A stretch of 64,000 bases of DNA from Loxodes magnus. Its lineage: Eukaryota; Ciliophora; Karyorelictea; Loxodida; Loxodidae. Positions 1 to 64,000 of the stretch are shown here, in pieces. Each line of letters begins with the position of its first letter. Within the stretch, counting starts at the first letter, position 1. The DNA lies in contig CAMPDV010000234.1 in assembly GCA_946699065.1 (NCBI GenBank), positions 1 through 64,000 of the forward strand. Direction: 5' to 3'. The position numbers and the translations under genes are program-made. The notes under the pieces were generated by a model that was given only the letters and a program-made list of their open reading frames with translations, had not been told where the DNA came from and did no database searches.

Positions 1-1397
1 TTTAGAGTCTTAGTAGTATACTTTAATCGAAAGCTTATTGTTTAATAGAGTCATTGTAATAAACTATTTTCATGGGAGTAGCAGTTGGACTTTGACTTAA
101 TTTATCGAAACAAGTATAAGAAAGGAGCAGACAAGCATCACTCTTAAAACTTGAAAGAATTTATTAGAAAAAATAGTTAAAAAGAAAATATTACGATAAT
201 TAAGTAACTCCTGAAGAGAAATCTTCATAATGATATGCAGAATACGGTAAAAAGAAAAATTAATAAGCTAAAAAAAGTTGATATTTAGATTTAATAACTA
301 AATGCAACTTAGAAAGATTAAATTATTTCTTATTAGAATAATTAAAATAATAAAGAAAACTATTAATTTAGTTAAGTGCTTTCTAAGAGATATATCTTAG
401 AAAATAATGAAGAAAAATACAATGCTAGCAAAAATTAAATGGAAATCATAGAATTATCTGTACATTTAGTGAGAAGTTCCTATGATCATTTAAATAAAAG
501 AATGAAATAAAATAAAAAACAATCTTTAAATAAAAAATTTTTAGTTAGAATTTTTAGGAAAAAAACCAAAAAATCTTGTTATGAAAATACTATTAAAATA
601 GCTTCACTATAGGACATTAAGAGTTATGTTCTGTCCCTTAGAAAAGAAAAAAAGTAACTTTTATAAAAATAAAGCAAGATGTACAGTAAAATAAAGGACC
701 TACAAGTTCATAAAAATGTATTGGAGTTAAACCTTAAAAAGATAAAAATAATAAACACTAAAAAAATTATTAATGTGATTACAATCTCTGAAAAGACTTG
801 AAAGCTCAAAAGAATAGTTAAAAACAGAAAAAGTAAAGGGGTTAGAATTAGTTTTAAGATTTAGTTTTCATAATGAAACTAGACGATAAACTGAAATTTA
901 ATATTTGAATTTTAAGGCAAAACCAAGTTCGCTTTATGACCTTGAACTATTTCTAAAATTAAATCTAATTAGTGAAACGAGAAAATGAATTATAGCTTGA
1001 AAATTTAATCTTAAGGTATATTCAATTTTACTTAAGAGCTTGATTCAGTTCTTAAAAAGAAATCTGGGTAATCAACCAAGCCGATGAAGAGAAGGCTTTA
1101 AAGTTGAAACTTAAAATTATAGCAGATCAACATAAGAACTGGAACTTGCTATAAAAATAAGTCCGAGTAAAAAGTAAGTCTTATTAGAAAAATTAGTGAT
1201 GAAGAAAATTGATTAAAAAGTAAATAAAGACAAACAAAAGTTCTCTTAAAGAGTTTAACCTAGTGAAAAAAATAAAGCCTGAGTGTTGAAAATAGCTGAT
1301 GCAGTCAAGAGTTGAAAATAAAAATAGCATACTCAGTTCTCTTTTAAAGCTTAATCCAGTTCTAAAAAGATGTCTGAGTAAAGACAATAAACTATGA
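1..1397 (+). CDS. Possible coiled-coil protein, 5' end outside window
   Basis: Read with TAA/TAG as Gln, frame 1 runs from the window edge to about base 790 without any TGA. It gives a Lys/Glu/Gln/Leu-rich sequence with heptad-like spacing (for example the stretch around 439-560). A frame ending at the TGA of 1395-1397 reads back to about 720-850 and has the same composition. The two frames differ, so there is either one indel near 720-790 or two genes. The + strand is purine-rich throughout, as expected for coding. No known domain is visible and no start codon can be fixed. Because all codons can be sense in this genome, the open frame is weak evidence. Confidence 0.35.
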
Positions 1398-1428
1398 AAA
1401 TTAGATTCTATTCACGCATCTAATTTTC
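1396..1428 (+). terminator. 11-bp perfect hairpin overlapping the putative TGA stop
   Basis: GAAAATTAGAT at 1396-1406 is the exact reverse complement of 1418-1428, with an 11-nt loop. It begins inside the TGA that closes the upstream frame, so it would fold in the very short 3' UTR typical of this code. A role in stop recognition or 3'-end formation is inference. Confidence 0.3.
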
Positions 1429-1429
1429 A

Positions 1430-2720
1430 TTAGATTATTGTACTAGATCATTTTTAGAAACAAGTATTAATAACTAAAGTAAGACCAAGATATTTAACTT
1501 AGCAAGTATAAATGATTGATCAACCTTCTTAATGTTATTTCAATAGTATTTTACTATCTTTTTCTATCTTTTTATTTATGCTTATTTTATTTATTTGTCT
1601 AAATTTCCATAAATAGTTTTATTATTTAAGATATATATTCTTCAAGTGTACCATTTCAATAAGTAAGTAATATTTTTAATCTTGCTAGTACAATTAACTA
1701 TTTACTTTAAACTTAAGCAGAAGGAAAATTAAGAATATTGAAATTGGTAAATTTAATTTATACCTTCTTTTTTCATAAAGCTATTATAATTTTGAGAATA
1801 TCCAAATATCAACCATTTTTATACATCACTTTAAAAGCAAAGCAGCTGTACTTTCTAACTCATGATAAATATTTTAAAACCCTTATTTGCTTATAAATAA
1901 AGCTTTGAAGTTTAAATTACAAGCTAAATATTAATATAAGAGTTAGAGAGGAAATAAAACAAGTAGCAAACTAAAAAAATAATGTTATAATCAAATAAAG
2001 AGAGTATTGTATAACATAATTAGGAACTAGAATTTATATGTTATAATAAATCAAACACTATATAATTACATTATAAGCTAGTATTATATTAGAAAGAAAT
2101 ATAGGTTATCGATTTCTGCATTTAGTGGAATACTTTGAAGATTAAAATCACAGGTAGATAATATTTTAGATTATCGAAATAGAAAAATCCTTTGGTATAG
2201 TTTGCTAAATATTTGAGTGATTTTTATATTGATAGTTTGTTTTCGACTTTCTTTTCCTTTTTATAAAATAATGAGTTATGGTGTTTAAGCGTTTTTAACT
2301 ATCGATTTCCTCCTATTTAAGAGAAATTATTTATAATTTGTAAATTTGTAAACTAAAAGTGTTTTTAATGCCTTTACTGTAAAATTGATTCTTTTAATAT
2401 GAAAGTTAGTAAGTGTTTTAAATGTTTTTAAATATAATCTTAATTTCATCAATAAGCAATTACTCTTATTATAGTCTCTTCTTGTACTTTTTTCCTTTAA
2501 GTTTACTTTATTTCAATAATTAAAATCTTCTTCAGTCTAACTTCTTATGAAATATTTTTATTTATAGATTAAATATCCCAAATAAGACTTTGGAAATTAT
2601 TTTCTAAGTCCTTAATTATAATATAAGATATCTTAAGTCATAAATCCTTATTTATTTTTTTAATTTTATTTTATTAGACTCTAATATCTTTTAGTCTACT
2701 AGTATATAAAAGGTTTATAT
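1430..2720. other. AT-rich stretch with no recognisable gene
   Basis: Very AT-rich DNA with no domain, RNA gene or repeat that I can support. The last part runs into the 3' end of the TPR-kinase gene on the minus strand. Confidence 0.3.
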
Positions 2721-2728
2721 AGAGATAT

Positions 2729-5061
2729 TCATATTACTATTACTTTTATTTTATATAACCAATATTTAACTTAAGTTAATTTTTATAATGGAAGAGCGAA
2801 ATAATTCAAGCCTTTTAACTTTACTAGTTTAATTAATTTTGTTTTATCGTCTATAATTCCATTCAATTCAGCTTTAGTCTATTCATATTTGTAAGTTTGC
2901 TTTCAAAACTTTGACCAAAAGTTTAGATATTCAATTTCTGAGTCAATGCTATTCTTCTAGGATGGTAGATTTTGCTGATTATGGTAAATAATTCTTACCT
3001 ATATCATTTCATGTTTCTAGTAAGATAGCTATTCTCTATTGATTGAAGCATTCTATGACTAATAGCTTAACTCTTTTCATTTTTACTTTATTTAATCTAA
3101 TTAACTTTTAAAAGTATAGATATCTAGTCTTTAGTTCTAGTTATATATAAGAGATTTATATAAAAGCTTAGCTAATTCAGGTTCCTATGTTATTTCACTT
3201 TTAAAGAAAGGAATTTGTTAATCAACACTAACTGCTTTTATTATTTATGCCGATGAAGCTTGATTCGAATAAGGTAGACTTTCATTAAAAATCTCAACCG
3301 CAACACAAGCAAGAGACCATATGTCACTTTTTTAACTTACTTTGTTATCAAATAACTCAGGTGCCATTCATTAGTATGAGCCTCTTTATTTCAAAGTAGT
3401 AGTTATATTAGCTTCATTAACAAGACCAAGACCTGCTATTTTAGGATTATCATAATCATCTAGTAAAATGTTTTAAGATTTAAGATCTCTATGAATTAGA
3501 TTCTTGCAATTAATTGCTTCAACTCCTTCTGCTATTTAACTTAATAAGTTCAGTTTCTTATAAAATCTTATTGGAGATGCTTTTTAATAATCGGAGAATA
3601 ATTTTCCGCTATTTATTACATTAAATAAACTACCTTTAGTACTAAAATCTGTTAAATGACAAAATCGATAACACCCTATTACAGAAGTGTCAATTGATAC
3701 ACCTAACAGTTTTAAAACTCTATTGCTGTTTACTTCTAGGAGAGCTTTGCATTCTTTATAAAAACTATCTATCAACTATCTATCAACTCTTGAATATTTT
3801 CCTCTTAGTTAATTACTTTTAGCGCAAAATTAGAGCCTTCGATACTTTTAAGATAGACTTTGCCATATGATCCTTTGCCTAAGACTTTCAAGCTATTTAA
3901 AGCTTATTAGTTAGGGATTAATTATTAGAAGTTTCAAATTCTTATTCTAGATCCTTCATTAAATCCAGCTCCATTTTCAAATAGAAGGTTTCAAATATAA
4001 TCTATAGTAGTTGACTTTTAAGTCTGACTATGTTACTGTGATCTTTATTAAAACGAGAAGTTTAAAACCTGAATTTCTTACTGTTCCTAACTTTATGTTG
4101 GTATATTTTCTTCTTAGATTTGTTTATCTTCAATTTGTTTGTAGTTTAATGGACTAACTATGCTTTAGTATTATTTAGTCATATCATATTTTTCTAAAGC
4201 GTCTAGTTGTTACTCACTATTTTAGTAGATAATTGTTGAGTCAGGACTTAAACTTTTTGCTATATTGAAACATTAATAAGCTTCAGCTTATTTTTGTAAT
4301 TAAATTAAAGCTAATCCTTTATCATAGTAAGCAATAGCGTAGGTAGGATCAAGTTGTATAGCCATATTGTAACACTCAATAGAATCATTCATCTAACCTT
4401 GTTTAGCCAAAGCAAGTCCTTTTTAGTGATAGATATTCTTATCTTTAGAGTCAATTTAAATTCCCTTATCGTAGCAGTCAATAGCTTCGACAAATTTTCC
4501 TTAATTTGCTAAAATTAATCCTTTGTTGTAGTAGTCAGTTACGTCATTAGGATTTTTCGATATAGCTATGTTATAGCACTCGATAGAATCATCATATTTT
4601 CCTAGCTTTTATAAAGTTAATGCTTTATTATGATAAGCTTTCGTTAAATTAGGATCCAGATTTAAAGATATGTCAAAACACTCGATAGCTTCTTAATATT
4701 TCCCTAAATAGTGTAAAGATAGTCCTTTTTAGTGATAAGCAGTTGGTATTCTTGGATCGAGTTTTATAGCCTTATCATAGCACTCTATAGCTTCAATATC
4801 TCTTTCTAAAAAGTTTAAACTTAATCCTTTATAGTGATAGGCAGTCACGTCATAAGGATCAAGTCCAATAGCTTTGTCAAAGCACTCAATAGCTTCTTCA
4901 TATTTCTATAAACGGTTTAAAACTAATCCTTTTTAGTTTCAGGCAGGTTTATAATTAGAATTGAGTGGTAAAGGTACATGGAAATACTGTATAGGTTCTT
5001 AATAGTTTGGTAATTAGGATGATTACTTTGCTATAATAGTATATTATATCTGTTCTTACAT
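2729..5061 (-). CDS. TPR-repeat protein kinase, frame broken by 11-bp duplication
   Basis: ATG at 5061-5059. After about 27 residues come seven tandem TPR units (residues about 28-268, motifs such as AIECFDKAI and AYHQKGLSL). A Gln/Ser linker follows, then a protein kinase: Gly loop GKGSYGKV near 3870, ALKV lysine near 3825, HRDLK at 3485-3493, and a YQWMAPE activation segment near 3365 in which Trp is TGA and Gln is TAA. The kinase C-lobe (SDIWSLA) is present. Where DFG is expected the sequence reads GLG, so activity is doubtful. A tandem duplication at 3765-3786 shifts the frame just after the kinase beta-3 strand; removing 11 bp restores one frame down to TGA at 2731-2729. An earlier in-frame TGA at 3079-3077 could be the true stop. 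It is either a recent pseudogene or an allele. A scaffold/signalling kinase role is inferred. Confidence 0.85.
3765..3786. repeat. 11-bp perfect tandem duplication inside the kinase domain
   Basis: CTATCTATCAA occurs twice back to back (3765-3775, 3776-3786). One copy is expected from the kinase reading frame; the second shifts it. It is not a homopolymer, so a typical long-read error is unlikely. Confidence 0.9.
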
Positions 5062-5302
5062 ATTTAATATTAATAGTTTATGAACTACTTAATTTATAAT
5101 TAAAGATAACTATTTTCCTTTAATTAAACTTATTATTATCAAACAATTTTACCTACATCCATTTTATATCTTACACTCTATATTTAACTATCTATTAACA
5201 CTTTTCTACAATAAAATTCATTTACATTATAACTCTAGTAATAATCCTAAACTTATTAAATTTGTGAAGGTAACAGAAAGACTATACTGTGATGTGCTAG
5301 GA

Positions 5303-6585
5303 TCATTTTACAAGAACAATGAAGAAAAGTATAGACAGAGAAATGGAAGACCTCAAGTGGAGTATGGAAGGCAGGGGAGTGAGATGATAGGAAACTTTCA
5401 ATTTTAATTTTAGTTTCTGAAGCTATTCGTATAATTGGAGGGAAAGTAGTTAAAAATCCTTCTATAACTCCGAACGTTTTACTACCTGACTATCTATAAA
5501 AATAGGAGTTACGAAAAGAATATCCTAGTTTTAGTAGAGATGTATAGTTCTTTTCTTACGTCTAGTATTTTTAAGAAAGCGATATATTAACTAGTGAGGT
5601 AATTTAGGTTTAATCTCAAGAGTTTCCAATCATTTCATTTTCTTGTATATCTTTCATTTTAGACCATTATTGTACTGTCTGTACTTTCTATTTTAGTAAT
5701 TTTACTATAAATATTTCTTGATTCATCGTTTTTAGTTAAATATTATGATTTAAACAACTTTGTTTAGAGATTTCTCACTTGGGGTTAAATAATTTTTTAA
5801 CTTTAATGTCTATAATCTTTTTCTAAGCTATTGCAAATTTGGAGACGATTATTACAAAATCTGTGCTTGATACTGTAACTGATTTTTATATCGATCATGC
5901 TATTTCTCATAAAATACATTTTTTTAATTAAAAGCAATCAAAATCTTTGTTCTTTCTACTACTAAGGAAGAACTAAATTATCAGAGTATTATTCAGCAGG
6001 CAACTTAAATTTTGTTAATTTTTGTTATTTAGTCTTTCTACTTATCATTAGTCTCCAAATCGTAATATAAGTTTCTACTTAGAAGTTAAAGAACTCTCGT
6101 AATCTTCTCTTTGCTTCTAATAAATATTTTCTAGTTTTGAGCGAGGTTTTATCAGCTTTTTTTTTAAAATTAAATTCGAAAATAAAGTAAGAGATTAACT
6201 GTATTCTAAAGAAAATAGTTTAGCTCAATAATTCTATTTAGTAATAGACTTGCTACTTAAAATTAATGTTAAGTTCCAATTATTAGGCCCTGCTTGCATA
6301 TTTAATTAAAAGCTTCTGATGGAATCTTGTAGCTTATTGAAGCAAAGCATGATAAGTTCCAGTCTATCTACTTATTTTGCAATTTATTTCTATTTAATTA
6401 GATAAATATTCTCTGTACCCTTCAAAAAATCTTAGTTAGACTTAAGAGCAACTTCTATAAAAATTTAAGTAATGATGCTTTATCTCTATCCTATTATCAC
6501 TGAATAGTAAAATAAGTTACCATAATATTGCTTTTTATTTAATTTTACTACCATTGCAATTCACATTTATCAACTATCACTACAT
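5303..6585 (-). CDS. Possible coiled-coil protein with a diverged paralogue at 10.2-11.3 kb
   Basis: A minus-strand frame from ATG at 6585 to TGA at 5305-5303 gives a Lys/Gln/Leu-rich helical sequence. The N-terminal and C-terminal parts lie in different frames, with the change close to a run of seven T at about 5931-5937. Support comes from a diverged minus-strand relative at 10213-11280. Both contain a VER(T/S)K start, a DRYK motif and a KKYL region followed by a TLEI segment. No domain was recognised. The antisense of the last 130 bases also reads plausibly, so the 3' limit is uncertain. Confidence 0.33.
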
Positions 6586-6589
6586 AATC

Positions 6590-9500
6590 TTAAAAAAAAG
6601 AATGCACAAGATGCTTCTAAGCTAAGCTGCATGTCAGCGAAAAATAGAATTGAGTTGGCTGGAAAAACATAGGCATATAAGGAGTAAAAAGCAGAAGTTG
6701 GTTCTGATTGTTGAAAATAAGATTTATAGAGATATCCTTCTTGGAAGAAAATGAAGACTTACAGTTAAATCTTAGTATTTTGGTATTAAATAAGCATGGT
6801 TACTTGTTATTTAAGATAACATTTTGATAATATTAGCTTCTTAATTTAAGCATAAGCTATTAAGGAATTAAATATATTAATTAAAAGTAGCTAAATTATT
6901 GTTTAAGAAAATCCTTAAGTCTGAACTTGTTTCCTTGAAAAGAATGATTGAGCTCTATATTTATATAAAGCAAATAATGTAGCTGATGAAAAAATGATCC
7001 AATGAGCAACATTAAGTCTGAACTTATTTCCTAAAAGAGCTTATTTGATTTCTATAATAAATTGAAGTAACGAAACGAATCTTTCTGATGAAAAGAGCAA
7101 TCCTTAAGAAAAGACTCAAGTCTTTACTTTTTACCTTGTAGATCTTGATTGAGCTCTAAAATAAATAAAATTAACATTTATCTGGGTAGTTAAATAGCGT
7201 AATTTTCACAGTTATGAAGACTAAAGCAACTCCTTATTTTAGAAGTACACTCAATATTAAAAACTAGTTAATCAAAATGTTTATAACGAAGTAAGTTCCA
7301 TTAATGAAACTTGTTTTCAGATAAAGGGAAGTATAATAATAATTCCAGTATAAATACTTTTAGCAAGCTAAAAGATATACTTTCAATAAATTAGCTTATA
7401 AAAAAGGATTTAGTTTCAATTATAATTGGATGAATTAATGAAAGTGGTTTTTAATTTTTTAATAGTTAGTTCAATTTAAAAACTCATTCTCAAGAATTAA
7501 ATCATTGCTAAATATTCAATAAACTCAAGCTAATAAAGCTGTATTTTAAAATGAATATAAATTCCAAGAATCTATATTTATTTAAGAACCTAATTTGTGT
7601 ATTCTATAGTTGCTAACAATTATTTAAATTGGTTAAAAAGTAAAAAAGCAATTAAACCAAAATAAATACCATTTTCATTAATTTGATCTTAAAAATTAGT
7701 CCAAAAGTTTAAAAGTTATTAAAAGGTTCACTGCTTTTACATAAAATAGCAAGAATAATAAAATAGATATTAAATTACAAGCTTAAAATATTTTGAGTTA
7801 AAACTTCAAATACATTTCGTTTTTAGTTATTAAGAATAAAGTCAAAATTATAAATTACTAGGTAAGATTATCTATAAATATTTATGCATAACTTTGCTTA
7901 GTAACATACTCTCATATGCTATAATTAGAATAATAGAAGTTATACACTTCTATTAAACATAGCATTTGAATTATATTTTTATCACTGTATCTTCTAAAAA
8001 CCTTAATAAAATAATTATTTTTTACTTTAAATTCTATCTCACTGATTTTAATTAAACATTACGAGACTTTTTGTCTTATATCATTTCCTAGTATAAACCA
8101 GTATAACTGGTTGCGAGGAAGATTCCTATTCCGGATGTCAAGCTGGTTTAAACTAAGATGAACTTAATGATAGTGAGAAAGTTTTAGTAACTTAACTAAA
8201 AGTATATTAAAGACATACTAGTAATGTTTCTATTTGAAGATGATATATTTAAATAGTTGTATTGGTTTGATTATTCTTATATTTGGATAATATTGATTAC
8301 ACTGTTAAAAAGTGTAAATGTAAAACTAGAATCTCAAATATCTTACCTATTATATACAAGTGATAGCATTTTAGAATAGAAGTTTAATCATCTATCATTA
8401 TAACTTAAATATGTTATTAGCTTAGAATTATGATGTACAGTAGTTTTAATGTTTTATATGCTTTATTTATAGTTAATTAGGTTTTCATTTAGTTACAACT
8501 TAATCTTTTATTTATGACTTCAAATATCATTAGTCAGTATAATCGTACTTATTATTGTAGATTATTTATCCTAGTGTAACTTCTTGGTATATCCATAAAC
8601 ATAAGAGAAAACATATAATATAGTTCCAAATTAACCGCAGTTACTACATTTTTTCACTAATATACAGCAACTTTATTTATCAACTCAGATAGTGGCTTTT
8701 CAAATGCTAAATCCTTTAGCTTTAGACTACCCTCAAATTACAATCTCTTATCCCATTATTCGAAGACCTTTTTAATGTAGATGAGGATTTGCAATAAATA
8801 AAATCCTTCGTTTTGGACTAAAATTTAATTTCTGATATTTCACTAAGAATTTTTAAAGCGTTATGTGACAAAAAAAACAAGAAGCTTCATTTTTAAATCT
8901 AGAGATGATAAGAGATAAAACTTTAAAATGCTTAATAGAAGGAGCTAATTATACTAAGAAACACTTTACTCATAACATTCCCCACTTTTCTATATTTATA
9001 TACAAAAAACATTGCCAGAAGTACAAGAGTGCTCTATAGTGTTAACTTCAATGCTTTAAATAAATCTTTGTTGTCCATACTTAGAAAAAAAGCAATGAGA
9101 AGAGCTTAAGGAGAGAGTTCTTAAATCGTTAAAGAAATCGACAGATGGGTAGTATAAAATAAAAAATTCCTGTTATCATTAAAATTACTTCAAATTACTG
9201 AAACTCTGAGATCATCATAAATTTTGCTAAAGAAGGGGAACTTAAGTTGTTACTTTGACTTTCAATTCCAGAATTATAAGATAATTTGCCCTTTGGAATT
9301 TAATTTTGAGGATAACTGAAGAATGTCCTTTTACTAGTGGCAGAGTATCAGTAAAAATGTAGTGATATTTGGCATTAAGAAAATACTCTGATGTAGTAAA
9401 ATGTATTCTTGATATTGGTATTTTTGTAAATAGAGGAATAGTCAATATAGATAATGCTGTTAAATTCATAAATTATGGAGCAAAAACATTATAGATTTGT

Positions 9501-10150
9501 ACTTAAGTTTAAAATTAGGACTTTTCAACAGTGATCTATGACAAGTTTATGAGCATATATTTATCTTTTGAATTACAAACATCTTGTTGAGAAGGGAAGG
9601 TTAAAAAATGATAAGAATTTCTAACTAAGCAATATAAAAAAGAATAAAACAATAAACTTAATAAAATAAGTAAGTGCTTACTCTTTAACAGATAGTAAAA
9701 CTAGTTTGAAGATTTATTAGTAAAACTGAATTTGACTCTTAAATAATAAGAAAAAATAGAGAAATCAGTAAAATGATTTAAATTTTTAAGAAGCATAGTA
9801 GGAATAAAAGCTAGTTATGAAATATAATTTAGTAAAAAATTGAAGAGAAACAAAATAATAATAGTTTTGGGGTATATAATTAGATATAATCTCAAATAGG
9901 AAGTAATTGAAAGATTTAAAATAAACTCTAAGAAAATTAGGAGAGATTGAAGGTTTAAGAAAGACATATGATTTTATACTAAAATAAAAAAAGGAAAATA
10001 AAATTTCATTCAAATGAGAGTAAGGGATTCTTTATTAAAATATGACTAAATAAATTTTGCTATAAGATAATAGATTTAGTAAGAAAATGAAAAAAAGGTA
10101 GAACAATAAATTAAAATTTAGTTATTGAGTAATTATAAATAATTTAAGCT
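6590..10150 (+). other. Unresolved stretch; one + frame reads protein-like, no domain
   Basis: A single + frame from ATG 6631, only 45 bp from the divergent start at 6585, reads for over 1 kb with scattered TGA-encoded Trp, and hydrophobic segments follow near 8250-8600. All frames are open in this code, so this is weak. Diverged copies of a unit of roughly 100 bp beginning AAGTCT start near 6917, 7014 and 7118. Their spacing is not a multiple of three, which argues against that part being a protein repeat. Confidence 0.22.
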
Positions 10151-10212
10151 AAATAATGCTGAATAAACGAATTCGAATGAGAGATAACCAAGAATAGAAG
10201 AAAATAAATTAA

Positions 10213-11280
10213 AAAGATAGTTCTAGATCTAGGATGAACATGAGTATTTATCTAGTGAGGTTATTTTTATTATCTCAAGAGTTTACAGTGTAAATCTTTT
10301 CTTGCATTTTTGTTCTAGATTGGTATTCTGCAATCTGTATTTTTGAGCCAAGTACTTTTTATGTATAATTTTCTTGATTCGTCTTTGACTGAGAGGTCTA
10401 GCTTGAGAAACCTTGCTTTCCTTATAAAGTTCGATTTCTGAATTTGCAATCAATTTTTTAATATTAATATCGGTAAATTATTTTCTTAAATGCAAGTAAA
10501 TTATGTGATAATTGGTGAAAAATTGCTCTTGACTTGAAATTAAATTTTATATCGGTCTAAGCAATAGAACATAGTTTTCACGTCTTTAAATTAATACTGC
10601 TCATCATTTTTTGATCTTTCTACTGTATAAGAAAGTTTAATCTTGTTGAGCTGTATTTAGGAGGCAAGAAAGAAATTTACTATTTCTTTTTATTCTTAAT
10701 TAGTCTTTCTGTTTAACCATAGTCTCTATATATCATGATATTAGTTTAATATTCAGTACTTAAATAATTTTTGCAACTGCTAAGAACCTAAAATGAATCT
10801 TGATCTACATATTTGAATTCTTTCTAGAGGCTTCAGCTTAAATTTGTAATGCTTCATAAGAAAGCATGTTATTAAATTTCTGGTTCTACTTAAGCTGCTT
10901 TAGAGTAAGTTACTTTTAAATTAGAAAATTATCTTTCTATAGATTTTAGCAGATCTGCTATTAATTAATCTGAAGTACAGCCCCCATCAATAAAATAAGT
11001 AATATACTTTGTTCCATTCCTTTATATCACTAATCAACGAAATTATGTTCTCATCATATTGCTTTATTTAGTCTTATTCTTATTCTAATTTCTATCTTCT
11101 TAAATATCACTACCTAGGCCTGAAGAATGTACCTATGTTGCGTATCATGCAAATCACACTATTTACATCTAAGTTATTCTCGTGAGGAATGGATAAAGCA
11201 GTAACTACCTAAGGATAACTTTGCTAACATTTCCATTTTCTAATTTCGTAGAATAACTAGCTGGTAAAAACGAATATGAT
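10213..11280 (-). CDS. Possible coiled-coil protein, paralogue of the 5.3-6.6 kb gene
   Basis: The minus-strand translation aligns in order with the gene at 5303..6585: a VERSK motif near 10630, DRYK, then a KKYL segment and TLEI near 10280. Upstream of this a stretch around 10880-11060 reads as a well-formed soluble sequence (IADLLKSIERQF and similar). At least one frame change is needed near 10400-10480. The limits are approximate and no known fold is recognised. The pair looks like an old duplication. Confidence 0.3.
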
Positions 11281-12189
11281 ATTGATAAGCTAATCCAGTT
11301 TTATTGCTTTTCCCACTTCTTAGATATAATGAAGGACTGAACATTCATATTTCTCTTTTAAAAAGGAGTATTTTTGAAATTTAAGAAAGGAGATTCTAGG
11401 AACTTAAAATAAGAATATGCTTCTTTAGTTGTACTCTTGAGAAAAATCACCTGAAAAAGGACAAGCTAAGAAAGCTCTAGAATCCGTATAATTTTTGATT
11501 ATATCCTAAGCATATATAGCTTCAGAATTATCTGCTTAAATAAGGCAAGCTTCTCTATAGCTTTTATATATTTATTTTGGTTAAGCTATTTAAAATAATA
11601 AATAAGTTATTTACTAGAAAAACTTATCTTTCATAAGAAAAACCTTATCTGTTATATATTCATTAATAATTAATGATAGCTTAGAGTGATAGCAAGTGAT
11701 ACTTTCTTGAGGTTTGAAAAGAAAATTAGTTATAATGATCTTTTATAAATTCTTGCACTTATAAATGTATAGATTTAGCTAATATAATGTAGAATAATTA
11801 GAGTTTGATTTAATGCTTATAGACAGTATTATTATTATGCTTATAGAGAAATACTATTTTTTATTTAATTTAATAGTTGAATATCAATCATTAACTCTAG
11901 ATACTTTCCTTTTATTTAACTAATTTAATAAAGAACTACTAAATTTAAACTTTAGTGCATATATAGGTAATTAGGAGTATCCATTAACTAGTTAATAACC
12001 AAATAATTAATTTAGATAGAAATTATCCCTATAAGCTAAGACACTTACTCTAGGTTTTAAATGTAACTTAATTAATATAATACCTTTATCAACTCCTAGA
12101 GTAAACAGTATTTCAAGGACATTTTTGAAAAGCTTCTTTCCTTCTTGAAATTTGACTAAGAAACTCTTGTATTTTATAATGGTAGATAG

Positions 12190-13884
12190 TAAATAAAACC
12201 TACTTAGTTCCTGTTTATAACTACAAGTGAGATAATTCTAAGTGAGGAGAATAGTTCATCAGTGATAGATTAAGTGGCTTTAGAAAATATTTAGGAACTA
12301 AACTCTAAAGTCTCTTCCTCAATAATAACAAATAACTCAAAGAAGTTACTATCTTATGAGTTCTTAGACGAACAGGATAAGTTTCAATCTTAAAGAATTG
12401 TAGACGAATAGGAATCCCGTAATTTTAAAAAGAAACTTAATCCTTTTCAGCTGAGCTATCATGAGTGCTTTATAAAGGATAATATATTTAAAGAAAAATA
12501 GAGAGCTTAAAGCAATCTAGTAAAAAGGATGATAAGTTGATGGTAAAATTGAGCAACAGAAGTTTGCAAGGAGGAGAATAAAGAATAGCCAAGTCAATTA
12601 TAAGTAAAAAACTTTTAAAGGAAAGGAAAGTAAAGTTTCATAGATTTTAGCATTAACTATTTAAACTAATTTGCCAATAATTTTGAGACAGATAATAGCG
12701 AGGTATTTAACTTTGCTAGGAAGGTGAAGATAGAACAAAGAATTAAATAGAGGAAAACTTAATCAAAAGCTAAAAATTAAAAATCAGGAAAGCTAAAGAT
12801 TAAAAAGAAACTTTCTAATCAATTAGCATGATAAGAGAAGTTAACAGCATTCTATATGAAAGTTTTCTATCTACAGATATACTTGAGGAGATAAGAAGTG
12901 ATGAAAGAATAATTTAAAAGACACAAAGTTAGTATACTGAGAGCTAAGTAATATAAAATTAATTTTAAGTAGATCAGTCTTAGAAAGGCTTTAGCTAGCA
13001 TATAAAGAAAAAGAATTTACTTTAGACTTATTAGAGAGCAAATTAATGTTACCAGAAAGGTTATAATACTTAGAACAAGTATAAGAAGAGATAAAAATTT
13101 AAGAATATGATAAAGTAAAGAAGTTTAAGAAATTGAAAATACTAAAAATATAAAAGGTAAGTAAAGAACTGAAGTAGTTAAAAATAATGTTGGTAGGGAA
13201 AGAAATGAAGACATGAAAAGATTGAAGATTGGAAAAAATCTGAATGAAAACAATGCAAGTATTTAAGCTCAAAACCAGAATTCATTGCAATTCATCGAAG
13301 AAGGAAATAGTTAAGATGAAGATTTAGACTAAGACAAGTTATAAGTTTCAATTAGTGAAAAACCTTGTACGATCAAAATAAATACCCTAGATTTGCTTAG
13401 CACAAATGGTGTTCTAATTTATATGAAAAATAAAGAAACAGACATAAGATATTCAATCTTCTTTTAGAACTCAAAGGAAAAGATCAGTATGGACAGAAGT
13501 GAGCTAATCAACAAATTCCTCTACAACATAGAATTTTCAGATTAGCAGATAGATTTTATGAAATACAACAGTCACCTTATTTATAAGAGTTCTCACAAGA
13601 TAAACGACAAAAGCCTGAAGTTCCTAGTATATTGTCAGAAGCATTTGTATAAAATCAACCAGTAAAAAAATTTTGATAGTAACTCTGTGGGAATAAGATC
13701 TTATGCTGTATTTACAAAGACCTTACGAAGGTAGTGGACAAAGCTAGAAGAACATTTACGACTACGCAGTAAGAATGTTAGAGTATAATAAAATATTCGA
13801 ATATAAAGGAATGCCTCTGCTACGGTCCATGTGCTAATATTTTTAGCAAGTTATGTTAATTTATTATTTACACATCTTAAATGA
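12190..13884 (+). CDS. Hypothetical protein, about 560 residues, single frame
   Basis: One + frame runs from about 12190 to TGA at 13882-13884 and carries several TGA codons at plausible Trp positions (for example SWWQNW near 12535). The first third is acidic and Ser/Asn/Gln-rich, the middle is strongly basic and helical (12700-13200), and the last third (13350-13800) has balanced composition, less A/T-biased codons and looks globular. No start codon was pinned; the 5' limit is approximate. No homologue is recognised. A short alternative frame near 13020-13190 also reads helical, so an indel there cannot be excluded. Confidence 0.45.
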
Positions 13885-14249
13885 AAATAAGATACAGCAT
13901 TTTTAAAATTGGTACTAGCATATTAAAGTCTACTAATTAGTCTCTTTAATTCTAAGCATAATTAATTATTAAAATATATCTTAAATTAATAAATTGAGGT
14001 TTCAAATCTAATTTAAATAAGAAGATAGTAGTATTAATAATTAATTACTAAGATAAACAGTTTAAGTAATTAAGTGCTTTACTCTATAATTTTATTTTTA
14101 TTTTAAGTTCTCAATAAGATTTAATGTTAAGATACAAGGATAGGTTTAAATAGATCATATCATTTAACTATAAAATCAATTAAAATTAGTATAAATATAA
14201 ATGCTTGAGTAAACCAAGTCTCTTTTAGTGTTGTTACTTAAAAGAGTAG

Positions 14250-15691
14250 CTTTTAGAATTACTCCCTCAATCATGTGTCTTAGTAGAGCTAAAGGATGGC
14301 TTTTAGATGTTTTCCGTTCTGATTAGTGATTTCTATTTTTTCTTTTCCAAGATATTTTTATCATAGCTTTGCATCTTTTTTCGATTCTACTACATTAATA
14401 TAAACGAGAGAGTGTCTTCATATTCTATTTGGAGTACTTCAAGATTTAAGATCAATCAAAATAATTTTTTCATACTTACGCTTCAAAGAAAAATTTCAGC
14501 CAATCTTAGCGTAATATTTTTGCTACTGCTATGAAATAACTCTTTTCCGTCTTCTTTAGAGCTAGATCGAATAATAAATATCAATTCTAACACTGGATTT
14601 TAATACTGATAGTCTTTAATCCCTATACTATAATTGTATTCCTCAATTTAATTAGTAGCTGACCTATTCTTCTAATCTTTCCTTCTCTTAGATTACCTTT
14701 TCAATCCAAAAACTCTTTTCTTTGCTTAGAATTGTATTATCTTCTTAGCTGAAAATTCAGTATTTCACTCTTCAAAAAATTGAAGCTGCAATTTTCGTTC
14801 TAAGTTCCAATCCTTCAATCTAAGGGATATTTTAAAGCAAAAGAGTGCTAGAAAAACTGATTTTAACTTGCTTAATGGATTCTTTACCTTCTGTACTCTT
14901 AACGGCAACCTCAAGTATTTTTTCAATTATTATACTTATATATTAGCTTTATTATTTCAGTTTGTATATCTAAATTTACTTATATTGCATTTATTTACTG
15001 TTATAATTGAGAAAAGATAAAGTTAAGATGCTAGATTAAAACTTATTATTTTTATTGAGTATCAAGTAGAACTTTGATAGCAACACTTCTTGTTGTATAT
15101 GATCAAGATCTCTTTTCTAACCTACGTGTGATCGACAAGAGAGTAGCTAATTAGCTTGCACTGATTGAGATTCCTTGCCAGAAGGCTTGAATACCTCAGC
15201 CAAACTTTTCCAGGTGAATTTTTCTTGAGTATTTCAGCTTAATCAAAGTAGTTATTTCTCAACGCATTTAACCTGATGCTAAATAAGAAAAGATGTTACT
15301 TAAAAAAGAAATTAGACTGTCAGGCTTGCTGCTAAGGCTCTATTCATGAATAAAAAAAAGGAAAGATAGTTAAAGCTCTCTAGAAAATACTTTAAAATAG
15401 AGCAGCTTGCTCAACTTAATTGTAGAAAAAAATAAAAGCCCTGTATGCTACGAAGCGACAGTAGCTAGAAATCTAGTTTTTATACTACAAAGTTGAATTT
15501 AATCAAGCCCTCAAAACTCTCTTCTGTTATCTAATAAAGATTTTTGTATGATTAAGATAAAATCATTTCATGTTTTAGCTCAGCCAAGTAGATTGAGACA
15601 TACGATCTAACCTTCCAATTTATGTGCTTGTTTCCTTTCTGCTTAAGTTTTTTTCAACTTTTTCGCTCCATATCTCGTTGATTTTCTTCAT
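14250..15691 (-). CDS. Hypothetical protein, minus strand, one probable indel
   Basis: From a possible ATG at 15691, or the later ATG at 15347, the minus strand encodes a soluble, partly helical protein. Convincing stretches are 15250-15080 (SLAEVFKPSGKES) and 14950-14780 (KILEVAVKSTEGKE). The frame then changes at the A6 run near 14771-14776 and continues to about 14250 with basic, Gln-rich sequence. No domain is recognised. The frame change at a homopolymer could be a sequencing error. Confidence 0.4.
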
Positions 15692-15699
15692 TAACTATA

Positions 15700-17120
15700 A
15701 AATTTATAAGGTCTAAGTCTAGTCAAATTCGCTCAAAACGAAATACAAAGCAGAAACTCTTTTAAAGAAGAACTGTCTTTCAATCTCCAACTAATAATTA
15801 CTTCTATCATATGGTAATTTATGTCTCCAATATTGTTGCTAACAAGTAATTAAAAGACTTATAATATAAGGTAAATGATAAGCTTACTAAGAGTCTATAA
15901 GATAGTCAAAGTAAAGGCTTTAATAGAGCCATAATATCTCTCTTTCTTTAAATTGCTCTTTATTAGCTTAAGTCTTTTGATAATTTTAGCTGAGGAGACT
16001 GATGATGATCTTTTAGGGGTTTTAGAGTTATGATAAGAAGAATGAACATACATCTGATTCTTTCATTGTATCTAAGTAATAAATCTCATTAGTCTATTGT
16101 CTTCCTTAATAAAACTAAAACAATAAACATACAAGAAAAACATTCTGCGGTCAAAATTAGCCTTAAAGTAGTAACAGTTTCTTGTTAAAATCTTAGATTA
16201 ATCACTACTTAAAACTAAAGAATGGCAGCTAAGAATCAAAACACTTCTATATTAACCTTTAATAAGCGTTATCGATGATATTAGCACTAGCTTTAAAAAT
16301 AAAGCATTTTTAAATATATTTAAATATAAAGAATAAGATATCATAGAAGCAGCCTAAAATAGCTTAAGGGTATTTAATAGCTTTTATAACTTAAGATCTT
16401 TATTGAATTAAATAAATAGGTCAAACAAATGGATATGGAAAATAAGTAATATAAGCATATAACATATAAAAATGACATGCTGTATTGATGATAAATTTTA
16501 TTAGTTAAAAAGTGATTTGAAAAACTAAAGAGTGTAAGAATGTACATCTTAAGAGTTGTATCTATAAGCAAAAATTACTTTGCTTGCTTTATAAATATAA
16601 ACAAACTTAGAAGCATTACATTTGGTACTTAGATTAAGTCGTGAGAACTGAGTTAAGAAATATAAGTATTTAAGATCTTTGAAGAAGCGAAGAGTTAATC
16701 TTGTTATAAAATTAAGTTTGAATAATGAAACTAGCAAAAGATAAATGCTTGAAAATTTAACCATTAGAAAGAAATAGTCCTATAACACTTTTTTAATACT
16801 TTTTTGGATTCTTTTTGTGAATAGTGGTTTTAGAAAATTATCCTTTCTTAATTAAATTAATCAAGGGAGTTAAAATTACTCATTGGATAGAGTGATGAAT
16901 TGCTTTTTTTTAGATCCGGATTTTTTTCTTTAGGTTCGATATTCTTTACAACAAGCTGAAATCACTCGCTGAAGAAAATTAATTTTTCAGTTTCCTTCAA
17001 TCTTATTCTTAAAGTTAAGTTTTATTAATATAACTGATTTAAACATAACAAGATGGCCTTTCTTAATATAATATAAAGATATTTAGATTTAAAGTAAAAT
17101 AGCGTTATTTCCTTCAGACT
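15700..17120. other. AT-rich region without a supported gene
   Basis: Nothing recognisable between the hypothetical gene ending near 15691 and the Kelch gene stop at 17123. Confidence 0.25.
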
Positions 17121-17122
17121 CG

Positions 17123-18440
17123 TCACACAAAATCATGCTCTGACATAGTTATCTAATATATCATTATGGAATGCTATTGATTAGAAGTCGCTTCTAAATT
17201 TTAGTCAGTTACCTTCTAGCCTTCTATTTATCTTTTTACAGAACATTTGGCTGAATGCTTCCTTATCATATAGATCTAGTTTCTTATCAAAAGTATAGGA
17301 TTCTCGACTCCTATTTGAAGTTCAAAAGGAAATGCTTTTCATTTTTTTTAGTTGCTCATGATAAATAGATTGTTAACCTAGTCATATGCTATATTATATC
17401 CTCCTACAATCATCAAAGGTTTAGGCCAAATTCCAAAGCACAAATATGGAGCTGGTAAAGTTATGTCACTAGCACTTATCGTTTATGTCATCGTACACTT
17501 CAAAACTGGAATACTCTTAGGTATCAGAACTTCCTCCACAAATCATGAGTTTGCTCTTATAAACAACTGCTTGATGTCCTGACCTTTCTTATTTAATCGG
17601 TGATTTTTTCCTTCATTTATTTTCTTTTAAGTTATAGCATTGAACATCTTTTATCTTTCTAATTGATAAATGTCCTCCTATTACATAAATTTCGTTTTTA
17701 AAATACGCAGCTGCTGATGAACTTACTGGTAGAAGTAGCCTAGGTAGTCAACTAAGTTTTTAACTATTAATATTAATACTTCAAGCATCATATACTCCAG
17801 TTTAATAGTAATTTCCTCCTATTATATATACAAAATTATTCACTTTCAAGTTAGCAGCAAAATTAGGTATTTCTTCTTTTATATTTACTTCTAAAAGCTT
17901 ATCTTTAAGAACCCAATAGACATACATATAGCAGCTTCCATTCTACAAATGATAGACGAATTAGTTGTTATACTAGTAGCTATTGAATATCTCGTATTTA
18001 GACAGAAGGATAGGAATCTTACCATATAGTCTAGCAAGTTTGTTCCCTCTTTTTTATTTCCCAATAGATCGAAGAAATAAGAAAGGAGTTATTGACTCTT
18101 ATTTAGACTTCATTTATTTATAAAGTATTTATTTCAATAACTACTTTAATGTGATCACCTTATTATCTTATAAACAGACTTTAGGTCTTAGGTGTCATAT
18201 TCAACTTGCTTTATTTCTTATTACTTATATGAAAATTGGTATCTAACCCAGCAGCTAATTTTTAGGTTCATTCAAGATTTCTTTCAAAGTAGTTGCAAAT
18301 AGTTTTTGATACTCTAAACGGTTTTATGCTTAGTCCTTTAACTAAATTTCATAATCCCTTCTTACTGATCCAAACTATCAACTCTTTAGCTTGCTTATTA
18401 GCGTTCTTATTCACTTAATATTAACTCTACCTTAATATTC
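17123..18440 (-). pseudogene. Kelch-repeat protein gene with frame breaks
   Basis: The minus strand encodes at least four Kelch units marked by paired glycines: IIGGN near 17825, VIGGH near 17675, ICGGS near 17550 and IVGGY near 17400. Each is followed by the expected aromatic residues (for example NLKENKW, SNQKKWKAF). An N-terminal helical region (about 18400-18050) precedes the propeller. It ends at TGA 17125-17123. A one-base shift is needed at about 17480 (after NDKC) and another near the A6 tract at about 18050. Kelch propellers are protein-binding modules, often in ubiquitin-ligase or cytoskeletal adaptors. Which applies here is unknown. Confidence 0.75.
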
Positions 18441-18525
18441 GTTATTATACTACACTAGTATCATTCAAAAGGAGGTGAATAGCACTAGCTAATAAGTAGA
18501 TAAGAGGTAAGGAAAGAAAGTTAGT

Positions 18526-18723
18526 ATGATTATTTAGGCCTAAGTAAGTAGATGGTTGAATGACTTAAGATTTAAAGCTAAAATGGCTTTCGCTAATTAG
18601 TGCTTAAGAGAAAAGTTTCTATTTCAAATGGACGCAGAAAAAAGAGAGTTAAAGGATTGCTTCATGTGAAGTTATACGGCTAAGTTGCAATAAGCTGGAA
18701 ATTGGCTTTCAGCATATCTTTGA
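18526..18723 (+). CDS. Small helical ORF, 65 residues
   Basis: ATG at 18526 to TGA at 18721-18723 gives a compact, charged, helical peptide with balanced composition (centre: EKRELKDCFM) and one internal TGA read as Trp. The frame is also open upstream, so the start may lie closer to the Kelch gene's divergent 5' end. No family is recognised. Confidence 0.35.
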
Positions 18724-19821
18724 TAGCAAAATTACTGATGTATATGAAAAAATTTTTAGGGGAATAATACTTTAATGATATAAGGATTAAAATGAGTTAA
18801 AAACTAGAATTGATATACAAGTATTGAAATAGAATCTAGTATTAAATAAAGCAGACAGTGATTTGCTATATATAAAGAAATGAGTATATTAAGTCTTATA
18901 TATCACTAAAAGTCTATTAGGGGTTAGACTTATGATAATGATAGATAGTTTACTCTAGAAATTTAAATTAAAACTTTATGAATAATAAAGAATAATGAAT
19001 TTTGGAAATAAGCTATTAGATTATTCAATAATAAATACGATAATTTGCTAAGAGTAATACCTATCGATTGTTATTAATAAATTTAGAGAATATGAATAAA
19101 AAGGAACAGTAGGTATAGTAAAGGTATTTTATGTATTATAAGTAGCTTTGTATATAGATTTAAGCATAGACTAGAATCTATTTTTTACAATCTATGAATT
19201 AAATCACATATAATAACCTTGCAATAATGAGGGTAATGATTTTCATATTTGCTATGATTATTAATGTAAAAGATAGTTGCTCTTTTCTTAGTGATTTTAA
19301 AATGTGATTACATAACTCCTTTAAGCTTTTTAAGCAAATTTATTAAAATCAAACAGAGCAAGTTAAATTATTTCATTTCTTAATTAGTAAGTTTAAGAAA
19401 TAGAAAATAGCTTACTCTAATTATTCTTTTTCTTTCCAATTAATCTATAGCTCTAAAAAATTATTTAAATAGCAGATAATCATTTATGCTTCTTTATTAT
19501 ATTTATGTTCTCCAAGAGTTTAAACAACTCATGCTACCAAAATACACCTACTAGTAATACACTTACTTCTCCCTTGTTATAATCTCATATACTGCTCCTA
19601 ATTCAATCTTATTCTATTTCCATGCATCGATATTCATTTTTTAGATTAAATAGATAATTTAATCTTCCTCTTCACTACTTTAATCATACCCATCATCAAA
19701 AATTATACTCGAACTTTAATAAATTTAGTCGTATTAAACTTATTATTTTTATATACAATTTTAAATATCTTTTTCCTAATTTTTTACTATTAAATAAAAA
19801 TTCAGATAAACTTTAGGTAAA
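18724..19821. other. AT-rich intergenic stretch, nothing recognised
   Basis: No domain, RNA or clear repeat seen. It ends where homology to the second cassette copy begins. Confidence 0.3.
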
Positions 19822-21066
19822 GTTTGATATTGTCTCTTTTTTAAACTTACATTCTTGGTTTTCTTATTTTTAGAGTTATTCTTCCATTAATTCCATCATT
19901 GCTTATCCAGTTCAAATCTAGTATTAAGCCTTTTTGCAATAATACCATTCTTTGCTCGAGTTCCATTTTTTTGTTAATTTTTTATTGTCTTTCTGCTTCT
20001 TTGCTGTTTGTGAACCTTTATTTAACTTTCCTCAGATTTAATTCAATTTTTGTTTTGCCAAATATTCAAACTGTTCTTAATGCATTTTTTTCTCTCTAGT
20101 TAGTTCCCTGAGTAACTATGTGTGCTCATTGGTACCTGCTTTGTAGTATTTTCCTATTATTTTTTGTTTAAGTATAGTTTTGTCTAAATAACCTCTTCTT
20201 CTTATTTCTAAAATTCCTTTTTGTGATCATTTATTATTTGGTTTATTTGCTTTCTTGAAAGCTTTCCTAAAGATTCTGTATTAATTACTCAAATTTGTAG
20301 CTTCCTCACACGATATCAACTATGTCCAGATTTAATTAAAATTTGAATCCTTAACTATCTCTGAAGTAAATTTATTAAAGTAAGATTTTTCATAGACTTC
20401 TGTTATGATCTTCGTAAATATTATGTGTCTTATTTCCCTTACTAACCTAATCTGCAATTTGCATCTTCAATGGGATGCCTTTCTTTTAGAGTTTACGCTG
20501 CACCACTATATTCGTACGTAATTTAAAAATAAATAGCATATTTCTTATTTTCTATGCTTATTATATCTAAGATAATTTGGCAGTCCTAAATGAAGCTTTC
20601 CAATCATTTGTTGCAATAATTGAAATAGACTCACGTGTTTCACTTTCGTTCTAAGACTTTTACCCAATTATGAAACTTAATTTACTCCTTTATTTTTACT
20701 ACTATTTTCTTCAACGTCAGCTTTTTTTTGGGTAATTATTTCATCACTCAGTTATAAAGTTTTCAGTACTTTTTTAGAATAAATTTCAAATAAAAATTGC
20801 TACTTTTTAATAACCGACACATTCATCTATCTAATATGAGGCTTAGTTTAGGAGTAGCGATCTTCTTTAATAATATCATACGTTATCATAGGTAATGTTA
20901 CAGTTTTATGAATTGTTCTATCGATTCATTTTACACACAGAAAGGTAAGTCTATTTAAGCTCTCAATAATTTACATTAAGCAATTTCTAATTTATTAAAT
21001 ATGTCATTTCCTATTATTTCTTCAATAAACTAAATTCACTTCCATGGTTAAATATTTAGTTAATGA
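19822..21066 (-). mobile_element. 3' part of LINE1 (post-RT coding region)
   Basis: The minus-strand sequence is the counterpart of 44456-45708, which directly follows the reverse transcriptase of LINE1 in the second cassette. It encodes a basic, helical protein (for example EIRRRGYLDKTIL near 20190 and KNSKEWYY-like sequence near 19940). I infer it is the C-terminal region of the LINE1 ORF, since it abuts the RT on the same strand and its end defines the homology boundary. It could instead be a separate ORF. The endonuclease and RT are missing in this copy. Confidence 0.6.
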
Positions 21067-21200
21067 AGTCTTGATGCTACCAAGTATCATTGATAGAAAA
21101 AATATAAATATTGTAATAATTTGTAAATTGTTAAATGCTTAATTATTTAGTTCTAATTTCATATTGCAATGCGCTAATTCCAATCTATTTTCACTTACTC
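21067..21200 (-). mobile_element. LINE2 5' remnant (endonuclease N-terminus)
   Basis: Identical in layout to 52367-52480, where it is the start of the LINE2 apurinic-endonuclease domain up to the E-T-W catalytic-glutamate region. Here it is cut just after the Trp-Gln-His stretch and fused directly to the LINE1 3' part. Confidence 0.6.
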
Positions 21201-21429
21201 CATTAATACAAACTACCATCCATCCAAAGTCTATATGTAAGGGACACCTTTTTCATTTGCTCAATTAATATTTATACTAACCTAATTTATTCTAAACCCC
21301 TTACACCATCCTATCATTATCAAATTTCCATCATACAAGCCTTAGGCTAGTGTACAAATCATATTTAGCATGTAAAAATTATAATTGCAGTGAGAAATCA
21401 TCTACCATTGTATCGATTTTCCTGAAATT

Positions 21430-24150
21430 TTACATTACTATGCTATGAATGTAATCTAGGGAAATGTGTATGTCTTTAGAAGCAAAAACTCAGAGTAAGA
21501 TCTTCTTAGCAATATTTTAAAGCTAAATGAAAAATGGATGTGGTAGCAAGTTCAAATATTTGAATCCTTGTTGTAGAAAAGATTCGGGAATACAGCTGCT
21601 CAAAATTAAAATTTTTAGATAATATAGGGGATTAAAGATAATCAGCAATTTAAAATTATGTGTATAAGTACAGCACAATTAGTAGAATTTAAGAACAGAT
21701 CTCACAAAATAAACTTCCAACTACAAAAAAATAACATGTGACATAACGTTTGGAAAATATTTATACAAGTTTGATGGATAAACTATTTCAGGAGAATCAG
21801 CTAAATATTTGTTTTTGCTTTAGGATTCAATGTATGATTACTTTTCAGCAAAGATTAAGATTATCCAAGAAAACTCTTGCACTGTAATATTTACGAATAC
21901 GGAAATACTCTATACATTTCATGAGTTAATATTTACATAATTACGATAATAAATAGATTTATTCTTACAATCTGAAAACTTTTTAATTTCTAGAAAAAGG
22001 AGAAATATCAAAGAATTGAGGGATAACTGCATTTAGCACAGTTGATAATTTTATGGCTATTTACTTAGGATTATTTTGCGGGTTTTACTCTTAAGATGAT
22101 CTCATATTAATAGATTTTAAATAATGAAAGGATATTAAAGTCATCAAAGATAGTTAAGAAGATTTTAAGATTGGGATCATGTTATAATCCATTATAAGTG
22201 AATGCTAATGTTTTTTAGCAGAGTTCTTAAAGGATGTTTTGATATAACTAAAAAGTCTGCAAACTAATTATAAAATTTACGATATTCCTCGATACTGAAG
22301 TCCTAACTTAGCTTTATTTGAGATGACCTTGTAGCTACGGACTTACGAAAATTGAAATAGAGAATGTTAATTTTATTCTCATGGTACTTATACAAAATAA
22401 AGTAAATAAATAGGATTTCCTTGTCTACCTGTTTTAAGATGGGATTAGGATATAACTCTCTTACTCCCTTAACTTCTGGAATTCATATATCAGAATATGG
22501 TTTATACCAAACTCTTAGTATTAATTAATAAAATTAGTGAGCATTTCCACAATCGTCCTAACTTATATATCTTGTAATTAAAAGCCTTACCAATACTCCT
22601 TCTTTCCAACCAACTATAAATTATCCTAGCCGTTAAAATTTTTCACCCTTTTTTTGTTGTTACTCAGAAAGAACTTTGATAATTTACCATTCTAGCCCAT
22701 TATAGAATTTTATTCTATTAATCATCGAAATCTAAAACTATTAAGTTAAAATATCTTAAATATCTAGAATTTAATCTTTAACTTAAAGAGATTAAGCATT
22801 TCTTACCTTTGAAGAATATGAAGTAGTAATTAAGATTATTCTTCTATCTTCTGAGCTAAATATGTACTGCATAGATAAGATTCTGGCTTTTAATGAGCTA
22901 ATTTGGTGAAGAAGCTGTTAGTAGATATGCTCAAAAAGAATTTAATAAAAGATAAGCCAACTATGGAAATGAGGAGAAAATTATACGGTGAAGATCACTG
23001 GATTTACGGATAAAACTCAATTCTAGTGTCCCATCAAAATTCTCTTACAAGTTCCAGCAAGAAACTCTCATATTTCTAAGTTTATATCGTAACTAGCCGA
23101 TACAATTAATTTCTAGTCACCAGATATCACTACAGATCAAACTCTTCCATAGTGTCCCATCAAAGTTTAGCCTAAAAGATAAATATTTGCCTTTATTTTA
23201 TTTTTATGCAAGTTAATAACTAATAAAGGTTAAGTGAAAGCCTTGATTTCCTTTAATGCAGGAATTCTCAATCTTTCCATTTTAGTTGAATTTTTCATTA
23301 CTTATGGATTTTATTTTGGGGCTTATTTTTAGATTTTTTCTAAGTTACTCAATAGTAAGTTTTATACAGTTTCACGACTTGCTCTCTCATTTGAATTTTA
23401 AGTCCAAAATTTTTAAAATAAAATTTAATAATCCTGAGGAAATTCCTCAGGAATTTTTTCTCTATCTCCAGCTTTTATATCCTCTCTTATAGATAAGTTA
23501 TCAGTTTCTTAATAGGACATTTAATTAGTTGCGATTTCCCAAAAAATGACACCAAAAGCAAAAATATCTGGTTATTTCTGTATTTAGGCTTTAAGCACAT
23601 CAATTCAGGAGCTATCCAACGAATGTTGCCTATCTAAGTTTTTGATTCGAAAGATTAAGTTTCCATTCTCACTTTCGACAAATTAAAACCTGTTATTTTA
23701 GCTCTTAAATTATTGTCCAGTAATATGTTATTACTCTTAAGATCTCTGTGAATAATATTCTTCTCGATAATACACTCTAGACATATTACGATATCCAAGC
23801 TTATGTTATATCTGATTTTCTATGATAGATATTGCTTATTTTTTATAAGCTAGTATAAATTGTAAGGCAGATATTCCAATACCAAACACAGCAGCTAAGG
23901 ACAGTACTCGTATAAAGATACTATTAGGATGATGCATCTTTTAGGTATTGATAGCTCCTATTCCATCTCTTTCTTAGCTGCCTAAGATAAGCTTTAATTG
24001 TAAAACTCTTTATCGCTATTAATGTTCTTCCTTCAGTAAAGCTTTTCAAAAAACTCTAAAGCCACCCTTAGCAATCTCATCTATTTTCTAAATGTTAGAA
24101 ACTTAGATAATATAATCCTAGCTAATCTACGAAACAGTTGATTATAGATA
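21430..24150 (-). pseudogene. Protein kinase-WD40 fusion gene, several frame breaks
   Basis: The minus strand encodes a kinase: Gly loop IAKGGF near 24070, IAIKSF near 24020, HRDLKSNN near 23745, WIAPEL near 23605, then in a shifted frame DIFAFGVIFWE near 23560 and the subdomain XI arginine (NERASRETV) near 23385. DFG is replaced by GFN. A linker leads to WD40 blades: GHYGRVWSV near 23150 and a second starting GHQNWV near 23035, with Trp encoded by TGA. The frame then continues toward 21430 with less regular propeller-like sequence. Shifts are needed at a T6 run near the Gly loop and between APE and the next helix. The end is uncertain, and parts of 21500-22990 also read plausibly on the + strand. 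Both cassette copies share these breaks. Confidence 0.7.
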
Positions 24151-24602
24151 AAAAGATGAAAACTCTTAAATAAGTAAATAAAATTGAATTTATCAAGTAC
24201 TAAAAAAATGGCACTATTGAAATTATAAAATAAAGGTTCTACTATTAATTAAAAAAACATATTATTAATTAATTAAAGAGAATAATATAAAAAGGATTAT
24301 TTGGTATATTTTATGAGAAATTAAAATAGTTTTGAAAAGTGTAAAATTTAATTAAGTTTAACAAAATAGAAATAATCTAATTCTCAATTAGTTTTTAACT
24401 AAAAAACTGTAATCACATAATAAAATAGTAAAGAGATTATAAAATTTTAGAGAATTAACTTATTTATTGCTAAATAACTAGATATCTTATTTATTACAAT
24501 GTAAAAATCAGAACTATGTAAAAATTAACTATTTTTGCTTAACTGCTAAATTTAACTTATTCTCCAGTTTTATAAAAAAAATTAATATAAAAATTTAAGT
24601 TT
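24151..24602. other. AT-rich spacer between kinase gene and rDNA piece
   Basis: Conserved almost base for base at about 55430-55880 but without recognisable coding or RNA features. Confidence 0.35.
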
Positions 24603-25378
24603 TTGAGTTAAGGGATCCAAGACGATCAGATACCGTCCTAGTCTTAACCATAAATTATGCCGACTAGGAATCGGGGAGACCGTATAAATCTCCTTGGCAC
24701 CTTCCGAGAAATCAAAGTCTTTGGATTCTGGAGAGAGTATGGTTGCAAGACTGAAACTTAAAGGAATTTACGGAAGGGCACCACAACCTGCGGCTTAATT
24801 TGACTCAACACGGGGAAACTTACCAGGTTCAGACATAGTAAGGATTGATAGATTGAGAGCTCTTTCTTGATTCTATGGGTGGTGGTTCATGGCTATTTTT
24901 AGTTGGTGGAGTGAGCTGTCTGGTTAATTCGATAACGAACGAAACCTCAACTTGCTAAATAGACTCTTTCTATTCGAGGAAGTTGTCTTCTTAGAGGAAC
25001 TTTCAGCTTTTAGTTGGAGGAAGTGTGAGGCAATAACAGGTCTGTGATGCCCTTAGATGTCCTGAGCCGCACGCGCGCTACACTGACGCAGCCAATGAGT
25101 TCCTAAGTATAGCTACTCCGGCAACTTCGTAACTGCGTCGTAGTTGGGATTGACCCTTACAATTCTTGGCCATCAACTAGGAATTCCTAGTAAGCGCAAG
25201 TCATCAGCTTGCACTGATTAAGTCTCTCCCCTCTATACACACCGCCCGTCGCTTCTACCGAGTTTCGAGTAATCAGGTGAACCTCTCGGACTAATGGGAA
25301 GTTAAGTGAACCTTATTACTTAGAGGAAGGAGAAGTTGTAACAAGATATCCGTAGTTGAACCTGCGGATGGATCATTA
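24603..25378 (+). rRNA. 18S rRNA, 3' part only, degenerate
   Basis: Starts abruptly in the conserved GATCAGATACCG region and continues to the universal 3' end GGATCATTA at 25378. It includes GGAAGGGCACC, the CGCACGCGCGCTAC region and ACACCGCCCGTCGC. About nine conserved bases are missing after GGGCACCACA near 24785 (present in copy 2), and other conserved sites are substituted. The first half of 18S is absent here, so this is a pseudogene or a permuted fragment. Confidence 0.93.
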
Positions 25379-25473
25379 ATATTAATATCAAACATTACAA
25401 AAATCAAATCTATTTACAGCTTTATGCTGCTTTTCATTTTATCAAATATATAAACCTAAACAAAACAAAAGCC
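25379..25473 (+). other. ITS1
   Basis: Short AT-rich spacer between 18S and 5.8S, about 95 bp, nearly identical in the second copy. Confidence 0.75.
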
Positions 25474-25605
25474 CCAACAATAGATGCCTAAGCTCTGACG
25501 TCGATGAAGGACGCAGCGAATCGCGAAATTCAATGCGAATTGCAGGACTCTGTGAGTCATCAGGTTTCCCAACGCAACAGACACCTTGGGGAAACTCAAG
25601 GTATG
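25474..25605 (+). rRNA. 5.8S rRNA
   Basis: Contains the conserved core CGATGAAGGACGCAGCGAA and GCGAATTGCAGGACTC with a 3' stretch ACACCTTGGGG. The ends are approximate. It matches 56763-56890 with several differences, some in conserved positions. ITS2 (about 80 bp) follows. Confidence 0.85.
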
Positions 25606-25688
25606 TTCCTTTCACTATCATATAAAATACAAATGTAAGTGAATAAGAATTCTCTTACCAAGTGAAAAAACTGAGTATATGTATTTGT

Positions 25689-26418
25689 GATTTGAGGGGA
25701 GCAAGATAACCCGATGAACTTAAACATATCAATAAGCGGAGGAAAAGAAACTAACAAGGATGGCCTTAGTAACGGATAATGAAGCGGTCAAAACCCATTT
25801 GTAAATCTTCGGAATTATAAGCGAGGGAAGAATGGTGAAGGTTTGATTGAACCTAAGTGGTCAGGAATGACACGTCATGAAGGGTGATAACCCCGTGAGG
25901 TTCAATTAGATTGAAAACCAAACTATCTAAGAGTCGGACAGCTTGGGATTGCTGTCCAAAGTGCGAGGTAAACTCCTCGTAAGGCTAAATACGTCCAGAG
26001 TTCAATAGTGCACAAGTACCGTGAGGGAAAAGTGAAAAGCACTTTGGAAAGAGAGTTAAAAACCTGAAATAGTTGGGGAGGAAGCTTTGCGTCTACAATA
26101 AATCTGAGCAAAACTTTGAAAAGAAGTATTGCAAGGATATAGTGGACAGACCGTCCCGTCTTGAAGCACGGACCAAAGAGTCTAGCTATATCGCGAGTCT
26201 GTGGATGAAAATATGTAAGTGAAATGAAAGTAATCTCTACCATCAGTAGAGGTCCGTAAGCGGAGTAAGCGAAATGGCTGGGACACGAAAGATGGTAAGT
26301 TATGCTTGGGCAGGACGAAGCCAGGGGAAACTCTGATTGGAGGTTCGTTTAGGTGCTGACGTGCAAATCGCTCTGTGGACCTGAGTATAGGGGCGAAGAC
26401 TCATCGAACCATCTAGTA

Positions 26419-26453
<35 letters not shown>

Positions 26454-27972
26454 GACTTTTAGTGGTATCCGGTAAAGCCAATGAATAGAGGTTCGGGAGG
26501 AGTCACTTCTTCCTCCTATTATCAAACTTTAAATGGGTTCAGTAACGTTTCATAAATGAACGTGACATGACATAAATGTCCCTAGTGGGCCAATCCTGGT
26601 AAGCAGAACTGGCGATGAGGGCAGCCTGAAACAGAGTTAAGGCGAAAGAACCCGTCTGCAAGAAAAGTTGTTAGTCCATTTAGACAGTAGAATGGCCATG
26701 GAAGTCAGAACCCGCTAAGGAGTGTGTAACAACTCACCTACCGAATGGACTAGCCCTGAAAATGGAAGTTGCGAAAGGCGGGTGCCCATACTCTGCCCTC
26801 TGGTGTGGGAGGGCGTAGTATCTGCATGGAGGTAATTCTGTGAAGAGTTATGGAGCAGGTATTAGTGCAGATCTCGGTGGTAGTAGCAAGTATTCCAATG
26901 CCAACTTGGAAGACTGAAGTGGAGAAGGTTTTCATGAGAACCGCACTGTATTATGAGTAACCCGATCCTAACTTTACGAGGGAAAGGGAATATGGTTAAT
27001 ATTCCATAGGTACTTACTACATAGTGGTGACACAATATGCGGTAATATGTCGGGGGAGAGTTGTCTTTTCTGTCTAGCATACATGCGCGCCTGGATCCAT
27101 TACGGCGAGGGAGGCGTGATGTATGGAAGAGTAGTAAACTGCATGTGTTGTCTGGAGTACCAACTACGATCCATGAAATTTGCGGCCTGTAATATGTAGG
27201 AGTATTCGTTCCTGCACCGCAGCAGGTCTCCAAGGTTAGCAGCCTCTAGTCAATAGAATAATGTAGGTAAGGGAAGTCGGCAAATTAGATCTGAAACTTC
27301 GGGAGAAAGATTGGCTCTGAGGGCTAGGTAGAAGTCTCCACTGGAGGGCTTGTGTAACTTAATTTTCACGGAAGTGGGAGTTTGTCGCCATGACCGAAGG
27401 TGGTCGGCCCTGCGGCGAATGGCCACCTCAGAACTGGAGCGGCAGGAGGAATCCGACTGTTTAATTAAAACAAAGCATTGCGAAGGTGATATGTTAACAC
27501 AATATGATTTCTGCCCAGTGCTCTGAAAGTCAAGGTGATGAGATTCAACGAAGCGCGAGTAAACGGCAGGAGTAACCATGACTCTCTTAAGGTAGCCAAA
27601 TGCCTTCGTCATCTAATTAGTGATGTGCATGAATGGATTAACGAGATTCCTACTGTCCCTATCTACTACCTAGCGATGCCACTGCCAAGGGAACGGACTT
27701 GGCATAATCAGCAAGGAAAGAAGACCCTGTTGAGATTGACTCTAGTCTGGCGCGTAGAGTGGCATAGGAAGCGTAGAATAAGTGGGAAGCCGCGATCTTG
27801 AAATACCACTACTTTTAATGTCGCTTTACTTATACTGTCATGCAGTAACTTTCTAGCAATGTAACTGGGTTGGAGAAACCGTTAGGTGGGGAGTTTGGCC
27901 GGGGCGTACATCTGTTAAAAGATGTCACAGGTGTCCTACGGCCAGCTCAGAACGGACAGAAACCGCTCACAG
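25689..27972 (+). rRNA. 28S rRNA, 3'-truncated pseudogene copy
   Basis: Begins with the GATTTGAGGGG helix partner and the GAACTTAAACATATCAATAAG site (canonical is CTGAACTTAAGCATATC). It continues through the expansion regions and the ACTCTCTTAAGGTAGCCAAATGCC site near 27580. It stops at CAGAAACCGCTCA, well before the sarcin-ricin loop, so roughly the last quarter is missing. The truncation is at the same point in copy 2. Substitutions at universally conserved sites indicate it is not under selection. Confidence 0.92.
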
Positions 27973-27984
27973 TCGTATCTAGTT

Positions 27985-28075
27985 GTACCGAGTACATGTA
28001 CCTATTAGTACCTAGTTAAAAAGAAGTTGTACCTAATAGTACCTAATCTTATCTAGTAGTACCTAGTTTTTCCTT
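27985..28075 (+). repeat. Short tandem repeat of GTACCTAGTA type after 28S
   Basis: About seven imperfect copies of a roughly 10-bp TAGTACCTA unit. The second cassette has only about three (59205-59235), so copy number is unstable. Confidence 0.7.
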
Positions 28076-28521
28076 TAGTTACTTATCTTTGTATCATCTA
28101 TCTAGGATTTTACATCGAGATTCTCATTACTATCTCTGCTGGGGTTTTACTTACTTTAGTTTCTTTTATTATTAAGTACAAAATTTCAAATTTTTGAAAA
28201 TTTGAAATAAAAGCTGCTAAAGACCCAAACTAAAAAGGTATTGACGCTTGACTATCTAATGATGATGAAGAAGAGATTAATTTTTAAGTGCTAATCAATA
28301 GTAGAAGGATAGAGATAAAAGAATGAAAAGAAAAGTAAAAAGCATGAATAAGAAGGTTTCTTGGACTCTAAAGGAAGTGAAAATTTCACATTTATGAAAA
28401 TTTAAAAAAAGAGAAAGCAAAAGAAAAAGTTTTGATAGATGAAGAATGAAACGAAGAAGATGATACTTAAGTATGAAGCACTTTAATTGCTACCGTTTGA
28501 GAAAAGAAGATTCAATATAAG
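28018..28521 (+). CDS. Spacer ORF: hydrophobic segment plus acidic tail (copy 1)
   Basis: In the spacer between the 28S and 18S pieces one + frame encodes a strongly hydrophobic stretch (28080-28165, likely one membrane helix or a hairpin). This is followed by a charged region with GIDAWLSNDDEEE near 28230-28275 and basic helices. The same frame is kept in copy 2 (59221..59982) although the two differ by a net 9 bp of compensating indels in the hydrophobic part. TGA here versus TGG there at the EEWNEE site is synonymous under this code. After about 28521 copy 1 loses the frame. No ATG is evident. Function unknown; coding status is an inference. Confidence 0.45.
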
Positions 28522-28815
28522 TAGATAAAAAGTAGAAAGAGACTTGTAAGCTTAAAATGATGGGTTTGATGAATGAATATGTGTGACAAAGGCGTGAATC
28601 TAAAAGTTGAGAAATGTATATATAAGAAATGAAAGATGGCTAAGAAGGTAAAAAGATCTTGATGCCTATAGTGGTGGCTTAGTGTATATTTTTTAAGACA
28701 AGTTGGAGTAAAAGATAGGTTGAAGTATGGATAGTTGATACGTAGTGTTATGAAACATAAATGAAGGGGGAGGAAAGGAGTATATAGAAAAAGTGGATGG
28801 AAATAGAAAAGTATA

Positions 28816-29220
28816 AATCTGGTTGATCCTGCCAGTATTCATTTGTTTGTCTCAAAGACTAAGCCATGCATGTTTAAGCATTTACTCGCGGAACTGCGAA
28901 TGGCTCATTAAAAAGTGATAGTTTATTTGATGGTGTGTTAGATAACCGTAGTAATTCTAGAATACATGCAAGATGTTTATTAGATATCGTCCGTGCAGGA
29001 ATTATAATACATAAGGATCATGAAGCATGGCGGGTCATTCAAGTTTCTGCCCTATCAGTTTTCGATGGTATTGGACTACCCTGTTAATGATGGGTAACTG
29101 AGAATTAGGGTTCAATTCCGGAGCCTGAGAGACCACATCTAAGGAAGGCAGCAGGCGCGTAAATTACCCAATCCTGAATGAGACAATAAATAACGATACT
29201 GGGCTTCGTCTCGATGATTG
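28816..29220 (+). rRNA. 18S rRNA, 5' part only
   Basis: Starts with the universal ATCTGGTTGATCCTGCCAG and runs about 405 bases, including the GCAGCAGGCGCGTAAATTACCC site, then ends after AATAACGATACTGGG. With the 3' part at 24603 it makes a permuted rDNA piece, as if cut from a head-to-tail rDNA array with the middle of 18S lost. Confidence 0.93.
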
Positions 29221-29425
29221 TAGATTCAGTGTCTCTTATCTAAAGTTATTTTCTCTTTTCGAATTTTTGATAGGAGAGTGCCCCATCTTTTATGATTTGG
29301 TCCCCTTTATTTTTGGTATAAACCATCTCTTTTTCCTCATTTTTTAAGAGAAATTAATCTTTATTAGTTTGTATTTTATTAATAAATTAAATTTAATAAT
29401 TAAATTTTAAATATTTTAATTTTTA

Positions 29426-29444
29426 TTTCATTGTAATTAGTTTC
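29426..29444 (+). promoter_or_regulatory. Conserved upstream element of the RING-WD40 family
   Basis: TTTCATTGTAATTAGTTTC lies 32 bases before the ATG. It is identical at 60241-60259 (32 bases before that ATG) and at 44274-44292 on the minus strand (27 bases before). Its retention within otherwise variable AT-rich flank suggests a promoter or 5'UTR element, though shared descent alone could explain it. Confidence 0.4.
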
Positions 29445-29475
29445 TAAATACTAAAACTAATTTTATTTTTTATAA

Positions 29476-32070
29476 ATGGATATGTAACAGTGTCCTAACT
29501 GTAGAAATGCTTTTGATTAAGGTTAGTTTTAAGCCAAGCAACTTCCTTGCAACTGTGTTTCATGTTTCAACTGTCTAAGTGCCATATATCAGCTTACGTA
29601 ATTGATAGTTTGCACGAATCATCAACAGATGTTTAACATCAGGCCTTAGAATCTACAAAACTATATGGTATAATAACCAATATAGCTTTAGTTACCTCAA
29701 CAACCTCATGCATTGGATTAAGTATGGTTAAATCAATAACTCGATTGGTTATAGGACTAATAGAATTAGAAATAAGAGCAGCTATAGTTTATAAGAGATG
29801 TTATCAATGGTGTTAGTTAGAAATGGAATAATATCTGCTAGTAGGTAATTAAATGAATATTCAAAATCTTGATAGAATAATATACTTAAAGAGTGAATAA
29901 GATTAAGAATTTACTGAATCGATTATCGGAACTCAATATTCAATAATAATAGTAATAGCGCTAGCATATCCACCAGCAGGCAAATCAGTATTAGCTATAA
30001 GAATAATAGTAGTAATTTACGGATATCTTAAGAGAAATAAATTTGATAAAGTAAGAATAAAATTTAAATTTGAATGATTAAGGTTTGCGATACAATATTC
30101 AGTATTATCTCTTAAATGCCTTCAATTTTCTGAGAGATCATTCAAAGGGTTAGATATTGACTCAGTAAAAAACTAAGTAGTTAATAGAATCTTATTTCAG
30201 TTAATAAGATGTAATAAGTGGTCTATGCCAAGGTCAATAATAATAAAAGTAGTTTCAGCAAAAACAATTATAGGATCTTCAATAATAAGGTATATAACAA
30301 AACCAATAATTATAATGCTTATATTAAGACTAAGCCTCCCTAAGACAATAAAGCTAAGACAAATAATAAAGTAAAGAATAACTAATGTAAAAAGACTAAT
30401 ATCAATTTAAAATATGCCAAGAAGTTTCAAATACTGCTTTAAGTAAGGAATAGCAGTTACTTCAATATATCCTTGAACTTTAGTTAGAGTAATAGAACTT
30501 TTAAGTTCAATAACTTTAAGAATAGCCAAACTTGATAAAATAAGCCTTAGTGGATTTCAATACTCTAACGTTCGAATAGTTAATTCAAATTTTAGACCAA
30601 CTAATACAACAATAAAGTATCAATATTTAATTTTTGAAGTAACATCCTTTAAATCGCTCAAGCTTAACCCTTTAGACCTCAGTCTTATTATAGTTATCTA
30701 GGGTATCTAACTTATAACTGGCTGATAAATTAAATTAGGTGTTAGAGTTATCTAGGAAATCATAGGAAGTATCGTAGTTATCATCGAATGTGATAACGAT
30801 ACTTAACTACCTGAATGTTAAGTTTGCATCATAATAAAATTTCTCCAACATGAGATTAGTGCAAGCAGATATATCGGACATGACATTTACTGAATGTGAT
30901 TTCTCCAATTCAAGTTTCCATCAATGTAATTTAAGGAATACTAAGTTAATCGGTTGTGTATTGAGTAATGCTAATCTATCCGATATAACAACTGAGTATC
31001 CTCATGAACTTGATTGTCATTCCAACTGTATCAACTCAATAGCTGTCTCTCCTGACAATCAATATATCATCACTGGTTCATATGATAAAACAATTAAGAT
31101 CTGAGATTATTAAACATCTGCCTTAATCAATACTTTAGAGGGACATACTTCTGATATTACCTCGGTAGTAATCTCCTATGACTCTAGATATATAGTATCA
31201 GGTTCATTCTGACCTGACTCAACCATAAAGATCTGGAATTTCTCTGATGGTACTCTCCTGAGAACATTAGAAGGACATACTTCTGCTATTAACTCGGTAG
31301 TAATCTCCTTGGACTCTAGATATATCATATCAGCATCTGATGACTCAACCATAAAGATCTGAAATTTCTCTAATGGTACTCTCCTGAGAACTTTAGAGGG
31401 ACATACTGGTCCTATTTGATCGGTAGTAATCTCCAATGACTCTAGATATATCATATCAGCATCTGATGACAAAACTATCAAGATATGAAAGTTATAAAGT
31501 TCATTTTGGGATTTTTTATCTAGTTCCTGTGTTAAAACTTTAGAGGGACATACTGATACTATTTCTTCGGTAATAATCTCCTATGACTCTAGATATATCA
31601 TATCAGCATCTGATGACAGAACCATAAAGATCTGAAATTTCCCTGATGGTACTCTCCTGAGAACTTTAGAGGGACATGCTTCTACTGTTACTTCGGTAGT
31701 AATCTCCTCTGACTCTAGATATATCATATCAGCATCTGTTGACAAAACCATAAAGATATGATCTTTTTCAGCTGGTTAGTGTGTATTAACTTTGAGTGGT
31801 CGCAAATATGCAATATGGTCCTTGGCATTATCAAAGGATTCGAGATGGATTTATTCTGGGGATTTAGATGGCTACTTGAGAAGATGGAATGTATAGAGGT
31901 TGTTAAGTGTTGATGAATCTGTGGGATAGGTAGGTGTCAATTTAGATAATTTAATAATAAAGTAGTTGGATTGGAATAGTGTATATGCTCCCTATGGAAT
32001 GAGGATGAGTGATTGTGAAGTAAGCAACATATAGATGAGTGAGTAGGACTTGTGGAGAATTATGAGATGA
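29476..32070 (+). CDS. RING/Gln-rich coil/pentapeptide/WD40 protein, intact
   Basis: ATG 29476 to TGA 32068-32070 gives 864 residues in one frame. An N-terminal RING-like finger has ligands C6, C9, C25, C27, C30, C33, C46 and H49 (Cys at the usual His position, His at the last). A Gln-rich, probably coiled-coil region follows (residues about 60-440; most Gln codons are TAA or TAG), then pentapeptide-like repeats (about 459-505). Seven WD40 blades (about 513-808) come next, of about 42 residues each, with TIKIW motifs where Trp is TGA or TGG, and a C-terminal tail. RING plus coil plus propeller is a TRIM/TRAF7-like ubiquitin-ligase plan; substrate recognition by the propeller is inferred. An intact paralogue lies at 60291 and a dead inverted one at 42059. 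Confidence 0.92.
31050..31905 (+). repeat. Tandem WD40 blade repeats (126-bp unit)
   Basis: Blades 2-6 are nearly identical at DNA level, with unit phrases GTAATCTCC, GACTCTAGATATAT, ATATCAGCATCT and CATAAAGATCTGA, separated by about 126 bp. Blade 4 has a longer outer loop. Differences cluster in a few codons after GGACAT and around the SAS-x-D turn. This pattern points to recent blade shuffling or gene conversion. Confidence 0.85.
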
Positions 32071-32099
32071 GATGTTTTTATTAAATTCATATATACTTA

Positions 32100-32300
32100 T
32101 TAAGTTAATATATTTATTAAGATTAATGAATTTAAGTATTTGAATAATCAATATTCTACAATACTACTAATCTATAATACTGTTATGTTACTATATTACT
32201 ATGTTATTATACAGTCATACTATTATATTGTTATACTGTTATGCAGTTATAATACTAATCTATAATTTTGTTATACTACTAAACTCATATATAAAAATAA
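32100..32300 (+). repeat. Short tandem repeat downstream of RING-WD40 gene
   Basis: Imperfect repeats of ATACTGTTAT/ATACTAATCT type lie just 3' of the gene. Related repeats occupy the same position after the other two family members (62985-63190, and 41830-42010 in inverse orientation). Confidence 0.6.
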
Positions 32301-33020
32301 CAATGATATTATACAGTTAAACAGCAATGATAATAAATTTAAGGTATATAAAACTGAGTTACGACTCTAAGCAATAATGTAGCAATGTAGTTGAATAAAT
32401 ATTTTATAATAATAAATTATAATGATATAAGTTTTTGTTTAAATTGTTGAGGCATAAGAGTATGTATATAATATATAATTAAGTAAAAGAGGGTGTAACT
32501 ACTTATAAAACTATAAAGGATTGAATGTGTTATTTTCTTTTAAAATCTAAAAGAGTAATTACGTTATTGTTTAAGTATATTAAAAGGATAATTATTTTAA
32601 GAATAGTGAAATGTTTATAATTGTTTATTACGAGAAATAGTGTTTTGTGAGTAGAGAGAGTACTGAATAATTATAAGAGTATAAAAATTAAAATAAATAA
32701 AAGCATTTGAATTTTTAATATTTTTTATTAAAAGAGGAAGAAAGCATATGGAAAATTATAAAATTAATAATTTTTTAAATTATAAGATTTTTCTGTTATA
32801 AAAGTTTTATGGTATAAAAGTTTTTTCTGTTGTAAAAATTTCTGTGGCAATATTTAATTTATAAATTTTTTAGGAGTTTACGGATGAATTACTTAGAAGG
32901 CTTAGTTAATTTAATTTTTAATTTAATTTTTAATTTAATTTTTAATTTAATTTTGTATTAAAATTTGTAATTAATTAGTGTGATAAGATTGATATTTGAT
33001 GTAAATTTTTGCGAAAATAA
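32301..33020. other. AT-rich region, no gene recognised
   Basis: Very AT-rich DNA with TTTAATTTAATTT runs (32910-32955). Conserved, with indels, after the second RING-WD40 gene at 63200-63934. Confidence 0.3.
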
Positions 33021-33085
33021 AAAATTTGTTTTTTTGCTCAGCGTTTTGCACTACAAGACATTTTTTTGGAAGGACTAAATTTTTG
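33021..33085 (+). repeat. TTTGCTCAGCG element, copy 1
   Basis: A roughly 60-bp element: T-tract, TTGCTCAGCGTTTTGCACT, AAGACATTTTT, then GGACTAAATTTT. It is GC-rich in its core against an extremely AT-rich background. Similar copies lie at 33500, 33757 and 63935, all on the same strand. Confidence 0.7.
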
Positions 33086-33499
33086 CAAAACGGGACAAAG
33101 AGTGTGAAAAGAATCTAAAAAGTTTAAAAGGTGTTAAAAGATAGAAGTGATAAAATTAAAGGAACTAAATTTTAAGAAAGGAATTTTAAAATTTATTTAG
33201 AAAAAAGTTTAAAAATTTCGATTTTTTTTTAAATAAAAAGAATATTTTTTACAACGTTTTGGTTATTTTTTTATTTTGAATTTAAAAAAAGTTTGAAAAC
33301 TTAAAAAGGATTTTTTTGAGAGTTGAACATATTAGTGAAAGGGAAAATTTTAATTCATAAAAAATATTTGTAAGAAAAAATTTTAATTTTTGAATCTCAA
33401 TAAAATATTTTTCGATATAAATAAGAACAGGGATATATTTTAAAAGTTTAGAATTTTTTTTTTGAATTAATAAATGTATAATAAATTGAAAAAATTTTA

Positions 33500-33560
33500 A
33501 TTTGTTTTTTTGCTCAGCGTTTTACACTGCAAGACATTTTTCGGACGGACTAAAAATTTT
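33500..33560 (+). repeat. TTTGCTCAGCG element, copy 2
   Basis: TTGCTCAGCGTTTTACACT followed by AAGACATTTTTCGGACGGACTAAA. It lies about 480 bp from copy 1. Confidence 0.7.
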
Positions 33561-33756
33561 TAAAAATTTTGAAATAAGGTTGAATTTATAAAAGTGTAAA
33601 AAATCGGTTAAGTAAAAAATTTTTGATTTTTAAAGGATAAACTTGTAAAGTTGTAGATGGACTTGAATTTGAATGTATTTATACAAAGCAAGGACTGAGA
33701 TTTTAAAATTCCAAAAATATTGTGAATGTAAACATAGATAAATGTGTAAAAATTTT

Positions 33757-33818
33757 AATTTTGTTTTTTTGCTCAGCGTTTTACACTACAGGAAAATTTT
33801 CGGACGGAATACATTTTT
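33757..33818 (+). repeat. TTTGCTCAGCG element, copy 3
   Basis: Same core TTGCTCAGCGTTTTACACT; the second half is diverged (GGAAAATTTTCGGACGGAAT). Confidence 0.65.
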
Positions 33819-35640
33819 TTGAAAAATTTCAGACTAATACTTTAATATCAATTTTTTTTTCAACATGTTATTTCCATAGTAATTTAATAGAGAAATTTAT
33901 TAAGCGAAAATATTAAAGTAAAAATAAACTTTTTCCATCTCAGAAATTTTAAAGCGCCGAAAATTTTTTTTTAAATAAAAGAAAAAGCAAAATATCTTAA
34001 GGCAAATTAATGATTGATTATAATTTTTTAATAGTATTTGAATAAAATAAGAAAGATACTAACTGTATAAATTGAAGAGTCTAAATAGTTGAAGTATGGA
34101 AAGTAGTAAAATTAGTTGATACTAAAGAATATGTTTTAAATAATAGTTTAACTAATATATTTAAAATAAGTAATATTTTTGATTAAATATAAATGATAAT
34201 GGTATAGGTTATTTTGAGAATAAATAAGATATTTAATACTTTATTTATGATTGAAGAGATATTAAAAAACATTGATTGATTAAAAAATGAAATAATGATA
34301 TGAGAAACAAAATGAAATGGTAAGTAAGTAATTAAAAAATGAGTATATTAAAGTATTAAATACTGATTCATAATAAAATTTTAAGAAATTAAGATTTTTA
34401 TAATAAAAATAGTAGTTTTTTAAATGATTTATAGCATGAGAAATTTAAATAAGATATTCAATTAATTCTTAGAAATAAATATAAAATTTTAAGTTTAAAT
34501 CTATTTTATAACTAGTTTATATATATCACTACTATTTATGTTTTATCAATATTTGAAGTTTAAAATAAAGCCTATGCAACTAATTAGTTAATTATAAACC
34601 TAAATTATTGATTGTTTATAATTAAATAATAATGAAATTAATTTTAAGTAAAATAAATTTGTAAGCTTTAAAATGTAACTAAAAGATTGCTCAATTAATT
34701 ATATAAATCTAAATAAATATATTACTATTAACTATGAAATAAAACTAATAAATAAAAAGTATTTTTTAATAATGAAGGTAAAAGAATGTTTTAAATGATT
34801 AATAATAAGCTATAAAATATCTTATCTAATAATTTAACTTTCTAGTTTAAAAATTAATTTCATTTTAAGGATAATAATTAGTATGCTTATTATTAAAAAA
34901 ATAGTATACATTTTTATATTTTAGCATTTACAATATTTGAGTAACAAGTTAATAAAAAAGAATTAATTACATTTTTTAAAGAAATATTAATTATTAATAA
35001 AGCTATTCTAAAAAGTACTACTTTTATTACATTTTATTATTACTAAACATAATTTTAGTCTTAATATCAGAAATATAGTCAGATTAGTAATAACCTAAAC
35101 TTTTTCCTAAATACCTTTAAAATTAAATTCACTTCCACAAAGTCATAACTTTTATTTCAGTTCATATAATTAACAGATTTATGGGATACAAATTATGACC
35201 AAATCATTATTTCTACCCAATTTCCTTTTGAGAACTATAAAACCAAAAAATTAAATAAACATTTTATTAAAAACCAAATTTACCTTATATAGACATGCCA
35301 CTGCACATATATTCAGATAACAACATCAAAGATTTTAGAAATTTCCAGAAAATAACTATATTAAACTTAGCAAATGTATAAGAAAGAAATAATATCAATC
35401 TTTTGCTTGAGAATTCATTCAAAAATTATATTTAAATTAACTTATCATATGAATCAGATACTTCATTTTTATTATCTCCTTAAAGTTATGTATCCTTCGT
35501 TTCATCTTCCAACTCTTACCCCTTGCTTCTTGTGCTTTCTTGTTGTTCTTTCGTATTCTAATTAATTATTTATGCTTTTACCTACAAATTAAATTATTTT
35601 TTTAGTAGATTTATACTAAAAATTTTTAGTATAAGTTCAA
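33819..35640. other. AT-rich stretch, nothing supported
   Basis: Extremely AT-rich, with no domain recognised on either strand. Confidence 0.3.
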
Positions 35641-35649
35641 AAAATTTTA

Positions 35650-36165
35650 CTAAATATATAAGAGACAAAATACAACATTATTTCTATAATACAGCTACTA
35701 AAAAGTTTAAGAGAATGGCTAAAATATATGATAAGCTATTTAATAATATTTACCAATTTCCACTAATTATTTACACTAAGTTGAACAAATAATTTAGACA
35801 ATAAATTTTAGTATATATAAACTTAGAACACAATCCTATAATTTTCGAAAAGATCTCTAAGATTATCATTATCCTATTGATAATCCCTACTGTATGTGTG
35901 GAGAGTATTATACATTCGAGCACATTTTTAAATATATATGTTGATCTAATATAAGAATTGACTATTTTAAAAGATTGGGAATTATAACTTAAGACGCTTA
36001 TATTATATGATTAAGGACTTATAAACTCCTTTCGAAGTCTTATTTGGGATATTTAGATTTATAAATAAAAATATTTCACATGAAACTTATATCAAGAAGA
36101 CTAGAATCATTAGAAATGGAAAAAGCAAAAAGTAAGAAATAAAAGATGATACTATAGCATGAGTA
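35650..36165 (+). mobile_element. LINE 3' fragment (C-terminal zinc motif)
   Basis: The + frame through 35840-36130 encodes a C-x-C-G-x2-Y-Y-T-F-E-H-x7-C pattern (near 35890-35945), typical of the C-terminal Cys-His motif after the reverse transcriptase of many non-LTR retrotransposons. A basic helical tail follows. Trp residues are TGA-encoded. No RT or endonuclease is seen upstream, so this looks like a 5'-truncated insertion, the common fate of LINEs. Confidence 0.6.
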
Positions 36166-36722
36166 ATTAAAAATTGATGAGATCAAGATTATGTTTACAA
36201 AGCATTAAAAATGTTAAAAAGCTTTACAAATATTTACTAAAGTCTATAATTGAAGAAAGCAATTCTTACAGTTATAAATGTCAAAAAACTCTTTTATTTT
36301 AAAAATTTAAATTAAAACATTTGAATTTATTAGAATAATAAACTTTCTAAAAATATTTAAAATCAATCAAAGAACTTTTAACCACTATTTGGAAACAAAA
36401 TTTAATTATTGGATATAATATACTTTTGAATATAATTATTCCCATCTAATAATTTTAGTTTTTTAATTTAAAAAAATAAAATTTATTTACATTTATTTTC
36501 CTAAATTTCTTTACAAATCTCAATATTAGCCTTTAAATTAAACTTTAATGTTTATTTAACTAACTTCAATCTATTTTTTCAAATTTAGAATGTAAAATAT
36601 TTCTTTTTTAAGGTTTATTAAAGTCTTTTTATTACTGCTTTATAGATCTATTATAGACTGTTCTATAATTAAAAGTTTATTTTTTAAATTATAAGCTAAA
36701 AATTGTATTTAGACAATAAAAA
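36166..36722. other. AT-rich intergenic DNA before tRNA loci
   Basis: No gene recognised. Confidence 0.3.
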
Positions 36723-36795
36723 CGCCGACTAAGGGACTTGAACCCTTGACCATCAGCTTAAAAGGGTGGCGCTCTACCGACTGAGCTAAAGCTTA
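36723..36795 (-). tRNA. tRNA-Lys(UUU)-like, probably degenerate
   Basis: The D arm (GCTC/GAGC), the T arm (AAGGG TTCAAGT CCCTT) and a CTTTTAA anticodon loop are clear, giving anticodon UUU by arm counting. The 5' acceptor strand does not pair with the 3' strand AGTCGGC, and the anticodon stem pairs at only three of five positions. It is likely a pseudogene or recombined tRNA. A UUA reading (a Gln tRNA for UAA) would need an even worse stem, so I do not favour it. Confidence 0.55.
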
Positions 36796-36868
36796 TTTAT
36801 TATTATATGACTTATTTAAAAATAACTAATATCTTTATAGTTTATTTATCACTTTACTTTCATAAAAA

Positions 36869-36941
36869 TGGAGAACACGGGTATCGATCCCGTTGCCTCT
36901 CGTATGCGAAAGGAGCGCTCTAGCATTTGAGCTAGATCCCC
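36869..36941 (-). tRNA. tRNA-Ala(CGC)
   Basis: A 73-nt cloverleaf on the minus strand. Acceptor GGGGATC pairs with GTTCTCC (one mismatch, one G-U), D arm GCTC/GAGC, anticodon stem CTCCT/ACGAG (one mismatch), loop TTCGCAT with anticodon CGC, T arm ACGGG/CCCGT, discriminator A. Two stem mismatches leave some doubt about function. Confidence 0.75.
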
Positions 36942-37640
36942 TTTTAATTATAGCCTCACCGTTTTCTTAAATATTAAAAATTAGTTTCTAAGTTATCTAA
37001 GAATTCTTATAGTTTATATTTTAATGAACTCAAATACATTTCCATTTTTTATCCCTTATTTATATAAAATAATTTATATAGAACCAACAACTTTAAAGCA
37101 ATATTAAAGTTATCCTAATAGACTAATTATAATCATTTATTTATGGAATTAATGTTTGTTTTAAAAAATGTAGATTTGAATTATTTTGTGATAATACATT
37201 AATAAAATTAAAAGAACTTTCCTGAAATATTTTAAGCTTTTTCATTTATCTTATATATTATATAGAAAATATTTTACTAGTTAAGTTACTATTCTGAAAA
37301 GCCTTCTCATATTATGATGTAAATTATCTTTGAAGTAATTATAAAATTTGATTAAAGTAATATTTAAGAAGCATTTAAAGTTTCTAATATTTAGCATTTC
37401 TTAATTTATTCCTTTAATTAAAGTTGTATAAATAGAGACAATTAACATTATTATTATTTTCCTATTTTTACATTCAAAAAATATCAATTATTATATATTC
37501 ATATGCCTAAATTCCTTTATTACATTCTCATATCACCAGAGAAAACTACAACATCTTACCCTTTTACTAATCCATTTTTAATCCTATTTATTCTTAACAC
37601 AAACAAAACTTACCAAATTAAGAAATTAATTCTGCAATAG
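36942..37640. other. AT-rich stretch, nothing recognised
   Basis: No supported feature apart from possible coding immediately before 37650. Confidence 0.25.
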
Positions 37641-37649
37641 ACATATGAA

Positions 37650-37874
37650 ATGGATTCTCAGCATATGCTTCTCTAAAATATATGTAATAGATAAACTAAT
37701 AACTATCAGTACAGCTACACTCACTTAAAGAACAAATTTAATGCCTTAAAGCTAGCATTAATATGCTAAAACAAGAAAATTAAAACAGAAAATCTGAAAC
37801 TTGGGACCATCTTCAGTTTAAGAACTCGATTAGAGAATACTGTAGACAGAGGAAAAATTAAACTAATTTGTTGA
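37650..37874 (+). CDS. Possible small ORF, about 74 residues
   Basis: ATG 37650 to TGA 37872-37874, with Gln-coding TAA/TAG in the first half and a balanced second half (centre LKLGTIFSLRTRLEN). The frame is open upstream, so the start is uncertain. No homology recognised. Confidence 0.25.
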
Positions 37875-37943
37875 AAGCCTTTTTTTGAATAATCTACCTC
37901 ATAATTATTATATTATGTTAACTAGCAATACACTAGTAAAAAA

Positions 37944-38324
37944 ATGGAGAAAAGATAAATATTATATGCTGACTCTGTAAAATGCATGAATATTTCATAA
38001 AAATTGCTAGAAATTTTAAATAAACAAAAAGTTGAAAATAAGAAACTATAAAAGGAATGAGAAAAATTAATTAATCTGTAAATTACTCCAGAAGGTAAGA
38101 TTTATAGACTTGAAATAATGTACAAATTCGATTATCAAATCAAATGTGTGAATGTAAAAGACTCAAACTCTAATAAAAATTTGACAATTAATATGATCTA
38201 AATAAAATATCTATAGTAAGACCAGGAGAAAAGAAAATAACTGATACGCTATCATGATTCATAAGACAGAGAAAGATTATGAAGGTTGGAATATACTGTA
38301 GTTAAAAATTAGAAAAGAGATTGA
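37944..38324 (+). CDS. Hypothetical protein, about 110-126 residues
   Basis: ATG 37944; TGA codons in frame at 38280 and 38322, either of which may be the stop. The sequence is helical and charged at first, then reads as a compact globular stretch (ITPEGKIYRLEIMYKFDYQ, 38083-38139) and a Gln/Asp-rich end. Codons in the middle are noticeably less A/T-biased than the flanks. No family identified. Confidence 0.38.
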
Positions 38325-40630
38325 TAGAAGTATAATTAATAATGATTATAAGTTATATAATAATTATATATATAAAAGTAAATAAAAGAATTAGTAAACT
38401 AAAAGTTAAATTCCTAATTAAAGATATTTGATTATATTGCATATTAAAAATAGTTAAAGCATTATAGTTATCTTAATCTTTAAAATAGGATTTAAAAATA
38501 AATAGGTTAAAGTAAAATATTGATCTAAAAGATATTAATTTAGATTTATAAAATAAACTGAAGAATCCTTTAGTAGAATTTGAAAGTTTGTATAGAATAT
38601 TCCCTAAACTAAAATGCATATAACTTTAGGTATTTTGTTTGTTGATTATAAAATATTTTTGGTCTCCAGTTTGTATAATAAATTTGATGTTGGTAAAGAA
38701 GTAGTGAGTTAAAGGACTTTTGATTGATATAAATATTGTTTTGATGTATTGTATAAGTTATTAAAAATGAATGTAAAAATAGGAAATATGAAATTGATAA
38801 TATGGTAATAATGGGCTAATTTAATAATATGGTAGTATGGGAGACATAAGGGAGAATAATAAATTTTAGGTTAATGAAATATCTTATACTATTTCTTTAT
38901 ACTTATGTTTTATTTATTTAGTTATTTTAATTACTGTGTAAGAATTAGTTAATTAATCTTAAATGCTTATATTTTCTTATTTATATTTAGAAGTGTTAAA
39001 TGAGAAACCTTACTAACTTACAACAAGTTTATATATACTAGAATAATTAAGCACTTTATAAATTAATATATAGATATTATATAAAGTACATTGCTAAAAA
39101 GGTAGATTAAAGTAGTCTATTTGTGCTTTTAATAATTTACAAATTAAGTTAAATGCTAAAATTTAGATTCTTTGAAATAATTTAATTTAGATTAGAACTT
39201 TAAATATAAACTAAAGAGTAAAGAGTAAATTTATTCTATTTATAAAGAAATTAATGTTACTCCTTTAAAACTAAAGCTTAATTATAATGTTATTTATAAA
39301 CAAAATTAATAACCTATTGCCATTCTAAATAGAAGTTTATTAAATAACTTAAGGAATAATTAGTGTGTTCTAATTACTTCAATTAATTAAAATGATTACT
39401 CAAGTAGCCTCAATTAAAAATAAGAATATCTATACTATTCTTTTAAATATTAAACATATAAACTATTATCTTTAGAACTAAAAAAGAAATTTCTTTTTTA
39501 ACTAAAAAGTAAAAAAGATAATTAAAATGAGATATTTGATTATAAATAATATTAAATAATTAAACATACTTAAAGCTTTATTTTTACTTTTATTATTAAA
39601 ATAATTAATTAATTTAATTCCTTTAAATCCAAATATTTATTAATCATATATTTATTTATACATAAGCTAGTTTATTATATAATCTATATTATCATATTTA
39701 TTACCAACTATTTATTTACTAATTAATCTTAACTTTATATAACCAACCTGGGAATATGCTTAATCATTTTATCTAATTTACTTTCAAATATCCTCTAACA
39801 ACTTTCTATTTTTTCGAGTCTTAAGATTTTTTCTTTTTACATAAAAGATATTTGAATGTTTATTTTAGCTTGCCAATAGAAAGATTGCTTAGCTTCTATA
39901 TGATTTTTACTTAGCAACCCCTATTTTTAGATATAGTTAGTGTTTATCTATTATGCATGGTAGCTAATATTTGAAGGTTGTTTTAATATTTGATTGAGAC
40001 TAATGTTAGGTAGATTTGTAAATGAATTGCAAAATAATGAAAGGTTTGATTGAATTGATTATTTAAGCTATAAGACATTATCTAAATCCTAATTGATAAT
40101 TAGCTGTTTAAAATTAGCAAAATATTAGTATACTTAAATTATCTTACTCTATTTGTTTTAGCAATACTTAATACTAAACTAATATAACTTTTTATATCAT
40201 TATATAAGCTTCTGATTACTAACTCTAATATTTCCTTGCTTATTTCAAAAGTATGAAAAGATTATTAGATCTATTAATTAAACTATTTTATATATAGTAT
40301 CTATATCATATACTTAAGATATTAGATTGCTAATCTTTAGTTTAGTTATATTACTATTCAAACCTATACTATATATTCTTAAAATTAGTATACATATATG
40401 TATATTATACCAAACTATAAACCTTTAAAAACTAACTTTCAATTACAAATATCTAAAAATTAGACTCTAAAAATTATGCTAATTAACTATTAAATTACGC
40501 TTATACTTACTTAGATCAACCTTCATTATCAACTAATTACAACCAATCAATCTACCAACCAACCATTTATGCTTTATTCGTGAAAATTCCTTCTTTTGCT
40601 AGTTTATAAATATATCAAGAAGCGCTTTCA
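38325..40630. other. Long AT-rich stretch, no gene recognised
   Basis: I found no domain, RNA gene or repeat in this 2.3 kb on either strand. Confidence 0.3.
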
Positions 40631-40639
40631 TTTATTTCA

Positions 40640-41640
40640 CGGAGCTACTCAACTAATTCCATTATGATTGGTGCTAAATATATTTATGGAACTTCTTTTG
40701 GTAGTCTGAAGAAGTATAAAGAAGCGTTTAATTGTTTTAATATAACCATCATATCAGGGTATGCTTTTGCTTATTTTAAAAATAAATTAACTAATCGAAG
40801 AAATCATGAAGAAGCGATAGATTGCTATAATATTGTTATTTAACTTATCCAATATTAATGCTTATTTCAAGGGACTTCTCTTAATAATCTAGATAAATAT
40901 GAACAAGGAAAAAACTGCTATGAAGAGCTATCCAAATAGAATTTAATTATGCTTCATCTTATATTCATAAAGCAAATTCTCTTTTGAACTAAGTAAATAT
41001 AAACAACCATAGTATCAGCAAAGCAACTCCATCCTAACCATTTTCCTACATATAATGGAAAAGGAAACGCTATTAGTTTAAATATATCCTAACAACTACT
41101 AAATTCTTATGACAAATCAACTAGATCCTAATTATTTTCCTGCTACAGTGCAAAAACAAACATATAGGTAAACAAGAACAAATTCATTCTTATGATCAAA
41201 CTATTTCAAATTATCCAAAACTCCAGCTTAAAAGGGAAAACCTAACACTCCTATGTAAGCTAAAAAGGTCTTAGTTTTGCTTTCAAAAAACTATTTAACT
41301 CCATCCTAATTTTATTGATGTTTATAATAATAAAAGAAACGTCCTCAAAGCTTTGCCAATATGCAGAACAATATAATACTTTATCAAAGCTATTTAAATA
41401 GCTTCAAATTATATTAAAACTTATTAGAGCAAAAGTAAATTCTATAGTCTTCAGAAATATGAACAAACAAACCCTTACTATCAAACATTTATTTAACTAG
41501 ATCCAAAATCAACTCTAACTTACAACGGAAAACTATTTTTTACACATTAGGAAAATACGAAGAACCAAATTATTGCTTAGCTAAATAGAGATTATTATTC
41601 TATACCAATCTTATACTACTTTTCAATTACTAATCACTTA
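40640..41640 (+). pseudogene. Decayed TPR-repeat gene
   Basis: The + strand carries degenerate TPR units: LKKYKEAFNCFN near 40710, NHEEAIDCYN near 40800, SLNNLDKYEQ near 40880, then scattered LDPNYFP-like fragments near 41120 and IQLDPKS near 41500. The units lie in different frames with several indels, so no single ORF exists. The repeats resemble those of the TPR-kinase gene at 4260-4980, suggesting the same family; no kinase follows. Confidence 0.65.
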
Positions 41641-41829
41641 ATTACATAATTAATAGTCCTTTCGAAATTCCTAAATCATTAACCCATTTTTTAATTTTTA
41701 ATTTTATTATTATTTAATACCTTTTCCTTAAATATAATTATGGCCCAAAATATAATTATCAAGCATCCTCACATATCAGTATTCAAACTTTCAAATATTG
41801 AAAAATATAAATACTATTATATAAATATA

Positions 41830-42010
41830 ACTACATATTAACTTATTAATTTAGCAATATAACAATATAGTATAGTAATGAAGTTGTATAGTAGTATAGT
41901 AGTATATCAGTATAGTAGTATAGTAGTACATTATATAATATTAGTTTAAAATAGTAATATAATAAAATAGTAGCATGATAACATAGTAACATAATAACAT
42001 AGTAGTATAT
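41830..42010 (-). repeat. TATAGTAG short tandem repeats
   Basis: Runs of GTATAGTAGTATAGTAG lie just 3' of the inverted RING-WD40 pseudogene, in mirror orientation to the repeats after the two intact genes, so they travelled with it. Confidence 0.6.
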
Positions 42011-42058
42011 GATTATTTAAATTTTTTATATTATTAATTTTATTAATTTATAATGAAC

Positions 42059-44247
42059 TCAACTCATAATTATCTTCTTATTCAACTCACTAAAGATTAT
42101 CAGTTAGGCAATTTCTCAATCTCAATCCATAATCACCATACAAACCATTTCAATCCAGCTACTTAATTATAAAAATTATTAATTATTAATTACCTATTAA
42201 CCAGATAGATTAGAATATATTAAACTCTAGATATTTCATCTTCTCAATTCACCAATACCATCTTCAGAATAGATTCATCTTGAATCCTATGATATTGCTA
42301 CTGATCATATTGAAAATCTATGACCACTAAGAGTTAGTACACACTAATCAGTTGAGAAAGACCAGATCTTTATAGTTTTGTCTCGAGATGCTGATACAAT
42401 ATAGTTAGAGTTTAATGAGATAACTACAGATCTAACTGAAGATGAGTGACCTGCTAAAGTTTTAACACATGGAGTAGACAGGGAATCCCCAAAAAGAACT
42501 TTAAAGCTTTCATATCTTAATCGTTGAATCACCAGATGCTGATACAATATAGTTAGAGTCTGGGCAGATAACTACCAAGGTAACAATAGAAATGTGGCCT
42601 TGTAGAGTATTGATAAGGGTAGATGTTTAATAATTTCAAATCTTAATTGTTTTATCCATGAACCAGTGATGATGAATTGAATGTCAGGAGAAAATGTGAT
42701 TGAGTTAATGATTAAGTATGACCATATCTACTCAGTTGTGATATTAGAAAAATTAGCTTTGCTCAATATACAGTTGATGAACTTCGTATTTCTTAAATTA
42801 CATTGATGGAAACTTGAGTTGGTGAAGTCACAATTAGTGAATGTCATGTCCAATAAATCTGCTTGAACTAATCTCATGTTAGCAAAATTTTATTAAGTAA
42901 ACTACATATTAATGTAGTTAAGTATCGTTATCACATTTGATGATACCTACGATACTTCTTATGATGTTCTAGATAACTCTAACACTTAATTTAATTTATA
43001 GGCTATTTATGTGTCAGATAATTAAGATAATTATAATATTAGTAATGTCTACTCTGTTAAGCTTTTGTAATTAAAAGGAGATTACTGCAAAACTTAAATA
43101 TCGATATTAGATTGTTATTGTAGTTGGCTTAAGATTTGACTTAACTAATTGTACGTAAGGTTATTAAAGTTTAAGAAAGTTTGCTTTTTCAAGCTAGGTT
43201 GCTCTTAAAGTTATTCAGTTTACAAGATCTATTACTTAATTTAAAGTTCTATAATATATTGAAGTAGCTTTTAATAATTACTTTAAACAATACTAGAAAC
43301 TTCTTTATTTAATTTAACTGAGATATCTCTTTTTAAATTTGTTACTATTGACTTTATTACTTGTCTAATTTTTAGTGTCTTAAAAAACATTAACCTTAAA
43401 AGAAGAATTAATTCTATTAGTTTTCTTATATTTCTTATTATTGAAGATCCAATAATTAATTTTATTGGGATAACTTTTATTATTGACCTTAACATAAACC
43501 TTTTATAACATTTTATTGGCTGAAATAAGATTCTATTAACTACTTAGTTTTTTATTAGGTCAATAGCTAACCCTATGAATGATCTCTTAGAAAATTGAAG
43601 GTATTTAAGAGATATTACTGAATATTGTATCGTAAACCTTAATCACTCAAATTCATATTCGATTCACTTTTTAACTCATTGATTTCTCTTAGTATATCCG
43701 TAAATTACTGCTATTATTCTTACAGATTTTGCTAGTGTTGATTTGACTACTGCTGTATATGCTAGCGCTATTACTATTATTAAATGCTGAGTTCCGATAG
43801 ACGATTCAATAAATTCTTAATTCTATTAACTCTTTAGGAATATGTTTCTACCAAGATCTTAAATATTCATTTAAATGCTTACTATCAGATATTATTCCAC
43901 TATTTACTAGTCCCATTGATAACATTTCTTATAAACTATAGCTGCTCTTATTTCTAATTCTATTAGTCCTATAACCAATCGATTTACTGATTTAGCCATA
44001 CTAAATCCAATGCTTGATGATACTGAGGCAACTAAGGCTATATTGGTTATTATACCATATAATTTTGTAAATCCTAAGGACTAATAATAAAGCTTTGGTG
44101 GTGATTCCTACATGTGACCATTCTTGTAAACTGATATATGGCACTTAGACAGTTGAAACATAAAAAATAGTTGCAAGAAAGTTATTTAGCTTAAAACTAA
44201 CCTTAATCGAAAGCTTTTCTACAATTTGGACACTGTTACATATCCAT
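42059..44247 (-). pseudogene. Inverted RING-WD40 family member, degenerate
   Basis: ATG at 44247, same N-terminus and layout as the intact copies, but RING ligand C27 is Tyr. One base is lost in the first blade (GGTTCATGGATAAAAC near 42650), and a further shift in the long-loop blade (near 42480) breaks the frame. Only about four blades remain. The end aligns with TGA 42061-42059. TGA-for-Trp and TAA/TAG-for-Gln are seen throughout, so it decayed after the code was established. Its upstream 19-bp element is kept. Confidence 0.88.
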
Positions 44248-44273
44248 TTGAAAAAAATTTGCTTTATTATATT

Positions 44274-44292
44274 GAAACTAATTACAATGAAA
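44274..44292 (-). promoter_or_regulatory. Conserved RING-WD40 upstream element (pseudogene copy)
   Basis: Reverse complement of the same 19-mer found at 29426 and 60241, here 27 bases before the ATG. Confidence 0.35.
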
Positions 44293-44455
44293 TAAAAATA
44301 AAAATATTAAAAATTAAATTATTAAATTTAAAATTTTTAATAATTTCAAATTGATAGTAGAGAATCTTCAAAAGGTTTGTTTATGATAATAATGTTGAAT
44401 TAACGTGACTCTACCTTTATTAGGTTTGCCATGCGTCTATTATTAAACTTTAAGA

Positions 44456-47400
44456 AAAGTTTGATTTTGTCTCTTTTTTAAACTTACATTCTTGGTTTTC
44501 TTATTTTTAGAGTTATTCTTCCATTAATTCCATCATTGCTTATCCAGTTCAAATCTAGTATTAAGCCTTTTTGCAATAATATCATTCTTTGCTCGAGTTC
44601 CATTTTTTTGTTAATTTTTTATTGTCTTTCTGCTTCTTTGCTGTTTGTAAACCTTTATTTAACTTTTTTAGATTTAATTAAATTTTTGTTTTGCTAAATA
44701 TTTCAACTATTCTTAGCGCATTTTCCCTTCTCTAGTTAGTTCCCTGAGTAACCATGTGTATTCATTGGTACCTACTTTGTAGTCTTTTCCACTTATCTTT
44801 TGTTGAAGTAAAGTTTTGTCTAAATAAACTCTTCTTCTTATTTCTAAAATTTCATTTTGCGATAATTTATTATTTGGTTTATTTGCTTTCTTGAAAGCTT
44901 TCCTAAAGATTCCGTATTATCTACTCAAATTTGTAGCTTCCTCACACGATATCAACTAGATCCAGATTTCATTAAAATTTGAATCCTTAACTATCTCTGA
45001 AGTAAATTTATTAAAGTAAAAATTTTCAGAGACTTTTGCTATAATCTTCGTAAACATTATGTGTCTTATTTCCCTTATTAACCTAATCTGCAATTTGCAT
45101 TTTCAATGGGATGCCTTTCTTTAGAGTTTACGCTGCACCACTACATTCGTACGTAATCTAAAAATAATAGCATATTTCCTATTTTCTATGCATATTATAC
45201 GTAAGATAATTCGGCAGTCCTTAAATGAAGCTTTCCAATCATTTTTTGCAATAATTGAAGTAGGCTCACATGTTTCCCTTTCGTTCTAAGACTTTTACTC
45301 AATTATGAAACTTAATTTACTCCTTTATTTATAATATTATTTTCTTCAACATCAGCTTTTTGGGTAATAATTTCATCACTCAGTTATAAAATTTTCAGTA
45401 CATTTTTAGTATACATTTCAAAAAAAATTGTTACTTTTTACTAACCGACACATTCATCTATCTAATATGAGACTACGTTTGAGAGTGACGATATTCTTTA
45501 ATAATATCATACGTTATCATAGGTAATGTTACAGTTTCACGAATTAGAGTTCATGTTCTATCAATTCATTTTACACACGGAAAGGTCAGTCTATTTAAGC
45601 TCTCAATGATTTACATTAAGCAATTTCTAATTTATTAAATATGTCATTTACTATTATTTCTTCAATAAATTATATTCACTTCCATGGTTAAATATTTAGT
45701 TAATGAGAGCCTTTAAAATCTGTAATGCATTTTAAGGAGTAACGCCTTTTATATTGCTAGCTTGACCAAAATTCATGCTTACGCTTTCTATATTTCATTA
45801 ATCTTAATTGTAGATTTTTTTAATAGAAATACTTTCTTGACCTCAGTGTCCTTAAAATTCCTTCACTCTTTCTATTGCCATTTCATATATTATTTGCAAA
45901 ATTTATATTATCTTTATTTTCTTAACATTAAATACGTCTTATCTTCAATTTTTATATAATATTATTAAGATCACTGTTGTAGCATTATCTCTTGTAATTG
46001 GCCTAAATTTACCATCATTACAATATCATCTGCATACACTAGTGCTTCCATATATCTTTCCTCTGTATATTATGCATATTCTTTGTTTATAATTATTCCT
46101 ATTTTATTTTATCTTAGTTAGTTTAGAAGTTTATTGGAATATTGAATAACCTTGGAGAGCAGGTGCTACCTAATTTAATTCCTTTCTCCGTTTAAAACTA
46201 TTCTGATATTAAATAAATTATTTTTAGCTTAATGTCTTCGTCCCTGTACAATTCAGTAGCTGAATTTCTTACTCAGGTACTTCAATTTAATTTAGTATCT
46301 TTCATATATCTTCTCTTATTATTGAATTAAATGCTTTTTTAATATCAATAAATATTACTACTGTCTCTTTATTATTTGCTTAAGTCATTGTAGTTCTTAG
46401 ATTGAAGATTTGCTATGAGCTTGATTTATCTTGTTTGAAGTCATATTATAACTCATCGTCACACTCACTCAAGTCTGAGTTTATTTTGTCCAAATAATCA
46501 GAGATCTATGATTTTTACTATACGATTTAAAAGTAAAATCGGTCTATAATTAATAGGGTCTTCCGCTCTGCCTTTTTATGAAATAATATAATAAAAAACT
46601 CTTTAATTTTGCTTGGCATAATTCCAGATTTATTATTTTATGTTAATATTGCGGTTAGGCTAACAATCTTATCCCCACCAGCTCTTATTTTTCCTATTTA
46701 TATTCTATCAGGATCTACAGCTTTTCATTAGGAGAGCTTTTTAAATAGTACACTAAATTTTCTTTTTAAACTTATATTGTTTATATATTCTTATATAAAT
46801 CTGGTAATCTGCTGCTACAACTTTTATAGAGCTCCTCTCAGCTTTCTTTAAATTCTGCAGATCCATTTCGTTTATTAATGTCCATGGTGCACGCTTTCTT
46901 TACTTTAATTATTTTTATATTCCCTTTCAAGTTTTTCTTAGGTTTTCTTAATTAATTTAATCAGGAAGATATTTAATTTATTTTTCACTTTAATATTATT
47001 ATTAATTTCTTATCATCCTTATCTAATTAGATATTTTACTTATTTCGCCTTCTATTAGAAGTATTTCCTTAGTTTTATAGTTTTTGCTATATTTAGTATT
47101 TTCTCTTTTATTTGTTAAAAGCCATCTATCGCTTTGGTCGCTCTTGGGTTTATTCTGATCATTTGTCATAATATGCTTCGCTATCTAAATTTTCGAATTA
47201 GCTAAGATCTTTTTTCTTGAATCATTCTTTGAATTTCTTGAACCTTTTACTACTTTAATTTTTGAAAGTTTATCCTTTTAATTTATGGGCTTTTTCAATA
47301 TTCTTCCTTTTCTTTTATCTTCTTTATCCTGGCTAATGACTCCTATTGGTATCTATAGATAAAATTTTGTGCTGATAATGTTAGCGTGATATATTAATCC

Positions 47401-49430
47401 GTTAGGAAGTAATTTAATTTGAAATTTCATTTCCTTTATGTTGTGATGAAGATTGTATCTTTCATTCTAAATGATAATATCTCACCAAGTTAAGTAAGTA
47501 TTAGCCTGCATTATTCTGCTCTTACTGTAAAAAATGATGTGAATATACGCATTAAAATCCCCTAATATTAAAATTTTTTATTCTTTGCTGTTAGTTGCTA
47601 TTGTATTATTATATATTTTCATAAAAGGGTATTAGTTAATCTGAGTCGGATGTTATTGGCGCGTATACGTTTATTAATGCCAGTCAATCATCAAGCGTTA
47701 AACCTATTAATCTTTCCCCCTAAAATAACTCTGTTTGATTGATATACGCTATATCCAATAACTTGGTTTTGTTGTAATTTTATCTTTTCTATAAAATGCT
47801 ACTCTTTTGCTGTGCTTTATACCCAATTTAATTATTGCTCTGAAGCCGTATACGAAATGCATTTCAGCAGTTTGATCCATAAATATTTCTTAGATCGCCA
47901 TAATATCTATCTTCTTTTCACATATAATTTGATTAATTCTTCCTTGTTCAATTTTATTCCTCTGGCATTTGCTGCACCTATGTTTAATTCTGCTTATTTT
48001 ATTATATTAGTATTTCTTTGTACTTCTCCTTTTCTTAGTTCTCCAGCCTTGCGTTTTTAGCTTCATCTTCTTTAAAAACGTGAAAGCCAAATCGGCTTAA
48101 TGTTTATTATTTTTCCTATAATTATGTCTTAAATTTTATTACACGATACTATCTTTCTTGCCATTATATTTTATTTTCTATCTATTTTTAGACAGCGTTG
48201 AATTTATGCTCACTTACTTCCTGTTATTATTTTCTAGTTGTTTCAGTTTAGCTTTTCCTTGCTTCGTGTTTTACTTTCTGTTTTTATGTGACATTGATAA
48301 TTTTGTCTCAGTTTTTATTTTTTTAATTTTGTAGTTGAATATCTATTAAATTCTATCTGCTTTAAAATAACTTTAGTATGGCTCAAACTTGCTGGCTTAG
48401 CTAGAAATTCAAAGTGATATTTTATTTGGAGGTTAATCCTCTTCGTTATTCTTCACTTTCTTTTACTTCACTATCTGTTTCTCTTAATAATAAGGTATTT
48501 TATTTCTGATTTGCGAATGCATCAACCTGAATTGTACTTTCTTAGCATTTTTAATTACTTCTTTTAATAATTTTTTTTAGACATTAATTTGGGCTATGAC
48601 CTTTATGGCTACATTTCGTATATTTTCCAATTGATGGATGACTCAAGTAAGAGCTTATATCTCCTTCGCTAACTTATCTGGCTCACTTTCTGCATCTTTG
48701 ATCTTCTTTAATTCTAAATAATTTTTCATTTTCCCATTGGCTTACGCTATACATTTACAGTTCCAATTTCTGTACATACTATTTTCACGTACTGCTCTAG
48801 TTGTGTCTCCACCTGGTTCAAACTTGAATACATGTTAAATATTCAATGAATCTGATATTTCTTGATGTTGTAGATTTTTTCTATATTTCTTTGCTCTGTT
48901 AGTATTACAAAATTTCTGCACTTATATATTTTATTATTCCCGAATTGTATGATTATTTCCCTATTTTTGGATCATATAATACTTATTCCTGTCTGAAGGA
49001 TTTTCACACTTTCAATATTTTTACCATGAACGATTTCATCTTCTTACATTTCTGCTAACCTGAGACTTTGGTTGCAGTATCTCTCACTGAAATAGATAAC
49101 TCTACCCTTTTAGCAGTTTTGAGCGGCATATTCTAGTTACCTTTTATGGCATTTACTCGTTATTTTCTTCTTCCATTATAAAGATTTTCACAGAACTGTT
49201 GTTTGAGTTGACGTTCTAAATTACCTACTTTTTTTGATAGATTGCTTATTTTTAAGATTTCAGTCCTATTTCATTTAATTCCTCCTAGAAGTTTAAAGTT
49301 TTACGACAGAATCTTTTTTATTAAAAATAGTATCAAAGATCTGATTAAACTATAAAGCTCTTTCATATCCTTTTTAAATTTATCAAGCAATCCTGATCCA
49401 GGATTGGCAAGATGCGAAAAGTGGGATTAC
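44456..49430 (-). mobile_element. LINE1: non-LTR retrotransposon (endonuclease + RT), frame breaks
   Basis: On the minus strand, an upstream ORF1-like region (49430-48150) precedes an apurinic-type endonuclease: NARGIKLNKEE near 48000, IDIMAIQE near 47900 (catalytic Glu), NVYAP near 47690 and LGDFNAYI near 47560. The reverse transcriptase follows: NYRPILLLN near 46540, FIDIKKAFNS near 46345 (motif A), GIKLGSTCSPRLFN near 46180 (motif B) and VYADDIV near 46035 (motif C). A basic C-terminal region extends to 44456. The catalytic Asp residues are present, but frames change between EN, motif B and motif C, so this copy is probably inactive unless the indels are errors. Codons follow the host code (Gln from TAA/TAG). 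Confidence 0.82.
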
Positions 49431-49929
49431 TACTTGATATAGAGTAATATTGTAATTTGATTTATATATATAATATAATAGTTTTGTAAATAAAGTATAT
49501 TAAAGTTTTATTGTCTTAATTTTTAAGGTAATTAGATAAAAATAAAAGTTAAAGCATTATAAGTTAAAATATATTAAATTTAGAATAATTAAATAAATAA
49601 CAATATCTTATCTAAAATTATTATACATAAGATATTTAATAAAAATAAAGGTAACATTAGTAAACTAATTTATAAAAAATACTATTTTTACACATATATT
49701 TATGTCTGAAAAAATGTAAGAAGATTAAATTAAAAAATAAATGCAATATTTAAATAGTAAAATTTTCCTTTTATATCATATTAAAAAATATATTATATAA
49801 ATAAAGCTATGATATACTAAAATTATAGAATATTAAAATGCTATTATATTTAATTTAATTAAATTAGAAAATAATATAATTAATTAATTCAAATTTCATA
49901 TATTTTTACTATATTTCATATACCTAATA
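49431..49929. other. AT-rich DNA between the two LINEs
   Basis: No coding recognised; may be LINE2 3'UTR or host DNA. Confidence 0.3.
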
Positions 49930-52480
49930 AAAAATCCTTTGCAACTTCCTTCTAAATAAGTTTTATTCAATTTTCTTCTTTGCTTGCTCACTAGAAAAAT
50001 TATTATTCCAATAATTCTTACACTTGATTGTCATTTTGATCTAAAATTTAAATTCTTCTGCAAAGAAACTTTAATGAAAGTATTTAATTCTTAAATCAAT
50101 TTATTAAAGTTATCTTCTAGTAGGGAAGTTAATATTAATGTAATTTTGATTGTAAGTTATAGGTTTAATTGAATTGTAATTCCTGAAATCATTAAATTCT
50201 TCTATTAAATCTTGCAGAGCTTCACACTAAGAAATATGTTAATAGCTATCTTATTCTCCTCAAATGCAAATTTCAGAGTGTTTTATTTAATAGAGCCTTT
50301 ATTCAAATCATACTAAAAATTGTAACTAAAGGTACTTAATTTTTTTAATTGATACTATTTCTCAAATCATAGTTTTATTTAATTTTCATGTCTTTAGTTC
50401 TTACTTATAAAGCAGATATATTCATATTTTTCAGCATTTATAGTCAATTTAACTCAATCAAATACTTTACATGTAGCCTAAATTAATTAACTCATATTAT
50501 CTTTATTAGACAGTAATAAAAATTCATCTGCTTAAGTTTTGGAAAAAAATAAACGTAAACAAATTATAAATCCAAATTTTTTTTAATTTTCAAATATAAG
50601 ATTAAAATGCCGTAGAAGATAATGGCAAGAACTGGATCATGTGAAATTCCTTGTAAAGTTCCATTGCTATAATTCTAATTTCTAGATAATGTTCCGTCTA
50701 AAATAAATCTAATGTCTAGATGAGAATAAAACGATTCGAGATAATTTATTAGAGCAAGAGAAAACTTAATTCTATATAAATGTCCAAACAGCAAATCTCT
50801 GTTAATGTTATCGTACATTTTTTCTACATCTATAAGAGTAGCAAGAAGATATTTTCTCTTTCTTATCTTCTGTGTAAGTCAATATTTGATTATAAAGTTC
50901 GAACTCGATGTAATGTTTATCTCTTCTTTAAAAATCCTTGCTCTGAAGGGTTATGATCTTACTATCATAAATGTATCCATATATTCTTTAAGTTATTATT
51001 TTATCATATTTTTGAGGATAATATTTATAAGCACACTTGGTCTCCAGTTCTTTCAATTACTCTTTGATCTTTTTTTATAAATTGAAAGGATTTTGAATTT
51101 TTGAGTTAGTTTAGAATTGTTTGCTTTCTTAACATATAATTCATAAATCTTTAAAGTACTTCATAAAATTAATTACTAGAATATTCGATGAGTTCGGCTT
51201 TTATACCATCTGTTCCTGATGCTTTATTATTTGCCAATTTCCTGATGGCTTAATTAATTTCTTGTAAGTTTATTAACTAAATTTTTACTAATAAGAACTT
51301 TATGTAATTTTACAAAATCAAAATTTCAAAAATTTTATCGATCTTTATGTTACAGTTCTTCATTTCTTCTTCATTAATGTTAGTATGCTTATTAAAAATA
51401 TTATCTTCTCAGTTATTTACAAATTAAGAAGAACTTTCAGAATCCATATACATATTGTTTCTTATTCTTGGGCTTAGAATTTTTCTTGTTTATTAAAACA
51501 TTTTAGAAGATGATTAGTTTATTATTCCTCTATCTTCTTAGGCTTATTTAACCTTGAATTTTCATTTAAAGAATTAATAATCCTGTAAGATAGTATAGTT
51601 ATTTAGTAGGTCTAGTAGTAAATAGCAATTAGGATTAGAAGTTAGCAGAATATACTGATATTAAGTTTCTAAATTTTGTTCTTCTATTAGTTAAAAATAA
51701 TTTAAGCATCCTTAAAATTTAGCTTTATATTGCTCTGGTATAGCTAAACTCTAAAGGTTATAAGTGTTGAAATAGACTCTAGGAGCAAGAATTGGAGGAT
51801 TTGTATTGATATTTGAAGTAGTGAATTTTAGGAATATTGATCTGTATGAAGTGCAGTGGTTTGTAGAGAAATAGGGGAATTGGTTAATGTTAATGTGATA
51901 GTTAGGTATAATATAATAATTGAAATAAGTTTTATAATTTGCTCTACTTCTAAAAGTATCAAAACTTTAATCGTTTATTATTTGTAAATCATATTCTTCA
52001 ATCAATGTTTGTAATCTTTAAGCATTATCTTATAAGTTATGTCTATTATTACTTCCATAACCTTATAAAAGAGCATTCAAATCTCCCATTAATATAATAG
52101 GATAGTCTCCAACTACATTAAGAATAAGATCTAAGTTTGAATATGATTATTCTTTAACTAATATAGGTTTTTCATCTGTTGGCATATAACATGTTGTGAA
52201 ATAAATATTCTTTATTTTTACTAGTAGAAACCTATCATCTTATTAAATAAAATCCTCTATTTGTCTCCAATCAGCATCTTTAACAATCAACCAAACTCCA
52301 CCAGCTCTTTCAGTTTCATCACTGTTTTTATAAAAACTTCTATATCCTTTAATTTATATAGGAGCAAAGTCTTGATGCTGCCAAGTCTCATTGATAGAAA
52401 AAATATAAATATTGTAATAATTTGTAAATTGTTAAATGCTTAATTATTTAGTTCTAATTTCATATTGCAATGCGCTAATT
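49930..52480 (-). mobile_element. LINE2: non-LTR retrotransposon (endonuclease + RT)
   Basis: The endonuclease reads in one frame from about 52390: ETWQHQDF, RAGGVWLIVKD near 52300, CYMPTDEK near 52180 and LMGDLNALLQ near 52080. The RT fingers follow in the same frame (NNKASGTDGIKAE near 51215). A shifted frame gives NWKNWRPSVLIN near 51055, and a further shift gives LIDVEKMYDNINRD (motif A, near 50825) and GTLQGISHDPVL (motif B, near 50650). Motif C near 50530 appears as ADE rather than ADD. The second catalytic Asp is therefore in doubt and at least two indels exist. It is distinct from LINE1 in sequence but lies on the same strand directly upstream of it. Confidence 0.8.
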
Positions 52481-52699
52481 CCAATCTATTTTCACTTACT
52501 TCATTAATACAAACTACCATCCATCCAATGTCTATATGTAAGGGATACCTTTTTCATTTGCTCAATTAATATTTATACTAACCTAATTTATTCTAAACCC
52601 CTTACACCATCCTATCATTATCAAATTCCCATCATACAAGCCTTAGGCTAGTACAAAATCATATTTAGCATGTAAAAATAATAATTGTAGTGAGAAATT

Positions 52700-55430
52700 A
52701 GCTACCATTGTATCGATTTTCCCGAACCTTTATTTTACTACACTGTGAATGTAATCTAGGGAAATGTGTATATCTTTCGAAGCAGAAACTCAGAGTAGCA
52801 TATCCTTAGCAATATTTTAAAGCTTGATTTAGAAAAATGAATGCTATAATAAATTCAAGTATTTGAATCTTTGTCCTAGGAAAGATTCGGGTATATAGAA
52901 GCTCAAAATTTAAAATTTTTTGATAATATAGGGATTAAAGATAGCCAGCAATTTAAAATTATGTGTATAAGTACAACACAATTAGTAGAACGTAAGAACA
53001 GGTCTCACAAAATAAACTTCCAACTACAAAAAAATAACATGTGACATAATATTTGGAAAATATTTATACAAGTTTGATGGATAAACTATTTCAGGAGAAC
53101 CAGCTAAATATGTTTTTTTTGCTTTAGGATTCAATGTATGATTACTTTTCAGCAAAGATTAAGATTATCCAAGAAAACTCTTGCACTGTAATATTTACGA
53201 ATAAGGAAATACTCTATACATTTCATAAGTTATATATTTACATAATTACAATGATAAATAGATTTATTCTTACAATCTGAAAACTTTTTAATTTCTAGAA
53301 AAAGGAGAAACATCAAAGAATAGAGGGATAACTGCATCTAGCACAGTTGATAATTTTATGGCTATTTACTTAGGATTATTTTGCGGGTTTTACTCTTAAG
53401 ATGATTTCATATTAATATATTTGAAATAATGAAAGGATATTAAAGTTATCAAAGATAGTTAAGAAGATTTTAAGATTGGGATCATGTTATGACTTATTAT
53501 AAGTGAATGCTAATGTCTTTTGGCAGAGCTCTTAAAGGATGTTTTGATATAACTAAAAAATCTGCAAACTAATTATAAAATTTACGATATTCCTCGATAC
53601 TGAAGTCCTAACTTAGCTTTATTTGAGATGACCTTGTAGCTACGAACTTACGAAAATGAAAATGGAGAATGTTAATTTTATTCTCATGGTACTTATACAA
53701 AATAAAGTAAATAAATAGGATTTCCTTGTCTATCTGTTTTAAGATGGGATTAGGATATAACTCTCTTAATTCCTTAACTTCTGGAATTCATATATCAAAA
53801 TATGGTTTATACCAAACTCTTAGTATTAATTAATAAAATTAGTGAGCATTTCCACAATTGTCCTAACTTATATATCTTGTAATTAAAAGCCTTACCAATA
53901 CTCCTTCTTTCCAACCAACTATAAATTATCCTAGCCGTTAAAATTTTTCAGGCTTTTTTTGTTCTTACTCAGAAAGAACTTTGATAATTTACCATTCTAG
54001 CCCATTATAGAATTTTATTCTATTAATCATCAAAATCTTAAACTATTAAGTTAAAATATCTTAAATATCTAGAATTTAATCTTTAACTTAAAGAGATTAA
54101 GCATTTCTTACCTTTGAAGAATCTGAAGTAGTAATTAAGATTATTCTTCTATCTTCTGAGCATAAATATGTACTGCATACATAAAATTCTGATTTTTAAC
54201 GAGCTAGTTTGGTGAAGAAGCTGTTAGTAGATATGCTCAAAAAGAATTTAATAAGAGATAAGCCAACTAAGGAAATGAGGAGAAAATTATACGGTGAAGA
54301 TCACTGGATTTACGGATAAAACTCAATTCTAGTGTCCCATCAAAATTCTCTTACAAGTTACAGCAAGAAACTCTCATATTTTTAAGTTTATATCGTAACT
54401 AGCCGATACAATTAATTTCTAGTCACCAGATATCACTACAGATCAAACTCCTCCCTAGCGTCCCATCAAAGTTTAGCCTAAAAGATAAATATTTACCTTT
54501 ATTTTATTTTTATGCAAGTTAATAATTAATAAAGGTTAAGTGAAAACCTTGATTTCCTTTAATGCGGGAATTCTCAAATTTTCCATTTTAGTTGAATTTT
54601 TCATTACTTATGGATCTTATTTTGGGGTTTATTTTTAGATTTTTTCTAAGCTACTCAATAGTAAGATTTATATAGTTTCCAGACTTGCTTTCTCATTTGA
54701 ATTTTAAGTCCAAAATTTTTCAAATAAAATCTTATAATCCTTAGGAATTTTTTCTCTATCTCCAGCTTTTATATCCTCTCTTATAGATAAGTTATTAGTT
54801 TCTTAATAGGACACTTAATTAGTTGCAATTTCCCAAAAAATGACTCCCAAAGCAAAAATATCTGGTTATTTCTGTATTTAGGCTTTAAGCACATCAATTC
54901 AGGAGCTATCCAACGAATGTTGCCTATCTAAGTTTTTGATTCGAAAGATTAAGTTTCTATTCTCACTTTTGACAAATTAAAACCTGTTATTTTAGCTCTT
55001 AAATTCTTGTCCAGTAATATGTTATTACTCTTAAGATCTCTGTGAATAATGTTCTTCTCGATAATACACTCTAGACATATCCAAGCTTATGTTATATCGA
55101 ATTTTCTATGATATGTATTACTTATTTTTTATAAGCTAGTATAAATTGTAAGGCAGACATTCCAATACCAAACACAGCAGCTAAGGACAGTACTCATATA
55201 AAGATACTATTAGGATGATGCATCTTTTAGGTATTGATAGCTGCTATTCCATCTCTTTCTTAGCTGCCTAAGATAAACTTTAATTGTAAAACTCTTTATC
55301 GCTATTAATGTTCTTCCTTCAGTAAAGCTTTTCAAAAAACTCTAAAGCCACCCTTAGCAATCTCATCTATTTTCTAAATGTTAGAAACTTAGATAATATA
55401 ATCCTAGCTAATCTACGAAACAGTTGATTA
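52700..55430 (-). pseudogene. Protein kinase-WD40 fusion gene, copy 2
   Basis: Counterpart of 21430..24150 with the same [11 protein letters not shown] (for DFG) and WD40 blades, and the same frame breaks at the T6 tract and after APE. It also has private changes: a shortened stretch after the kinase domain (about 54740), one extra base near 54164 and a loss near 55080. The shared breaks predate the cassette duplication. Confidence 0.68.
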
Positions 55431-55880
55431 TAGATAAAAAGATGAAAACTCTTAAATAAGTAAATAAAATTGAATTTATCAAGTACTAAAAAAATGGCAC
55501 TATTGAAATTATAAAATAAAGGTTCTACTATTAATTAAAAAAACATATTATTAATTAATTAAAGAGAATAATATAAAAAGGATTATTTGGTATATTTTAT
55601 GAGAAATTAAAATAGTTTTGAAAAGTGTAAAATTTAATTAAGTTTAACAAAATAGAAATAATCTAATTCTCAATTAGTTTTTAACTAAAAAACTGTAATC
55701 ACATAATAAAATAGTAAAGAGATTATAAAATTTTAGAGAATTAACTTATTTATTGCTAAATAACTAGATATCTTATTTATTAGAATGTAAAAATCAGAAC
55801 TATGTAAAAATTAACTATTTTTGCTTAACTGCTAAATTCAACTAATCTCGAGCTTTATAAAAAAAGTAATATAAAAATTT

Positions 55881-56032
55881 AAGTTTTTGAGTTAAGGGAT
55901 CCAAGACGATCAGATACCGTACTAGTCTTAACCATAAATAATGCCGACTAGGAATCGGGGAGACCGTATAAATCTCCTCGGCACCTTCCGAGAAATCAAA
56001 ATCTTTGGCTCTGGGGAAATGTGGTCGCAAGA

Positions 56033-56066
<34 letters not shown>

Positions 56067-56666
56067 AAAGAGTGGAACCTGTGGCTTAATTTGATTCAAC
56101 ACGGGGAAACTTACCAGGTTCAGACATAGTAAGGATTGGCAGATTGAGAGCTCTTTCTTGATTCTATGGGTGATGGTGCATGGCCGTTCTTATTTGGTAA
56201 AGTGATCTGTCTGGTTAATTCTGATAACGAACGTGACCTCAACTTACTAAATAGACTCTTTCTATCGAGGAAATTGTCTTCTTAGAGGAACTTCCAGCTT
56301 TTAATTGGAGGAAGTGTGAGGCAATAACAGGTCTGTGATGCTCTTAAATTTCCTGGGCCGCACGCGCGCTATACTGACGCAGCCAATGAATTCCGAAAAA
56401 TAGCTACTCCGGTAACCTCGTAACTGCGTCGTAGTTGGGATTGACCCTTACAATTCTTTATCATCAACTTGGAATTCCTAGTAAGCGCAAGTCATCAGCT
56501 TGCACTGATTAAGTCCCTCCCCTTTGTACACACCGCTCGTCGCTCCTACCGATTTCGAGTATTCAGGCGAACCTCTCGGACTAATGGGAAGCTAATTGAA
56601 CCTTATCACAGAGGAAGGAGAAGTCGTAACAAGATATCCGTAGGTGAACCTGCGGATGGATCATTA
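55881..56666 (+). rRNA. 18S rRNA, 3' part (copy 2)
   Basis: Same abrupt start as copy 1. It retains the AAGAGTGGAACCTG segment that copy 1 lost but has its own substitutions (for example GCTCGTCGC for GCCCGTCGC near the 3' end). Ends at GGATCATTA. Confidence 0.92.
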
Positions 56667-56762
56667 ACATTAATATCAAACATTACAAAAACCAAATCTA
56701 TCTACAGCTTTATGCTGCTTTTCATTTTATCAAATATATAAACCTAAACAAAACAAAAACCC

Positions 56763-56890
56763 CAACAATAGATGCCTAAGCTCTGGCGTCGATGAAGGAC
56801 GCAGCGAAGCACGAAATTAAATGCGAATTGCAGGACTCTGTGAGTCATCAGGTTTCCCAATGTAACAGACACCTTGGGAAACTCAAGGTA
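56763..56890 (+). rRNA. 5.8S rRNA (copy 2)
   Basis: CGATGAAGGACGCAGCGAA core and GCGAATTGCAGGACTC; a few differences from copy 1. Confidence 0.85.
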
Positions 56891-56976
56891 TGTTCCTTTC
56901 AGTATCATATAAAATACAAATGTAAGTGAATAAGAATTCTTTTACCAAGTGAAAAAACTGAGTATATGTATTTGTG

Positions 56977-58729
56977 ATTTGAGGGGAGCAAAATAACCCG
57001 CTGAACTTAAGCATATCAATAAGCGGAGTAAAAGAAACTAACAAGGGTGGCCTTAGTAACAGATAATGAAGCGGTCAAAGCCCACTTGTAAATCTTCGGA
57101 ATTATCAAAGTTAGGGAGGAATGGTGTTGGATTGATTGACCAAATTGGTCAGGAATGACACGTCATAGAGGGTGATAACCCCGTGAGGTTCAATTAGATT
57201 AAAAACCAAACTATCTAAGAGTCGGACAGCTTGGGATTGCTGTCCAAAGTGCGAGGTAAACTCCTCGTAAGGTTAAATACGTCCAGAGTTCAATAGTGCA
57301 CAAGTACCGTGAGGGAAAAGTGAAAAGTACTTTGGAAAGAGAGTTAAAAGACCTGAAATAGTTGGAGAGGAAGCTGTGCGTCTACAATAAATCTGAGCAA
57401 AGCTTTGAAAAGAAGTATTGCAAGGATATAGTGGACAGATCGTCCCGTCTTGAAACACAGTCCAAGGAATCTAGCTATATCGCGAGTCTGTGCAAGTAAA
57501 TGTGTAGGCGAAATGAAAGTGCTTGGGCAGGACGAAGCCAGGGGAAATTCTGGTGGAGGTTCGTGTAGGTGCTGACGTGCAAATCGCTCTGTGGACCTGA
57601 GTATAGGGGCGAAGACTCATCGAAACATCTATTAGTTGGTTCCCTCTGAAGTTTCCCTCAGGATAGCTGGAACTTTTCGTGGTATCCGGTAAAGCCAATG
57701 AATAGAGGTTCGAGAGAAGTAACTTCTTCCTCCTATTATCAAACTTTAAATGGGTTCAGTAACGTTTCATAAATGAACGTGACATGACATAAATGTCCCT
57801 AGTGGGGCAATCCTGGTAAGCAGAACTGTCGATGAGGCCCAACCTGAAATGGAGTTAAGGCGACAGAACCCGTCTGCAAGAAAAGTCGTTAATCCATTTA
57901 GACAATAGAACGGTGGCCATGGAAGTCAGAACCCACTAAGCAGTGTGTAACAACTCACCTACAGAATGGACTAGCCCTGAAAATGGAAATTGCGAAAGGC
58001 GGGTGCCCATACTCTGCCCTCTGGTGTAGGAGGGCGTAGTATCTGCATGGAAGTAATTCTGTGAAGAGTTATGGAGCAGGTATTAGTGCAGATCTTGGTG
58101 GTAGTAGCAAGTATTCCAATGCCAACTTGGAAGACTGAAATGGAGAAGGTTTTCATAAGAACCACACTGGATCATGAATCACCCGATCCTAACCTTATGA
58201 GGGAAAGGAAATATGGTTAATATTCCATAGGTACTTACTACATAGTGGTGACACAGTATGTCGCAATATGTCAGGGTTGATCCTGGGAAGAGTTGTCTTT
58301 TCTGTCTAACATACATGTGCGCCTGGATCCATTACGGCGAGGGAGGCGTGATGTATGGAAGAGTAGTAAACTGTATGTGTTGTCTGGAGCACCAACTACG
58401 ATCCATGAAACTTGCGGCATGTAATATGTAGGAGTATTCGTTCCTATACCGCAGCAAGTCTCCAAGGTTAACAGTCTCTAGTCAATATGATAATGCAGGT
58501 AAGGGAAGTCGGCAAATTAGATTTGTAACTTCGGGAGAAAGATTGGCTCTGAGGGCCAGGCAGAAATCTCCACTGGAGGGATTGTGTAACTTAATTTTCA
58601 TGGAAGTGGGAGTTTTGTCGCCATGACCGAAAGTGGTCGGCCCTGCGGCGAATGGCCACCTCAGAACTGGAGTGGCAGGAGGAATCCGACTTTTTAATTA
58701 AAACAAAGCATTGTGAAGGTGATCTGTTA

Positions 58730-58760
<31 letters not shown>

Positions 58761-59202
58761 AGTCAAGGTGATGAGATTCAACGAAGCGCGTGCAAATGGT
58801 GGGAGTAACTATGACTCTCTTAAGGTAACCAAATGCCTTCGTCATCTAATTAGTGACGTGCATGAATGGATTAACGAGATTCCTACTGTCCCTATCTACT
58901 ACCTAGCGAAGCCACTGCCAAGGGAACGGACTTAGCATAATCAGCAGGGAAAGAAGATTCTGTTGAGTTTTACTCTAGTCTGGAACGTAGAGTGGCATAG
59001 GAAGCGTAGAATAAGTAGGAAGCCGCGATCTTGAAATACTACTACTAATATCACTTTACTTATCCTGTCATACAGTAACTTTCTAGCAATGTAGTTGGGT
59101 GGGAGAAACCGTTAGGTGGGGAGTTTGGCTGGGGCGGCACATCTGTTAAAAGATAACACAGGTGTCCTACGGCCAGTTCAGAACGGACAGAAACCGCTCA
59201 TA
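56977..59202 (+). rRNA. 28S rRNA, 3'-truncated (copy 2)
   Basis: Keeps the canonical GCTGAACTTAAGCATATC site but lacks about 75 bp between GAAATGAAAGT and GCTTGGGCAGG near 57520 that copy 1 has. It is truncated at the same AGAAACCGCTCA point, so it too lacks the sarcin-ricin region. Non-functional. Confidence 0.92.
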
Positions 59203-59220
59203 GTCGTACCTAGTTGTACC

Positions 59221-59982
59221 GAGTAGTACCTAGTCTTTCCTTTAGTTACTTATCTTTGTATCATCTATCTAGGGTTTTACATCGAGATTCTCATTACTAT
59301 CTCTCTGGGGTTTTACTTACTTTAACTTACTTTGATTATTAAAGTACATAATTTCAAATTTGAAATAAAAGATGCTAAAGACCCAACTTGAAAAGGTATT
59401 GACGCTTGACTATCTAATGATGATGAAGAAGAGATGGATTTTTAAGTGCTAATCAGTAGTAGAAGGATAGAGATAAAAGAATGAAAAGAAAAGTAAAAAG
59501 CATTAATAAGAAGATTTCTTGGACTCTAAAGGAAGTGAAAATTTCAAATTAATGAAAATTTGAAAAAAGAGAAAGCAAAAGAAAAAGTTTTGATAGATGA
59601 AGAATGGAACGAAGAAGATGATACTTAAGTATTAAGCACTTTAAGTGCTACATTTTGAGAAAAGAAGATTCAATATAAGTAGATAAAAAGTAGAAAAGAG
59701 ACTTGAAAGAAAAAATTGATGACTTTGATGAATGAGTTATATGTGACAAAGGCGTGAATCTAAAAATTGAGAAATGCATATATAAGAAATGAAGAATGAC
59801 TAAGAAGGTAAAAAGAAGATCTTGATGTCTATAGTGGTTTAGTGTATATTTTTTAAGACAAGTAGGGGTAAAAGGTGGGCTGTAGTATGGATATTTGAAG
59901 GGTAGTTTTATGAAACATAAATGACGGGGGAGGAAAGGAGTATATAGAAAAAGTGGATGGAAATAGAAAAGTATAAATCTGA
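59221..59982 (+). CDS. Spacer ORF: membrane segment plus charged helical domain (copy 2)
   Basis: One frame for about 254 codons from just after the truncated 28S to TGA 59980-59982, which lies inside the first bases of the 18S remnant. The N-terminus is strongly hydrophobic (59225-59340). Then come GIDAWLSNDDEEE near 59390, basic helices with TGA-encoded Trp, EEWNEEDD near 59600 (TGG here, TGA in copy 1) and a C-terminal globular-looking stretch. No initiating ATG is evident, so it may be a fragment of a larger gene truncated by the rDNA junction. No family recognised. Confidence 0.45.
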
Positions 59983-60045
59983 TTGATCCTCCTGACTGAT
60001 TCAATAAATAACGACACTGGGCTTCGTCTCGATGATTGGAGATTC
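59977..60045 (+). rRNA. 18S 5' remnant, internally deleted
   Basis: The first about 17 bases of 18S (CTGATTGATCCT, mutated) are joined directly to AATAACGACACTGGG and the following sequence. About 340 bases present at 28835-29185 are missing. Confidence 0.75.
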
Positions 60046-60240
60046 AGTGTCTCTTACCTAAAGTTATTTTCTCTTTTCGGATTTTTGATAGGAGAGCCCA
60101 TCTTTTATGATTTGGTCCCCTTTATTTTGGGTATAAACCATCTCTTTTTCCTCATTTTTTAAGAGAAATTAATCTTTATTAGTTTGTATTTTATTAATAA
60201 ATTAAATTTAATAATTAAATTTTAAATATTTTAATTTTTA

Positions 60241-60259
60241 TTTCATTGTAATTAGTTTC
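60241..60259 (+). promoter_or_regulatory. Conserved RING-WD40 upstream element (copy 2)
   Basis: Same 19-mer as at 29426-29444, same 32-base distance to the ATG. Confidence 0.4.
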
Positions 60260-60290
60260 TAAATACTAAAACTAATTTTATTTTTTATAA

Positions 60291-62882
60291 ATGGATATGT
60301 AACAGTGTCCTAACTGTAGAAATGCTTTCGATTAAGGTTAGTTTTAAGCCAAGCAACTTCCTTGCAACTGCGTTTAATGTTTCAACTGTCTAAATGCCAT
60401 ATATCAGCTTACGGGAATGGTCGTATGTAGATATCACCAGCAAACTTTTATTATAAGTCCTTAGGATTTGCAAAACTATATGGAGCAATAACCAATATAA
60501 CCTTATTTGCCTCAACAGCATCAAGCATTGGACTAAGTATGGTTAAATCAATAACTCGATTGGTTATAGGAGTAACAAGTTTAGAAATAAGAGCAGCTAT
60601 AGTTTATAAGAAATGTTATCAATTGGACTAGTAAATAGTGGAATAATATCTGCTAGTAGATAATTAAATGAATATTCAAGATCTTGATAGAATAATATTC
60701 TTAAAGAGTGAATAAGATTAAGAGTTTACTGAATCGTCTATCGGAACTCAGCATTTAATAATAATAGTAATAACGCTAGCATATCCACCAGCAGTAGGCA
60801 AATCAGTATTAGCTATAAGAATAATAGTAGTAATTTACGGATATACTAAGAGAAATCAATGAGATGAAGTAAGAATAGAATATAAATTTGAGTGATTAAG
60901 GTTTGCGATACAATATTCAGTATTATCTCTTAAATGCCTTCAATTTTCTGAGAGATCATTCATAGGGTTAGATATTAACTCAGTAAAAAGCTTGTTAGTT
61001 AATAGAATCTTATTTCAGCCAATAAAATGTAATAAGTGGTTTATGTTAAGGTCAATAATAATAATAGTAATTTCAACAAAAACAATTATAGGATCTTCAA
61101 TAATAAGAAATATAACAAAACTAATAGTTATAATACTTATATTAAGACTAAGCCTCCCTAAGACACTAGAGTTAAGACAAATAATAAGTTTAAGAATAAG
61201 TCAAATAAAAAGACTAATCTCAATTTAAAATATACCAAGAAGTTTCAAGTACTCTATAAAGAAAAGAATATCAGTTACTTCAACATATTATTGAACTTTA
61301 GTTAGAGTAATAGAACTTATAAGTTCAATAACTATAAGAGCAGCCAAACTTGATAAAATAAGCCTTAGTGAATTTCAATACTCTAACGTTCGAATAGTTA
61401 ATTTAAATCTTAAACCAATTACAACAACAACAAAGTATTGATATCTAATATTTGAAGTAACATCCTTTAAATCACTCAAGCTTAGCCTTTCAGACCTCAG
61501 TCTTATTATAGTTATATAGGGTATCTAATTAATAACTGGCTGATAAATTAAATTAGGTATTATAGTTATCTAGATCATTATAGGAAGTATCGTAGTTATC
61601 ATCGAATGTGATAACGATACTTAACTACCTGAATGTTAAGTTTGCATCATAATAAAATTTCTCCAACATGAGATTGTTGTAAGCAGATTTATCGGACATG
61701 ACATTTACTGAATGTGATTTCTCTAATTCAAGTTTCCATCAATGCAATTTAAGGAATACTAAGTTTATCGGTTGTACATTGAGTAATGCTGATCTTTCCG
61801 ATATAGCAACTGAGTATCCTCATGAACTTGATTGTCATTCCAACTGCATCAGATCAATAGCTATCTCTCCTGACAATCAATACATCATCACTGGTTCAGA
61901 TGATAAAAAAATTAAGATCTGAGATTATTAAACATCTGCCTTAATAAATACTTTATCCGGACATACTTCTTATGTTACATCGGTAGTAATCTCCTTGGAC
62001 TCTAGTCATATCATATCAGCATCTGTTGACAAAACCATAAAGATTTGAAATTTCTCTGATGGTACTCTCCTGAGAACTTTAGAGGGACATACTGATATTG
62101 TTACCTCGGTAGTAATCTCCTATGACTCTAGATATATCATATCAGCCTCTGTTGACAAAACCATAAAGATCTGAAATTTCCGTGATGGTACTCTCCTGAG
62201 AACTTTAGAGGGACATACTGATACTATTTCTTCGGTAGTAATCTCCTATGACTCTAGATATATCATATCAGCATCACATGACAAAACTATTAAGATATGA
62301 AAGTTATAAAGTTCATTTTGGGATTTTTTATCTAGTTCCTGTGTTAAAACTTTATCCGGACATACTTCTTATATTTACTCGGTAGTAATCTCCTATGACT
62401 CTAGTTATATAGTATCAGCATCAAATGACTCAACCATAAAGATCTGAAATTTCCCTGATGGTACTCTCCTGAGAACTTTAGTGGGACATACTTACTCTAT
62501 TCGATCGATAATAATCTCCTATGACTCTAGATATATCATATCAGCATCATGAGACAAAACCATAAAGATATGGTCTTTTTCAGCTGGTTAATGTGTATTA
62601 ACTTTGAGTGGTCACAAAAATTGAATATGGTCCTTGGCATTATCAAAGGATTCAAGATGGATCTATTCTGGGGATGGTATTGGTAACTTGAGAAGATGGA
62701 ATGTATAGAGGTTGTTAAGTGTTGATGAATCTGTGGGATAGGTAGGTGTCAATTTAATTAATTTAATAATAAAGTAGTTGGATTGGAATGAGGTATATGC
62801 TCCCTATGGAATGAGGATGAGTGATTGTGAAGTAAGCAACATATAGATGAGTGAGTAGGACTTGAATAGAATTATGAGATGA
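60291..62882 (+). CDS. RING/Gln-rich coil/pentapeptide/WD40 protein, intact copy 2
   Basis: ATG 60291 to TGA 62880-62882, 863 residues in one frame. All eight RING ligands (C6 to H49) are kept although neighbouring residues changed. The Gln-rich coil, pentapeptide-like repeats from residue 460 and seven WD40 blades are present. Codons differ from copy 1 by TGA/TGG, TAG/TAA and TAA/CAA swaps at 62571, 62589 and 61680. Blade residues after each G-H and in the SAS-x-D turn differ strongly from copy 1 while the scaffold is almost constant (turn residue V, V, H, N, W here; an insertion, D, D, D, V there). Likely a ubiquitin ligase with its own binding specificity; this is inference. Confidence 0.92.
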
Positions 62883-62984
62883 GATGTTTTTATTAAATTA
62901 ATGAACTTATTAAATTAATATATTTATTTAGACTAATGAATTTAAGTATTTGAATAATCAATATACTACTATATACTACTAATC

Positions 62985-63190
62985 TACTATACTATTATAC
63001 TGTTATACTGTTATACAGTTATATTGTTATAATACTAATCTATAATACTATATATAAAATTATACAGTTATAAAGTTATACTGTTATGCTGTTATACTGT
63101 TATAATACTAATCTATAATTTTATTATACAGTTATACTGTTATACTACTAAACTCATATATAAAACTATATTACAATGATATTATACAGT
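62985..63190 (+). repeat. Short tandem repeats after RING-WD40 copy 2
   Basis: Runs of TATACTGTTATACAGTTAT and ATACTAATCTATA. Longer than the corresponding run after copy 1. Confidence 0.6.
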
Positions 63191-63934
63191 TAAAGGACTA
63201 TGATAAAATATTAAATGTATACTAAAGTTGAGTTACGACTCTAAGCAATAAAGTAGCAAAATAACAAAGTGTCAATGTAGTTGAATAAATTATAATAATA
63301 ATAAATTATAATGATATAAGTTTTTGTTTAAATTGTTGAGGTGTAAGAGTATGTAGTTTGGATTAGATTGAATTTGTGTAAAAGAGGGTGTAAGTATTTA
63401 TTAAATAAAGGATTGAATGTGTTAATGATTTTAAAAAATCTAAAAGAGTAATTGCGTTATTGTTTAAGTATTTTAAAAGGATAATTATTTTAAGAATAGT
63501 GGAAAGTTTTTTTTATAATTGTTTATAATGAGAAATAGTGCTTTGTGAGAAGAGAGAGGGTTGAATAATTATAAGAGTATAAAGATTAAAAAAAAGTATT
63601 TAAATTTTAAATATTTTTTATTGAAAGAGAAAGAAAGCATATGGAAAATTATAAAAGTAATTATTTTTTAAAAGTAATTATTTTTTAATTATAAAAGTTT
63701 ATGTTATAATTTTTTTCTGTTATAAAAGTTTTATGGTATAAAAGTTTCTGTTATAAAATTTTTTAATATAAAAGTTTTTATATTATAAAAACTTCTGTGC
63801 AATATTTAATTTATAAATTTTTTAGGAGTTTATGGGTGAATTAAATAGAAAATGTAGTTAAATTTAAATTTAATTTAAATTTGTATTTAATTAGTGTGAT
63901 AAGATTGATATTTGAGTGTAATTTTTGGGAAAAC

Positions 63935-64000
63935 AAAAAATTTGTTTTTTTGCTCAGCGTTTTGCACTATAAGACATTTTTTTGAATGGACTAAATTTTT
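63935..64000 (+). repeat. TTTGCTCAGCG element at window end
   Basis: Counterpart of 33021-33085; shows that cassette homology continues beyond the window. Confidence 0.7.

Follow-up and report, generated by a model that had tools for sequence, protein, structure and literature searches.

Hypervariable loop codons in the WD40 propellers of a RING-like gene family from the ciliate Loxodes magnus

Two intact genes in a 64,000-nucleotide stretch of Loxodes magnus DNA (assembly GCA_946699065.1, contig CAMPDV010000234.1, positions 1 to 64,000; hereafter the window) belong to a large family with one architecture, an excess of amino acid replacement at particular sites of its WD40 blades, nearly lost slot memory in its blade cores, a changing blade number, and a conserved upstream region. 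We find it moderately probable that the family consists of intracellular binder proteins with a fast-diversifying propeller, most likely for changing non-self partners. An earlier note on this DNA had proposed an undescribed recognition system; the evolutionary pattern behind that proposal holds, and a recognition function is what the pattern suggests.

Both reading frames are open with TAA and TAG read as glutamine and internal TGA as tryptophan, and both end in TGA. From N to C terminus the genes encode a RING-like zinc motif, a glutamine-rich region, pentapeptide repeats, and a seven-blade WD40 propeller. The features are as follows.

29416-29475, plus strand: the 60 nt preceding g1, the same sequence as the 60 nt preceding g2
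29476-32070, plus strand: gene g1, 864 aa, frame-intact, with a terminal TGA and eight internal TGA read as tryptophan
29476-29640, plus strand: g1 RING-like zinc motif (C6 C9 C25 C27 C30 C33 C46 H49), zf-RING_2 below cut-off
29716-30795, plus strand: g1 glutamine-rich region, aa 81-440, 27% Q and proline-poor
30838-30981, plus strand: g1 pentapeptide repeats, aa 455-502, PF00805 above cut-off
31012-31902, plus strand: g1 seven-blade WD40 propeller, hypervariable sites in blades 2-6 (31120-31776)
42057-44247, minus strand: third copy, g3, a pseudogene with several frameshifting indels
60291-62882, plus strand: gene g2, 863 aa, frame-intact, 85% amino acid identity with g1
60291-60455, plus strand: g2 RING-like zinc motif, zf-RING_2 below cut-off
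61656-61802, plus strand: g2 pentapeptide repeats, aa 456-504, PF00805 above cut-off
61830-62714, plus strand: g2 WD40 propeller of seven blades, with blades 2-6 spanning 61938-62588

The N-terminal zinc motif is a likely RING; zf-RING_2 matches aa 1-150 with E-values of 1.7 (g1) and 0.2 (g2), both under the Pfam cut-off. Every one of the 40 parsed copies keeps all eight Cys/His ligands (C6 and C9 were requirements for parsing), and the fourth ligand is Y in pseudogene g3. Composition and heptad bias suggest that aa 81-440 of g1 are perhaps a coiled-coil region. The earlier description of a RING/coil protein overlooked the pentapeptide segment. That the protein is not an NLR agrees with Pfam, which reported neither NACHT nor NB-ARC in aa 1-510 of g1 and g2. 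N-terminal Pfam matches to Mob1, 14-3-3, and COQ9 were weak and all below cut-off, and NCBIfam returned only sub-threshold pentapeptide and propeller matches. In an AlphaFold2 model of g2 aa 442-863, the propeller has a pLDDT of mostly 85-97.

The assembly searched, most likely the L. magnus macronucleus, spans 705.7 Mb. The start pattern of the family occurs at 245 sites genome-wide, while the reversed control pattern occurs at none. Loci were fetched as the best 40 of 94 matches ranked by N-terminal score, a choice that biases the sample toward intact copies. L132 and L151 had no recognisable start and were excluded, and the remaining 38 together with g1 and g2 gave 40 parsed genes, of which 35 keep the frame to the C-terminal motif. 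The five that do not (L124, L126, L137, L140, and L152) were set aside, as were the duplicates L123 and L134, equal to L122 and L133 in the compared parts; the already excluded L126 likewise equals L125. Diversity counts further omit slot-1 blades and the 17 of 202 cores carrying two extra residues, leaving 146 blades from 33 genes. Blade number varies, as some genes have four and others five core blades in addition to blades 1 and 7, and g3 lacks, relative to g2, two blades at a gap of 252 nt and one blade at a gap of 126 nt. Long arrays of 126-nt blades, with 4,022 scaffold sites, are also seen elsewhere in the assembly.

The ten core blades with a near-fixed frame that were noticed at the outset are blades 2-6 of the two propellers. 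In these the amino acid is constant at codons 5, 6, 8, 9, 15, 18, 19, 21, 22, 25, 27, 29, 31, and 33-37, varies most within the core at codons 11, 12, 14, 20, 30, and 32, and varies less at codons 7, 10, 13, 16, 17, 23, 24, 26, and 28. The residues after G-H had been described as free to vary; the first is not (T in nine of ten blades), while the next two are, as is the residue after I/V. Six codons (10, 11, 12, 14, 30, and 32) were chosen a priori from fungal work. Four of these, codons 12, 14, 30, and 32, correspond to codons 7, 9, 25, and 27 of the Podospora blade, which PMC1805685 describes as under strong diversifying selection in HET-D/E. Among the 146 blades these four are exactly the most variable of 32 codons (one of 35,960 possible sets), which bears out the suggested closeness to the HET-E/HET-D hypervariable positions.

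Variation is uneven over the blade. In the ten window blades, piN/piS is 2.10 at the six codons compared with 0.38 elsewhere in codons 6-37, and none of 100,000 random position sets reached the observed piN. Across the 146 blades it is 3.04 at the six codons (gene bootstrap 2.69-3.47) and 0.26 (0.24-0.29) at the other blade codons; at the four strongest it is 2.33, from pairwise counts rather than a tree-based codon model. The excess is limited to particular sites, as dN/dS between g1 and g2 over the whole propeller is 0.76. Nearly every blade is different, with 138 distinct six-site combinations among 146. In five gene pairs with N-terminal divergence of 0.5-5%, two of which share one duplicated gene, 33-80% of hypervariable residues differ (mean 0.66). 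The L130/L136 pair, with 27% differing at 5.4% N-terminal divergence, counts against a fast-diversifying reading.

On the propeller model the excess lies at codons of the d-a and b-c loops, with one variable site off that top face. This is codon 20, the residue before D-S, which varies as had been claimed (entropy 1.57 in the ten window blades and 2.03 pooled over 146) but by strand order in the model sits in the a-b loop, on the opposite face. Such a variable a-b loop codon, as placed by the model, is new relative to known hypervariable propellers.

Blade cores and linkers behave differently. In a set of 17 genes sharing one architecture, the linkers differ by 0.059 per nucleotide between blades of the same slot and by 0.391 between different slots, whereas hypervariable codons differ by 0.438 and 0.462, respectively. 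A small memory of the slot persists in hypervariable codons and scaffold, with 0 of 500 permutations as low, and counts against the main reading. Between paralogues, then, linkers keep their slot and cores have almost lost it, as if cores had been exchanged. Applied to codons 6-37 of the ten window blades, a PHI test was not significant at three window sizes (p 0.22, 0.06, and 0.91), and with linkers included (codons 1-42) it was significant (0 of 5,000). Since linkers are slot-fixed, the latter result says little about cores, and the slot-memory tests are relied on for core exchange. Within a window gene, cores differ by a mean of 15.8 of 96 nt, and tandem-repeat matches run at 86-88%. Together with the HET-D/E codons and the replacement excess, these slot results strongly support the evolutionary reading.

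It is also conceivable, though rather unlikely, that the gene rides passively in a repeat unit along with decayed rDNA, its blades turning over like a satellite and its loop sites unconstrained and without a recognition role. The genomic setting invites this. Thirteen plus-strand family starts are among those listed on the window contig, spaced 26-44 kb apart, and rRNA pieces adjoin 20 of 20 loci tested with Rfam (20 of 30 family loci). In the window they are as follows.

24336-27894, plus strand: decayed rDNA adjoining g1, with a short SSU match, 5.8S, and LSU as three pieces
28819-29267, plus strand: separate SSU 5' piece directly upstream of g1 (model 4-605)
55622-59657, plus strand: rDNA adjoining g2, with SSU (5' part unconvincing), 5.8S, and LSU over the full model

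Because family copies lie next to decayed rDNA in repeat units, copy number may be partly passive amplification, and the long blade arrays and pseudogene g3 would fit as well. A tie to working rDNA was examined and set aside: the best 40 5.8S matches (40 scored of 16,862 candidates; 111-116 bits, often 6-7.5 kb apart) lie on no contig among those listed for the family, and the window copies score 92-94 bits. Unconstrained sites would, however, give a piN/piS near 1 rather than the observed 2.3-3.0, and the N-terminal 500 residues are at 0.17-0.39 by region. The zinc ligands are kept throughout, and all 60 upstream positions are at least 90% identical across 26 copies, those of 30 family loci having the exact start word.

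An alternative that is unlikely on the present evidence is that the proteins are substrate adaptors of a housekeeping ligase, diversified to match many endogenous partners (e.g., in mating or development) and no foreign ones. COP1 and TRAF7, which are conserved regulators, carry RING, coiled coil, and WD40 in that order, and the purifying selection on the N terminus would suit an adaptor too. Endogenous partners would nevertheless hardly need nearly all blades to differ in combination with a replacement excess. Targeted hypermutation, diversity-generating-retroelement-like or other, that writes the loop codons while selection merely filters is highly improbable. In its favor, the four codons have a high diversity of 0.59 and 0.64 at phases 1 and 2, and the lower value of 0.28 at phase 3 is still about twice the 0.146 of the 26 least variable codons. 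Against it, synonymous diversity at the six a priori codons is 0.161, not above the 0.191 of the rest. At the four strongest codons it is somewhat raised (0.248 versus 0.176), which counts against the main reading. Repeat-induced hypermutation (RIP) has been proposed as feeding fungal repeats in PMC1805685.

If the family does consist of fast-diversifying binders, its N-terminal half, under purifying selection, would serve as effector and oligomerising part, plausibly a zinc-binding ubiquitin ligase, and the C-terminal propeller would be the variable sensor. Recombination may exchange the cores of blades among slots and among genes, entire blades would be gained or lost, and selection would favor amino acid change in every blade at its d-a and b-c loops. 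The outcome would be a single scaffold offering a repertoire of binding surfaces, each nearly unique. Candidate partners, presumably bound as proteins, are parasites, mates, or proteins derived from prey or viruses, in a putative immune or allorecognition role perhaps linked to ubiquitination. More tentatively, the family could be an anticipatory, combinatorial intracellular receptor repertoire in which germline-type WD40-RING genes, in the hundreds, exchange their loop-bearing cores and keep their linkers, with ubiquitination instead of an NLR switch and the long blade arrays as a second system or sequence reservoir. We know of no earlier such receptor repertoire in ciliates. That a RING-like protein of a ciliate shows the fungal pressure at the very codons known from fungi suggests the propeller loop surface as a recurrent solution to fast recognition, one that would be independent of the NLR switch. 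Whether a unicellular predator has recognition or immunity of this kind becomes testable.

A literature search, which left out most subscription journals and bioRxiv, found nothing pairing Loxodes with WD40; matches combining WD40, pentapeptide repeat, and ciliate concerned other subjects by titles and abstracts, and ciliates went unmentioned among the matches listed. The family resembles COP1, TRAF7, and the TRIM ligases in having a RING-like part, a helical part, and a recognition domain in this order. TRIM ligases have a B-box and, in many cases, SPRY in place of a repeat propeller; Pfam reported no B-box in aa 1-150 or 1-510 of g1 and g2 at E up to 10, with HMMER filters dropping most weak matches. 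Fungal NLRs are documented to have hypervariable WD40 sensors, and such sensors are suspected in bacterial immunity (PMC9218822).

Nearest in sequence and fold are the highly repetitive WRAP-type propellers of cyanobacteria and other prokaryotes, to which the Loxodes propeller conforms in its seven-blade WD40 fold and near-identical blades. It matches 2YMU with an E-value of 1.1e-167, and the designed propeller 7BIG with a TM of 0.94 over the target. In a prokaryotic control, from which 44 of 81 loci with fewer than four pattern-matching blades were excluded, 35 of the 37 retained loci have the four codons above the other free positions. One WD40 protein came from a search of viral contigs and served solely as a control row. 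As prokaryotic near-identical propellers commonly share the site pattern, it reports fast-changing binding rather than immunity as such and is by itself no proof of a receptor. Codon 20 is not specially variable in them (mean within-locus entropy 0.63, with which the pooled Loxodes value is not on an equal footing).

The Podospora HNWD proteins (HET-E, HET-D, and HET-R) and other fungal NLRs likewise have 42-aa (126-bp) blades with a near-identical frame. The HNWD family has the same four strongest variable codons and also shows repeat exchange, blade number change, and pseudogenes. Fungal HNWD proteins carry NACHT before WD40, whereas in the Loxodes family a RING-like, Q-rich, and pentapeptide N terminus was found in its place; genome-wide, 31 NACHT matches (27.9-37.8 bits against a cut-off of 26.7) lie on no contig among those listed for the family. 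The Loxodes family has 245 start sites compared with the ten members given for Podospora in PMC1805685, and it differs further in its slot-fixed linkers and additional variable a-b loop site. The site pattern itself is general, and what is new here is the host, the RING-like/pentapeptide architecture, the scale, the decayed rDNA beside the genes, and the a-b loop site predicted by the model.

Two frame-intact genes in the window, g1 and g2, encode a RING-like N-terminus followed by pentapeptide repeats and a WD40 propeller, with TAA and TAG read as glutamine, internal TGA as tryptophan and terminal TGA as stop. A third copy, g3, is a pseudogene.

29476-32070: g1, 864 aa
60291-62882: g2, 863 aa
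Minus strand of the window: g3, interrupted by small indels and lacking, relative to g2, stretches of 252 nt (two blades) and 126 nt (one blade)

The g1 and g2 proteins are 85% identical, and Pfam places pentapeptide repeats ahead of seven WD40 stretches in each. The N-terminus carries the motif C-x2-C-x15-C-x-C-x2-C-x2-C-x12-C-x2-H. All 40 parsed copies retain its eight ligands, of which the parsing itself required the first two; the match to zf-RING_2 is weak (E 1.7 for g1 and 0.2 for g2). Residues 81 to 440 contain 27-29% glutamine and two prolines, a composition compatible with a helix or coiled coil. Over the 44 codons of the C-terminal tails (31936-32067 in g1, 62748-62879 in g2), about 7.8 replacement changes and 0.2 silent ones separate the two genes, a count from few sites and this gene pair only.

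The genome searched comprised 705.7 Mb in 7,843 contigs, in line with the 706 Mbp given for the L. magnus macronuclear assembly (PMC11441545). It holds at least 94 full-length matches to g2 residues 1 to 450, a lower bound from which g1 itself is absent. A start pattern allowing up to two mismatches occurs at 245 sites, which may include pseudogenes, and its reversed control at none. On the window's own contig there are 13 plus-strand starts among the matches listed, spaced 26-44 kb apart, and immediately upstream of the start codon each of 60 positions is at least 90% identical across 26 copies.

Each blade is a repeat of 42 codons, of which codons 6 to 37 form the core and the other ten the linker. 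The numbering of blade positions follows published work: positions 10, 11, 12, 14, 30, 32 and 39 are those used by PMC12222747. The codons described as strongly selected in PMC1805685 (7, 9, 25, and 27, with conserved codons 8 and 26 in between) correspond to 12, 14, 30, and 32 here, since matching the spacing gives an offset of five. Forty loci were sampled by N-terminus rank, and hence independently of their propellers; two fetched loci without a recognisable start were dropped, and 40 genes including g1 and g2 were parsed, of which 35 stay in frame as far as the C-terminal motif (33 after duplicate removal). The earlier note had proposed that variation is concentrated at certain blade positions, taken to be binding positions, rather than spread evenly. 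A concentration of this kind is seen in the 146 blades of the 33 genes: codons 12, 14, 30, and 32 are the four most variable of the 32 core positions (one of 35,960 possible sets), followed by codons 11 and 20. As pairwise counts, which are open to bias from saturation, piN/piS is 2.33 at these four codons vs 0.38 at the other 28, and 3.04 (2.69-3.47) at codons 10, 11, 12, 14, 30, and 32 vs 0.26 (0.24-0.29) at the rest; four N-terminal regions give 0.17-0.39. A tree-based selection test would be invalid if blades exchange. Position 39 falls outside the family comparison; among the ten window blades, the only changes there come with the different linker of blade 4. At the protein level 140 of 146 cores are unique, with 138 distinct six-site combinations. 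Between g1 and g2, dN/dS is 0.76 over the whole propeller and 0.18-0.34 in four N-terminal stretches, so the replacement excess belongs to the sites and not to the domain as a whole.

A structure model of g2 residues 442 to 863, built from a two-sequence alignment, is confident in the propeller alone (pLDDT of at least 90 for 184 of 422 residues, and below 50 in the pentapeptide part and tail). Seven-blade propellers, both designed and natural, are its best fold matches, with 7BIG reaching a TM of 0.94 over the target and 0.64 over the query. Going by strand order, used in place of coordinates, the d-a loop contains codons 11 and 12 and the b-c loop codons 30 and 32; codon 14 sits close to where strand a begins, and codon 20 belongs to the a-b loop. 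The a-b loop of WD40 propellers lies on the face opposite to the d-a and b-c loops. The earlier note expected the excess at top-face positions; one variable site, codon 20, is not on that face.

Exchange between blades, for which the earlier note advised a test, is suggested by the near loss of slot identity in the cores. Between g1 and g2, linkers occupying the same slot differ by a mean of 1.0 nt and those of different slots by 11.6, while cores differ at 15.2 of 96 nt within a slot and 14.8 between slots (slot permutations reach a value as low in 69 of 120 cases). Across 17 genes of one architecture, the same-slot and different-slot differences are 0.059 vs 0.391 for linkers, 0.063 vs 0.081 for scaffold and 0.438 vs 0.462 for hypervariable codons (for both of the latter the slot signal is small but significant, 0/500). 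The pattern is what conversion tracts would leave if they were anchored in the near-identical core and ended at unlike linkers. A PHI test within the ten window cores was not significant. In the five pairs at 0.5-5% N-terminal divergence, 0.33-0.80 of hypervariable residues differ (mean 0.66), and at 5-10% the average is 0.74-0.77, so change there is fast and then saturates; one pair of fetched loci, L130/L136, differs by 0.27 at 5.4%. Three gene pairs are identical throughout and may each be one locus on two contigs.

A second WD40 type forms long arrays at 126-nt spacing on contigs C1503 and C119 (loci L082-L089, L160, and L161), with further matches on C9, C620, C272, and C1832. Its scaffold 23-mer occurs at 4,022 sites (control 0). 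Six loci supplied 132 blades, whose frame hardly varies and whose variation falls mainly at codons 6, 7, 12, 14, 30, and 32; some stretches of the arrays keep frame and others step by 125 or 127 nt.

The genes lie in repeat units, the first holding g1 and the second g2. Pieces of rRNA stand upstream of the gene on the same strand in 20 of 20 loci tested, with the LSU 3' end in 11 and a separate SSU 5' piece in 9. SSU matches span only 1,008-1,045 nt of a 1,831-position model in three units (window 24336-29267 and 55622-59657, and locus L162), and the alignment of one of them becomes convincing only at about base 55890. The best 40 matches to 5.8S in the genome are on other contigs, and the units therefore seem to carry decayed rDNA, apparently also rearranged. 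About 6.7 kb (window 45706-52367) is private to the second unit; the first unit runs without a break across the corresponding point, at 21066. Other features near the genes are as follows.

22828-23175, minus strand: WD40-like fragment, first unit
54311-54529, minus strand: WD40-like fragment, second unit
36723-36792, minus strand: tRNA gene (Rfam; unreported by ARAGORN)
36869-36941, minus strand: tRNA gene (Rfam; unreported by ARAGORN)

The simplest account of these sequences is a repertoire of binders, diversified by selection and blade exchange and joined to a constrained RING-like N-terminus. The propeller would bind foreign ligands and the RING-like part would provide a ligase output; the evolutionary statement holds on its own, apart from function.

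Among 81 prokaryotic or viral-contig control loci, the 37 with at least four canonical blades were used, and the six a-priori positions are more variable than the rest in 37 of 37, partly since the search pattern fixed some of the others. When the comparison is limited to positions left open by the search pattern, 35 of 37 loci show more variation at the four strong codons than at the others, and this site pattern is therefore a general feature of WD40 propellers built from near-identical blades. This agrees with PMC9218822, where the WRAP branch is linked to bacterial innate immunity. Unlike in the Loxodes family, codon 20 is not specially variable in the control propellers. One IMG/VR contig (L001) encodes a WD40 protein of near-identical blades with the same variable positions. 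For HET-E, one of the Podospora NLRs, PMC1805685 describes codons 11, 12, 14, 30, and 32 at the same places as in the g2 model. The Loxodes repertoire is not a member of the HET-D/E family because Pfam found no NACHT in residues 1 to 510 of g1 and g2, but its sensor would work like that of HET-D/E.
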